This document shows positions 1 to 64,000 of a DNA stretch of 64,000 nt, in pieces. The stretch comes from Bemisia tabaci (taxonomy: Eukaryota; Arthropoda; Insecta; Hemiptera; Aleyrodidae), in NCBI RefSeq assembly GCF_918797505.1, contig NC_092793.1:1798001-1862000 (forward strand). The letters run 5' to 3'. The translations under genes were made by a program, and so were the position numbers. The notes beneath the pieces are model-generated. The model was not told the origin of the DNA, searched no databases, and saw nothing but the letters and a program-made list of their open reading frames with translations. Within the stretch, counting starts at the first letter, position 1; each line of letters starts with the position of its first letter.

Positions 1-589
1 TTCATGTCCCATTGTTTTTAAAAATACTTTGAAGTTTATCCAGCGATATGTTCTCCTCTTCCTACAGTTTATGGTTTTTTTTTTTGGGGGGGGGGGGGGG
101 AGGAGAATGGAGATGAGTCCATTGAGCACTACGTATGTAATTAATAAGGGGGGTAGGTTGGGTTACATAGTAGTATCATAAGGGAAAGGGGGTTCAAAAA
201 TGCCAATTATAAGTGTGTTAAGTAATTTGTATGAATGCCATGGTGAAGCTATTATAATTATGCATGATATTAATTTTAAAATTACAAGGAACAAAATGTT
301 TAATGAATTGCTGAATTTGAAAAATTGACATTTCATTGTTTAACAATAAGAACATTGGAAGGCGATGAATAAAAAATTCGCAGAATTTTCTTTATTAATT
401 AATAAAATTCTGTAAAATGTTAACGGAAATACCTTCTGTAGTATTTTGAAAGAGGAAATGGCAATCAGCATTTTTGAATCCTTAGGTGCCCACTTTTCAA
501 GTTTAGGCGATGATATACTACAAAATACCCATTATCTCTATAGCTGTATTTTGATTGAATGATATAGGTGCAGGGTACCTAATTAAGGG
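1..589. other. gene-free AT-rich DNA
   Basis: I see no coding region here. The stretch is AT-rich, with a poly-T/poly-G tract near 70-100. Its last nine bases, AATTAAGGG at 581-589, are the left target duplication of the next element. Confidence 0.6.
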
Positions 590-1115
590 GGTGCTAGGTC
601 ATTTTTCCTAAATTTTTTTTCCTACATCAGGTTTTCCTATTACTTTTTTCCTACTCGTTTTTTGTCCTATTACAGTAAGTCCTACGAGTGAGATGTCCCA
701 CTGGCTTTTTTCCTAAGGGTGTTTGTCCTAATAATTCAATAATAATTGAAACGTAAGCATGAGCAGAGTAGAGGGAACTTTTTCAGAAAGAGTAAAGTTT
801 TCTCAGCGAGCCGAATATAAGTGCGTGAACAGGAGACATTACAACTTCTATACCCTCAATATAAGGAGGAGGATGAAGCTCCACTACTTACGGACATGCG
901 GCCACAATTTTAACTTGTGAGGTACCTATGTTGTTTTTTCACTTTCTCGATCCCCTAGTTTTAAAATTGAATTTCGGACAAATGCCCCTAGGAAAAAAGC
1001 CAGTAGGACATCTCACTCGTAGGAGTAACTGTGATGGAACAAAAAACGAGTAGGAAAAAAGGATTAGGAAAAATTGCAGTAGGAAAAAATGTTTTAGGAA
1101 AAATGACTTGCCACC
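590..1115. mobile_element. Mutator-like MITE with 9-bp TSD
   Basis: A 526-bp element with long terminal inverted repeats of about 150 bp. The left end reads GGTGCTAGGTCATTTTTCC; the right end read inward begins GGTGGCAAGTCATTTTTCC, and the match continues to about 745 and 965. The arms are built from short TTCCTA-rich repeats. AATTAAGGG occurs at 581-589 and again at 1116-1124, giving a 9-bp target site duplication. A 9-bp duplication with long inverted repeats is typical of Mutator-like elements. There is no transposase inside, so it is non-autonomous. The superfamily is inferred from duplication length and structure only. Confidence 0.75.
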
Positions 1116-1565
1116 AATTAAGGGAAGGGTAAGAGAGCAGGCCTAGAATTCAACTGAAGAATTGTTTTCTAATTCCTTATTTACTGCCTTTGCAACAATA
1201 TACGGGTGCGGCAAAAGTCCCGGGACGGCTGTTTATTTTTTAAACGGCTACACGTAGAAAAACGAATTTTGGGGGATGCTCTTGGGTCAAAGTAAGCTAC
1301 TTCTTGACACTCCCAAAATTTGTTTGGGGGCCTCCCTAGGGGGGGGGGGGGGCAACCTTTTTTTTCAAATGGCAACCTCCCACTTGTGACCCATCGTTGA
1401 AAAGAGGATAAAAAGGGCGACGGCAAACTGCCACCCGGGTGGCAGTTTTCAAGAAATTTGTATGAAAACTGCCACCCGTATAAATTTGAAAACTGCCACC
1501 GGTAGTGAAAACTGCCACCCGTGTAAATTTGACAACTGCCACCCACATGAATTTCGGCGCACAGA

Positions 1566-1829
1566 GGGTCGAAGCGGACATTTAGAGATTTTCGGAGATC
1601 CCAGGTAAAGAAAAAAAGTAAGTGGGTGGATGCTGTCATCAAGCGATTTGATGAAAAAATCCCCAACAAAGAAGGCGAAGTGATGTCCCTTTATGACTTC
1701 ATGAAAAAAGTTTCCACTAAATTCGCCAAAAATCCCACCAACCTCACGAAAAAGAAAGAAGGTAAAAGTCAGAAGAAAGTTCAAAAGGTAAAAAAGAAAA
1801 AAAAGAATAACAAAAGTAATGCCAAATGA
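1566..1829 (+). CDS. lysine-rich ORF inside hAT-like element, unrecognised
   Basis: An open frame that remains coding-like upstream of its GTG codon at 1626, back to at least 1566. It ends at TGA 1827-1829. The readable part has a mixed helical segment (FDEKIPNKEGEVMSLYDFMK) followed by a very basic lysine-rich tail. There is no ATG at the natural start. It sits in the middle of a non-autonomous transposon, so it could be a captured host exon (transduplication) or the tail of a lost gene. I recognise no family. It may be chance, although composition and length favour a once-coding fragment. Confidence 0.3.
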   Translation, partial: GSKRTFRDFRRSQVKKKSKWVDAVIKRFDEKIPNKEGEVMSLYDFMKKVSTKFAKNPTNLTKKKEGKSQKKVQKVKKKKKNNKSNAK

Positions 1830-2126
1830 TGAAAAAAGCTCCTAGTAGTGATGTACTCTTTGACTGCAATTTTACTAAAATTTTACTACTTTTAACTATT
1901 TTTTACTATAAAAATACTGTAAATTACTGTAAAAATACTTTTTACAATTTTTCACTACTTTCAACTAAGAGTAATGCCAAATGATGAAAAAAGCTCCTAG
2001 TAGTGATGTACTCTTTGACTGTAATTTTACTAAAATTTTACTACTTTTAACTATTTTTTATTATAAAAATACCGTAAATTACTGTAAAAATACTTTTTAC
2101 AATTTTTCACTACTTTCAACTAAGAG
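1815..2126. repeat. two tandem copies of a 155-bp unit
   Basis: The segment starting AGTAATGCCAAATGATG at 1815 is repeated starting at 1970, with very few differences. The unit is 155 bp, AT-rich, and full of ACTNTTTTACTA/TACTGTAAA strings. The first copy begins at the end of the lysine-rich ORF. The high identity suggests a recent tandem duplication. Confidence 0.85.
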
Positions 2127-3027
2127 CCCATTGACCTCTTTTCACCATATTAAAAAATTTAAAAAAGATTGTATTAAAAAATAACTTTTAAACACGCCTA
2201 TTAAAAATCATCACAGACACTGCTCAATTTCTTATCATGTGTTGATTTTCAGTAGACAGTCCTCAGCCTGTCCAAGTGTGAAGGAAAGTTTGGTAAACTG
2301 TGCAACCCCGCTCAGTCGCGCTCCTTGGTCAAATTTCAACGGGTGGCAGTTGTCACTACCGGTGGCAGTTGTCAAATTTACACGGGGGGCAGTTGTCAAG
2401 TCGGGTGGCAGTTTTAAAATTTATACGGGGGGCAGTTGTCCATGTTTCCAGGAAATGGGTGGCAGTTTACAGCCTCCCGATAAAAAAAGAAAATTTTTGG
2501 CGCAAGTCTCAGGTCGCCATCTTGATTTTCCACAAAATGGCGGCCGAAAATGGCTGAAAAATGGGTATCTCGGCTATTTATCGATGGGATCGCATACAAC
2601 TTGGTATCCGGGGGTTTTTGGGACGAAAAAAACGAATTTGCCTTCAGTTTTTCTAAATAACCATTCCTTCCCAATATGGCAGCCTACAAAATGGCGGAAA
2701 AATTGTTAGTTCGGCTATTTATCAATGCAATTGCATAAAACTTGGTATCCGGGCGTTCATTGGGACGAGAAAAACGAATTCGGTATTAGTTTTGCAAAAT
2801 TCTCACACTATTCTAAAATGGCGGCCAAAAATGTCATGAAATTATGGGTACTTTCGTAACTTACTCATTGATCACCAAGGGAATTCGGACCCGGAGAATT
2901 TCTGTTGAACTTTTTTTGAGAAACTGTCTATGAGCTGAAATTATTAGTCATTAGTCGATCGACTATCGATATGTATCGAATGGTAACGAGATTTCTGGCT
3001 AAAATTACATGCGTGCGTAAGAATGAA

Positions 3028-4195
3028 AGGGTGGTTTACCAATTTACTCGATCAAGTGTTCAAAATGACTGCCGCCGCCTGCATCTTCACAAACACCTAT
3101 TCGAACGTACGCAGGTTCCTGCGCTTTGCAAATCATTTCGACTGGAATCTGCTGTATTTCGTTTCGGGTGCTTTGCTTCAATTCTTCAATATTCGCCGGC
3201 TTGACCTTGTAGACTCTGTCTTTGAGATAACCCCACAAGTTCCAAAAAATCCAAAGGGGTTAAATCCGGGGAACGTGGTGGCCATGCGATCGCGAGGGCA
3301 CCGACGACACCCCTACCGATCCAACGATCCGGAAAGGTACCGTTCAGGTAGTTCCTGACAATAACGCTGTAGTGAGGTGGAGCGCTGTCTTGTTGAAACC
3401 ACACTTCGTCAAATTCTTCGGGGAACACGTTTTGAATCGCGGGGACAATTTCTGTTAGGAGCAGATCTAAGTAACGTGGACCGTTTAGGTTACCTTCAAT
3501 GAAAAACGGTCCAATGATACTATCACCAACTATACCACACCACACATTGACCTTTCGGGGTGTCTGAGTATGTGTCTCTCTAATCCAGTGTGGATTTTCA
3601 TCAGTCCAAAACCTGCCATTGTGCTTATTGACAGCACCATTGAGGTAGAACGTTGCTTCATCCGAAAAAGCCACTTTCCTAAGGAAATTTGGTTGCACGT
3701 CACATTTCATCCGAACTTGTTCGCAATACCGCATCCGTCTTTCAAAATCGCCGTCTACCAGTTCCTGGACGCCATGACACTTGTATGGAAAATAGTTGTG
3801 ATCTTTCAAAATGCGTCTCACGGAACGGTCATCAATCCCGGTAAGTTGAGCTGCTCTTCGAGAAGAGGCTCGCGGAGTTTCGATGTAAGTTAAGAGAACT
3901 TCCTCGGTTTTCTCGGGAGTCACTGTAGATTTCGGTCTACCACTTCGCGGGTTGTCTTTTACGGAACCTGTATTGGAAAAACGACGAATAGTTCTTTCGA
4001 CGGTCAATTTTGATATGGGAGTGCGATCCAAAAAAGTTTCATTAAAAATGAACCGCACTTGGTCATAAGATCTTTGCCGGTCCCCGAATCCACGGATCAT
4101 CAGCAAGGTGATTCTCTCCTTTTCACTTAATTTATTTTCTGCCGTAACAAAGAGCAAAAATTTTGACTAGAAAACTTCTAATAAAAAACCGCACC
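3028..4195 (-). mobile_element. mariner-type element, approximate limits
   Basis: The limits are estimated from weak inverted similarity between about 3028-3065 (GGTGGTTTACC...TCAAAATG) and the inverse of about 4155-4195 (GGTGCGGTTTTT...GTCAAAATT). I could not identify a clean TA duplication, so the ends are uncertain. The element encloses the frameshifted transposase and lies in the loop of the large palindrome. Confidence 0.4.
3044..4157 (-). pseudogene. Tc1/mariner-type transposase, frameshifted
   Basis: A transposase of the IS630-Tc1-mariner superfamily, which cuts and pastes DNA at TA sites. The main frame (3186-4157) has an N-terminal helix-turn-helix region ending in the basic GRPKSTVT segment (about residues 73-80). 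A DDE/D catalytic core follows: FSDEA (D about 166), QQDSAPPH (D about 257), and SPDLTPLDF (D about 303). I count 45 residues between the second and third aspartates, longer than the 34 of classical mariner. Just after LDF the reading continues in another frame (3044-3238, beginning WGYLKDRVYKVKP), so a frameshift near 3236-3242 breaks it. The 5' end of the frame opens on TTG, not ATG. It is a dead copy. Confidence 0.85.
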
Positions 4196-4199
4196 ACGA

Positions 4200-4616
4200 A
4201 ATCGGGGGGGGGGGGGGGGATACCGCGTGAACTTTCGCTTACTGAACCTTCGGTAGGAAAGAAAACGTGTAGGACTGAGGCGAAAACACCGATCTATTAA
4301 TTGACAATACGTTATCAATTTGTTTCCAAAATCAGGTAGGTGTTTTGGAAAGTCTATCCCACCGTTGCCAAATAAAACATCACTTGTGCGGCTGAAAATG
4401 CAATACCTGAATCTTGCCACAATCGGAGGTAAAGATGCACCAGATTAGACAACGTACAGTTATCAGATCAGCGGAGCAAATGCGTTCTTATCTCGAGAAA
4501 CTTGTGCTCAACATGGGATCCTCAGTATCTCATCTCAATATTACACCTGCAGAACCCTTCCAGCAGCGGCTTGCACTGCTTGGAAAATAGGAAACATAAT
4601 GTACAATGACCAACTT
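4200..4616. other. gene-free interval with poly-G tract
   Basis: A run of about 15 G occurs near 4204-4219. No coding frame or repeat is recognised in the remainder. Confidence 0.5.
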
Positions 4617-4997
4617 AGAGTACCTGTATAGCGAGAGTATGGACAGATGTGAAACTCCGAAAATCCATCAGGCCTTCACCGATGCTTCTGCGAATAGTTA
4701 GGGCCCAGAAATGCAGCCAACCTATGAATTTCAATTATCCAGAACGATTTACTAATACTATTGTTCCGAACCGTCGTTTATTAAGCACGTGTTTGACTCA
4801 GTTTTTGCATAAATTTACTCAATTTCGCGGAAGAACGCTCATTTCTGTACATTCTTTGCCATCATGGTTAGAATTGTAATCTGCAGACTGGCAGTGAAAT
4901 TTTGTGCGTTAGAAGTTGGTTAGAAGGGTGGCTGCACTTTTGGGCCCTAAGCCCTCCATGAAGCGATCTGTCCATACTCTCGCTATACAGGTACTCT
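4617..4997. mobile_element. foldback MITE
   Basis: The 30-bp end AGAGTACCTGTATAGCGAGA... at 4617-4648 is repeated inverted at 4966-4997. Inverted similarity resumes further in: TTAGGGCCCAGAAATGCAGCC near 4699 against its complement near 4929-4950. Arms total about 110 bp around a roughly 170-bp core. There is no coding capacity, and I could not define a target duplication. Confidence 0.65.
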
Positions 4998-5020
4998 AGA
5001 CCAACTCATCGTCAACAGAA

Positions 5021-5191
5021 CAGCCCCCCCCCCCCCCTCCCCATGGGAAAGCAGTCCAACTTTTTAGGATTGATGGTTCTACTGTTCGTCGAATTCTGAT
5101 ATCTCCCGGCTTTTTTCCGTGTAAGAATCATCACTATTTCTCGCAAAACAAACTATTTCGGATGAAGAAGTTTATCATTAGGATCTTAAAT

Positions 5192-5225
<34 letters not shown>

Positions 5226-5230
5226 ACAAA
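5021..5230. repeat. homopolymer tracts (poly-C, then poly-T/poly-A)
   Basis: A run of about 15 C at 5021-5036, and a roughly 28-base T run followed by A-rich sequence at about 5191-5230. Such tracts are common across this window. Confidence 0.8.
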
Positions 5231-5959
5231 CAAAAAAAGGGTTTTATAGATTCAGAAAACCGGTACTCCCTTGTTTTCGGTCCGGAAATACTCCCAGTAT
5301 CAAATTCCACCAAAATTTGTCGGTTACAACAAACTTCTGTTTTCTCCTTAATTCCACGGTAATCAATGGGTAGGTTACGAAAGCTCCCATAATTTCATGA
5401 CATTTTTGGCCGTCATTTTATAATAGTGTGAGAATTTTGCAAAACTAATACCGAATTCGTTTTTCTCGTCCCAATGAACGCCTGGATACCAAATTTTATG
5501 CAATTCCATTGATAAATAGCCGAACTAACAATTTTTCCGCCATTTTGTAGGCTGCCATATTTGGAAGGAATGGTTATTTAGAAAAACTGAAGGCAGGTTC
5601 GTTTTTTTCGTTCCAAAAACCCCCGGATACCAAGTTGTATGCGATTCCATCGATAAATAGCCGAGATACCCATTTTACAGCCATTTTCGGCCGCCATTTT
5701 GTGAAAAATCAAGAGAGCGACCTGGGACTTGCGCCAAATTTTTTTTTTTTACCCTCTTTTCAACGATGGGTCACAAGTGGGGGGTTGCCATTTGAAAAAA
5801 AGGTTGCCCCCCGCCCTCCCCTAGGGGGGCCCCCAAACCAATTTTGGGAGTGTCAAGAAGTAGCTTACTTTGACCCAAGAACATCCCCCAAAATTCGTTT
5901 TTCTACGTGTAGCCGTTTAAAAAATAAACAGCCGTTCCGGGACTTTTGCCGCACCCATG

Positions 5960-7067
5960 TATGTACGGAAAGTTATCTGAAACGGGCTGTAAGGTGAAAA
6001 AATTTTCTTTTTCTGACATAGGAAGATTATTCACATGTTGAATTTTACAGGGCCTTTGAAAGTTCAGCCCCCCTTTAATTTTTGATCGGTTGTGTTTAGC
6101 CAAATGAAATTTTTGCAGTGTTCCAAGGTTGCTAGGAGATACATTTCTGCATACTTAAAATTTCGGATGCGGCGCCTTCAGGCTGCTTGGCGGATCAAAA
6201 CTCAAAATTTTCGAAAGGCAACCCCCATTTCTAATGGCAATTTCAAACAGAGGATAAAACTGCATTTTTGAGCTGAAGTGAAAGCCTACGACATTTTTCG
6301 CCGCGATATTTGCGATCAATGTTTAAAATGGGTCTGTTTTCAGGAAATTGTGTGCGTAGAGTGAAAAATCTTAGGGAACCATACATGTGATTCTAATGTT
6401 ACGTGGGAGGGGGGGGGGGGGGTTTCTGCCCGCGCGCGGAGTAGTCGATGGGGCTGATCTGCGACCTTCAGTGTCGGAAGTTGCAATTTTTCCTGAATGT
6501 TTTGCAATATTGAACATCGGAATCACAAGTTTGATTCTTTAGGCTTTTTCAATCAGCGCACACGATTTTTTTAAAACAATTTTAAATATTGATAGCAAAT
6601 ATCCCGGCGAAGAATATCGTATAGGCTTCCACTTAAGTTCATAACGGCCAAAAAGCGACCCGGCGGGGATTGTGCGAAATGTTGTGGTATGATTGTGCAG
6701 GTCATTTTGGACCTACATCTGGCTGATTTTAGGCGAAACCCGCAGGAAATTGCCGTTACCATTTTTTAAGTCATAACATTCAAATTTGCCTAACTTTCGC
6801 AAAAAAGCAGTTACAGCTCTCGTACTTATATAAAAAAACGCAGAAAATTACACTCTATTTAATTTTATTTGAGTCCATTGTTGCCAGGTTTTGGCCTTTT
6901 TCTTTAATTTTCATAATCATTAAAAATCACGTACCGCCTGAAAGTGTGATGGGGATTGAATAAGAAGCTGTCGAAATTATTGTTCGTTCGATTCCACATC
7001 CATTGATATGTTATACTTTTCGGAGAGGTTTGGGGAATCCGAGTTAAAGCGATTTAAAAATTTGGCA
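5960..7067. other. gene-free interval
   Basis: No supported gene. A 15-G tract lies near 6408-6422. Some six-frame readings exist but are short, lack family features and overlap on both strands. Confidence 0.5.
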
Positions 7068-7636
7068 ACACGCCCGACACCCGATTTTGACGCTTGTTTA
7101 GGTACGATTCGCACAGATACGATACGCACTCGGTACAACGTAACTCGATAACTCGTCTTTGTCGGGCAACTCTGCCGTTGCAGCTAGATAGAAGATACCG
7201 TCGATTCGATAAATCGACAGTACCAACACTACCAACTATAGAATAAGGCTGGACGTGATTCAATGATTAATACATTTCTTTGTGATTGCGGTGGCAGTCT
7301 CCTTGAAAACTGGCAGCCCCGCCTCCACGTAAATTCCTACGAAATTTAGGAAATGCTGTGAAAATTGTCATGTCGTAAATAGTCAGTTTAGGTAAAAATC
7401 TGTAGCTGGCCGTGATTATATGAGTAATACGTTAAATTGTGCATGATCGCAGCGGCGGTTTTCATCGAAAACCGGCAACACCGCCGCTCTTTGAATTCCT
7501 AAAAATCATGTGAAAGTTTTAAAGAAGCGCAAAACAAGAATTGACTTTCCTAATTTTGCTTGATACAGGCGTTCTGTTTCAACACGGAGTCGCGAAACGT
7601 ACCTAAACAAGCGTCAAAATCGGGTGTCGGGCGTGT
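7068..7636. mobile_element. inverted-repeat element with 39-bp arms
   Basis: The 39 bases at 7068-7106 (starting ACACGCCCGACACCCGATTT) are exactly inverted at 7598-7636. Inside are two diverged direct copies (about 7245-7350 and 7411-7515) sharing GGC.GTGATT, TGATCGC.GCGG and GAATTCCTA strings. I found no convincing target duplication, so the type of element is unknown. Confidence 0.65.
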
Positions 7637-7902
7637 CCGAAACAGAGAAGCCCCAGATTTTCCCGTGCTTAAGAGAGTCGCCCGGGAACGGATGCACGCG
7701 AGTCGGAACTCGGGAAAATCGCGGCGTCTTCCTCAGCACGACACTGAACTCCTTCTATCTTTCCCGCACCCGTTGCCCTTACGAGAAGAACATACGTAAA
7801 ATGAATCAGCTGTCCTCCAGCGCGCGACGCCGAACTCATCCCATCTCCCTCGCTCTCGCTGTCGCACCCGTCGTCCTTACGGAAAAAGCGGCGACTCCTG
7901 GT
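7637..7902. other. GC-rich gene-free interval
   Basis: Two diverged direct copies of a CCCGCACCCGTTGCCCTTACG-like string (near 7760 and 7862) lie in GC-rich DNA. Open frames on both strands are long only because of composition. No gene is supported. Confidence 0.4.
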
Positions 7903-8565
7903 CAGGCCCGCCACAAGGGGGGGGATACTGGGTCCTCGGTACCGGGGCCCGGGCCCTGGAGGGGCCCGTGACGCAGGTGACAAACCACTACGAATTCATG
8001 TGTAACCCTTGTCTCGCAGGGAAAAGTGAAAAAAATTACCCTAAAAATTCCGCAAAAGGTGAATAAAGTTTCAAAAACACGCTAGGGCACCATAAAATTT
8101 TCCTTACTTTTTTAGAGATTTTCAAGATTTTGAGTATATGTAGAATGATATTTTTAGTAACTGTGTTTCATTTTCTTCCGTTGTCGGATGCTAAGAGGCT
8201 CCTTTCTGGGCATCCTCGACTTCAATGGCTTAACTCCCTTGCCATAGACGTACGAAAGGGGAGTCCAGGGGGGCCCGGCTCCCCATAGAATTGAAAATTA
8301 TCATCTGCCCCCTCAAAAAAAAATTTATAGATGTTTTGAATGCAACAATTCGAAAGTTTTTGTTGCTGAAAGTAAACAAAAAGGCGTAATTATTCTGCAG
8401 AAATTGATGGAAAATCTCCATCATAAGAGCTTCATAATGCGTCCAAATAGATTTAAAATTTAAAAAATTTCCCGGGGGAGGCCCCCCGAACCCCCCCCCC
8501 CCCCGTGCTAGGGGCCCGGGCCAGAAAATTGGTACCGGGGCCCGAGATGGGATGTGGCGGGCCTG
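7903..8565. mobile_element. hAT MITE (CAGGCCCGCCACA family), copy 1
   Basis: Inverted ends CAGGCCCGCCACA...TGTGGCGGGCCTG. The 8-bp CTCCTGGT at 7895-7902 is duplicated at 8566-8573. The internal sequence (CTAGGGCACCATAAAATTTTCC..., GGTACCGGGGCCCGGGCC) matches the second copy at 62071-62503, which lies in the opposite orientation. An 8-bp duplication and CA-starting ends are typical of hAT elements. It has no transposase. Confidence 0.85.
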
Positions 8566-9900
8566 CTCCTGGTCGCGATATCCTGCGATCTGACGGGCGG
8601 ATTGCGAAATCCTCCCATATCAGGCGCCTGGGAGTGAGATCCCCGTGCTGAATCTCAGGGTATGACGCGACCAACCGTTTCCGAGATCCGCTGATACGTG
8701 AGCGAGCAATCAATGCAAGACTCTTCCATTAGTATGGATAGACTAGGGGGCTATGTCCCCTGGCCGCTGCGTGGCCCATCCCCCAGAGGACGCTCCGCGC
8801 TCTCCTAGGCTCGCGTCAACATAAGAATGAGTAAAAACAAGCAGCAACTCCAGCGCACTGCCGCTGGAGAGCGGCTCTGGGCCGCTCATGTCCAAGACAT
8901 ATATAAACTACTAGCCGTGTTCAGCTCGCTGTGCGAGCTGTCACGCCTAGCCGGGGAGTGCCCCTGGACCCCCAGTTCCTCACTTCGCGATGAACTTGCG
9001 ACTCGTTCCGCGAGCTGCCCCTCATAGCTATTAACTTTTAAAAGAACGAATTTACTTTTTTTAACGAAGCATGATGAATAGTGGCAAATATGTTATCTTT
9101 GCCCTCATCCACAATCAGCAGACTTAGCATTTTAAGCCACGGCCGCCATATTGGATTTTGAAATTTTGAAAATCTGACCAAAAATTCCATTTTCCTGTTG
9201 AAAAATACCTCCGGATACCGAGTTTCACGAAAATCGAGTGAACAGGACCCGACTTAGCATTTTAGGCATTAATACACTACAGCGCCGCAAGGGACGAATC
9301 CGTCTATGAAGTAGTACGACTAGGAGGCTTCAACCACGGCATTCTTCCAAAAAAGCGCGAAAACTTGTCGTTTTCAAAATTCAGATTTTAAACGTTAAGT
9401 ACATTTTTTCTCAATACGAGATTACAGCACAGACCAGTTTTGAATTATTATCGACAGTATCACCATGATTCCAAAAATACAATACACAACATAGCATTCG
9501 CTCACAAGAAAAATACAATGAATTAAAATAAAATCATGGCAAGGTCCACAGCCGAAAATGGCGACGATTCCCATCTAGCAACTTGCGCTCTAACCAATGG
9601 TAGATGTACCATTGGTAACATCCACTGCAGAGACTGATCGGACTAGCAGCTCTAGGTGCTAGCACCAGAGCCGCTAAAATCAAAAGGTTATCATACCTGA
9701 CTCCCATTTGTCCAATCTCCCCCTGGCCTGGAGCGATTGGACCAATAAGAATCGAATGAAAAAATCGGAAAAAACGGAATGTATAGCGTTTCGTCGCTTT
9801 TGGATAGTCTGTAGCAAGGAGCATACCTTCGATTCACTCACCCTATTTACAGGCCAATATTCAACATTTCCCGTTTAGTTCAAATTTGCCCCCCCTCCCT
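8566..9900. other. gene-free interval with dispersed repeat fragments
   Basis: The segment 8743-8800 (GGGGGCTATGTCCCCTGGCC...) resembles 27095-27150 and looks like a dispersed repeat. At 9140-9260 there is a degraded fragment of the AATGGCGGCC palindrome vocabulary (GGCCGCCATATTGG, ATACCTCCGGATACCGAGTT). A small hairpin with 9-bp arms occurs at 9594-9615. No gene is supported. Confidence 0.5.
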
Positions 9901-9919
9901 CCTCCCAAGCTCTCTGGTT

Positions 9920-10260
9920 TCCTTTCATATAAAAAACCTGAGTCCTATTTTCAAAATCTTATCAGAGCGGGCTTATAAGGGGCTTATCTACTTGTAGATA
10001 ACCACAAAAATCATGGAAATCGGCCCAGTAGAACGCTCAAACGAACTATGACGAAAAATAAAAATTTACATCGTTTAAATGGGGAAATTCGCAACTTTAC
10101 CACGTAATATAAAAAAGCCTGGGTTGTATTGGCAAAATCTGAATAGAGCGAGCTCATTTAGAGACAATTGCCCGTCGATAGCCGCAAAAATCATGAAAAT
10201 TGGCCTCGTAAAACGCTGGAACTGAGCGTTACCAGACATGCAAATTTAGGAGGTATCGGA
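9920..10260. repeat. two diverged direct repeats, about 187 bp
   Basis: The segments starting near 9927 (CATATAAAAAACCTGAGTCC) and 10107 (ATATAAAAAAGCCTGGGTTG) align along their length. Each ends in a CAAAAATCATG.AAAT.GGCC string. The same AAATCGG.CC string occurs in the 10808-11390 array. Confidence 0.6.
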
Positions 10261-10807
10261 GCCTATGGTATAGATAACGGAAAATAACCGAGCTATACTA
10301 CCCTAGCCGATCTAAGTCGATCGTAGGAATTAGGAGGGACTAAGTGTGAAAGACTTCTTCTTGTAAGGTGTTCTTTTTATTGTTATAAATGCACCTTAGC
10401 TGCTCCGGACGCCCTACGGGCGCCCTCCACAGCTATCAATGGTGGTGCAGTGGCTTAATTGGAATCGGAGTAATTAGTTGAATCTATTTAATAATGATGA
10501 ATAAAATGTCTGTAACAATAAGTGTTGTTAGCAATACGCAATACTGCAGTTAATAAGTCAGGGTCAGTCAAGCCGCAGAGAATAAGATGCCAGGATATCA
10601 AGAAGCTGTGAAGCGGAGCAGCCGAGGGATTGCGAAGGAATGTGGGTGGCGAGTGACGAACGACGATGCGACCCAAACCTCCCTCTTTTAGGTTGGTGGA
10701 AGGAGAGCTATACGAAAGAAAACGGAGATAGCCGAAAGAACGTGGCGGGAGGGGTGGCTGAGACCGTAGAGGGGGGGGGGGGTACCTAGGAACGGGCACG
10801 CTCGAAA
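10261..10807. other. gene-free interval
   Basis: No supported gene. A poly-G tract near 10770-10780 and a short GC-rich palindromic string near 10405-10420 are the only landmarks. Confidence 0.4.
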
Positions 10808-11390
10808 CAGCTGAACTTTACTTGTCGATAAAAGTAAGAAAATTTGAGAAAATCGAAAAAACAATTACAGCCTGCAAATCTACAGATCAGAAGCTTTCAT
10901 ATAAAAAAAAAAAAAAACATGCAAATCGGTCCGGTGGTTCTCTCAAAGTTAATGTCTCAAAATGCGGACTTTAGTCTGAATAAATGGGAGAAAATTTGAG
11001 CCCAGCTAAACTTCACTCATCGTTAAAAGTAAGAAAATTTGAGAAAATCGAAAAAACAATCACAGCCTGCAAATCTACAGATCACAGGCTTTCATTTAAA
11101 ACAAAAAGCATGCAAATCGGTCCGGTGGTTCTCTCAAAGTTAACGCAAAAAGATTCGGACCTCCGTTTTAATACATTGGAGAAAATTTGAGAAAATTATA
11201 GGAGAACATTTGAAAAAATCGAAAAACAAATTACAGCCTGCAAATCCACAGCTCAGAGGCTTTCATTTAAAAAAAAAGATCAGGCAAATCGGTCCAGTGG
11301 TTCTCTCAAAGTTAACGCCCAAAGATTCGGAACTTTGCATTTTAATATATAGGATAGTTGTTCTACTAAGTTGCCCCCGGTCATTTCCAT
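10808..11390. repeat. three tandem copies of a ~190-bp unit
   Basis: Units begin near 10808 (CAGCTGAACTTTACTTGTCG), 11001 and about 11190. Each contains AAAATTTGAGAAAATCG, ACAGCCTGCAAATC.ACAG, then CAAATCGGTCC.GTGGTTCTC and CAAAGTTAA. The period is 193 bp between the first two. The third copy is more diverged and shorter at its start. Confidence 0.75.
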
Positions 11391-11420
11391 AATTTCACTA
11401 ATTTTTCTCTCTCTCTATGA

Positions 11421-12269
11421 TGGGAAATGGCTCTCTCTACAATCTGATGAAACTTGGATATGTTGCTCAGTTAGTCATTCTGATCAAAAGTGCTCATGGG
11501 CCGAAAGAGATCCCACGAGTGGTTTCCGAGATATTCGCCGTTTTATGTGCGTAAATTGAGGTTTCGCTGGCCGGACCATTGTGCGGCGCTTCTTGTGCCC
11601 TTCTGTTCCAGTCCACTCCGGCCGCTCTCCGCTTCCCCGTCACCCATACCCGAGGCTCGGACTCCGACGCTCACGGTGATAAGACCACCTGGCTCGGCGA
11701 CAATTCGCAAATCCCCGCACCTTTGCAACAGGCCCATTCCTCGACTGAGACCGTCTATTGCTCAGACGATGATACCACTATTCGACCACGTGGGAGTTTT
11801 GGTTGCCTACACTTATAATTGAAGGCAAACTGCCATTTCACGACGAAACCGCATTCAACCACGTGGAAACACGTGTTGCCTACCTTGACTTTGAAGGCGA
11901 ACTGGAATGGCGTTAATGTAACATTTTCCTGTTTGGTAAAATTCTAGTTTTTAAGTGGGTTCCGAGTTACCACCCAGATAAGACTACCCGGGCTAGTGAT
12001 GATGAACAAAGTCTCATAAGCGTCGGAGTCCGAGCCTCGGGTATGGGTGGCGGGGAAGCGGAGAGCGGCCGGAGTGGACTGGAACGGAAGGGCACAAGAA
12101 GCGCCGCACAATGGTTCGGCCAGCGAAACCTCAATTTTCGCACCTTAAACGGCGAATATCTCGAAAACCGCTCGTGGGATCTTTTTCGGCGCATGAGAAC
12201 TTATGATTAGAATAACTAGCTGAGCAACATATCCAAGTTTCATCAGATTGTAGAGAGAGCCATATCCCA
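11421..12269. mobile_element. 849-bp inverted-repeat element with E-box core
   Basis: Arms of about 250 bp: 11421-11670 pairs with 12020-12269 with almost no offset. The core carries a repeated CGACCACGTGGGAG / CAACCACGTGGAAACACGTG block in which the palindromic E-box CACGTG occurs three times. Related sequence lies at 27376-27660 (core only) and 51749-52315 (core plus right arm), so this is a dispersed family. No coding capacity is recognised. Confidence 0.7.
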
Positions 12270-12751
12270 TAAGGTCTGAGCGGGGTTCTTTCTGCTTCCA
12301 ATTCAGATTTTTAATTCTTAAATTTTTTCAATTTTGTCTAAATTTGACGTGTATCTATACAGTTTTTCTCGTTTTCAATATTGTAATGTAAAATAATTAT
12401 TGCTCCTTTGAAACCCGAAACTTTCGAAAATTGGAACATTTTCAATTCAGCGCACTTTTAAAAAAATATAAGTGTAACAGAAAAATTGATTAAAAAATAA
12501 AATTGTTCTCCTGGAAACCATTTTTCATGGAAAAAAATATTGATCAAAATCGGATCAATGGCAACCGAGGGACAGCGCTTGGAAAACCCCGAAATGGCGA
12601 ACTTTAAAGCCGCCATCCTGCGCCAGTCGCGTGTCTCAGAGTGTTGTCCCTTTCAGAATTACTCCTGAAGGTACTACCAATGAGCCTTTATTGCGGCATT
12701 ACAGTGGTCCAAAGGCAATGTCGGAATTTTTCGGTCTTATTTCGTTTCGTC
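12270..12751. other. gene-free interval
   Basis: AT-rich, with no supported gene or obvious repeat. Confidence 0.4.
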
Positions 12752-14077
12752 GAAAAATTCGTTTTCCGGAAAATGTGTAATTTCTAGAAAAAATTTGAGG
12801 TCATATCCGGCTTTAGCAGGAAAAATTGAGTGGGTAATGTTCTATTGGCCACCTCAAAAACATTCATATACCCCTCCTCATAGCGGTAAAACAACTTAAA
12901 CATCTAAAAAACGCTAAAGAAGGGTAAAATGACGGTGATAAATCTCAAATAAATACATACTTAGGTCTGCATCTGAAAACAAAGCTCAAAATATGGTAGA
13001 GGTTTTACAAGTAATCTTTTACGCTGAGTCCGAAAATGATATCCATTTTTCTTTATTCCATCAGGTTTTTCCCGAAAATCGATATTCTTGTATAACAGAA
13101 GGTTTTCCGGGGAAAACTTAATTTTCAGGAAATTAACCTCAACATGTGACGGATGTTTTTTTTCTGTATTTTTTAACTTTGAGTCCGAAAATGATGACAA
13201 AGTTGCTCCAATGTATCGGTATTTTCCGGAAAATCGATTTTCTCATAAAAAACAGGGTGTTCCCTGTTTTTTCTTTCCATTTTCAGGAAAGCAAAGTGCA
13301 GCAAATGTCAAGCTCCCATACTTCTTCAGACATTCGGCCGCTGAGTTAAGAAACGACCCGTTTTTTCGTAGAAATTCACAAGTTTTTTAGGGTACCGACG
13401 TTTCCCTGGAAAATCCTTTTTCTTTACGGGAACAATTTAGTTTCTCAGAAACTCCTAATGGAATAGAGGGAAACGGTTATCATTTTCCGATTCAACGTTA
13501 AAAAAATATATCAAAAACATCTATCACAAGTCGATCTTTTTTTCCTAAAAATTGAGTTTTCCACGGAAAACCCTGTTTTCTTACGAGAAAATCGATTTTC
13601 CGGAAAATACCGATACATTGGAGCAACTTTGTCATCATTTTCGGACTCAAAGTTAAAAAATACAGAAAAAAAACATTCGTCACATGTTGAGGTTAATTTC
13701 CTGAAAATTAAGTTTTCCCCGGAAAACCTTCTGTTATACAAGAATATCGATTTTCGGGGAAAACCTGATGGAATAAAGAAAAATGGATATCATTTTCGGA
13801 CTCAGCGTAAAAGATTACTTGTAAAACCTCTACCATATTTTGAGCTTTGTTTTCAGATGCAGACCTAAGTATGTATTTATTTGAGATTTATCACCGTCAT
13901 TTTACCCTTCTTTAGCGTTTTCTAGATGTTTAAGTTGTTTTACCGCTATGCGGAGGGGTAAATGATTTTTTTTGAGGTGGCCAATAGAACATTACCCACT
14001 CAATTTTTCCTGCTAAAGCCGGATATGACCTCAAATTTTTTCTAGAAATTACACATTTTCCGGGAAATGAATTTTTC
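12752..14077. mobile_element. 1.3-kb palindromic element, long arms
   Basis: Sequence 12752 to about 13265 is repeated inverted at about 13564-14077, symmetric about 13414.5. The two arms give the same 79-codon antisense/sense readings, which is why they look like genes. A loop of about 300 bp contains further related strings. The arms share TTTTCCGGAAAAT and GGACTCAAAGTTAAAAAAT phrases. No transposase and no clear target duplication. Confidence 0.75.
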
Positions 14078-17000
14078 TGGAGAAAAGTGTTTTTCAATGT
14101 AAGACCCTACATAAAAAAGATAACTCTGTCGGCACGGATTTATATTATCCGATTCGGCTGAAACTTGGCAGAGTGTGTTCTCTGATCAAATGGATCAGTT
14201 CTAGGGGGTAAGACCAAAAAATTTTGCCAAATAAAGTTTGCTGTGTATAATTGGGCCCCTCTTTTGTGGCATATTCCAGATTTCATTTTGTGTCGGCAGC
14301 GCACTATACATTATGCTTTATTGTTCAAACGTTGGCCGAGCTAAAAGCGGCCGTCGACGGCTAGAACGTTGAATCGGGAGGGGGGGGGGTTGTATAATCG
14401 GCAACAATGCGTTTTAGGCCCAAATTTTTTACTGTCATGTTTTGCTCATTTCTGTATGACAACCTAGTAATATCTGCTAGTTAGTTGAGTAGTCCTCAAC
14501 AATTATTACTCAAAAGAATGCGAATTTTTTCATTATTTTCATCGGTTCTAGCTTGTTGACGGTCGGTTGGAGCCAATAAGACATTTCGGGCGATATAGAC
14601 CTCTTTGAAAGCGAGGAAATCATACTTATTCTTGAGTTTTTTTAACAGCAAGTTGAGTTTTATAACGTTTACAACGTTTTGAGTATTTTTTTTGCATGTC
14701 CTTAATAAGCCCTTCAAATGTTCACAGAAAAAGCCGTGTTATCAAGAAAAAAAAAGAAAAAAACCAGGGGAGCGAGAAAGTAAAAATTGAGCGTTAAGTG
14801 TTGCCATTAAAATTGAATCATCGTCAAAAACGACGGAAATTTTCGACCGTTGCCAAGTTACAGTAACGTTCCGATTTTCTTGGGTTCCCCTCGTAAGTGA
14901 AGGTTTTGATTGGAGGTCAAGAAAAGGCAGAGACGAACTTAATGACGAACTTATCATGGTAACTCTATAAATATTATGTGCGCTCTAACTATCGATTGGA
15001 AGAGATCAAGTTTGCCACTGCGATACAAGATGTGTTTCTTTACGGGGAAACAATAGTTCGCGGTGAAGGTTGGCCGCAATTCATGTAGGATAGTGATGCA
15101 GTGTCATGACATGGCGATGACCCAGTAGTCGTTAACATCATTAAATGACTGGATGATGTGTTGACCTGGTAACCCTGGCCAGTGCCTCGCACGGGCATCA
15201 TCATGGCACGACGGTATCTGGACACGGCCTTGCCAGTGTGTTGTGCTCATCAGGAGTCTTGGAAGTTCAGTAGGCGTTACCGGGATCCCCGTCACCCGGA
15301 GATGCGCGGTGGGCAGAGCCTCCAAGACGCTGTTCGGGGGCATCGGGTTTGGTTGATGAGCCACTCTCCCAACTCTGCGGTGGTTTAGGTTAGCTTCGGT
15401 CACCCTTATTCGTAACCACGGGGAGGCTCCGGTATTAACGAGCGAAAAATAAACTTCCATGCAGATTCCGTGGAAAGAATGAAGTTTATCTGCCACTTGG
15501 AAATCACTCAAGGTTCATGATGGGTGACGATTGAATCATTACCATGCAAGTTTCATGGAAATGATTTGACTTCTATGCAACTTTCATGGAAGCTTTTTGA
15601 CTTACTTGTCAACGGCGTAAGTCCGCAATCACATAATACTCCGTTTGCGGTGTCTGAAAATCTCCGCCTCCGTGTTATTTTTTTAAAGGAGAACAAATTG
15701 ACATCATTCCTTGAAGTTTTTGCAGAATTTTCTTCGCATAGAGAAGAAAAATTACGACAGTTTTAAAGAATTGCTGTTACCTAAGTAGTTTTCCGTTTAA
15801 AAAATAAAGTAGGTATGATAGACAGAGGAAGCCTGCAACGTCGCAAACCAAGTTATGTGATTGCCGACCTACACCGTCGATGTGACGTATTGTGACCGAT
15901 CCACCATTCAATTTTTCATTAGATTCGATGCAAATTCGCACAGAGCAGTTCCATCTGTGTAATATGACCCGTGAAATAATTTTGTTCGCTTTGGCGAGGG
16001 AGCTCTGAAGGAGAGCATGATATGAGCGTCAAGGAGGAACAAAAGATTCGTTCAAGTCTTCATAAGTCGGATGCGTGGGACGGAGGAGGCTGGAAAGTGC
16101 TAAGGCTAAGGAGGCGTAAGCACTCTGATATTAACAAGAAAAATAGTGGTTTCAGAAGGATAGAGACATTATATAGGTGATCAGTGGCGTTAACAAACAA
16201 TAGGACGATGCAAAGAAGAGGTTGGGACACAGGATAAAGGACTTGGAGGAGGTCAGACCGGAGTCGAAGGCCTCCGAAGGTCAACGAATCCGCACGAGTA
16301 GACGTAACAAACTTACGGTAGAGCTATTAAAAGCTCCTTAATTACCCGTCGGTGTATTTACATTGCGACGTTGCCCCTTCACAGTCAACAACCTGAAAAA
16401 TGTAATGAGACAATTTTGAAACGTTCCTATTAGGCTTAAATAGACTTAATTGCCAAGTATATAAGCTCTTTCCTTTCACGGCATTCCAACAAACACCACA
16501 GATTCAGCTTTTAATTTTGGAGTCTTTATTAATTGGTCATGGTGATTGATGAGTCAGTGGTGATACTTTGATACAATGGTGAATTTGTCGTCGTTTTGAA
16601 CTAAATGTAAAGTCTCTTCTGCACAAAGAATTGAGACTCGAGGGGTAGTTGGGGAGCTTTCATAAAGTACGCAACGCTCTTTTTCCGCATTTTTAACTCT
16701 CCACCACCCTTGTAAGTCTTCGTGAAGCAACCCCGAACCCCCCCCCCCCCCCTATAATAATCATGTAATGCTTGACGGACCCTCCTCCTCCCCCCCTAAG
16801 ATTATGGGAAACTGTTGAATACCCAAGGGCTTTATGCACAAAGAAACCGAATTCGGCATTAGTTCTAAGGAAAATCGCTGATGAAGAGCTTAAATACTCA
16901 TTTTTTGTCAGTTGCCCCCATTTTTTGGCCTCCGTATTGCAAAGAAGGAACGTTTTAAAAAGCAAGCGCCGGCTTCGTGTACTGCCAAATAACCCCCAGA

Positions 17001-17534
17001 TATCAGTTAAAACACCATGAGCGGCAGTGTCGTCTCTTAAATACTAATGTGTCCATTTTATTATCGACAAACTCAAGATGTAAGAAGTCTGTGTATCCAT
17101 TATCTCAGCAGATGACGTCAGTCACGGACTATAGTCGGAAGTTGATAACTTCGTCATTGTTGGACGTAAGTAGAACTAAATGTTTGGACGGATCTTATTA
17201 TTTTATATTATATTGCTATTCTGTAGGTCTCTAGCGGTAGGTAATAGGATGCTTTGACGAACGCAACTAATCCAAAGTTCTTAGGAAGAAGCTCTGAGCC
17301 TTCGATTGGGGCCTTTTAATTGACCCACTAGGCCCAATCTGTAGACGGCAAAAAGAAAAGGAAGTTCCTAATCTTCCTATTTTTTTATTGACCCCTCCTC
17401 CCCTCGTTTTCCTCCTTTCTCTCTTCCCTATTTGTTCGCAAATCCAAAGTGACAACCTCTCCTTTTTCTGTCTCATCTTGCTCTCATGTTTGAAAATCAT
17501 CCGTGAACAAACCCTCCCATTCTCGCGCGTTATA
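14078..17534. other. gene-free interval
   Basis: I found no gene I can support in 3.4 kb. Landmarks are poly-G/C tracts near 14381-14390 and 16739-16751. A moderately GC-rich block at 15040-15420 is open on both strands without family features. Paired CATGGAA.TGATTTGACTTCTATGCAA-like strings occur near 15543-15590. The GC-rich block could be an old repeat copy, but I cannot classify it. Confidence 0.4.
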
Positions 17535-18061
17535 CATGCGTTCGAAAAGTCCCTCCCCCCCGCTAATTTTTTACCTAATTGAGGTACAGATTTGAAACTT
17601 GGAGGACGCTCCTAGGTCAAAGGGAGCTACTTTTGGCCCCCCTAAAGTTTTTGGGAGTCCGCCGGGGGAGGGAGAAGGTAATAGACCCCAACTTCTTATT
17701 TTCAAATGGAAGACCCCTCTTGTGACACCTCGTTCGAAAGAGCAAAAACAGAGAAAACTTTTTGCGCAAACCCGAAGTCAATATCTCACATTCTTTCAAA
17801 CTGGCGGCCGATTTCAGTTCAAGATGGCCGAAAATGGACACCAGTTGTTCGTCGATGGATTTGAGCAAAATTCGGTATCTGGAGGTTTTTTGACTGAGAA
17901 AAACGAGTTTACGGCTAGATTTTCAGAAATAACGAAATTTTCAAAAAGACGGCCGGTTAAAGTTCAACGTATCACTTTAACCTGGGAGCGTCCTCCAAGT
18001 TTCAAATCTGTACCTTAATCAGGTCAAAAGTTAGGGGGAGGGGGACTTTTTAAACACCCTG
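17535..18061. mobile_element. TA-flanked palindromic MITE
   Basis: The right end read inward, CAGGGTGTTTAAAAAGTCCC, pairs with the left end CATGCGTTCGAAAAGTCCC. Inverted similarity continues through GGTACAGATTTGAAACTTGG at both ends. TA flanks both sides (17533-17534 and 18062-18063). The inside carries the ACTGGCGGCCG / AAGATGGCCGAAAATGG vocabulary of the other palindromes. The open frame at 17599-18018 is palindrome-derived and not a gene. Confidence 0.7.
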
Positions 18062-20520
18062 TACAGCAGGTAGTGCGGACGAGGAGATTTTGCACTCCCC
18101 TGGACTGTGTTTAAGAGAAATAAAATACATATGCGTCCACTCTGATCGAGTTTACCGAGTAGTATTGTGAGTCGTAACTTCTTTTGTGATCACCTGAAAT
18201 CAAGGAATCCAGCCTTAAACTGAGATATGAACAGTTTAACAAAGTTTGTGGGATCGCAATGGCAGTGATTCTCTCGTCTGAATAATGAAATTGTTTGGTA
18301 AGGGAGCCGCGCGGCGCATTGAGCAAGGTAGGTTGGAATCTCTACAAGAGCGGAAAGAGAGTGGCTAGCGGCAAGCTGAGGCAGCCTTCAGCCGCAATAA
18401 GAAGATCTGGTCTTGGTCTTAGTCATGGAAAAATATTGCAGTCGCGTGATTTTCGAGTGCGTTGTGGTCTTGATTATCGTTGCCGTCGAGATCCATCGTT
18501 TCAAGGTTGCTAGATTGTGGATATGTGATTGAGATTTTACATGGTTCTAAATGGAGGGTGAGGGGGGGGGGGAGAGTGACTGTCTGGCAAGAATGCAGCG
18601 TTTCCTCCCAGTCCCAGCACCCAAGATCCCGGGATCGTGCTTGTCGAATCCTTGAACATTCCTCCGGCCTAATACTGCTCCGTTCGTGGATTTCGATTTC
18701 GGCTCAGCTTTCGCCCTCGCCTCTCATTCGGCCATGTTTCCGGATTTAGAACCCCTCCCCCTCCATAGCCTCACGGCGGCACCGGCAGGAATTTTAGAAC
18801 GACAGCGGGCTGGTCTTTAAAATTGATAGGAAAAGCATTGTAACTGAAGTTTGCTAGCCACAGGAACGACCTTAGAAAATGTCAAGAGCAGCAGAGATGA
18901 TGGATCTTTGGAGGAGGTCGGTAGGAATTTTTAGGAGAGAACAGGTTCGTAATTATGAGAGTCCGTCAGATCATGCAGGTTGCAGGCAAGCGTCAGGAAA
19001 AACCGGGAATTGTCAGGGAATTTTGAGAGACCGGCTCACGTTACGGAATTTTTACCGCGGTCAGAGAATTTTCGTAGCACATGTCGCGAACGTACATACG
19101 TAGGTAGCAAAATCGCATATGGAGTTCCAACTGTTCCGACGCGACGGAGTTCCACGATCGGTGGTCCTAGTCCGATTTCGTTGGGTGTCGTACATTTTTG
19201 CCGGGTCCGGCTAATACCTCCAAGACTGACCATACCGGAAGATTCGGAACTAATGTGAGAGTTTGTTAGAGTCCGTGTCAACTAAGTTCAAATACCTTTA
19301 GACTACGACAAAATAACCGCCAACTTGATTCTTGCATTTACTTTCCATGCGAAAATGACGTCAGACGATCCTCTGTCGCGGTCTAATACTACGTATGGAC
19401 TTTGCTAGCGCGCACACTAGTGCATTGCGTTAGTTTTGAAGTTTTACACAGGTCCTTATGGGACGAAATGAATACCTAAGTATAATTAAGTGTCTCCTAT
19501 CAGATGACGGGATTGACGGGTGCTCATGTGTGATCTTAACTTGGAAAAATAACATTCGTGGAACATAATTATCCAAACATTGCCACTGACTCGCAAAAGA
19601 CAATTTTGTGATGCATAATATCGGGGGGTTTAATATCATTTCAAATTTGGGGAAAGAGGCTGTAGAAACGGTAACTTTCGAATTGCAAGGAGATAAGTAC
19701 CCTGTCATTTTGTGCTGTTGTATGCCGCAAAAAAAAATTGTGATACAAAATGAGGGTTGTCAATTACCCCTCCAAATTTGGGGATGCTGTTGGTGTGCAG
19801 GGTGACCGGTCGTCTGGAAAACTGGGAAAGTCAGGGACTTCGGGAACCAGGAAAAGTCAGGGACTTTGAACCAGGAAAAGTCAGGGAATTAACACCATAA
19901 AATTCAAGGAATTTAATACGTGTAACGTTTAGCAGAAGTGAGTGTAATTTTAAGGAAAAAATAAAAGTAGAAGTGTTATTCGAATGTCAGGGAGAGCCAG
20001 GGAATCCGACAATTTTGGAGTCAGGGAAAAACAATAAATAGGTTGTCAGGGAATTCGGAGATGAAGAAATTATGGCAACCCAGTGTATTGGCGGCAGCCG
20101 CAGCCCTCCGGGACTGTTCCAGAAAGCAACTTTTCTCGAAAAGCACAAAGTTATACTTAGGGCACAAAGGTTTCTTTTGCTTGTAAACCTCAGAATTAAA
20201 CCTGGGGTGGATCTTACTGCAGTGCATATATTGCATTAAAAAAAATCCGAATGGTATAAATGAGGTGTGAAAAACGCTCTATAGGTCGATGTAAGAGCTA
20301 CATAAAGCCGTATAACTATCTGTTTTGATGAGCAGTTTTTAAAAGAACGGACGGCAAATAGAATGAAAGAAAAAAACAACTTCTTATCTCGGAAAGCAAA
20401 TGAATGATTTCTCCCCAGGGACTAATTCAGAGTAAGTGCAAAAAAAGTCCAATAAACAGAGAAAGTTTACTTGTGTTAGTGACCCTCGTAGACGTATGTA
20501 CTCATATCCCTCACAATGGA
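18062..20520. other. gene-free interval with AGTCAGGGA-type repeats
   Basis: Around 18995-19030 and 19800-20050 the string GTCAGGGA occurs many times (GAAAAGTCAGGGACTT, GTCAGGGAATT), an interspersed microrepeat. No coding region is supported. Confidence 0.5.
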
Positions 20521-20654
20521 ATTACATTTTTGCAATGGGGAACTATTATTTCTGGCTCATTTTAGAAAGAACACGTGTGCCATTAATTCCCCTATGCAGT
20601 CACGTTCTTTAAAGGATGAGCCAGAAACCGTAGTTTCCCATTGCAAAATGCAGC
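20521..20654. mobile_element. 134-bp hairpin MITE
   Basis: The left arm (TTTTGCAATGGGGAACTA...TTCTGGCTCAT...AGAAC) pairs with the right arm GTTCTTTAAAGGATGAGCCAG...CCCATTGCAAAA, leaving a short loop near 20577-20600. It is non-coding. Confidence 0.7.
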
Positions 20655-21400
20655 CAAACTGATACCCGACTACTCCTCCCCCCTCTCCCGACACCTGTGA
20701 AAATACCTAGGTACAAGCTTACGCTGGCACTCTGATACCAGCATAGAGAAAAAATAGGAGGTGCTTGCATCTCGGGCATCTTGGGTTTTTTTAATGACAT
20801 AGGTCGCTACGGACGAGTTTTATCATTGATTTTTATGGAAATGGTGTGGTTTATAGAAAAAATCATTCTATATTAAATGTCTGAAATTAGATCATGGGTT
20901 GATTTAAGCAAACAAATCGGACATTGTGGTCAATTTTTCATACTCCGAGTTCCGGATTTTGCTGGCTCGGTAGTACCGACGTACTTCACGGGGTAGACAA
21001 TCCTCAAGATGCGAACACCTTTTTTTCTCTTATCTATGTGATACCAGTGCTTAGCGTAACTCGGCGGGCAGTGCTTTGCCTTTTGATTTTTTCGTTGAGT
21101 GCCCTATCACTTCAATCATAATCATATTTATTTTGTGTATTAGTTCTTTCATAAAAATTATATTAATTTATTACACTATGGTTTGGTGTTTTTAATGGAT
21201 AAATATTGTAATGTTGACCAATGAATCGAGAAACCAACCTATTTTGGCTTTTATTCCAAAGGTGCTGGTCTTACAATGAGTCTGTTAAGTTGTTTTTTTC
21301 TTTTTATCGTGTCATTCGAAAGTAGTAAGTGACCGAAGCTTACAATTTTTTTCCTAATTTTTTTTATGACTGCAGACCGGAGAAAAGTTTATTTTAAAGT
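20655..21400. other. gene-free interval
   Basis: No gene or clear repeat recognised. Confidence 0.4.
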
Positions 21401-21408
21401 GCCAAAAA

Positions 21409-21470
21409 AACGGCGGCCTAACGGTGGCCTAAAACGGCGGCCTAACGGTGGCCTAAAACGGCGCTTGAAC
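21409..21470. repeat. short tandem repeat (CGGCGGCCTAACGGTGGCCTAAAA)
   Basis: Two full 24-bp copies plus a partial third copy occur in tandem, with an internal half-unit repeat (CGGCGGCCTAA/CGGTGGCCTAA). Confidence 0.8.
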
Positions 21471-23815
21471 CGCGCGCTCGTATGTTTCGAATGTACACGT
21501 CACGATCAATATGGCGAAGAAATGCATAGTGGAAGAATACACGGCGGCGCACACTGTGGTATTTGACCGAAAAACCTGGCCAAAACCTCAATTTTAAATT
21601 TTTTTTTTTTGGAAAACCAATGTGATATTCGAAATCTACACCGTTTTTTACCCCAGTAGCCATGTATGTGCCATTTTTCGAGTGGCTCAATTTCCCGCGA
21701 AGAGACCACGAAGTTACCTATTTCTCAGCGATTTTTTTTATATGTTTCGACGCGCTACTCGTCGATCAGTTTACTTCAACTGTGCGACCATGGGAGGGAA
21801 GTTCGGCGATATGCAACACATTCTTAAGGGTATATTCTACACAACTAACCACAGTATTTTCGAAATTTCCTTTTTTAGTGATTTTCACAGGAGGTTGAAA
21901 AGTGATGTAAAAGTAAACGTTTTTTTCGAATTTCACAGTCCGATTAAAAATTTCTCTCAACTACTCTCAAGCGGTTTCAGGCGGAATGTTATAGTCCGAA
22001 GTGGGTATTTTCAGGATTCAGGGTCGACAGACTGAGGAAAACTGAGGAAATTGAAATTTTTGACTTCAAACATGGACTTTTGAGCGATTTTCACAAAAAT
22101 GAACGGGAAAAATTATGTCGATATGACGACTGAAATTGTATTTTTCCAACAGCTCTGACTCATTTAGTACCAATTGGGTGATATTTGGTCACCCAACCTG
22201 TTTTTTTGGCCCCTACGCCCTCGAAAGAGGGATTAAAAAAAATAATTTGAAAGCGGATGGGAGGGTCACTTTAAAGTCTTGCAAAAGTGCTTAATCCGTT
22301 ATCTGACAATATCTTCGTGCATTATCCTTGAGTATAGACATATTTATGCCATGATTTACTTTGACAGACAAATTTGAGTCCATGCGGCCCCGGGGATGGG
22401 GCCTTAAAAGTGGCCCTCTGGCACCATAAAATTACGCTGTGAGGCACACTTGAAGCCTCGTAAAAGTGAGATATGTGGTTTTCTTACAAATTTCTTAGTG
22501 AAGTGCCTCACTTTGAGATGTGGGACCATGGGTTAGGAAGGAACCCATCAAAATGAATCTTTTTCACAGGTGCTTTCTGTCCTTACAATGGTTCTTATTA
22601 TGATAAAACTCATTTTCATCTTATAATTTATCCTCAAATCATCATATGGAGGTCCCGGCACTTTCATATTAGGACTAATTTTGATTCAAAACTGTCAAAA
22701 ATCTAATATCTAGAATGATTCATATTAATTGTTTTGAGAAATGTACAATTACTCCTCAATGTGAGAGATCGGCTGTTTGGTCAAAAATTTTGAAGTGACT
22801 TACGCTGTTTTTAAAAAAAACCATTAATGAGGTAATAGAAAGTCCTTATTTCAAAAAGTAGACCATAGGTGAAGGAGAAACTCGTCTAAATGCACCGCTT
22901 TAGTTAGATACTTTGCGTCCTTTTAAAGGCTTTTTGGAGGGCTTCTTGCACCCTCTTTAAACTCTCCGCAAATTGTCGTATGATGTCTTAAGTGGTTAAA
23001 TTGTGCATATTATCACTTAAGAAGAAGTACTGATTGTAAAATATTTTTAAAACTCGGCGATATCTGGTGATAAATAGTTTTGGCCAGCTTTTCAGGTCCA
23101 ATACCACAGTGTGCGGCGTCGCCGTGCAATGAGAGCGTGGCGGTAGGATGGTAGTAAGCAGGTTGGCTTCGTCGCCGCCATCTTCCCGTCTATGACGCGT
23201 AGATTCAAAGATTCACGACGGTTGGTTCAAACATGTTTTCGATGACCCCTAAAAAGGAAGCGTTATATCTCCGCGGAAACAATTTTTCGTGAAATTTTAA
23301 CGTGCGCATCGTTCCTCTCGCTCCGAAAACTGTAATAGGTATTGGACTATTTTCAGGCAAATCCCTCCCAAGCTTACTGACTCATTACTGGGTTAGTAGC
23401 TGAAAGCCCGATGATCGGAGGGATCTCTCACCGACTGATTTGTCGGGTCTCCGTCCTCGTAAACCCATTGTTACCTGCTCAGAACACATGGCACCTTTTC
23501 TACTCTGGCACGGGTCCTGTAGTAGCGACACTCGCATCCTTATGCAGACCTTTATCGGAACACCTGATACGCATTTTCTCCGTGTTACTGTCCATCATCA
23601 GTTCTCGGTTTTGTACAGTTTTTGTGTTGGTGTGTCTGACGTTTTGCTTTCTCCATTTTGTCGTCCATTTTCGATGATATTAAAATAACGTCATTTTGAG
23701 TTGTTTTTTCAAGAGATACTAATTTTCCTCCGAAAGTACCGCGGTTGTATCGTTGATCGACTTGTTTACAGCTGATGCTAATTTTTCTTCTGAAAAATTA
23801 AATTCATCGCGCAAA
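21471..23815. other. gene-free interval
   Basis: No gene supported. Two diverged direct segments (near 22190-22290 and 22385-22480) share GG.CCCT, AAAGTGGC.CTC and TTGAAG.C.. GTAAAAGTG strings, about 195 bp apart. A weakly GC-rich stretch occurs near 23110-23220. Confidence 0.4.
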
Positions 23816-24595
23816 CCCGAAGTCAATATCTCAAACCGCTTCATAATGGCGGCCGGTTAAAGTTAAAAATGGCCGAAAATTGGCATCTAGGTTTTTTGTC
23901 GATGGATTTGCCTAAAATCGGCATCGAGCGATTTTTTAACACGAGAAAAAACAATTTGACGTTAGGTTTTTAAAAAAATCAACATTTTCAAAATATAGTC
24001 GGTTGAAGTTCAAAATGGCCGATTATTCTTTTTTTTTTTTTTATCTAATTTCAAATTCATTGATCTCATGTCAAAATACCTCTTGGTGCCAAGTTTCAAG
24101 CAAATCCTGATGCAAATATCCGAGATGCCAATTCTTGGCCATGTTGATATGTAACCGACCGCCATTTTGAATTTTTTTTACAAGAAATCTAACGTCAAAT
24201 TTGTTTTTCTCGTGTCAAAATACTCCCGATACTGAGTTCCAGGCAACTCCATCGACAAAACACCTAGGCACCAATTTTTGGCCATTTTGAACTTTTACCA
24301 GTCGCCTTTTTGAACTTTTACCGGTCGCCATTTTGAACTTGTACCGACCGCCATTTTGAAACGGTTTGAGATATTGACTTCTGGTATGCAAGAAAAGTTT
24401 TTTTTTATGTTCTTTCGAACGAGGTATCATAAGTGGGGTCCTTCCATTTGAAAATAAGAAGTTGGGGGCCGTTACCTCCCTCCCCCCAAAGAGGACCCTC
24501 GAAAATTGGGGGGGGGGGAACTTTCTCCAAGTTTCAAATCTCTACTTCAATCAGGTAAAAAGTTAGAGCAGAGGAGGGGACTTTTCTAATAACCT
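23816..24595. mobile_element. degraded palindromic element
   Basis: The right arm (about 24100-24595, end read inward CAGGTTATTAGAAAAGTCCCC) pairs with a left arm that becomes unrecognisable before 23816. Both arms contain AATGGCGG/ATGGCCGAAAAT strings and a CAATATCTCAAACCG phrase. TA follows the right end (24596-24597). It belongs to the same family as the elements at 17.5 and 53.2 kb, but its left end has decayed. Confidence 0.6.
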
Positions 24596-26223
24596 GTATA
24601 TTTAAGACTCTTTCATGTGGAAATTCATTTTTTTCTCTTTCAAGCAGGTATTTTACTTCACGTGAGGCATTGCTTGACCCCCCCCCCCCCCTCCCCGGAT
24701 GCCGGATGACTTAATATTTGCGGGGCATCTCCCAGTATCAAAAAAGAAGAGGATCAACCTATAATCTACGCTCCACGCCGGTTCTGATTGGCATTTTTTA
24801 AAACATGGGCGCTTTACATTAATTTTAGCCTACGTAAGGTTGTTCAATCTAATGAAGGGGGAGAGAGCTCCCCCTTAATTAGGTTTTCAGGGACGCCTTA
24901 ATCTCCTTCTTATCTCAGCTTTTTTCTTTTCGACTAAAAATGAGCAGTGAATAAATAGTAATCGTCTTTACATAAATGTCCGAAAAAGGATATAATTACT
25001 CATGCAATCAAAGAGATTAAACCAAAAACACCAGAGGAATTCATATGCAATGAAATTTTAAGAAAAAAAACAAAAGTGGGCTAATAGAGATTCGGAACTC
25101 AAAATATACTGTCGTTGAGCAGTTTTTTAGACAGCTACGCCACCGATAATCTTCTTAAGATAAGACAAACATTTGCTATTTCAGTGAGACAAATTGCGGA
25201 AGAAGATCCACACTTGTCTTTTTCCTCCACCCGATAGGACTGACGTCCCCGTCAAATGCGTTTCTGAAGAAATGATCGATCCTCATCACTGCTTCATCTT
25301 CATTATAATTATTAATGTGCAAAATGATGGCACGGTCCGGTAACAAGGTTTTTGTGACAATATAATTTATTGCATTATTTATATGCATTTATTGCATTTA
25401 TTGTTTATTGTATACTTCATAGTGATCAAATACCTGACTACTTAGAAAAATGGCTCGCGGAGCGAGCCGACCGAGCGACTGAGGGTCCAGGGGGCGCAAC
25501 CCTTAGGACATAGCGCGCCCAGAACGGCTAGTACTCCATAATACGACAAAAATCATTTTCCCTCGATGGTCAATAGCGATTTCATCATTTCGTAGGAAAC
25601 TATATTCTTTCGTTCGTAGGAATGTAATTAAAGAGATTCAATCTGTGCGTGAGATCTATGGGCGAGACAGGATGAGCCATAAATCCTTTTTCCAGGGAAG
25701 ACGTAAGACGTTGAGGAGCAGTTCAAGTTCACCCGTTGTTTCTGTCGAGACGTAAGCCCAGCCGAGCTCAGAGGCGCGGCGAGGCAATCCGATGCGGCGC
25801 ACATTGGTTCCACAGCCCGATCTAGGTGGTATAAATTAGAAAAAAATGAATTTCGGAAAAATTAAGAGGGTCTCCCCCGATATAAGCATAGCAAAATGCT
25901 TCTGTCTATGGATGTTTATTTCAAACACCTTTAAGTCATCGAGGGGGCACCAAAACTTAAGTCTTAGGAAATTTCAGTTTCCCAACCCCATCCGCCCCCT
26001 TAAAGACCCCTAAACCCCTCTTATAGAGCCACTTTATTAAACTTTCGCACGAAATCGGTAGAAAATAACGCTTTGTCTAACGGCTTGTCTAAGTATAGAC
26101 ATGGTTTTGAAGGGTAGTAAAATCGTGAAACGTATGTCAGAACTTATTTTTTTGAAACACAAAACAGGAAGCTGTAACAGTGAACACAGAAAACTATAAT
26201 GTGAACCTAAACCTGGCCATGGA

Positions 26224-26250
26224 CCAAGAGAATAAATATTATTCTCTTGG
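26224..26250. repeat. perfect 12-bp-arm hairpin
   Basis: CCAAGAGAATAA and its exact inverse are separated by only three bases (ATA). It is isolated, with no gene next to it, and its function is unknown. Confidence 0.8.
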
Positions 26251-27375
26251 TTGACCACCAATGACCTAGTTGGATGACCTAGTTGGATGTAGGCGCCGCG
26301 CGCCTTCACGTTTAAGTGTTTACCATTTCCTTATCAGTAATCCGATCTTCATGATATTTCGCCAGTTTACTTTCGAGATGATGGATAATCAATCTGTGGT
26401 GTCAAAAGTCCTCTCCCGATAAGCACAGTACAATGCCCTCGTCGATGAATTTCTATTTTAACCATCGGGAGGGTCCTAAAACTTCGGTCTTGAGCAATTC
26501 TAGCTTCCGAACCCGATTCGCCCCCCCCCCCCCCTCAAGATTTCAAAAACCCTTTTTGGAGTATATTTACGCTTTCATTCATATCATCCGCGGTTTTAAA
26601 TGGATTTGATCCAAAATTTGATAGGATTTACATCATGCGGTGTAGTTACTTCGGAAAAACTTCAAGGTCATCAGTCTATATTCTGACCTTGAGGAAAGTT
26701 CGTAAAATTTTGAATTTCGCATTTGTTTTTTCATTCTTAGCCGATTTAAATGAAAATTGAAAGAGGTACATCCGATTTTACTTTCTTAACTCCTAAGTAG
26801 TATGTCCAAGTAGTTCTAGTCAAAATTTTGTTTTCGTATCTGCGTTCTTATATTAAGTTAAGATATCTCTTGGTCAAGTGTAATATCACTGTTTCATGTT
26901 TCAGTTTCCATGTTTTGTGATTTATTTTTTTTTTTTTTTAAATTTTTAGCGAAGATTGATATGTTCAATTCTTATGTATTAAAAAATCCTGGAAACCAAA
27001 GTAAGTAATAAAATTACAAAGCTTTAAAATGTCTGTTGCTCTGTAAGCGCCTCAAATTCGTATATTTAAACATCATTGCAGTTTTAATAATGAATAAGGG
27101 GCTATGCCCCCTGACTGCTACGCGGCCCAACTTCCTAAGACGCTATGGGCCGGATTGTGTCCACACTCCACAGCGGCGCGAATTCGAATTTTGGACATTT
27201 TTTCTCGACATCGAAGGTGTCTTAATCGATGCTTAGATAGGATTATCTAAAACTATTGAAAAGCCCGTGACTGAAGTCACGGGTCTAGATGCTTCACCAA
27301 AAATTACTAATTTAATAATGGAAATTAATTTCTTGGAATTTTCCGGGGCAGTAGACCGATATTCTTTCGGGTATG

Positions 27376-27660
27376 ATACCACTATTCGACCACGTGGGAG
27401 CTTGTTTTGCCTACACTAATATTTGAAGGCAAACTGACATGGCCTATTCTCGTTTCTGAAAATCTCTTAGATTGTGATTATTCAGAGTGAGCGTGCCATT
27501 TCACGACGATACAGCTATTCGACCAAGTGGAAGCTCCTTTTGCTTACATTAAAATATAAGGCGAAATGAAATGGCGTTAATGTGATCTTCGACTCTCGTT
27601 TGGTAAAATTCTATTCATTAAAAGCGTTTCGAGTAACCGTGCAATTTCACGATGAAACAG
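27376..27660. repeat. E-box repeat family fragment
   Basis: Contains GATACCACTATTCGACCACG, TGGGAGCT..TTTGCCTACA and GGCAAACTG. Similar to the cores at 11766-11960 and 51800-51990. It is more diverged and lacks the long arms. Confidence 0.65.
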
Positions 27661-28203
27661 ATATTCCACTCATTTCCACTTTCTTATTTTATTTCCATCT
27701 CCCTCTTTCTGCTTTCTTATTCTTACTTTTCATTTATTCTTTCTGTTTTCTTCTCCCATTTTTATCTTCTTCTTCTTTCTAATTTATTTTAGCTCATTTT
27801 CTTTCACTCTTCTTGTTCTGCACCATTCTTTTTTTCCTCTTTCCTCTTCTTCTTCTTCTTCGTCATCATCATCTTCATCTCTCTCTTTTCATGTTCATTT
27901 GCTTAGACGGGAAGTAAAAAAAAAGTAAAATAACTTAATGGGAAACAGTTAAAGAGGAGCAAGGAGCAACCACTGTACCGAAAAACGCCGCCCCGATAAG
28001 ACATATAAACAAGTGGGCCTGTTGCACCATTTTTTATTGCTTTAATCAAAAGAACTAAGGCTCCTAATGTCACAGGAATTTTTCCGGAGTTTTTTGATCA
28101 CCAGAACCCCCCCCCCCCCCCCCCCGAAAAAAAAATCAAGTTGAAAACGCCTCAAAATTCGAATTTTTAAAACGGTCACTTCAACGCGGTAACGGATCCA
28201 GTA

Positions 28204-29045
28204 AGTAGGGAGAAAATGATGACTTTGCTCGATAAAAAATCCAACAGCGTTGCATGATGGTGCAGAAAAATACAAATTAAATTACAGTGTTGTATAGGGA
28301 TTATTGTTCAATATGGCAACGCTGTAAAGTAAAAGTATTGCATGTTGCCCCTTCAATAATCGGGTTATGCAATCGTGTAATGTAGCCCCTTCAATCTGCG
28401 GTTTATTTAACTGTGTATTTTTCAAGATGGCGCAGCAGCGTTGCCGGACGGTGGACATAAATAAATGATTTAATTATTGGTGAAATTTTGCAACATCGCA
28501 TTTTACAGTGTTGCTAGATGGGGCGAGAAATTAGTTAATTTTTCGATACAGTGTTGCCAGATTGTGCAAAAAATTCGGATTTTCGGACTTGTAAAAATTT
28601 TCGGTTTCGGAAGACCGTATCTTACAGTATGGGCCTGGTATCGGATACTGTAGAGTAGGGTCTGATTCGGGAAATTGAAAAATTTTCGGAAAATCACCCT
28701 CCTCCGATCCGTTGCGGATCGATGCGATTCTTTTCCACTTTCGAAGATCGGAAAACTGTACTGACCGAATTTTAATACGACTTTTCGTTTCCGAGATTTC
28801 GGACTTGTAAAAATTTTCGGTTTCGGAAGACCGTATCTAACAGTATGGGGCTGGTATCGGAGACTGGAGATTAGGGTCTGATTCGGTAATTTTCATTTTT
28901 TAGTAGTGTGCGCTTGGAAATGCGTACGGGAACCTTATGTTTTGCGATGAGCGACTGGGATTGGGTATTGCAATGTTCAGATTGATGAATCAAATTTTTT
29001 TTTTTTGGGGGTATTTACAGTTACAGTTTAAAACAGTTCGCGTTG
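28204..29045 (+). repeat. left terminal inverted repeat of the Polinton
   Basis: About 842 bp that reappear inverted at 48962-50039. It includes one full period plus part of a 216-bp tandem unit (TTCGGACTTGTAAAAATTTT at 28582 and again at 28798). The inner limit is near CAGTTTAAAACAGTTCGCGTT, directly next to the integrase stop at 29054. It also contains CAAGATGGCGC near 28424. Confidence 0.9.
28582..28900. repeat. 216-bp tandem unit within the left TIR
   Basis: Unit start at 28582 and again at 28798, with the second copy partial. Each carries TTCGGTTTCGGAAGACCGTA and a palindromic GATCCGTTGCGGATC. The right TIR has one more unit. Confidence 0.85.
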
Positions 29046-31360
29046 CTTACTATTTATTCGAAATCCTTACTATCGATCCAACTGCTGTGACTCGCATCCA
29101 GACCCAACCATTTGACAAAGGCCTGGTTTTTCTTGCGACGCAGAATTTTCTCCACCAGGAACGTATCCTTATAGTTGGTGGGTTGGAGTTCTTCGCGGTA
29201 GAATTTTCCTTTGATGATCGTATCGTGCGCGTCTTTCAGATCGTACGTGATCGGAACGGTCGGATTGACGCTGACAATCTTGAAAATTCCCGTGCTCCAA
29301 TTCGGTGTGTATCCTTTCTCGAACATGGCTTTGAGTCTCGAGATCCGGACGTGATCACCGACATTCAGTTTTCGTCTGGCCAAATGTCTCTTTTCAATTT
29401 TACTCAGCGGCGGCCCACGAAGCTTTTGCAGGATCATCGGTACATCCTTTTCGGCAGGGGTCGAGAGGGTTCTCAAGAGCGAACGCCGATTTCCAGGATT
29501 TCATATGCATCGCCTCCTCGCTCGCGAGTTGAGAGGCCTTTTGTTTCGAATGCCCTCTCCGTTCGCAAACCCAAATCTTTTTGTCCGGCGCCCGCTCTTA
29601 GTTCTCGATACCTGAGGCATATCGCGGCGAAAGCGATACCCATCCCAGAACGCGATCGATTAGCCGTCTAATTCGATTGCCCTCAGAGAGGCGATGCCAA
29701 TGACACTCGTATTCATATCCCATCTTGAGAGGCGAATGAAGAACGCCAGTTTATTCCCTCCTTATTCCCTCTCATCGCTCAGTGGTCGCCTGGTCGGGCG
29801 CGCCGCGGTCCGCTGGGCTGCGAATCCTGCATACGGTCCACGTTGACCCATGGTTGACCGTTGAGTCATCCTCCTTGGCCATCCCTCGGCTCCTGCGCTT
29901 CCTGCGGGCTGCACCAGGTCGTCTGAATGCACTACCAGCCGAGCACAGTTCGTTGACACGCTAGTGAGATGAGGGTGAAAACGACGAAACACCCGGACGG
30001 TTAATTTTTTCGTCTTGTGAATTTCTTGACATGTTTCGCTCGGTAACCGATCATTTCAGTTAATTTGTCCACTTAAGCCGCGGCAATTTCTCCCTCTGAA
30101 ATATTGTTATCACACGTTTCCATTAATTTTTCTTCACTATCCCCCCCCCCTCTTCTGGGTTTTGCTTGATTCTCCACCCCCTTCCCCCGTTACCAATATT
30201 AAACGCATCAGGCTATGAAATATGATATTCATGTTCTTAAAATTGAATGCAACTAAATATGCAACTGCAATTCGAATACGTCAAAAACTTTCCTCAAATT
30301 TCCGTCCTTGCCGTGTATCAAAACACGTTTTATCCACCGGTTTTTCATATGTTTCATTGTTTTTTTCCCTTTTTTATTACCTACTCATTTTTCTCTTAGT
30401 CTTTAATTCATTTATCCACTGCTATTCCAACTGAGTATTTTTTAATATTCTTTGGCATTTCATGCATTACTTTTTATTCTAGTTACAATCCTGCAAGTGG
30501 GGAAAGGGAGAACAGGGCTAACAGTAAGCGAAAGTTACTAATCTCAACCAAAAAAAAGGAAAAAAAACCCGGTTTTAGGCAAGAAATCAATTTTCTCTGC
30601 ATTACTTCACCTTGCACTTAGGGAATTGGGCATAAAATTTCCTACCTCCAGCAATCATTATACCTCAAGTCAATTTCAGTACTTAAGCGCTTAGATTTCA
30701 CTTTCCAGAATTTGTAATCGAAAACCCTAAGTACAGTCTCTAAATTTAGGAGCTATAAAGGTTTTTAAGAAATTTTGGATAAACTAGACCACCTTTGGTG
30801 AAGAGACACTATTCCGGTGACAATGGGAGTACACGATTTCTGAGTTAATGATTGGTTCCATAAACGCCAACCATTAGACGGTAAACTCCTTGACAGTAAA
30901 TTCATTAAATCTCTATGAAAAATATGAAGGAAAAACTACGGAGACTTAATTTTCTGTTCATAATGACCACAGATTCCTTGAACATAGCAACTTCGGGGTG
31001 ATCTCTCCTTCCCTCTTAATTCTCCAATTAATGACTGTGGTAAAGGACGTTTCCAAATTTTTTAATTAATTAACGTCACTTCTTCTCAGAGAAATCTGGC
31101 TATTTCTTTATGAAAACGTGGGACAAAGTGTCTTCGTGACTCTCGAATTTAAAAAAATGTACTAACAGAGTCGCACGGCACAAAGTAGGTATACGCTAAC
31201 GCGACAGCTTTGTCGCCCAGAGCGGTCTTGCACTCGAAGTCTGATGAAAAATTTGAATAATTATGAGTAGGTATATTGAAAAAGTATGGTATCGCAAAAC
31301 TCGCGAATGTCTTCAGCGCTTTTAAAATACTTTCTATCACATTCCTCCAATTCTTGTTTA

Positions 31361-31709
31361 GCTTACCGATATACCTACTTGTAATTATATATATTTTTCA
31401 CCAGGATTGCAAGCTGAATCCAAATCCGTTGAAATAGTAGAACATTTTAGAAACGGTAAAGAAGTTGGTCGGCAAATTATCCTCTACCAGTAGAAGGAGG
31501 GTGTCATTAACACATGTCTGACCGCTTTCACGTTTGGCCCACGTTTTGATCAGTAACTTACCGATATAATTACTTATTATTATATATATTACTCATCAGG
31601 ATTGCGAGCTGAATTTGAATCCGTTGAATAAATGAAGATTAGTTAAACTTTAAAAAAATTGGTCCGCAAATTTTCAGCGGCTAGTAGGTAGAGGGTGTCA
31701 TTAACACGG
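31361..31709. repeat. two diverged direct repeats, ~195 bp apart
   Basis: CTTACCGATATA...ATTATATATATT..TCA.CAGGATTGC.AGCTGAAT...AGAGGGTGTCATTAACAC occurs at 31361-31516 and again at 31557-31709. Both are non-coding and lie within the hAT-like insertion. Confidence 0.75.
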
Positions 31710-31910
31710 GTTCCGCCGACGGAGAGAACCCCAAAAGTAAGCACAATGGGAACAATCGCGCGTCGCAGCCGGTCGAGGGCCAGCAGACCGGCGCGGCGCG
31801 GTGGGAAGATCCGGCGGTGCTATTCGAAGAAGCGCCCCCGGACCGTTTGGTGGCCGAACCAAGAAGCAGGAGTTTTCTGAAATTTCTTCTTCCATAAGCG
31901 TCCAGCCCCG

Positions 31911-32021
31911 TTACAAACTAGAGGCTTCAAAGAGACTCATCGATTGCCCCGACTTAAACCGCTGGCCAATGAGCGGGCCAGGAAATGCAACGATGAACCT
32001 CTTTGAAGCCTGTAGTTGGTA
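31911..32021. mobile_element. 110-bp hairpin MITE
   Basis: ACAAACTAGAGGCTTCAAAG near 31914 pairs with the inverse of CTTTGAAGCCTGTAGTTGGT near 32001-32020. The arms are about 30 bp around a roughly 50-bp loop. Confidence 0.65.
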
Positions 32022-32603
32022 TGTGGGCTAGACGCTATACTGATGCGGTATGGATTTGTTTTTCACAAATTTTCGGATTTTTACCACCATTAGTGGCTGC
32101 TCACAAAGCTCATTATAAGTTAAAAAACGGTGAAATTTCGATTTTAAGAGCAACCGAGCGGAGGGACTGGGCATTGCCAAGCGAAATGAGAGTGACTTGG
32201 GAGAAAAAAAAAAAAAATTCTCTTAATGTGCAAGGTATGTGCTCGGTTTGTACACATTTTTGAACATCTAGCGTCCAGTCCCTATCACTCACTAAAATAT
32301 CAAAAATAGACGGTTAAAATGCTCAAACAATCGGAAAAATCACGATCTATTGGCTGTGTGCGCGTCGGGTAAATTTTCTTATCTTTCAAAATATTTTTGG
32401 CTACCGTGGTTTTTTTTTTACATAGAACCATTTAGGACCGTGCAACATTTTTTTTGGTCGATTGAAAAAAATAAGTCCCACCCTAGACACGCTTACACTT
32501 TTCAGCATTCACATCAAAGTGCATCGCTGGTGATTCCGTGCTGAGGAATAACGCCGCATAATCATTTGAGTGATGCCAAATTTCCTCCAAAAGTTTTGAA
32601 TTA

Positions 32604-33499
32604 TAGTAGGGCCCACGAGGGATGATCCCTGAGCCGCGGGTATTTCTTGCAAACACTGGCAGCAGTGAGACACCCCCGTCCGGACCGAGACTGGAGCTCG
32701 CGCGACAATGCCGAGCCGAGCCACAATAGAACCCTAATTACTTACGCGTAATTAACAATATCACCGTCCTACTAGAATGATCCAAAATTTTTTGAAAATT
32801 GCTAAAAAAGTTTTTAGGTAGAGTTTCCTCACTCTCTGTTAAAGCACGAGTAAAAAAAGGCCTCATTTATAAAAATCTGTCAAATAGCAAAGAAGTTACA
32901 GTTCGAGATACTATATGAGATAAATAAAAATTAAACTTCGCTATAAAAAGGAGAAAAAAGGAAAAAATAAAAAGTGTAAATTACAATTAAACATCATTTA
33001 GTTCAGAATTTCACAAGCAATTCAACCATGTAATGGACGAAGAGATTGGGGCAAAATTACAGGAAATTGATCTTTTACGAAAGGGCTTCCTTTTAAGAAT
33101 TTTGACCTGAAGATAGGGGTGGAATAGCGGCGGTTCGCATATAATACCTATTCTACCCTGCTAAGGAAACGCCGTATGAGCCTTTAGCCGATGCCAAACT
33201 TCCGTTGACTAAAAAAGAATTTTCAGGGAAATCAGTGAATACTTTCCCTCCAATTTTTCAGAGAATTTTATTAGCTGTCAGCTCTAAATCATCTGAAAAT
33301 ATTTCAAGAGAAAATATGCCCAATTCTGCTTGAAAATAAGGCATTTAATTGGAGGAAATTTGGCAACTCGCGAATGTTCATACGGCGTTTTTACCCAGTT
33401 TCGTCGATGTGCGTGCTCGATCTCGCAGCGTTGACATTTACATGGTCCATGCGTTTATTCGCCCGATTTTTCAGGGATCATCCTTCGTGGGCCCTACTA
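32604..33499. mobile_element. TA-flanked MITE within the hAT-like insertion
   Basis: The ends TAGTAGGGCCCACGAGGGAT (left) and its inverse near 33471-33499 differ at about one base over 27 bp. TA at 32602-32603 and 33500-33501 is a possible 2-bp duplication. The interior is non-coding. Confidence 0.65.
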
Positions 33500-35351
33500 T
33501 ACCGCCTTAAAATTATTCGAAACTTTAGATCAAATTGCTCATAAAGTTCTCTGAAAAATCAGTAAAAAAATATAGTTGAATTTTCACGATAATCTGCGGG
33601 TCATCAAAGGAAATTTGGCAACGTCTGATGGTTCAATGGTTCATACGGCATTCGTCTGTAGCACGGCAAAATGGGCTATAACATAAGGTGCGAATTTTAG
33701 CATTCCGAGAGGGGTGCGTTTTTCTCTTCATTCATTTTTCGGATGTGTTCAATTGTTCATATTGCTTTAAATGGATTGCATTTTGCAAGAGAGAACCACG
33801 AGCATTCCATGTTTCTAAGATTGCGCAACTATTTTCACCTTACAAATATAAACTGATCGCCTAAATAAGTTCTATCTTTACTCCCAATAAACTATAAATT
33901 CAAGCCAAAAATTACGCTTGTAAATTTAATTTCTTGCATGATTTCAGTGATTTGATATCAAAGAATGTAAGTTCCACAATCCCAGCAATATTGGAATGCT
34001 CTTGATTCCTTTTTGCAAAATGAAATTCAAATAAAATAGCTCAATAAATCTAAGAGGACTAAAGCTTCAGTTAAGAAAAAAAAAAATATAAGCCAATTTC
34101 CTGCTCTTTATGCCGAAATTTTTCAAATGAGCCGAAAATTCGAAGAGAGCCTTCTCTAAAGTACCCTGACAAAAGTAGAAGAAATATGGACATTACATGT
34201 ACCGATCAGCTATGAGGAATAGATGTTTAGACGTGCAGAAGTCAAAAAGCGACAAGCCCACAGTTTACGCACGAATCATGACAGGCGAAAAATAGCCAGG
34301 GTAGAGGACGAAAGTAAAAGGGGAGAACGCATGAGCACAATGCCAAAGTGAAAGGAAGGAGTGATCGGCTGTCGCGGTCCAGCGTGTGCGGACTAGCAGT
34401 GGAGGAAAGAATCCAGGGGTAAAGTCCAGAGCCTTTGCGGGCAAAAACTCAGCCGATCCAGATCAATTCGATCGGAAGCCCCGTGTGCGTCTTTCGAGGA
34501 GGGCAATCGAGATCGGGTTTTAATTCCCTCCTGTCTTACGAGGGGATGCCAATGCGGCCAGAAATTATATCCCATCTCGGGAACTGAACAGTTTGCCCGC
34601 GCTACTGCCTCTCGTTCTTCGAACGAGAACAATAATCGCCCCATTCGCCTCTGAGTTCGGGATTCGGGATCCGAAATTCTTTTACCTGCTCTGGCCTCTT
34701 GATCGAGTATCGCGATCGAAAAGCGACGCTTGGTCGTTCGCGAACTCGGAGGGCGATCAAATTAATTTCAATTCCCTCTCGACCCCTGCTTTTCGGTGAC
34801 ATCGATTGGTTTCATCCCGATGGTGCGATGAACGCTCCCGTTATATTCACGGATGAGTTTCGGTAATAGATCTACCCACTTGTACGATCCTTGCGCGCTA
34901 AACTCTTTCCACATCTTAGTTTTGAGCGTTCGGTTGAATCGCTCCACAATAGAGGCTTTGGTTGTCGAGTACGAGCTGTACATATTGATCTTGTGACGCT
35001 TCATCAATGCTTGACATTTTGAGTTGTAGAATTCCGAGCCCATGTCGACTTGTAAATGTTTCGGCGACTTTCCGGCTGCTTTGAGAACGCGTTGCAGAGC
35101 ATAAGTGACATCCGTGGCCGTTTTCGATTTGAGCTGTTCGGCCCACGCCTTTTTCGAGCACGCGTCGATGACGGTGAGGAGATATCTGTATCTTTTGTTG
35201 ACCGAGGCGTACGGTTGCATCTCGACGAGATCGGCTTGCCATAAATCGAACAATCCGAGAATCCGTACTTTACGACGCGGATAGTTTCGTCGTGCAGGTT
35301 TATGTAGCTCCTCGACGATCCCACGTTTTTCTGCCGACATGATAATTACCG

Positions 35352-35660
35352 TCAACGTCGTCGTCGTCGTCCGCTCTCTCGATTCAAATGCTGTTTCGAT
35401 GCTACTGTTTTAACCAGACGATTGTAAGATTGTTGAAGTTGGTGGATATGCTCCAGACAGTGTTGGCCTAATTTCATAGCTTCCATCCACTTCCGTTCGG
35501 ACCATTGTTTGTTCACCGCATCCTCATCGCTTTCGGAATCTTGCCTGTGACGAATCCGTTTGTTCGATACGATATAATTTCCGTCGGAATCCAGTGAGAA
35601 TCCGTCACCTTTTGGACCGCGGCGGAATTTCGATCGGCCAAAACCGTCCGTGTGACTCAT
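35352..35660 (-). CDS. accessory protein A (102 aa), paralog of the next gene
   Basis: Starts at ATG 35660, and its end overlaps the upstream part of the integrase frame. It begins MSHTDGFGRSK and carries GDGFSLDSDGNYIVSNKRIR, an acidic stretch, and a helical C-terminal half ending in a run of arginines. The same start, core motif and layout recur in the 111-aa gene just upstream, so the two arose by tandem duplication. I do not recognise the family. Its place between the integrase and the acidic protein gene, on the same strand, suggests a virion or DNA-associated accessory role, but that is only inference. Confidence 0.75.
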   Translation of the reverse strand: MSHTDGFGRSKFRRGPKGDGFSLDSDGNYIVSNKRIRHRQDSESDEDAVNKQWSERKWMEAMKLGQHCLEHIHQLQQSYNRLVKTVASKQHLNRESGRRRRR

Positions 35661-35667
35661 CTCAACA

Positions 35668-36003
35668 CTATTTTCCTTTCATTCGATTCACAACCTCTAG
35701 TTGACTGATCCTATTTTCCAGTCGTGATAATTTCGTCTCGAGTCGTTGCGCGATACTTTTGTATTCTTCCATTTTCTCCAAACAAAGCTGTGTCGAATTC
35801 ATAGCTTCCGTCCACCTCGAGTCTGTCCGTTGTTTGTTCACGGCGTCGGTATCCTCTTCGGGATCTTGCAGTTGTCGGATCCGTTTGTTGGATACAAGAT
35901 AATTCCCGTCGGGATCCAGTAAGAAACCGTCTCCTTTGAGACCTTGCTTCGTGTTGCGAACGTAAGTCCCTTTCGATCTTCCAAACCGGTCGGTGTGACT
36001 CAT
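35668..36003 (-). CDS. accessory protein B (111 aa), coiled coil
   Basis: Starts at ATG 36003. It begins MSHTDRFGRSK, followed by GDGFLLDPDGNYLVSNKRIR, an acidic EEDTDAVNKQ stretch and a long C-terminal helix with heptad pattern (LETKLSRLENRISQLEVV). It is paralogous to the 102-aa protein 8 bp downstream. A TATA-like ACTAAATATAGG lies shortly upstream of the start. No enzyme motif is visible. Likely a small structural or oligomerising protein of the element; function unknown. Confidence 0.75.
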   Translation of the reverse strand: MSHTDRFGRSKGTYVRNTKQGLKGDGFLLDPDGNYLVSNKRIRQLQDPEEDTDAVNKQRTDSRWTEAMNSTQLCLEKMEEYKSIAQRLETKLSRLENRISQLEVVNRMKGK

Positions 36004-36022
36004 TTTTGTGCGGATCCTATAT

Positions 36023-37060
36023 TTAGTGGATGTAATCCGCTTCGCGAAGCTCCTCGACGATACTCAGAATTTCACGATCGTGATCGGTGTGACCAGCTTG
36101 TTTCGAAGCTACAAGTAAAACGAGATGTTGGACCAATTCGTTCGGATCGTCCCAATAGACGAGTTCCCGTTTCGCACGATGAATTTTGATACCGGAGCCT
36201 TTCTTCAGTTTTTTACGCGATGACTTCCTCGTTGATCTCGGAGTCGATGTAGCGAACAAAGGTTTGATGAGATCGCGGTATTTTTGACTGCGGTTCGAGT
36301 TGGGTCTACCGTGTGGATGATGATCCCTCCGATGCGCATTGGTGAGCGTAACTACTCGTTGGAATTTAGCGCGATCATCTGCTGTGTAATTACGCGGATG
36401 TTTCTTAAAAAGGAGCTCCAAGAACCCGGGTGTCGGTTCGAACACCTCATCGCTACCGTCCAAGATTAGTCGTCCGTCCGAATCGAAACTTATGGTTCGG
36501 TTTCCGATGAGAAAGTTTCCGTTGATCGCTTTCCGCACACCATACGCGGGATCGGATTGTTTCGGATGTTTTTCCAGATAGTCCAAGTAGAATTGTACGT
36601 TCGGGGCAGTGATTGTGTCTCGAGAATCGACGTCGTCGTCTTCCGAGCGACCCGTTGTTTGTTCTTTATCCGTTGCGTCTTGGAGCGATTCATCATCATC
36701 ATCCTCCTCCTCGTTTGAGTTGTTATCATCATCATCATCATCATTGTTCATATTTTTCGGTGATCCGAACGAAGCAAATAAACTATCAACAAACATTGTT
36801 TTATCTTTCGTTTCCGATTTTGAAGGTTCGATCTTGGTTTTCTTTTCCTGAGGAGCAGCAACAAGTGCGGGTGTTGACGACGAGACAGTTTTCTGCAACG
36901 CTGCGAGCGGATCTGTCAACGGTTTGAAAACTTTCTTCAACGTCACCTGAGCGTCCGCCTCTCCGGTGCGAATGGTATTTAACTTCCGTTTGATATCTTG
37001 ACGGATTTTATCGATACTACCGTATTTCTGAGCGATCGTCGACAACGATAAGTTATCCAT
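36023..37060 (-). CDS. acidic accessory protein (345 aa), DUF8207-like C-terminal region
   Basis: I chose ATG 37060, because the frame opens further up only on a TTG at 37069. Residue numbers here count from that upstream codon. There is an acidic run of D/E/N around 108-129, then a conserved-looking region from about 160: NGNFLIGNRTISFDSDGRL, TPGFLELLFKK, TLTNAHRR, and a C-terminal YWDDPNELVQHLVLLVASKQ plus a helix. I associate this region with the uncharacterised DUF8207-type proteins of insect Polintons, from memory and unverified. The start overlaps the ATPase end by 8 bp, implying tight co-expression. Function unknown; a virion component is plausible. Confidence 0.75.
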   Translation of the reverse strand: MDNLSLSTIAQKYGSIDKIRQDIKRKLNTIRTGEADAQVTLKKVFKPLTDPLAALQKTVSSSTPALVAAPQEKKTKIEPSKSETKDKTMFVDSLFASFGSPKNMNNDDDDDDNNSNEEEDDDDESLQDATDKEQTTGRSEDDDVDSRDTITAPNVQFYLDYLEKHPKQSDPAYGVRKAINGNFLIGNRTISFDSDGRLILDGSDEVFEPTPGFLELLFKKHPRNYTADDRAKFQRVVTLTNAHRRDHHPHGRPNSNRSQKYRDLIKPLFATSTPRSTRKSSRKKLKKGSGIKIHRAKRELVYWDDPNELVQHLVLLVASKQAGHTDHDREILSIVEELREADYIH

Positions 37061-37759
37061 CTTGTACAATATAAGTATCGAAACCTTTCCGGTACCTTCC
37101 CTCGTTCTTATTACTATCTTTATCGATGACTAAAAACCCGTACTTGTCCTGCCAGCACACCGAGCAGATGTGTCTGAAATCTTCGAACGTGAAATCTGTG
37201 TTGACGTGATCGTCGTAGATGTGTCGCAAGTTTGTATTGTCCTGTTTGAAAACTACGAGCAGGTTAGCGTTATCGCGAATCAATTGTTTCGGTATGCGAG
37301 AATAAGTTTGACACAAGTAGAAACTATCGACCGAGCTATGCCTTCCCATACTAAATAATCCCGCATCGCATTTTGTTTGTCACAGGCGACATCATCGAAA
37401 ATAAAGACCGAGTCCGATGCGGCATCGTTTGGTGGAACAATCTCGGCCGTGTCCGAATAGACGTTGTATCCGAGACCGTCGATTCCGTCGAATATCTGAC
37501 GCAGTTCTTCGTACTTGGGTTGGAACGGTGTCTTGGAGTACAAGTACACGTTGCGGAACTTCAATCCGTTCGGATGTTGTAGCAAGCAAACCATCACGTT
37601 TGTTTTACCGCAGTTGGACGGTCCGGCGACAATGCAACGGATACTATCCGGTAACAGTTCACTGTGTCGTCGTCGTCGTTGTCGTCGGTTTTCATTTTGC
37701 TTCTTCCGTTTGTCGAGGTTCGGGACTCGCAATGACTTTCTTTGCTTGACGAGTCGCAT
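37053..37759 (-). pseudogene. genome-packaging ATPase, frameshifted
   Basis: A P-loop ATPase of the FtsK/HerA-like packaging family, expected to pump DNA into capsids. The first frame (37280-37759) starts at ATG 37759. It has a very basic N-terminus, Walker A AGPSNCGKTN (about 45-54) and Walker B SVFIFDDV (about 117-124). After RDYL near 37350 the coding potential moves to a second frame, 37053 to about 37349. That frame continues the ATPase with FYLCQTYSRIPKQLIRDNANLLVVF, shortened here to its key strings YSRIPK and NANLLVVF. A single-base shift therefore breaks the gene. It diverges from the PLA2 gene across a 77-bp spacer. Confidence 0.9.
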
Positions 37760-37836
37760 CGTATTCGTTCCCTATTTTATCGGACAGTTATTTTTTTACT
37801 TCTCCGTATAAATAGTATGGACATTTTCGTCAGAGT
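37760..37836. promoter_or_regulatory. divergent promoter region between ATPase and PLA2 genes
   Basis: Only 77 bp separate the two starts. On the plus strand GTATAAATAGT (37806-37816) lies 20 bp before the PLA2 start. On the minus strand GATAAAATAGG (37771-37781) lies just upstream of the ATPase start. Both are TATA-like and very close to the ATGs, so leaders must be short or starts shifted. An initiator-like TCAGAGT occurs at about 37830. Confidence 0.6.
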
Positions 37837-38583
37837 ATGTCACCGAGAAGATTATCAACTTGCAGCAAAACCAATCGAGGACGTGGACTGTTAAACTCGT
37901 TGATAAATTCACTACCGTTCGAACTACACTTACCGGGCGACTACAGGTACTGCGGACCGGGCACTCGCCTCGCAGAACGATTGAAACGCGGAGATCCGGG
38001 TATAAATCCGCTCGACGAAGCTTGCAAGTCCCACGACATCGCTTACAGTAAGACCAAAGACACCACCGAGAGGAACAAAGCCGATCTCATACTTGCGGAC
38101 AGAGCTTGGGAACGTGTGAAAGCGTCCGACTCATCGTTGGGTGAAAGAGCGGCAGCATACGCCGTAACGAACGCTATGAAACTCAAAGCCAAACTCGGAA
38201 TGGGACTAAACAAGACGGTGGCAGCGAAAAAACCGAAACCTAAGAAGAAGAAGAGAGCGTCGAAGAAGACGAAACCGGTGGAGCGGTCGATCGAACGAAT
38301 CTTGGCTCTCCCAAAGATGGGTGCCGGGGCGTCGAAAACGAAGAAGAAGAAGAAACCGGCGGAGCGAATCTTGGCTATCCCGAAGACGGGTGCCGGAGTC
38401 AAGAATCTCCTGACGAGTATCGGTCTGGCCGCGCGAACAATCACACCGGTAGCGAAAATGATCAAGACGGTCATCGACGGATCTTTGAAGAAGAATGTAC
38501 ACCTCGGTGAAGGATTGTACTTGCGACCGTACCGTAAAGGTTACGGACTTTACTTGAGACCTTACCGAAAGAATTTAAACTGA
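37837..38583 (+). CDS. PLA2-domain/basic core protein (248 aa)
   Basis: The N-terminal domain is phospholipase A2-like: calcium-loop-type YCGPGT (38-43) and the catalytic HD of EACKSHDIAY (66-67). This is the arrangement seen in the parvovirus VP1 PLA2, which serves membrane breaching during entry. The middle is strongly basic, with lysine runs and an internal repeat ERILA(L/I)PK(M/T)GAG at about 153 and 176. The C-terminus has a hydrophobic helix and a repeated GLYLRPYRK (226-234, 237-245), reminiscent of small basic core proteins of adenovirus type. The frame is intact. It heads the plus-strand structural block. The PLA2 assignment is strong; the core/DNA-binding role of the tail is inferred. 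Confidence 0.88.
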   Translation: MSPRRLSTCSKTNRGRGLLNSLINSLPFELHLPGDYRYCGPGTRLAERLKRGDPGINPLDEACKSHDIAYSKTKDTTERNKADLILADRAWERVKASDSSLGERAAAYAVTNAMKLKAKLGMGLNKTVAAKKPKPKKKKRASKKTKPVERSIERILALPKMGAGASKTKKKKKPAERILAIPKTGAGVKNLLTSIGLAARTITPVAKMIKTVIDGSLKKNVHLGEGLYLRPYRKGYGLYLRPYRKNLN

Positions 38584-38606
38584 TCCGTGAGCTACCGCGC
38601 CGAGCG

Positions 38607-38981
38607 ATGACGGACGTTGAGTTGAGGATCGCTGCGACAGAACAATTACGAATCCCGCATTTCCGCGGTGTGTTCATGATCGATGAATTGGCGACCAAGA
38701 AACCCAAACGTCCCGAGTGTGGTATCATCAATCTGGACCGAAGCGATGGAGCCGGTACACATTGGACAGCATACCGGATTTCAAAGAGCGGTAACGCATT
38801 GTACTACGACAGCTTCGGTGATCTACCACCACCCGTTGAAATTACGCGATACATTTTACGCTCACGCGGTAGCTCAACGACGACGACAATAGGATACAAT
38901 TATGATAGCGAACAAAATTTCAACTCGAGCGTCTGCGGGAAACGATGTTTAGAATGGCTCGTACAAACCAGGAATATATAG
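38607..38981 (+). CDS. adenain-like cysteine protease (124 aa)
   Basis: The maturation protease of Polintons, related to adenovirus protease (C5/C48-like cysteine peptidases); it processes virion proteins. Motifs in order: PHFRGVFM near the start, GTHWTAY with the catalytic His (52), YYDSFGD with the acidic residue (68), and SSVCGKRCLEWL with the nucleophile Cys (110). The frame is open and the order His-Asp-Cys is correct for the family. The C-terminus is short compared with adenovirus protease (about 200 aa) but reasonable for Polinton versions. Its end overlaps the penton gene start by about 37 bp in another frame. Confidence 0.92.
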   Translation: MTDVELRIAATEQLRIPHFRGVFMIDELATKKPKRPECGIINLDRSDGAGTHWTAYRISKSGNALYYDSFGDLPPPVEITRYILRSRGSSTTTTIGYNYDSEQNFNSSVCGKRCLEWLVQTRNI

Positions 38982-39691
38982 TATTTTCGAAACCAAATAT
39001 GGAAACTCAGAAAAGATGTCACACGTTCATGTTGACGGGGAGGAGCAACGTTCTCGAGTTTGCACTGCCTAGACCTCTCGAGTTGTTCGGACCTTGCGAG
39101 ATCGGTCTGACGGGTTTTGTGACTTATTATTCCATCCCGAACATCGACATAACGAACCGACTGCTTTTCTACTCCGAGAGCCCTGAAGAGAATTACTCGG
39201 CAATTTCCTTCCCGATCGGAGCCTACGAGATCGAGGGTATACAAGAATACTTGCAGGGGGAACTTGGCGGAGCGGAAGCTATCAAACTCAAAGCGAACAA
39301 CGCTACGCTTAAAGTAAGCATCAAATCCAAGTACTGGATCGATTTCCGCAGACCCGGCACTTTACGTAAGGTGCTCGGATTCGGAAAGCGTCTCTTGGCA
39401 CCGGACGAATGGCACGAAGCTGACTATCGCGTCAACATCTCGCCCGTAAACATGATATGCATCGAATGCAGCATCGCCGACGGTGGATACGTGAACGGGG
39501 TGCGCGGACATCACATTTATGCGTTTGCTCCCGATATCGAACCAGGATTCAAAATGGTAGAGCAACCGTCGACGATTCATTACTACCCGGTCTTGGGTGA
39601 TAAGATCCAACGTTTGCTCGTTAATATAGTAGACCAACAAGGAAGAGCGATCAATTTCGGTGGTGAAGAAGTGACAGTCGACTGCACGTGA
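38945..39691 (+). CDS. penton-like minor capsid protein (248 aa)
   Basis: Position between protease and major capsid gene, plus an all-beta look, fit the single-jelly-roll minor capsid (penton) of Polintons. It forms the fivefold vertices. Recognisable strings: LEFALPRPLELFG, YYSIPNIDITNRL, YEIEGIQEYL, and near the end LVNIVDQQGRAINFGGE, which resembles the conserved IVDQ.G..I.F.GE end of the family. Start at ATG 38945 (an alternative ATG at 38954) inside the protease 3' end. No breaks seen. Identification rests on motifs and synteny, not on a structure match. Confidence 0.82.
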   Translation: MFRMARTNQEYIVFSKPNMETQKRCHTFMLTGRSNVLEFALPRPLELFGPCEIGLTGFVTYYSIPNIDITNRLLFYSESPEENYSAISFPIGAYEIEGIQEYLQGELGGAEAIKLKANNATLKVSIKSKYWIDFRRPGTLRKVLGFGKRLLAPDEWHEADYRVNISPVNMICIECSIADGGYVNGVRGHHIYAFAPDIEPGFKMVEQPSTIHYYPVLGDKIQRLLVNIVDQQGRAINFGGEEVTVDCT

Positions 39692-39703
39692 GACCGCTAA
39701 CTT

Positions 39704-39904
39704 ATGGGTAAACGAAGGATCCAGAACGACGACAACAACGATACGTTCCTAAATTCTCTCGCATATAATAGTATTGATAATCCACGAACTAGTTGTCAAC
39801 AACAACAACAACAGCAACAGCAGCAACAGCAGAGGAAAACTTTGACCGAATATTCCAAGAGGGCTCTCACACAACTCGGATTCGTGGTGAAAAATCCGAA
39901 ATAA
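39704..39904 (+). CDS. small polyglutamine protein (66 aa)
   Basis: ATG 39704 to a stop at 39902-39904, 12 bp after the penton gene and 7 bp before the capsid gene. After an asparagine/aspartate-rich N-terminus there are 12 glutamines encoded by a CAA/CAG repeat, then a basic tail (KRALTQLGFVVKNPK). Its place in the structural block and its tight spacing support a real gene. I recognise no family. The polyQ run may be unstable in length. Confidence 0.6.
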   Translation: MGKRRIQNDDNNDTFLNSLAYNSIDNPRTSCQQQQQQQQQQQQRKTLTEYSKRALTQLGFVVKNPK

Positions 39905-39911
39905 GAACGAG

Positions 39912-41135
39912 ATGGAAGCTTGGCGACAAGAGATCATCGAATACGGATACATCCGTTTCGGTCCGGTCGACGAACGGCGTGGAAACAACGATTCGATCCG
40001 GTTCACCCCCGATACCCACGGCCTGATCACCGTGCCTCAAGATTCGAGGATCTTCATGCGTTTAGAAGTGAAACTCGAGAAAAATCCTGGAGCCGCCGCA
40101 GATGCTGCGAAACCTAAAGTCAAGTGGGCTAACAATTATCCCCTGCACTTGTTCGACCGTATGCAGTACAAAGTGAACGGGACGGAAATCGATAGCATGC
40201 AGTGTGTCGGAGTGACATCGACCGTGAAAAATTATCTCACATACACTAGAGCGGAAACCGCGGGACTCGCAACTTCCGGGTTTTGTGACATCACTCATTC
40301 ATGGAGCGAATGGGATATGACAACGTTGGATGAAACTCAGTGCGCTGTCGTTCCGTTGTTTTCACTCAGCGGATTCGTAGTACATTTCAAAGACGTTCTA
40401 GTCAGATGATCGCAAGAGTTGATCCTAGTGCGCAGTGGTACGGATAAGAACGCATATTATATCACCGACGCGGCGACCGCGGACGGTTACACCATCAAAT
40501 TTAAAATAATCGAAATCTATTGGGAGATTCCCGTCGTAAAATTCACATTGGAACTGGAAAAACAAATCTTGCTCAAGATGAAGAAGAACGACAAGATGAG
40601 TTTCGGTTACATGAATTGGGAATCGCACGACATCCCGGGGATTTTCCCGACCAAGACGTTCAAATGGAGCGTAAGAACAACCAGCAGGCACAAGCCCAAA
40701 TTCGTGGTGTTGGTATTTCAAACGGATCGACGGGACAATCACCTGAAGGATTCCTCTCGTTTCGACCATGTAAATGTGCGCTCGGTCAGCGTTCAAATCG
40801 GTGAGCGTCGGTTTCCTCAAGTTGATACGATCTACGATTTCCCGACTATGGATTATAATCACGCCTACCTGAACTACACCGATTTTATGAGAGACTACTG
40901 GAAAGGTGAGAAACTCTGCGAGCCAGCTATGTTGATGGAAAATTTCAAAGATCGCGCGACTTTTGTCACCAAATGCGTTCAAGGTGAAGATCTAAAAACA
41001 GCTCCGGTGGATATCACGTTGACCGTTGTGGTAAAAGAGAATTTCCCGGCCAACACTACAGCCCAGGTGATTCTGATCACGCCTGTGAAGTATTCGTCCG
41101 AACTACTGCACGGAACCGTGAGGCAATTGGATTGA
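39912..41135 (+). pseudogene. major capsid protein, interrupted by an in-frame stop
   Basis: The major capsid protein of Polintons is a double jelly roll that forms the hexon-like shell. The frame runs 39912-41135 (about 408 codons) and is broken once by TGA at 40407-40409, with coding continuing in the same frame. Recognisable parts: EYGYIRFGPVDERRG, FTPDTHGLITVPQDSRIFM, WANNYPLHLFDRMQYKVNG, then YMNWESHDIPGIFP and a C-terminal VVVKENFPANTTAQVILITP. Position after protease and penton, and size, match the family. Below the stop, no frameshift is needed. It is either a single nonsense mutation or, less likely, a readthrough site. Confidence 0.85.
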
Positions 41136-41273
41136 TCTTAAGCAAAAATTTAAAAAAAAAAATAAAAAAAATAACATGTTTATTTTTTTTTCATTTTTTT
41201 TTACAAACTTGTTATTTTATTTTTCAACCATTACATCATTTACAAAATAATACAATAATACATACAATATAAA
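41136..41273. terminator. convergent poly(A)/AT-rich terminator region
   Basis: The stretch between the capsid gene (plus) and the 96-aa gene (minus) is almost pure A/T. It has AATAAA strings on the plus strand near 41159-41170 and TTTATT strings (AATAAA on the minus strand) near 41180 and 41217. It is well placed to polyadenylate both convergent transcripts. Confidence 0.6.
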
Positions 41274-41564
41274 TCAAGCTGCAACGTTTGGAACGAGTGC
41301 GAATTTATGTGTTCTTCCGATCGGACCTTCGTAGATGAGATCGAAGGATCCAGCGTTGATATCCTGAATTGCATCGTCCGTCAAACGGTTCGTAATGTGC
41401 ATAGGTAGGAAGAGGAGACGATGATGATTCTCGAAGATGATATCAGCGGCAACGGTGATCCCGTACTTGGTTGGCATTTTGATGAGTTTGTTCATCTTGT
41501 AGCGGGTGTTTACAGTCAGCTCTTTAGCTTTGACGATCAAGATTGAATTGTTGAAAACTTCCAT
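41274..41564 (-). CDS. small conserved-looking protein (96 aa)
   Basis: ATG 41564. The sequence has alternating strand-like segments, KMPTKYGITVAADIIFE, LLFLPMHITNRL and FDLIYEGPI. This resembles a short protein often found with insect Polintons (pattern TKYG..I..., LP.R/H, L.Y.G), from memory only. It might be an OB-like or nucleic-acid-binding fold, but no motif proves that. It is the first gene of the third block, on the same strand as the polymerase and convergent with the capsid gene. Confidence 0.65.
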   Translation of the reverse strand: MEVFNNSILIVKAKELTVNTRYKMNKLIKMPTKYGITVAADIIFENHHRLLFLPMHITNRLTDDAIQDINAGSFDLIYEGPIGRTHKFALVPNVAA

Positions 41565-41574
41565 GTCGTCAGTT

Positions 41575-41905
41575 CTATCTGCTGTATATCAAGGTACGGA
41601 TGATTCCAATTTTCGTGTGCTATATATTTCGAGTGAAACAAGTTGTCTGCTATACTAAGCACGGATGATTTCAATTTTCGACTGCTATATTTCGGTTCGA
41701 TAATTCGTCTGCGAATGATTCCACTTTTCGTGTGCTATATATATTAAGTCGGGTTGATTCGACAATTTGTTTGCTATATTAAGAACGGATGATTTCACTT
41801 TTCTTCTTGCTATATTTCGAGTGAAACAATTTGTCTGCTATATTAAGCACGGATGATTTCACTTTTCGACTGCTATATTAGCTTGGATCAATTTGACTTT
41901 TCATC
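41575..41905. repeat. imperfect interspersed repeats with TATA-like strings
   Basis: Strings CGGATGATTTCA.TTTTCG and CTGCTATAT recur about seven times. The longer block GTGAAACAA.TTGTCTGCTAT is repeated at about 41631 and 41820, 189 bp apart. The block lies upstream (on the minus strand) of the 96-aa gene, so it could contain its promoter. Confidence 0.7.
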
Positions 41906-42472
41906 TACTACTCTTATATTAGTATCGGGGTTATTCCTTTGTTCGTCTGCCACGATAATTTTCTGCTGCTCTTGCATGATTTCAGTTTTGAAAAATTCCC
42001 GATAAAAGGATTCCGACAACCACATACACAATCGGAATGCGTTCGACATAGCGCAGAATGGATGTACTAAAGGACACGTATATGCTGTCGTCCAACGAGC
42101 CAATAGTCGCAAGGACGGACAATCTTAAGTGTCCAAATTTACAACGATACATTTTTCCGGCACAAAACGCTTGATGAAATCTCGTTTTTGTTCACCTTTA
42201 ACATAAAGTACATCGTAGTGGTTCCCGATGCGATTCATTTTTGAAGTGAATTCATCGTACTCGAGAAACCCGCTTTCCCATTCCAAGTGATGATGATTGC
42301 GTGTTAACCAGTTGTTTGTCACAACGTCTTTAGCGCTCAATTTGCTCCTCGGGAACGGAGGTTTGAATAAATAGAGTTCAGTTTCAGTACACTTCATACC
42401 CACAAGACCAAACTCTTTGACGATTAAATTTCCTTGGCTCCAAAAACCTTGTACATTGAGACAAGCCATCAT
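41888..42472 (-). pseudogene. unknown ~195-codon gene with an in-frame stop
   Basis: Starts at ATG 42472. The frame is interrupted by TAA at 42125-42127 and then stays open to 41888 in the same frame. The first part contains YLFKPPFPRSKLS, a W-rich centre (NNWLTRNHHHLEW) and VLYVKGEQKRDFI. The second part has CPSLRLL, C..H and a CAMSNAFRLCMWL string. Together this pattern (VKG.QK, then CPSL, then a cysteine-rich end) recalls an uncharacterised family I know from insect genomes that may have an RNase H-like fold; that is recollection, not proof. GTATAAATAGT lies at 42551-42561 upstream, inside the polymerase 3' end. Confidence 0.6.
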
Positions 42473-42550
42473 TTGTTCGTTTCGTTAGTTACACTTTTAC
42501 TACTTTCAAATTCGAGGTTTCTTAACTGACGGTTCTCCAGAATTATTTAT

Positions 42551-42561
42551 ACTATTTATAC
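42551..42561 (-). promoter_or_regulatory. GTATAAATAGT promoter motif
   Basis: Exact minus-strand copy, inside the last codons of the polymerase gene, about 79 bp before the ATG (42472) of the next minus-strand gene. It is followed by a second TATAAATA string. Confidence 0.65.
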
Positions 42562-43230
42562 GAGGTTGTTTAACAGCGAGGATTTTTCTCAACTCGGTCT
42601 CGGCTCCGCAACTTTCATCCACCATGCAAGGATCTTTGTTGTCACGATGACCCCAAGGAACAGTGCTAACACCGTCTTCTAAAATACAACGTTTATCGTC
42701 TAAGCCGGAGAGGGTTCTTTTTGTAGTTTCGAAGGAGTATAGTTGGTGTTTCCGCGCCCCGATCCTACGCATCGAGGCGGTCATTCTCGAATCAGGATCC
42801 TTTAATACTGTGAGAAAATTGGCAAAGTTTAGCGATCTTACCACTGGTGTTGATATCCCTTTTGCCCTTTTCTCTGTTTCCCCGTCGCTAAAACGATACG
42901 CATACATCTTGGGTCGCAGTGCGACAAACTCAGCAATGGGTATTCCACCCGTTTCATCCTTAAAACTACCCATTACTTTACGGTTTGTCGCGCTGCGACA
43001 TTGATGACCTTCTGGGAAGTTGGAGGTGTCGTACAAGTGTAGATCTGACATCATATCATCGTAGACGTTCGGTGTAGTCAACTCGTAAATGAACGAGTCC
43101 GTATCCATATAGAGAAGTTGAACTTGGTCGGGATTGTACTTTTTAAGCATGTGATTATAGTGGAATTGATACATGTGTACTTTACTCAGATCTAAGATTG
43201 AAAAACCAACAATCATTGGTCTGTCTATGA

Positions 43231-43831
43231 CAAAGACATAAAGACGGAGCACTAAAAGCAAAAAATGAAGCTTCTAGAGCTTCTTTTCAACCACCTCTAC
43301 TATTGGCTAGAGGATTGGCGGCGAAATCGGGACAAGTTTGAATTCAAATGTAGGGCGGGAACTAATAAATAAAATTGCGGAAACAAAGTATTTTAGGTTG
43401 ATTTTTGCCCAAATTCAGGTACACACTCATATTTTTTTAACTTTAGGTTAGTTTCAGTCCGTCGTCGACCGATTAATTTCATTTGGGAGTAACGTTGATC
43501 TAGAACTGTAACGGCCTGTTTGAACCTGCAGAACCACCATGAGCAGAAGAAAAACTAACTTTATCTGAGATTACTGCCTGTTACCGAGCAAAAGTAGGTG
43601 TATTATATTAGGACGCAGACCGAACTTTCTTAGTATATTCGTTTTAGGAATTTAAAATACGTTTCAAAGAAGAAATGTGCAAAAATCAAGAGGACAAGTT
43701 CAAATCAAATTTCCGTTTGCCGCCATGGATTCCCGCGCTCATTTACACACTCACACAAGCGCGCAGCGCCGAACCTAGCTTCACTTTTTCCCCGTGTTTT
43801 TAGATACGAGCGCTCTGTCTTTATGTCTTTG
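43231..43831. mobile_element. 601-bp MITE inserted in the polymerase gene
   Basis: Ends CAAAGACATAAAGAC(G/A)GAGC are inverted. GTCTATGA at 43223-43230 is duplicated at 43832-43839. The 8-bp duplication and CA-starting ends suggest a hAT-type (or P-type) MITE. Element plus one duplication is 609 bp, a multiple of three, and the polymerase frame is the same on both sides, but stops inside the element end the first part. It contains no gene. Confidence 0.9.
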
Positions 43832-46800
43832 GTCTATGACGACCTCTGTTCTCCGTAAATGGATTGCTACCAATTCTTCTGCGAAAATCGTGCGATCTAA
43901 GAAATCGACCCGTGAGATGGCTTTCAGTATCTGTCTGCTGTTTGTACCCAATTTAATATTCTTTCGCTTCAACGGGTTCTCGATAAATTTTCCGTAGCAA
44001 GCGTTGCTGCACAGTTTCAGGAGCGTTTGGTGGAACGGATTCGTAGCGTCCCGTCTCAACCGGGCGTTCAGCTCGATGAAGGGTGCCAAGAAAGGAGCCT
44101 GACGGAATTTGATGGCCCGGTTGACGCGCAGGAGTTTTAATCCCTGACCGAGCGCTTCTTTCAATATTAAGTAGTGGATAACATAGTTGTTTTTATTAGC
44201 TAGAGTCGTCAATAGTTTCGTATATTTCCCCGCTCCCGATGGTGGTATTTCGTTCCGGCACAAGAACGGAAGGTCCTTGTGCAGGTCGTGGAGGTGTTCT
44301 GGATATTCAATATCTACATCGAGTATGTACCCGAGAGGAGCATCGTCGGGATGGTTGATTATAGTTTTCGCCAGAGTTAGCAACTCTTCTCCTTCCGGGA
44401 CCCAAGTGTAGTTATCGTGGGGTAGATGCTTTCTCATGGTGTGTGCATAAAGTGCCGTCACATCCAAGTATTGTAAATAGTTCACCGGTTTTTTAGGATC
44501 AAACTGATCCGGTATCAAAGGATTGTTTGCCAGAGCGTGCCGTTTCACCACCTGTGTTATCCCACCTCGGATCGAGCTCATAATCATGAATACCATATCC
44601 ATATCATTGAAGAGTTGAATTTTCACATTAGTTATTTTTAAGAAGGCGTCGAAAGCGAAACCGGGTAGCGTTAAGTAGTTGCCACAGTCCAAACCATAGT
44701 TTTTCATCCCAAAGAGTCGGAACTCCTCGAACACATCGCTGAGGAGGCACACATCGAGTCGCAAGTAGAAATCTGAATACTCGCCGAGATTACGGATATT
44801 GAAAGTTTGCCAAACTTGGAGAAACCTTTGGTATTCCTCTTCGGAGATGTCCGTTTGAGTCAGGGTGTTGAAGAAAGCCTCTCGCGGTGGTGGACGCGGC
44901 TCGTTCAGCTTGGCCGGATTGTCAACGTAATCGTACGGGAACGGAGCTTTCCGACAAACCATATCGAACTCATTGTCTGTGCGAGTGAGCTTCCTCGTGC
45001 GAACGAAAGATTCGCGCGGGATCGTCCGAACCAGTTTATCCAACGACGCGGGGAGGAAACGGAACGAGTCGATGAACTTGATCGAAAACCTGTTACCCAG
45101 ATGGACCGTCATGCTGATGTAATTTCCCTCCGTGTGTGGTATTATGTCGACGCGATGAGGATACTTGTTCAGAGCCAGCACTCCCTCGTGGAAATCATAA
45201 CTACCACCATTGTGCAGGACGACTCTAACACATTTCTCATGTCGGAAAATAAGATTGCAATTTGAACATAGCGCCTTTCGATAATTGGACCCTGTTTTCC
45301 CTCCCGCTCTCTTTTGATGGTCATGATCCCTTACCTTTACGATACCTGGTTGTGAGAAATCCACCTCGCAATGTCCACACCTATTTTCCGCTTCAAATGA
45401 GGCCCGATCTTCATGTGTCATGATTATTTTTCCCTCTTTGTCGTTGTAACTCTTACTGATTCTTCCTACCCGAGTAATTATATCGTCCAGAAATTTGATA
45501 TGTGCTTCTTCGCCACGGTATAGTTTCGGTTCCGTCATTTTAAATTCGGGATCCTCCGTGACGAGGAGATAAGCGTAAGAATTTGAGATGTGCCGTCTAT
45601 ACGCAGACGCTGGATGCTCCGAGTCACCATTAAGTTGTTCTAAGTAGGCTTCAAAGTCTGCGTAAATTACGTAATTATGTTGTATTTCCTTATGGTGATT
45701 TTTGAACTTGAGGTATCGCTCGTCGGGAAATGAAGCTAGAAATGCGTCTTTGCTGACTAAAGAGCAAAGAACTTTATGTTGATTCAATTGCTCCATCGAG
45801 TACTTGTGCGTAAAGCATTTCTTGTAGATGTAGATACGATTTGCATGTTTTGTCAACTGTTTTCGTACAAGTTGTTCAAAGTTCTTGATCCAGCAATAAT
45901 GGTAACTGAAAGGTACGGGGGTTGAGAGATATAGTAGGTCGGTGTGGTCCTCTTTTTCCGGGTCGGCAACTTTAATTGGGTAAACTGTATACTTTTTCTT
46001 GTTGGACACCAAACTCTCATGGAGCCCAAATACCGAAACCGATACGTTGTCCCTTTTCTCGAATTTGATAATATCATCTATGCTCGTGGGGAATCGAACG
46101 ACCGAGAAATCATAATGATGGAGTATATCTACATATTTAGCCGGATCATATTTATGCTTCTCTTCCTTCGGGACGAACTTTGCCAACATTGCGAAGAAGA
46201 AACAATCGTTATATTCACCGTTATTTACATTGACAACATGTTTCGTTGAAAATGACACCTTAACATAGGTTCCTCCTCGATGTAACGCGTAATAGCGGTT
46301 GACACGTAGCTCCATACCCTGTATCTTCTTCAGCACCCACCCGGATCCGTTCATGTGAAAATCGAATGACTCTTTATTGATCTTGGCCCTGAACTTTTCA
46401 TAATACTCGTCCAGATCCGTTGACGCGAAAACAGCTTCGTTTTTAGTCTTGAATTTTTTCAACTGCATTCCTTCCTTGTCCTTATCGTCAGCTTTCTCGT
46501 ATTCTGCGTAAACTAGTATATTTACCTTCAATGCCTCGTCGTTGAGTTCTTCTTTAATTTTTCCAATCACGAGGTCTTTAGCTGATAGTAGGTAGTCATC
46601 GATGATGAGAATCTCCGGTTGGAGGTTCGTGATGAAAAATGTTTTCAACCTACTTTGACAAGCAGTCTCAACTTGAACAATCGGTACTTTAGTCTCAAAC
46701 AAATTTCTTATGTGACTTGCAGATTCTTCATGTTTTTCTCTTTTATGGTATGAGATCTTGCACGTGTCACAATATTCTTGATTCTCATCGTTGTTGTCAT

Positions 46801-47082
46801 CGGTAGGTGATGAGGTGTCCTTCATGGTGGACATCTTTTCAATATGTTCGGGAGATTGCTCATGATTCTCTCCCTCTGCATAAAACTCATCACAAAGATC
46901 ACAATGGATGAGCACATTGTGCTCCTGTTTAATATGCGTTTCATCGTTGATACCCTCCTCCTTCTTAATTTGTTCCGCACAGTGTTCGTGCTTTCACCTT
47001 GTTTATAAAATTCATCACAAATATCACATTGGATGAAAGTTTCAACAATCTGTTGTGTTTGTTCTTGAGCAGCCATGATAAA

Positions 47083-47512
47083 GATACTATTTTAAGCTCT
47101 ACGTTTTCCGAGTCGGTAAGAAAAGGAAATCTACACTATCTTAACGTTTGCTAGATTCTGTTCATTAAGAAAATTTCATAGCGAACAACTGATACTATTT
47201 TATGCTCGGGGTTTTCTGAGTTTGTCATCACAGAAAATCTACACTATGTTTACGTTTGCTAGATTCTGTTCACTGAGAAAATTTCAGAGGGAACAACTGA
47301 TACTACTTTAAGCTCTAAGTTTTTGAGTTTGTCACAACAGAAAATCTATACTAGCTTTACGTTTGCTAGATTCTGTTCATTGAGAAAATTTCAGAGCGAA
47401 CAGTGATACTATTTTAAGCTCCAACTTTCCTGAGTTTGTCACAACAGAAAATCTATACTATCTTTACGTTTGCTAGATTCTGTTCATTGAAAAGATTTCA
47501 GAGTGAACGAGT
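47083..47512. repeat. four tandem ~108-bp repeats upstream of the polymerase
   Basis: Units start with GATACTATTTTAAGCTC at 47083, 47191, 47299 and 47405 and contain AAAATCTA.ACTA, TTTACGTTTGCTAGATTCTG and GAGAAAATTTCAGAG. Read on the minus strand each begins with TTAAAATAGTATC, a relative of GTATAAATAGTAT. The first lies only 7 bp from the polymerase ATG. Likely a promoter/enhancer array or replication-related region; function unproven. Confidence 0.85.
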
Positions 47513-47594
47513 GAAAATTATTTTAAACTGGAGGTTTTCGAATGTCATCAAAACCTAGACCGACGAACTTTCGCTCGGAGACAAATTTACACTT

Positions 47595-47870
47595 TTCATA
47601 ACCGAGTGAGAAGAAACTGTAAAGTCATAATCTACCTCAGAGTAAATATAGTAGTAGTATTCATTCACCACCAAACTCGGTTACACTCGGAGAAAGTGTG
47701 TAGTCATGATTTAGATCAAAGTTAATATAGTAGTATTTCTTAATCACCAGATTCGGTTACACTCGGACAAACTGTGTCGTCGTAATTTAGGTCAAAGTAA
47801 ATATAGTAGTATTTGCTAATCACCAGATTCGGTTACACTCGGACAAACTGTGTAGTCATAATTTGTAGTA
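47595..47870. repeat. ~75-bp tandem repeats between divergent genes
   Basis: GGTTACACTCGG occurs at 47679, 47755 and 47830, each followed by A.AAA.TGTGT.GTC.T.AT and TAAATATAGTAGTAT. A fourth, diverged unit precedes them. The array directly precedes the plus-strand 120-aa gene. Confidence 0.8.
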
Positions 47871-47929
47871 GCAATATAAAACTACGCTTTCATGCAAGTG
47901 GGAAAAATTAACAATTCTAGTCAGGGAAC

Positions 47930-47940
47930 GTATAAATAGT
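47930..47940 (+). promoter_or_regulatory. GTATAAATAGT promoter motif
   Basis: An exact copy 46 bp before the ATG at 47987, a proper TATA-to-start distance for a short leader. The same 11-mer occurs before three other genes of the element. Confidence 0.75.
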
Positions 47941-47986
47941 GTCGAGGAAGTGTGATCGATCATTTCAAAACAAGAACTCGTCAAGT

Positions 47987-48349
47987 ATGGACGCTCCAAC
48001 CTTCAAATCACAATCGATTAGAGCGATGAACACCTTGGACACGGTATATGAGGCTCTCTCTTTCAAGATTCCAGGAATACGAGCAGAGCTTTTGAACAAG
48101 TTTGCCAGACTCCTTTTTCCTGACAAGTTGTTCCACCATCTTAAACTCAGCTCAATAGACACTTCCGATCCCGTCGGGTGTTATGGGTTAGTTGAGATAA
48201 CGGAAAGATTTTGCCATCTCCTAGAACGTGTCGCAGACGAGCATGAAATAATGTACTTCTTAAAGCAGGGGTACAAGAAAGTAGACGAACGGGACTGGAA
48301 GATATGCAGACTTTTGAGTGCGATTCGCATAGTATTATACACCAGATAG
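47987..48349 (+). CDS. unknown helical protein (120 aa)
   Basis: I chose ATG 47987, since the open frame begins further up only at a GTG that overlaps the TATA motif. The protein looks all-helical and compact: FKIPGIRAELLNKFARLLF, VEITERFCHLLERVADEHEI, KVDERDWKICRLLSAIRIVL. There is no catalytic motif, signal peptide or membrane segment. A death-fold or Bcl-2-like helical bundle is conceivable, since related viruses carry apoptosis modulators, but nothing in the sequence demonstrates it. Well-placed promoter motif, intact frame. Confidence 0.7.
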   Translation: MDAPTFKSQSIRAMNTLDTVYEALSFKIPGIRAELLNKFARLLFPDKLFHHLKLSSIDTSDPVGCYGLVEITERFCHLLERVADEHEIMYFLKQGYKKVDERDWKICRLLSAIRIVLYTR

Positions 48350-48379
48350 AGGAGAGCGGCTCTCTATAGTAAAGATTTC

Positions 48380-48390
48380 GTATAAATAGT
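48380..48390 (+). promoter_or_regulatory. GTATAAATAGT promoter motif
   Basis: An exact copy 35 bp before ATG 48426, serving the membrane-protein gene. It lies 31 bp after the stop of the 120-aa gene, so the two genes have separate promoters. Confidence 0.75.
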
Positions 48391-48425
48391 ATGCATTCTC
48401 TTCTCAGTATCGCAAGGAAAAAATC

Positions 48426-48761
48426 ATGATTGATAAAATATTTCTCATCACCATCATCATTGCTGTTGTTGGAGTGAATTCCACAACGGTAGCGGAAAAC
48501 TCATCCGAAGCAAACATCACAATGTGCCCGGTCTGTCCGGAAATCAAATGCGCACCCTCTACCTTGACGGACGTTCTTCTATTCATCTTGAGTTTACTGG
48601 CGCTTATTTGCTCCGCTCCGTACCTGTACTCTAAGTACATATCATCCGACTGCAAGTTCCGTTTTATCAGGATGGCCCGGAAAAATAACAATCGGAAAGT
48701 TGATGATATAAGTGATGATTTAAAGTTCGGAGAAGGAGAGGGAATCGATGTTTGTGGTTGA
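48426..48761 (+). CDS. probable type I membrane glycoprotein (111 aa)
   Basis: ATG 48426. The N-terminal 17 residues are hydrophobic (IFLITIIIAVVGV), a likely signal peptide. The short lumenal part has three N-glycosylation sequons (NST 18, NSS 25, NIT 30) and a CPVCPEIKC cluster. A transmembrane helix follows at about 48-70 (DVLLFILSLLALICSAPYLY). The tail has a basic segment (RMARKNNNRK) and an acidic end. The topology is that of a small envelope-type or host-membrane protein. No family is recognised. It is the last gene before the right repeat array; frame intact. Confidence 0.75.
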   Translation: MIDKIFLITIIIAVVGVNSTTVAENSSEANITMCPVCPEIKCAPSTLTDVLLFILSLLALICSAPYLYSKYISSDCKFRFIRMARKNNNRKVDDISDDLKFGEGEGIDVCG

Positions 48762-48772
48762 CAACCCTCACG

Positions 48773-48968
48773 TTTTTAGAACGCGCACGTTTTCTGAACG
48801 TGCACGTTTTCTAAACGCGTTTGCGTTTTCTGAACGCGTTTGCGTTTTCTGAACGCGTTTGCGTTTTCTGAACGCGTTTGCGTTTGCGTTTTCTGAACGC
48901 GTTTGCGTTTGCGTTTTCTGAACGCGTTTGCGTTTGCGTTTTCTGAACGCGTTTGCGTTTTCTAAACG
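48773..48968. repeat. CpG-rich tandem array next to the right TIR
   Basis: About nine units of GAACGCGTTTGCGTTTTCT (19 bp). Three are lengthened to 25 bp by an extra GCGTTT, and the first two are variants (GTGCACGTTTTCT). It abuts the inner end of the right TIR. There is no counterpart at the left end, where the integrase stop lies directly inside the TIR. Confidence 0.9.
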
Positions 48969-50039
48969 CGAACTGTTTTAAACTGTAACTTTAACTGTAA
49001 ATATCCAACAAAAAAAAAAAATAATAAAATTTTTTGATTCATCCAACTGAATTTTGCAATATCCAATCCCAACCGCTCATCGCAAAACACAAGGTTCCCG
49101 TACGCATTTCCAAGCGCACATTACTAAAAAATGAAAATTACCGAATCAGACCCTAATCTCCAGTTTCCGATACCAGCCCCATACTGTAAAATACGGTCTT
49201 TCAAAGCCGAAAATTTTTACAAGTCAGAAATCTCGGAAACGAAAAGTCGTATTAAAATTCGGTCAGTACAGTTTTCCGATCTTCGAAAGTGGAAAGGAAT
49301 CGCATCGATCCGCAACGGATCGGACGAGGGTGATTTTCCGAAAATTTTTCAATTTCCCGAATCAGACCCTAATCTACAGTATCCGATACCAGGCCCATAC
49401 TGTTAGATACGGTCTTCCGAAACCGAAAATTTTTACAAGTCCGAAATCTCGGAAACGAAAAGTCGTATTAAAATTCGGTCAGTACAGTTTTCCGATCTTC
49501 GAAAGTGGAAAAGAATCGCATCGATCCGCAACGGATCGGAGGAGGGTGATTATCCGAAAATTTTTCAATTTCCCGAATCAGACCCTACTCTACAGTATCC
49601 GATACCAGGCCCATACTGTAAGATACGGTCTTCCGAAACCGAAAATTTTTACAAGTCCGAAAATCCGAATTTTTTGCACAATCTGGCAACACTGTATCGA
49701 AAAATTAACTAATTTCTCGCCCCATCTAGCAACACTGTAAAATGTGATGTTGCAAAATTTCACCAATAATTAAATCATTTATTTATGTCCACCGTCCGGC
49801 AACGCTGCTGCGCCATCTTGAAAAATACACAGTTAAATAAACCGCAGATTGAAGGGGCTACATTACACGATTGCATAACCCGATTATTGAAGGGGCAACA
49901 TGCAATACTTTTACTTTACAGCGTTGCCATATTGAACAATAATCCCTATACAACACTGTAATTTAATTTGTATTTTTCTGCACCATCATGCAACGCTGTT
50001 GGATTTTTTATCGAGCAAATTCATCATTTTCTCCCTACT
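48962..50039 (-). repeat. right terminal inverted repeat of the Polinton
   Basis: About 1,078 bp, inverse of 28204-29045. It is longer because it has one more 216-bp tandem unit (TTACAAGTC at 49217, 49433 and 49649). The inner edge is CAGTTTAAAACAGTTCGCGTT read inward. TSD CCAGTA follows at 50040-50045. Confidence 0.9.
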
Positions 50040-50049
50040 CCAGTATCTC

Positions 50050-50569
50050 CGTTACGTCACATCGCATGACAAACCTGGTCTTTTCATCACTTACTATGTA
50101 TTTTCCCATGCGGAATTGGCAGCCGCTTTTCAAATGCAAATATCGAGTCACCTGATGATTTTCTGAACAAAATGGAATTCAGAAATGGATTCCTTGGACG
50201 TTCAAATGGTTAAAACTCTCATTAGATAAATGAGGACCGACGAGATAAACCCTATTTTTGTAGCCAATGGGCGATTGTTTACATCTGTCTTAATGATTAC
50301 AGACATGGACGTTACCTCAATATTTAGCAATTTTCATGAGTTTTTACTTTTTTGTCACTATTTAAAGGTAAGTTTCTTTTGTAAATCATTGTTTAGTACC
50401 TAAGGATTATGTTAATAGCTGTAACGGTTTACATTGTTACTTATTAATTTAGAACACACTCTGGCAGTCAAACGCTCAAACCTGGATGTAGCGAGTCAGT
50501 TGTTATTTCTTAATATTTCACCCTCCAATCTTTCACTGAAGACACCAAAATGATAGCATCAATCATTGA

Positions 50570-50614
<45 letters not shown>

Positions 50615-51596
50615 CCTTTGACAGTACTGATGATATGAAGAGACCGGTATGTTCTAGGTGGAGGCAAGGAAAGTAGACGTAGGATTCTTCTTCGGTCACC
50701 AGACTTATCAATACATTTTTCTGCAGAGTGTTACATTAAAAACACACGGGATTTAAAAGTAATGTACCTACATGTATAAAACGTGAGAACGTTCAGCAGC
50801 CGGATTGTTGAAACTAGGCCTTATATGTAACAATGGCGGATGTGAAAAATTACCTTTTCGAAACACGCTTAAAAAATGTTTTGTTTACACAAAAATGTAA
50901 TATGTTTGGCTCTGGCATAATGTACAGATCTCGAAGATCACATCTCAAGTATTTTCGCAAAATTTTCTCGATGTCAAAACAGTTTTTTGAATCTGTTTCG
51001 AAAGATAATTTTTCACATCCGCCATTGTTACATTCCAGTCCTCACATATCGATTTTCGATTCTTGTCGTGCCGACATAAATTTCAACAATCAGGTTGTTA
51101 AATAATATGTTGAAGAGTTAAAAATGATTTACACGCATTGAGAGAACATCCATGGTTTGAGCATTGGACTGTCCGAGTGTGTTCTGAATTAATAAGTAAC
51201 AATGTATACCGTCACAGCTTTTAACATGATCCTAAAGCACTAAACAATTTATCTACAAAAAGACATTCCTTAAAATAGTGACAAAAAAGTAAAAACTATT
51301 GAAAATGGCGAAATATTGAGCTAACGTTAATTTCTGTTATCACTGTGGCAGATGTAAACAATCTTCCATTGACTACAGTCTTCCTTAAAAATAGGGTTTA
51401 TCGCGTCGGTTCTTATTTATCTAATGAAGGTTTTAACCATTTAAACGTCCAAGGAATCCATTTCTGAATTCCATTTTGTTCAAAAAATTATCGACTGACT
51501 CGATATTTTCATTTGAGAAGCGGCTGCCAATTCCTTACGGGAAAATACAATGTAAGTGATGAAAAGATCAGGTTTGTCACGCGATGTGACGTAACG
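50050..51596. mobile_element. 1.5-kb foldback element abutting the Polinton
   Basis: Arms 50050 to about 50520 and about 51140-51596 are inverted copies (CGTTACGTCACATCGC...CTGGTCTTTTCATC). It begins 4 bp outside the Polinton target duplication. An A32 tract occurs at about 50576-50610. The interior also holds a nested hairpin (50826-51032). No coding capacity is supported; the open frame at 50833-51105 spans the nested hairpin. Confidence 0.7.
50826..51032. mobile_element. 207-bp nested hairpin element
   Basis: TGTAACAATGGCGGATGTGA at the left end is inverted exactly at the right end, with arms of about 40 bp. It sits inside the foldback element. No duplication was identified with confidence. 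Confidence 0.7.
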
Positions 51597-51748
51597 AGTG
51601 TGCCGGATCCGGCCCTGCGTAAAAATGACCGTTTCTAATGGGTCGGTTCCAAAAACAGCTTTTTTTGACTTTGAGAGGCCATTTCAAGCTTCTTTAGTAG
51701 CGCCATCGTTATTTTCGTGAAATTTGCCACTGGAATCGGTTAACAATT

Positions 51749-52315
51749 CAAAAATCCCCGCACCTTGCAACAAGCCTATTCTCCGACTGAGACCGTCTAT
51801 GGCTCGGACACCACTATTCGACCACGTGGGAGCTTTGGTTGCCTACACTTATAATAGAAGGCAAACTGCCATTTAACGACGAAACCGCATTCAACCACGT
51901 GGAAACACGTGTTGCCTACCTTGACTTTGAAGGCGAACTGGAATGGCGTTAATGTAATATTTTCCTGTTTGGTAAAATTCTAGTTTTTAAGTGGGTTCCG
52001 AGTTATCACCCAGATAAGACTACCCGGGCTAGTGATGATGAGCAAAGTCTCATGAGCGTCGGAGTCCGAGCCTCGGGTATGGGTGGCGGAGAAGCGGAGA
52101 GAGCCGGAGTGGACTGGAACGGAAGGGTACGAGGAGCGCCGCTGAATGGTCCGGCCGGCGGGACCTTCGTTCACGCTTGTAAAACGGCGAATATCTCGAA
52201 AACCGCCCATGGGATCTCTTTGGGCCCGTGGGAGCTTTTGTTAAGAATGACGAGCTGAGCAACATGTCAAAGTTTCATCAAATTTAAGCGGGGGGGGATT
52301 TCCCATAAGGATGTG
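51749..52315. repeat. E-box repeat family, partial copy
   Basis: Corresponds to 11701-12280, containing the core with CGACCACGTGGGAGC and CAACCACGTGGAAACACGTG plus the right arm. The left arm is missing. Identity is high enough (long exact runs) to indicate fairly recent spread. Confidence 0.75.
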
Positions 52316-53177
52316 CGGGGTTCTTTTACGATGATACGGTTACTCCACTTATCCCCCCCCCCTTCTGTATATCATACTATGCCATTACTTTCACGTTCTT
52401 CAGTTTATACCATTTTATCCCTGTTTTCACACATCTATTCAATTGGATCTCGATGTTTCGAGTTGCATCCCATTTCCTCCGGATCTACCCCCCCCCCCCC
52501 CCCAATCCATCAGAAATAAATATATTAATAATTAATTAAATAAATAACTACAATTAAAAACATTAGCACAAAAATACAACTAAAATTCAAAACGAACGAA
52601 CACATTTTTGAATTTTTTAGGGGGTGTGGGAGGATGACATTAGAACCGGGCAAAATCATGCAAGGAGGGCAAGAACAGCACTGGAAATATTAAATTACCA
52701 TGACTATGCTAGTTTTATGATGATTTATCTCAATTTATTCAGAAATATCTCATTTCAGCAGTCTTATTCCGATATTATCAAGATGGATCAAGTTAAATTC
52801 TCTTGTGAAAAGGTGAAAAATAATAATGTAAAATTATAAATATAATGAAAAATAGATGGAAGCATGAGTAGAGGGAGGGGGCGGGGGAGAAGTAAGGTAA
52901 CACATGAATGAGAATAATAACAATGATACGTAAAAATGAGAACTTAAAATGCGGAAAAATAGAATTTCAAATGTTTAAAAATGTATTGTTTCAGCGGAGA
53001 AGTACGGCACCTCTGAAGTGAAGGGTGTTCCATACCTACCCTTGCAAAAACATAGTGGTAGGGGAGACAGGCATTCTGGCATTCCCTAGAAAAATAAACT
53101 GAAAAATAGCCAGAAACATGAGAGAGAGGGAGGAGGAGGAGGATTGAGTACTGTAAACAAAACAATGTAACATAATC
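52316..53177. other. gene-free interval
   Basis: Poly-C tracts near 52366 and 52490-52503. Otherwise AT-rich DNA with no supported gene. Confidence 0.4.
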
Positions 53178-53179
53178 TA

Positions 53180-54504
53180 CAGGGTTATCCAAAAGTCACT
53201 GACCACCCCTGTAACTTTTTTCCAAATTGAGATAGAAGTTTGAAACTTTGAGAATGTTCCTCGGTCTAAAGTAGCAACTTTGTGGTCCCCCCAAAATTTT
53301 GGGAGGCGGCCCCCCTTAAGGGGGGCGGGGGCTAACTTTTTTTTTTCAAAAGGCAACCCCCCCTTTGTGATACCTCATTCGAAAGATAATAAAAAGAGAA
53401 AATTTTTGGCGCAAACCGCAGGTCAAAATGTTCATTTTTGACAAAATGGCGGCCGGTCAAAGTTCAAAATGGCGGAAATTTGGCATCTCCGTTGTTTATT
53501 GACGGATTGGTGTGAAACTCGGAATTCTAGGGTTTTTTGAGATGAGAAAAACGATTCTGGCATTGGTTTTCCAGAAAAGTCAGTCTTTTGCAAAATGGCG
53601 GCGGTCAAAATGGCGGCCTAGAGCGGGAAGTGGATATTTAGGCTGCATATCGTTGGATTTGCATGAAACTTGGTATCCGCGGGTATTTCAGCACGAGAAG
53701 AACGAATCTTTCATTGGATATCTGAAATTCTGACAAATTCCAAAATGGCGGCGGAAAAATTGTGGGAAATCAGTTTTACGGCTGTTTACCGATGGATTTG
53801 CATGAAATTCGATATCCTGGCGGTTTTTGGCTGGATTAAAAGGAACCTTTCATTAGATTCTTGAAATATCAAATAATTTCATGCTAATCCATCGGTAAAG
53901 GGCCGTAAAACTGATTTCCCGCAATGTTTCCGCCGCCATTTTGGAATTTGTCATAATTTCAGATATCCAATGAATGATTCGTTCTTCTCGTGCCGAAATA
54001 CCCCCGGATACCAAGTTTCATGCAAATCCAATGATATGCAGCCTAAATATCCACTTCCCGCTCTAGGCCGCCATTTTGACCGCCGCCATTTTGCAAAAGA
54101 CTGACTTTTCTGGAAAACCAATGCCAGAATCGTTTTTCTCATCTCAAAAAACCCTAGAATTCCGAGTTTCACACCAATCCGTCAATAAACAACGGAGATG
54201 CCAAATTTCCGACATTTTGAACTTTGACCGGCCGCCATTTTGTCAAAAATGAACATTTTGACCTGCGGTTTGCGCCAAAAATTTTCTTTTTTTATTATCT
54301 TTCGAATGAGGTATCACAAAGGGGGGGTTATCATTTGAAAAAAAAAAATTAGCCCCCGCCCCCCTCAAGGGGGGCCGCCCCCCAAAATTTTGGGGGGACC
54401 AAAAAGTTGCTACTTTAGACCGAGGAACATTCCCAAAGTTTCAAACTTCTATCTCAATTTGGAAAAAAGTTACAGGGGTGGTCAGTGACTTTTGGATAAC
54501 CCTG
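53180..54504. mobile_element. TA-flanked near-perfect palindrome (1,325 bp)
   Basis: Arms 53180-53809 and 53875-54504 (630 bp each) pair without net offset around a 65-bp loop. Ends read CAGGGTTATCCAAAAGTCAC; TA flanks at 53178-53179 and 54505-54506. The arms hold repeated CAAAATGGCGGC strings. The identical sense and antisense 73-codon readings are arm artefacts. Non-autonomous, likely Tc1/mariner-type or foldback. The near-perfect arms could fold into a long hairpin if transcribed. Confidence 0.85.
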
Positions 54505-54589
54505 TATAACTTAACAATGTGTGATTAGATTCAAATATCTTAATCTCTTATAATATGAACTCCTGTGTAATGTTATCCGACTTACCCGG

Positions 54590-55372
54590 CGACCCTCGGA
54601 ACCTTGGCCCCCGTCCCGCCTCCCCGGTGCAGCAGATCTTGAGATCTCCCCGGCCTTGAGGTTCGGTCAGCAGATCCCTCACGGGGTTTCCCATTCCCAC
54701 CCCCCACCCTCCGTGGGTTTGCTGCGGGCCCTGGAGGTGGTTCCGTTCTTCGCCCGTCCCTCGGCCGGGCGCGGGTGTTTCCGGTCGCGCTTCGGCACGG
54801 GGTTGCGTCCCGGCGTCCGGCGCCTCGTCGTCCCCCCGGCCGTTTCGATTTTTGCGCCTCCGGGGGGCGCGGTGCCCCTCATGGGGCCGATGTTTCGTTG
54901 GCCGATTCCTTGTAACGGTCGCTTCGAACCTCCTTGTTCGTCCCCCGGTCTCGGTGCTCTGTCGGCGGACCGGTTCTACGGTGCCGACGTCCGATAAGGT
55001 CGGATATCAGATTCCGGCGATCCGGGGGGCACTCACTGGCGCCCCTCGAACGTTTCCGGTAAACCCGTGGCTGCCCCCTCCCCGTCGGTCGATCGGGACC
55101 GTGTTTGTGCCGTGCGGTCCCTTCCTTCGTTGCAAGTTCGGCGGCGCGAAAGTTTGGCAGGCTTCGGCATCGGGGGCGCAGCGGGAGAGCCCCCCTAGGG
55201 CGCCGGGGCCACCCCGATTTCTGCGACGACGGCTGGAGCGCGGTCAACCGGTTGTTGGAGACGGATTGTCCGTTTTTTTGGCTACCGTCTCGAGTGTTCA
55301 AGTGTTGCGGTGTCGCCTGAGCTTTCACGGCCGTCGGAGAGTTCGGTGCGTGTACTTCGTCGATTAAAGGTA
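54590..55372. other. CpG-rich GC block, unresolved identity
   Basis: A sharply GC-rich, CpG-rich block in AT-rich surroundings, with edges near 54590 and 55372. Reading frames are long on both strands because of composition, without family features. It ends CGATTAAAGGTAAAT, which would suit a splice donor, so it may be a CpG island with a non-coding first exon. A ribosomal spacer fragment is another option. I cannot decide from sequence alone. Confidence 0.5.
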
Positions 55373-58300
55373 AATTTCGCAACTACGTACTTATTTTTCT
55401 TTGTCATTTTATTTTTCCGTCATTCATCTGAAATTTTGGATAGGAGTTTTTTTTTACTTTACTTTACACCTTGACAAACCCCATAAATCTTTCCCCTTTT
55501 GGTAGATAACGCAACTATATGGCATTTTTAAGCCAGTAGGTACCCTCATCTCACAATCTTCTAATCTAGAACTTCTTCCACCATTGTTTCAATACTTCTT
55601 AGCATTGGGTAGTTTTGTAATTTGAGTGGTAGAAAATAGCAGAAAACGAGCAGTGAACTCCAACACGATGTGTTGATAAGGCGCGTCGTTGACTCGGATG
55701 TATCAACCTCCTTAGTTTTCATTTACAGGATTGTCATGTAGGCAAGTTGCAAATGAAGGGAATTCACGATCCAACACTATGAGGTCAACCACGCAACTCG
55801 ACAAGACCGTCTATTGCGAACTTAGAAACCCATTCAAACGAGTTTTAGTTTTTGGATCTGCCTCAAGCAAAAACTCATCAGATTCTTAGAAAAACAGTGC
55901 GGTTACTGAATAATTTAAGCCAAAATAAGAAAAATTCTGTTGAACTCCCGGAAAATGAAGTCATTTTAAAGATATTTTGGGGCTTAAGTAGTCAAATCTG
56001 TGGTGGTAAATCTCGTTGTATTATTGAAAAGATAAAAAGATGTTGACTCGATATAAATGCAAATGCATTAAACACGTCTTGATTTTACTATTTACGGAAT
56101 TTTTACGTGCAAAGAAGATCAGCCATGAAGTTCATTTGTGAATTGAAAGTAAGAAATCTACATCCCAAAAATCCCCCGATTTGCCAAAAGAAATTGCAGA
56201 AACTCGATGTATCAAGTTGATGTATCCACTCGTTGACCTTACAGAGCAATTTCATGAGTGCAAATATGAAAATCAATACACTTTAATAATTTTGTTTCAC
56301 TTATTTTTTCGTGAAATTAATTAATAATTTCAATCCCAAAAAACCATTAATTTTTCGTATAAAATGGAAAAAATCGAAAAATGTCAACTCCCCGACGTGC
56401 AAATTCTATTCAACATGTAAAAATAAATACGTATTGATATCCTAAACAGAGAACATATGTGAACACAGTTAAGAGCCCGCGGCAACATCCCTTCAACAAG
56501 AAAAGGGCAGAAATTGGATGAGATTTTCGCTCCTTTGCACCTCTCCCCTCGGAACTCGGAAACAGTTCTTGTACTCATCTTAAAATTTTTCTCAGAGCTT
56601 CGGATATTTATAAGATTCCATTGAAACCCCAGTTTAATGGCCGAATCGGCTGTCCAAAAAGCAGGCAATTTTTTCTAGCGAAATCAACATGCGTTTACAG
56701 TCGTCATCATTCCTACTTCCCGACGCCTTGACTGTGGTTAAGTATTCCAATTAACATGTAATTATTGTGCAATCAGAGTTTTTTTCTGGGTTTATATGTT
56801 TCGTACGTGCGAAACACGTAAGGCTCGCTAGTCTTAATACATGTAAAAAAAAAACAAAGACAATAAAGAATCAGATGACTTGGTCAGGTGAAAAATGCAA
56901 GTAGGTAAAGAAGCACGATGAAAGATGGAATTTAAGAATTAAATGATGGCAACGGGTCATTTGTGCGAAAAAAGAGAGGTGGATTCTATTCTAATAATAT
57001 ATTCGATAATCAAAATAAAAAATCACATGATAAAAAACCAAGGTCACAAAGGAAACCAAGAATTGGGAATGAAAAAATAAAACTGTTTTGTGGAAAACGG
57101 CGTAAGTAGGGCTCTTAAATTAATGATCGATTTACATAAACGGTAAGTGCGATTGAATCCAAATTCGAACTTAACGTTTATTTGATCTAGAGGGACAATA
57201 TTGCAAAATTTGAATGAGTTGAAGCGATATTATCAAAAGTCATCGTGAACGAAAGGAATGTGCCGGCGGCGAGCAGGTAACTATTAAAATGGGGATTATA
57301 GTGGGGATAATTATGTATGATTTATCATCTGCGGCTCCCACGTAGGGAGATATTGTGGAACGCGATGAGCCCAGATTTCTAAAACCTGAGACGCGCGTTG
57401 TAAACTCACTTATTTCATTGTGCTTTCGTGAACCTCACACAATTATTGTCATCTTAGTGGTAAACTCCATTGTATGACAAGTATTTTCGCTTTTGCTGAT
57501 CCCAAAAATGCCGATTTATAGCAACAGGGAGTGAGATCAAAGTTGCCCAAAACATAAGCCTTAAAAAAATGTATTTTATAGAATATTGTAGTCTGGGAAG
57601 GTGTCATTACGGTTCGTTGTGCTGTTTTCTTTGTTATTTTTAGAAAGCATATATCCTAGAGATACTACATACCGTAGTGCAAATGGTACAAACTGTTACA
57701 ACCATATTTGTTAGATGCTTTTTTGAGGTGACCTCCAATTTTTGCGAAAATCAGATACCTACTCGTATATAGAGGTTCTAAGGAACCACATTGCACAGTA
57801 AAGCGGCCAATGCAATTTTCATTACAAATTCATGCTCCAAGGGTTTTTAAAGTTTCTGATGGCATTGCTTGCTCTTTTGATACTTCAGGGTGGAATGAGG
57901 GGGAGGGGGTTGCTGGCCAAAATCTGATGGTCAAAAAACGGTCTACAATTTTCTTGAGCCCAGTTAGTAATGATGATCGTTTACATTGATCTTTTACATT
58001 CGCTCACGCATTCAGCCCGAATAGAACTGGTTTTAAACCAATTCGGCAATGAATATGAAAATTCTACCATCAAACGGCACCCAAGTTTAGAGTAAGGTAA
58101 CCCTGACTGACACCAATGTAACAGGCAGCGTTGTAACATCCTGTTGATTTGGCAGTATTATGCTACCCTACTGAGGTGCTATACACTGTGGGGGGAGGGG
58201 CACAAAGGGGAGTTTTGAGAGTAAAGCCTCAACCTAATCTCAAAATCAAACGAAAACATTTTTAACGCGTAACTGTTTTAGGCCTGGGGTGAATTTCGTA

Positions 58301-59099
58301 ATCGAGAATATCGGTTTTTAGTCGTTTATTGACCTGCTGAACACATCCTTAAAAATTTCATGAAACTTCACGCGAATGAATTTCATGAAAATTTTCACCT
58401 CTATGAGAGGTTCTGGATATTCTACGCTCGCCATCTTCACTGAATTATCATCACTGCAGCACTGCACTGAAATCAGCCGCAAATTGTAAGCACCTCATAG
58501 AATAGTTGGTAGAGCGCGCTAAAGTGGGGAACTCTACAGCCTGTAGAAATGGACCCCAAAATACCCTCAGTGACCCACTCAACAGCTATTGAGGGCTCGG
58601 CTCAGCAATATTGTCTGTAGTCAGTGCCATTTGACCAACAGTACTTCCGAGCTTAGCCCTAGGGTGTAGGTCTGTAAGCCGTTTATCAGTGGATAAGGTG
58701 CGTGGCCATGGACCACTATCAAGATCACTTCCCGCTTGTAAACAAGACAAATGAACAATAAAAACGAATCGGCAACTTCCGGTACCTATTTACCAGCGAC
58801 CATTGATGGGGCCTGCGGCCTGAAGTTAAAGTTTTCTCGTTTCCGGTGACTAAGAAAGTGCTCCCAGACGGGGAAGATTTGAAAAAGGGTATTCCAAACC
58901 ATGCAAATTGCGCACTGAGGCGTATATTTCAGACATTTTGATTAAGACCATCGTGATTTTTGTGGCAGGTTCCTTTCATTAAGTCTATTCACGCCGACGC
59001 CGTATCTCTACTAGAAACGGACCCGTTTTAAAACTTAACACTTGTTTTCTATTCTACTTTCGAATTCTTCATCTATTGATACCATATATTGGTATTTCA
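55373..59099. other. gene-free interval
   Basis: 3.7 kb without a gene, RNA or clear repeat that I can support. The sequence is AT-rich and looks like ordinary intergenic or intronic DNA. Confidence 0.45.
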
Positions 59100-59101
59100 T
59101 A

Positions 59102-60913
59102 CAGGGTTATTCAAAAGTTACGCACCACTGGCCATAACTTTAGTTCTAATTATGATATCGATTTGCGGTTTGTGGCGTCCTTCCTCATATCGAGGGGGAA
59201 ACTTTTTGAGGTACTTTTCAGTTCTTCATCCCCCCAGGGGGAGGGGGGGCGGGGGGCAACTCAAAAATTTCAAATGGCAACCCCCATCATGTGATACATC
59301 GTTAGAAAGAGCATAAAAAAAGAAAATTTTTGGCGCAAACCGGAAGTCGATCTGACCCCCCTGTCAAAAGTTAGGGGGGTCCAAAGGTTATTTAGGGGGT
59401 CCGTACCTTCATTTTTTAGAGTAGCTTCGGCGGCTCTTGGACATACCGTTTCTCTTTTCAAAGAGTCCTCGAATACTCCAAGTCTGATACCGAAGTCTTC
59501 ATATTGCCCCCGGGCCACCACAGCCCCCCCGTAGGGGGGGGATGGGCCTGTTACAATGAAACATTGCATTAAAATGCGAAAAGTCACAGAAGAGCTTCAA
59601 ACTTAGCATCAAATCCGAGTGGAACTTCTTGCCGATGTTAACGCAAACGCAGCCTGCGACTTTAAAGTGAGTTTTCAAAACTCTTAGCCCCCTGCCCCCC
59701 CTGATTTTTGGTTGCAGAGCGGGTAAAAACCGGGAAATTCACTACAAATAATGCCCGAAACTAATGTCCAACTTGAGGAGGACCCTTGAAACGTTGCGAT
59801 CAGTCGGAGCATTGGAATACAAGGACTGCCACCCCCTTAAAGTACGGAAATATCCAAAACACCCCCGCTGCCCCCCTCATTTTTCGTTGCGGAGCGGGTA
59901 AAAACCGGGAAAATCGCCAGAAATGATGCCCGAAACCACTGTAGAACTTGACGAGAACCCTTGAAACGTTGCGCTCAGTCGGAGAACTGCAACACAGGAA
60001 CTGCCGCCCACTTTAAGGACGGAAACATCCATAAAACCCCCGCTGCCCCCCTCTTTTTTCGTTGCAGAGCTGGTAAGAACCGGTCCATCATTTCTGGCGA
60101 TTTTCTCGGTTTTTACCCGCTCTGCAACGAAAAATGAGGGGGGTAGCGGGGGTGTTTTGGATATTTCCGTACTTTAAGGGGGTGGCAGTCCTTGTATTCC
60201 AATGCTCCGACTGATCGCAACGTTTCAAGGGTCCTCCTCAAGTTGGACATTAGTTTCGGGCATTATTTGTAGTGAATTTCCCGGTTTTTACCCGCTCTGC
60301 AACCAAAAATCAGGGGGGGCAGGGGGCTAAGAGTTTTGAAAACTCACTTTAAAGTCGCAGGCTGCGTTTGCGTTAACATCGGCAAGAAGTTCCACTCGGA
60401 TTTGATGCTAAGTTTGAAGCTCTTCTGTGACTTTTCGCATTTTAATGCAATGTTTCATTGTAACAGGCCCATCCCCCCCCCTACGGGGGGGCTGTGGTGG
60501 CCCGGGGGCAATATGAAGACTTCGGTATCAGACTTGGAGTATTCGAGGACTCTTTGAAAAGAGAAACGGTATGTCCAAGAGCCGCCGAAGCTACTCTAAA
60601 AAATGAAGGTACGGACCCCCTAAATAACCTTTGGACCCCCCTAACTTTTGACAGGGGGGTCAGATCGACTTCCGGTTTGCGCCAAAAATTTTCTTTTTTT
60701 ATGCTCTTTCTAACGATGTATCACATGATGGGGGTTGCCATTTGAAATTTTTGAGTTGCCCCCCGCCCCCCCTCCCCCTGGGGGGGTGAAGAACTGAAAA
60801 GTACCTCAAAAAGTTTCCCCCTCGATATGAGGAAGGACGCCACAAACCGCAAATCGATATCATAATTAGAACTAAAGTTATGGCCAGTGGTGCGTAACTT
60901 TTGAATAACCCTG
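59102..60913. mobile_element. TA-flanked palindrome (1,812 bp) with tandem units
   Basis: Ends CAGGGTTATTCAAAAGTTAC; TA at 59100-59101 and 60914-60915. The arms are about 827 bp, symmetric about 60007.5, with almost no mismatch. Each arm carries a block with CGTTGC.GAGCGGGTAAAAACCGG and GAAACGTTGCG.TCAGTCGGAG. A diverged tandem copy of it (about 175-bp period) fills the loop (about 59930-60085). The matching sense and antisense readings at 59270-59587 and 60494-60745 are arm artefacts. Confidence 0.85.
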
Positions 60914-60938
60914 TATATTGGTGGTTATGCCTCATGTT

Positions 60939-61360
60939 CAGGGGCGTAGCTAGGAAATTTCTCTGGAGGGGGGGGGGCATGGGACCACCTCTGTGGTGAA
61001 GAGAGGGGGGGGTTGAGGAATGGAGGATCTCAAGCTTAAGAGGTAGCGCCCCCTCCCCCCGCCACCGGATTTGTTTGTGAATTAAACGTCTTTAGAGTGT
61101 GAAATAAACATGTTTTTCATTACATTTCATTTATGTAGACTACTGAGAGGGATAATTTGGGTCAGAAAGTAATAGCACAGACTTCATAATCAAGTTGGTT
61201 CTTTATCTTTAGACTTTGTTCACTGGAAAAAAACAACAGTCACGTATGAATGTAGCCTAAAGAAGAAAGCATGTTGTCCGAGTTTGTGTCTATGTTTTTC
61301 TGGGGGGGGGGGGCACGAGATTTCGGGGGGGGGGTAGAACCCCCCCTAGCTACGCCTATG
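60939..61360. mobile_element. hAT MITE (GGCGTAGCTAGG ends)
   Basis: Ends CAGGGGCGTAGCTAGG and, inverted, CATAGGCGTAGCTAGG. The 8-bp CTCATGTT at 60931-60938 is repeated at 61361-61368. It is 422 bp, with poly-G tracts inside, and non-coding. Confidence 0.85.
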
Positions 61361-61368
61361 CTCATGTT

Positions 61369-62062
61369 ATGATTAAGCTGTAAGGACGAAGTGATTATTA
61401 GCACGCAAAATGGGAGCCGTGCATGAGCCTGAGATTCGTTGGGAGTGATGCAATAAAAGCTGAATATGCATGGGGGACATGTCATGGTGAATGAACTTGT
61501 GAATGCAGCTTCAGCTCCCGCTCGCTTTCGCTCTCGAGTGGCATTTAGGTATATCATAAAAAATAAAGATGCGACACGACGCGACGGCGGCTGTGGCGGT
61601 CACTCATCGCGTATTCGATTAACAAGTTCTGCTTCTGTTGACCGATGTGCGTTTTTCCCTTGCCCGGAGCCGGACTCACTCGACGTTATCCTTGTTCCTG
61701 GCCAGCCTTGCGCCGAATTGTGAGCTCTGAGGTACACAACCAACGGCACATGCGGAATTTATCAGCTTGCGTTTCTCTCCAATCAGACGTCGGCGGTTAA
61801 CTCTTAAAATGACAGAAATGAAAGAAGAACCTTGTTTGGAAAAATACCTCGCAATCGATACCGAAATCAAAAACTCCTTTTTTTGGTTGAAAATTCAAAA
61901 TCTGCCATGACCTCTGACATGAACGTTGCAGTACATAGCACACCAGTTCAACCACGCCAGAAACCTTGATGAATGACCTTTAGGGTGTTCAATTTATCAT
62001 CTGAACTGCCCTTAGGCGCGGGAAAGTTGAGAAAGCGTTTTTCAATCCAGGCAAATTGCGCA
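61369..62062. other. gene-free interval
   Basis: No supported gene or clear repeat. Confidence 0.4.
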
Positions 62063-62070
62063 CTAAGGAG

Positions 62071-62503
62071 CAGGCCCGCCACATCCCATCTCGGGCCCTG
62101 GTACTAGTTTTAAGGTCCGGGCCCCATGACTGCCACCAACAACCCCCCCCCCCCCCCCCCGGTACCGCCAGAAAAATCAGTCGACTTAATGTCCAGAATA
62201 GAGACTCTTAGCATCAGACGACGGAAGAAAATGAAACGCAGTAATTGAAAATATCATTGTACGCTTAAAATCTTGAAAATAGATAGAAATCTTCAAAAAA
62301 GTAAGAGGAATTTTACAGTGCCCAAGCATGTTTTTGAAAACTCGTTCACCTTTTGCTAAATTTTTAGGGCGAATTTTCACTTTTCCTTACGAGAGAAGGG
62401 TTACATGAGAATTTTAAGTGATGAGCCACAGGCGGCACGGGCCCCTCCGGGGTTCGGGCCCCGGTACCAGGGACCCAGTATCCCCACCCTTGTGGCGGGC
62501 CTG
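62071..62503. mobile_element. hAT MITE (CAGGCCCGCCACA family), copy 2
   Basis: Ends CAGGCCCGCCACA...TGTGGCGGGCCTG with CTAAGGAG at 62063-62070 and 62504-62511. It is 433 bp with a poly-C tract, related to the 663-bp copy at 7903-8565 but in the opposite orientation. Shared internal strings include TAGCATC.GACGACGGAAGAAAA and its partner near 8170. Confidence 0.88.
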
Positions 62504-62959
62504 CTAAGGAGTGGATTGCAGACTTTTCGATATAACTATCGCCATCCTCAAGACATGTAACGTCAAATAGTATCCACACGGCCGTATCTCTAGCGTGTAA
62601 CAGACCCATCTAGATATAGAGGAAGTAAAGGGGGGGGGGGAGAGTGTGGAGTTACGGATGCTACGGCATGCACGGAGGAGATTTCAGCGATGCGGGACGG
62701 CAGGGAAGATCGGTGGTCGGCCGGTCAGCTGGTCACTGCTCCAGTGCTCCTATCCGACTAACAATAAGAGGGCGCCTCAGCGTGAGCGCGTGACATTGGT
62801 CTCAGCAGAGAAAGTGCGCATCCTCAAGGTCGTGCTGAGGCCGTTCCTTCATCCTTCCACTTCCCGCCCGCAATCCCTCGTACCCCCAACCTGACTCCGA
62901 AGCCCCCTTCCCTATTTGTGATCCCCCCCGAACTGGAGCTCGGTAGCCCCCCTCCGACC

Positions 62960-63150
62960 GACGTCTCCCGTCGTATATAAACTCGGTCCATCGGCCGCAC
63001 CGAAGATTACGTACGTGAAAAGTCTCAATCGTTCCGCTCGATCCGCCTCCCGTTTTTTGTTTGTTTTCCACCTCCGGATGCCGTGTTCGTTTACTCTGTG
63101 TTTGTTCCTTTAAACGGATACCTTTTACGTAGCGAATTCAATGTAAGTAC
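62960..63150 (+). promoter_or_regulatory. candidate host core promoter and first exon
   Basis: TATATAAA at 62974-62981 in a GC-rich context, then about 165 bp of exon-like sequence ending in a strong splice donor, AAT|GTAAGTA (GT at 63143). The expected transcription start is near 63005. No ATG-initiated conserved frame is visible, so it would be a 5' UTR exon. Inference from signals only. Confidence 0.4.
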
Positions 63151-63284
63151 ACTTACAATTGTATCTTCACTTTACCACACGGTTTTTGTACGTCCCTCGC
63201 GTCTCTGTGGTTCATTAAAAAAGTATGGTTTACGGTACATCGATATGAGTATGGTAACCGCCAACAGGCTCCATGGTAGCGAAT

Positions 63285-63412
63285 ACTGTAACAACTCTAA
63301 TCACATTCATCAAAGTATGGTAACACTCTTTAGATGTCTGGTGGGGCCTACTGTAACAACTCTAATCACATTCATCAAAGTATGGTAACACTCTTTAGAT
63401 GTCTGGTGGCCT
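63285..63412. repeat. two 65-bp tandem repeats
   Basis: ACTGTAACAACTCTAATCAC... starts at 63285 and at 63350, both continuing through CAAAGTATGGTAACACTC and TTTAGATGTCTGGTGG. The two copies are nearly identical. Confidence 0.85.
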
Positions 63413-64000
63413 TTACCCTCCATTGTCACTGAGTCAAAAATCAGGTTTAGCATCACTCATGTTAGAGTCAGTCATACTACTTGTGAAATGAGCAATACCC
63501 CCCCCCCCCCCCCTCGGTATTGAGGCTCTCCTTACGTTAAACCACACTTTCATGGATTTTTGCCCCAAATGTTAAAATTTTGAAATTTTTCAGTTTCGTT
63601 TCCCATCTTGAAAGGCCTAAAGTCTATCTATCGTATGCCGGACAGTGCTGTCCATCGATTCGGCGAGCTGTCCGAGAGTTTTTTTTTCAAAATGAAATGC
63701 ATTGTAAGGGTCCAGTTTCGGCTTACTCGAGAATTGGAGAATGAAAAATAAAGGTTTCGATTATTTAAGGAATTAAGCGCTACCTATCTGTGGAGATTGC
63801 AACAACACAGTCCAAATCGATGGAGGCATGGCCGTGCTCCGAAAATCCGTGCTCTGCAGCGTCTCCACAGTCTTTGATAAGACCTACCGTTGGCTATCAG
63901 ACGGCCGCTGAGCCTTGCGGGAATACAGAGGATACACAATGTGTCAACAGTACGAAGTTTAGGAGCACGGTCTAACTTCGGGGTGCACGACGGCAGGGTT
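63413..64000. other. gene-free end of window
   Basis: A poly-C tract near 63498-63512; no supported gene. Confidence 0.4.

What the first reader, a model, noticed from the sequence alone, without database searches (positions are those of the whole stretch)
28204..50039. Complete-ended Polinton/adintovirus-like element with exact TSD
Both ends, a 6-bp duplication (CCAGTA) and the full replication/morphogenesis gene set can be read directly. The accessory gene set (two tandem paralogs, acidic protein, polyQ protein, helical protein, membrane protein) is little described.
Basis: partly seen in the sequence, partly recalled or inferred. Interest (0 to 1): 0.85.

Follow-up and report, generated by a model that had tools for sequence, protein, structure and literature searches.

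The report
Broken Polinton provirus in whitefly
This is a virus-like Polinton (adintovirus relative) lodged in the whitefly genome, with both ends and its insertion scar intact but at least four core genes broken; it belongs to a large family of copies that crowd on two chromosomes and carry small genes resembling the neck of a bacterial-virus tail fibre.

Summary
The ends are real: a 21,836-bp element (28204-50039) with 689-nt inverted repeats, 99% complementary, and an exact 6-bp duplication CCAGTA. Repeat copies elsewhere in the genome show the unoccupied site. It is a Polinton/Maverick of the eupolintovirus (adintovirus) kind in Bemisia tabaci, where Maverick elements are already reported. 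The 'full gene set' does not stand: integrase is split by a 5,334-bp hAT-like insert, PolB by a 601-bp MITE, the capsid gene has an in-frame stop and the ATPase a frame break. This copy is a fossil. Its family is large: 82 near-full-length capsid matches at 85% or more. Two points go beyond routine. The tandem paralogs share a motif with T7-type phage tail fibres (profile score 43.1; best of 200 column shuffles 21.5), followed by a long predicted helix: candidate virion fibre or cement proteins. And the family sits almost only on two chromosomes (56 of 67 placed capsid matches; all 34 placed ends among the 40 scored), unlike other Polinton lineages there (7 of 24). That bias is unexplained. 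New member of a known kind.

The parts
28198..28203 (.). left target-site duplication CCAGTA
50040..50045 (.). right target-site duplication CCAGTA
28204..28892 (+). left terminal inverted repeat, begins AGTAGGG
   Evidence: 6 differences in the outer 680 bases
49351..50039 (-). right terminal inverted repeat; a 216-bp tandem repeat spans 49141-49662
29054..29454 (-). integrase C-terminal part with chromodomain-like end (Chromo E 8.6e-4, below Pfam cut-off)
29455..34788 (.). 5,334-bp hAT-like insert inside the integrase gene; 15-bp TIR CAGGGGTCGAGAGGG, 8-bp TSD CTTTTCGG (29447-29454 and 34789-34796)
   Evidence: the name hAT rests on TSD length and TIR form only, no transposase seen
34789..35409 (-). 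integrase catalytic core (rve, PF00665 E 1.9e-14; the scanned ORF piece runs from 34771, a few codons into the insert)
35352..35660 (-). tandem paralog 2 (102 aa), fibre-motif protein
35668..36003 (-). tandem paralog 1 (111 aa): motif shared with T7-type tail fibres, then a predicted helix at residues 54-109
36023..37069 (-). acidic protein (348 aa), no Pfam family over its cut-off
37053..37771 (-). packaging ATPase in two frames (37280-37771 with P-loop; 37053-37379 with weak Pox_A32 match E 0.0017): frame broken
37816..38583 (+). phospholipase A2-like virion protein (PF08398 E 6.1e-11)
38538..38981 (+). adenain-like cysteine protease, inferred from place and motif; Pfam Peptidase_C5 only E 0.18
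38909..39691 (+). penton / minor capsid protein, assigned by place in the gene order; no family hit
39701..39904 (+). 67-aa open frame with a run of 12 Q
39891..41135 (+). double jelly-roll major capsid protein (PF21738: 8.2e-12 and 1.3e-29 for the two pieces), interrupted by an in-frame stop at 40407-40409
42125..42484 (-). 119-aa open frame, no Pfam family
42506..43230 (-). PolB C-terminal part
43231..43831 (.). 601-bp MITE inside PolB; TIR CAAAGACATAAAGAC, 8-bp TSD GTCTATGA (43223-43230 and 43832-43839)
43832..46993 (-). PolB N-terminal, exonuclease and palm part; far N-terminus also out of frame
47987..48349 (+). helical accessory protein (120 aa); one database relative, 92% identical
48390..48761 (+). 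accessory protein with hydrophobic stretches, likely membrane
   Evidence: read directly

Best explanation
The stretch is one integrated, now inactive copy of a Polinton (Maverick; family Eupolintoviridae, formerly Adintoviridae) in the whitefly Bemisia tabaci. A linear copy with inverted-repeat ends was joined to chromosome C1 by an rve integrase, which duplicated 6 bp of target (shown: ends, duplication, unoccupied sites; inferred: the enzyme). Related copies presumably multiplied by protein-primed replication and may have been packaged in double jelly-roll capsids (inferred from the genes). This copy carries a hAT-like insert in the integrase, a MITE in PolB, a stop in the capsid gene and a frame break in the ATPase (shown). 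The two tandem paralogs most likely make a small trimeric fibre or cement protein held to the capsid by a short motif of the kind found at the neck of T7-type tail fibres (motif shown; trimer and place in the virion inferred, about 50%; the confidence below is for the identity and the broken state).
For: TIR and TSD; TSDs in sister copies; shared ends in 36 of 40; unoccupied sites, with joined-flank scores of 65-82 at four places against a maximum of 56.5 for 200 shuffles of the right flank. rve 1.9e-14 and capsid 8.2e-12 / 1.3e-29. PolB: B. tabaci relative 92%, Ladona dragonfly adintovirus 38%; predicted fold (pLDDT 81.4) matches phi29 polymerase E 1.9e-11 and adintovirus PolBs. Host: the top PolB relative is named B. 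tabaci and lies on a contig of 79,695,644 bases, exactly the length of C2 of the window's genome. Insert boundaries with 8-bp TSDs. The MITE is a family with 40 scored full-length matches at 99-100%, the window's own included.
Against: The large PolB ORF has no Pfam polymerase hit of its own; the assignment rests on relatives and fold. Protease and penton were assigned mainly by motif and gene order, and the ATPase only by P-loop and a match under cut-off (45). Stop and frame break could be sequencing or assembly errors, which I could not check against reads; two insertions with TSDs are unlikely to be. TIR divergence could be lowered by gene conversion, so it is not a firm age.
Confidence: 0.93

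Rival explanations
1. The element is a complete, functional provirus and the gene breaks are assembly or base-calling errors.
For: TIRs only 2 differences in 377 and 6 in 680; many sister copies keep a long capsid frame, 53 of 82 with at least 400 aa open and no stop in the matched part.
Against: Two of the breaks are whole transposons with their own inverted repeats and 8-bp duplications, one of them a high-copy family. No single base error makes these.
Confidence: 0.04
2. The tandem paralogs are not virion proteins; the T7-fibre-like motif is chance or convergent, and they are coiled-coil proteins of another role.
For: Short motif (about 40-58 columns); Pfam Phage_T7_tail only E 0.0076, under its cut-off, while a leucine-zipper family (CLZ, 5.3e-4, 3 of 8) scores better and dCache_1 is hit by more members (7 of 8, 0.01); the PHROG family hit by most members (phrog_30017, 7 of 8) has no known function; phage tblastn E only 0.1-0.8; the genes lie beside the integrase, not in the capsid block.
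Against: PHROG tail-fibre families are the top hits for the window protein (3.1e-4, 3.8e-4); profile comparison P 2.6e-6, score 43.1 against a maximum of 21.5 in 200 column shuffles; motif half more constrained than helix half (dN/dS about 0.25 against 0.73).
Confidence: 0.4
3. The crowding on C1 and C2 reflects duplication of chromosome blocks rather than many insertions.
For: One pair of nearby ends on C1 shares 37 bases of flank; copies on short contigs repeat each other.
Against: Of the 40 ends scored only 4 pairs share flanks; 3 of these are between unplaced contigs, and TSDs differ between copies.
Confidence: 0.1

Closest known systems
Polintons / Mavericks (class Polintoviricetes)
   Same: size, AGT-type inverted-repeat ends, 6-bp TSD, rve integrase, protein-primed PolB fold, packaging ATPase, DJR capsid
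   Different: this copy is broken in four core genes; carries tandem fibre-motif paralogs and a helical and a membrane protein of unknown role
Adintoviruses (Eupolintoviridae), e.g. Ladona dragonfly adintovirus
   Same: PolB 36-38% identical over most of the piece; chromodomain-like integrase end
   Different: only distant named relatives in the search made; hexon not compared with adintovirus references
Maverick elements already annotated in Bemisia tabaci (PMC9143410, passages)
   Same: same host; its table has a Maverick row beginning 6723, 28, 51 (I read 6723 as copies; column heads not seen)
   Different: the passages I saw do not describe gene content, breakage or chromosome placement
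T7-type phage tail fibre, N-terminal region (Pfam PF03906)
   Same: motif of the form LD..GN....(K)RI..L.....D.DAVN
   Different: paralogs are 102-111 aa, too short for a receptor-binding head of known kind, in a non-tailed animal virus lineage

Membership tests
Polinton/Maverick | terminal inverted repeats with AG(T) ends | tested here: met
Polinton/Maverick | 6-bp target-site duplication | tested here: met
Polinton/Maverick | rve integrase | tested here: met
   PF00665 E 1.9e-14; gene split by an insert
[quoted passage not shown]
   fold match to phi29 polymerase E 1.9e-11; relative P0002 (86% and 75% identical to the window pieces) hits PF03175 at 1.1e-24; the window ORF itself has no Pfam polymerase hit
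Polinton/Maverick | double jelly-roll capsid protein | tested here: met
   PF21738 8.2e-12 and 1.3e-29, with an in-frame stop
Polinton/Maverick | FtsK-like packaging ATPase | tested here: inconclusive
   P-loop seen directly; Pox_A32 E 0.0017, under cut-off
Polinton/Maverick | adenovirus-like protease and penton | tested here: inconclusive
   Peptidase_C5 E 0.18; penton no Pfam hit; gene order fits
Adintovirus (Eupolintoviridae), as defined in PMC11071296 (passages) | integrase with C-terminal chromodomain | tested here: inconclusive
   Chromo E 8.6e-4, 19.6 bits against cut-off 25.1
Adintovirus (Eupolintoviridae) | PolB with N-terminal OTU-like domain | tested here: inconclusive
   C238 and H339 invariant in 28 of 28 aligned PolBs, as a Cys/His protease pair would be; no OTU hit in Pfam for the PolBs scanned, the named adintovirus included; none among the 50 PDB fold hits listed
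Adintovirus (Eupolintoviridae) | PolB and hexon recognisable against adintovirus references | tested here: inconclusive
   PolB half met: Ladona dragonfly adintovirus 38%, adintovirus fold hits; hexon not compared with adintovirus references
T7-type tail fibre | homologous N-terminal tail-attachment domain | tested here: not met
   only the motif at the end of that region is shared (58 columns); the domain before it has no counterpart in the 111-aa protein
T7-type tail fibre | homotrimeric fibre on a virion | not testable with these tools
   monomer prediction only: helix 54-109, motif low confidence

The most novel reading that the evidence does not exclude
This insect Polinton family carries a doubled gene for a miniature capsid fibre that uses a T7-tail-fibre-type neck motif to dock on the virion, so animal polintons and tailed phages share an attachment module. 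Separately, the family inserts into or survives in a few blocks of two chromosomes that other Polinton lineages in the same genome do not favour, perhaps through its chromodomain-like integrase end.
Probability: 0.3. Interest if true: 0.65.

Novelty: new member of a known kind. Interest (0 to 1): 0.4.

Why it matters
How Polintons attach to cells is poorly known, and for vertebrate Mavericks virions have not been observed (PMC8097293, start of abstract in the listing). A doubled, constrained gene with a tail-fibre-type motif is a concrete candidate for a surface protein. Bacteriophage-like fibres are reported in protist polinton-like viruses (PMC12220804, passages); among the papers listed by two searches (25 rows shown) I saw none on a T7-type motif in animal polintons, which is a narrow check. 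The strong chromosome bias of one Polinton family, against the spread of others in one genome, makes target choice versus survival testable.

Tried and rejected
Considered and rejected: a functional complete provirus (whole transposons sit in integrase and PolB); an intron in PolB (the gap is a MITE with inverted repeats and an 8-bp duplication; 40 full-length matches at 99-100% scored, the window's included, of 1,084 candidates); crowding through block duplication; crowding in gene-poor blocks: kinase exons are not depleted there (11 of 48 against 25% expected; several of these exons belong to the same gene). The MITE is somewhat enriched in the same blocks (8 of 12), which points to a generally permissive compartment. 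The blocks were chosen after seeing the Polinton data, so the family's own within-block p value is no independent test.

Led nowhere: IMG/VR scans with the capsid piece and with the paralog alignment found no relative; PDB sequence searches of PolB and ATPase pieces gave nothing useful; PHROGs gave only a weak polymerase hit for the PolB C-terminal piece (5.9e-4). Genome searches for the helical protein and for the hAT-like insert did not complete; the membrane protein was not searched. Two papers sought by id are not held.

Corrected on re-reading: my pasted capsid list (and the notebook entry) missed one full-length match on C1 (86%, two stops). The counts here are those.

Searches for print. 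Only listings were seen, except for passages of PMC9143410, PMC6413925, PMC11071296, PMC4028283, PMC8097293, PMC12220804, PMC12451622 and PMC11071308.
Full report
What was checked. The element 28204-50039 (21,836 bp) has inverted-repeat arms of 689 nt that are 99% complementary and the 6-bp duplication CCAGTA on both sides. The outer 377 bases of the arms differ at 2 places and the outer 680 at 6. A 216-bp tandem repeat spans the inner part of the right side (49141-49662).

Host. The window lies on C1 of a 609,955,014-base assembly of 151 contigs. The best PolB relative is a Bemisia tabaci protein on a contig of 79,695,644 bases, the exact length of C2 here. The host is therefore Bemisia tabaci.

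Sister copies. A search with the outer 377 bases scored 40 of 520 candidates, so copy counts from it are lower bounds. Eleven presumed pairs were examined: 7 have exact 6-bp duplications (the window's included), 3 agree at 5 of 6 bases, and 1 is not a pair. For the 10 real pairs the two outer 377-base ends differ by 0-3.5%; over 680 bases 4 of the 10 differ by 9-11% with many gaps, probably because the inner repeats differ. Thirty-six of 40 ends begin AGTAG.

Empty site. The right flank is part of an interspersed repeat (40 scored of 421 candidates). Six places were fetched with it, one being the window itself. In all five others the left-flank and right-flank matches lie next to each other without the element; I aligned three of them (L032 at two places, L033, L034) across the junction. 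The joined 60+60-base flanks align at scores of 65-82; 200 shuffles of the right flank reached at most 56.5. The target bases themselves have diverged between repeat copies, and L034 has extra bases to the right of the junction, so this is a paralogous, not an allelic, empty site.

Genes and breaks. The integrase core (rve 1.9e-14) and its chromodomain-like C-terminus (Chromo 8.6e-4, under cut-off) are separated by a 5,334-bp insert with 15-bp inverted repeats and an 8-bp duplication. I call it hAT-like from those two features (recalled), not from a transposase. PolB is cut by a 601-bp MITE with an 8-bp duplication; 40 full-length matches at 99-100% were scored, the window's included, out of 1,084 candidates, and 5 of 6 checked (window included) have exact 8-bp duplications. 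A PolB relative aligns on both sides of the MITE, residues 66-1114 and 1111-1351, and the far N-terminus is also out of frame. The capsid gene gives two pieces in one frame (8.2e-12 and 1.3e-29) parted by a stop at 40407-40409. The ATPase is in two frames. The PLA2-like protein is clear (6.1e-11); protease and penton rest mainly on motif and gene order.

PolB fold. The piece upstream of the MITE was predicted with 28 aligned sequences (mean pLDDT 81.4). It matches phi29 DNA polymerase (E 1.9e-11). Among viral models the best are densovirus PolBs (E 8.9e-44), with adintovirus PolBs at 1.3e-40 and 2.8e-32. Cys238 and His339 are invariant in 28 of 28, fitting the OTU-like domain described for polintons (PMC11071308, passages), but no direct OTU match was obtained.

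Tandem paralogs. The two small proteins (52% identical) and six database relatives share a motif. Against PHROGs the window protein's two best families are tail fibre proteins (3.1e-4, 3.8e-4); 6 of 8 members hit phrog_2710 and 5 of 8 phrog_6518, while the family hit by most (phrog_30017, 7 of 8, best 0.0074) has no known function. Pfam Phage_T7_tail is hit by 6 of 8, best 0.0076, under its cut-off; a leucine-zipper family scores better in 3 of 8 (5.3e-4) and dCache_1 is hit by 7 of 8 (0.01). In 50,697 phage records a search with one relative (P0061) found 24, of Vibrio (19) or Pelagibacter (5) phages; of the 20 listed, E 0.1-0.8, 19 are annotated as tail fibre and 1 as hypothetical. Comparison with single phage fibres gave P 1.1e-4 and 7.8e-5. 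Profile comparison with nine T7-type fibre N-termini gave P 2.6e-6, probability 89%. The score of 43.1 compares with a maximum of 21.5 in 200 column shuffles and 11.4 for the reversed alignment. The model shows one helix at 54-109 (mean pLDDT 89-98 for residues 61-110) and a low-confidence motif; pTM is 0.42. Between the paralogs dN/dS is about 0.25 in the motif half (51 codons) and 0.73 in the helix half (47 codons). In the host genome 137 of 150 matches scored (of 319 candidates) have no stop inside, by my count, and the tandem arrangement recurs. I read them as candidate capsid-surface proteins, comparable to the coiled-coil 'Cah' class of PMC11071296 (passages), with a fibre-neck-like motif.

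Family size and placement. The second capsid piece matched at 150 places scored out of 197 candidates. I tallied 82 near-full-length matches of 85% or more (at least 90% of the query; shorter matches left out) and 25 matches of 31-38% from other Polinton lineages. Of the 82, 53 have an open frame of 400 aa or more without a stop in the matched part. On the ten long contigs 56 of 67 are on C1 and C2, which make up 28% of the genome (binomial p 5.9e-21; near-identical neighbours were counted as they stand). The other lineages have 7 of 24 there (Fisher p 2.1e-6). Of the 40 TIR matches scored, 34 lie on C1 or C2, 6 on short contigs and none on C3-C10 (counted). For comparison, MITE matches are 13 of 41 on C1 and C2, the window's own included, the right-flank repeat 18 of 40, and kinase exons 48 of 136. 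Within C1 and C2, 52 of 55 copies (window left out) lie in four blocks covering 25% (51 of 54, blocks chosen after seeing the data); kinase exons 11 of 48; MITE 8 of 12. Flanks differ between nearly all ends: 4 sharing pairs among the 40, 3 of them between unplaced contigs that look like assembly duplicates. I cannot explain the bias. Targeting by the integrase, local re-insertion and better survival in some chromatin remain open.

What is known. Maverick copies, with activity put at 4-4.8 and 1.5 million years ago, are reported for B. tabaci (PMC9143410, passages), and piRNAs from Mavericks too (PMC6413925, passages). Most vertebrate Mavericks are degraded (PMC8097293, passages). A broken Polinton in this insect is therefore expected. 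The family Adintoviridae is now Eupolintoviridae (PMC12451622, passages). The points I have not seen elsewhere are the fibre-motif paralogs and the chromosome bias; my searches for them were few.

Noticed in passing
G000 C1 35-45 and 84-92.3 Mb; C2 29-41 and 67-79.7 Mb: The window's Polinton family crowds in these blocks (52 of 55 C1/C2 copies, window left out), while kinase exons are not depleted there (11 of 48) and other Polinton lineages are spread over chromosomes. Blocks chosen after seeing the data.
   Followed up: partly
window 43231-43831: A 601-bp MITE with 15-bp inverted repeats and 8-bp duplications; 40 full-length matches at 99-100% scored in the host, the window's included, so recently mobile.
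   Followed up: yes
window 29455-34788: 5,334-bp hAT-like insert with no long ORF and further internal repeats (a 155-base direct pair at 77%, a 31-base inverted pair); its genome copies could not be searched.
   Followed up: partly
window 50051 onward and about 28014-28199: The element sits inside a high-copy interspersed repeat, 86-87% similar matches on many chromosomes.
   Followed up: partly
window 3186-4157 (-): 323-aa ORF with helix-turn-helix matches (HTH_29 2.8e-7, over its cut-off; HTH_32 1.1e-7, just under), perhaps a transposase relic.
   Followed up: no
G000, capsid matches at 31-38% identity: Further Polinton lineages, many of the 25 matches with capsid frames of 401-442 aa, some in groups of equal score at many places.
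   Followed up: no
contigs C28/C33, C34/C64, C45/C53: Identical or near-identical ends and flanks on pairs of unplaced contigs suggest assembly duplicates.
   Followed up: no
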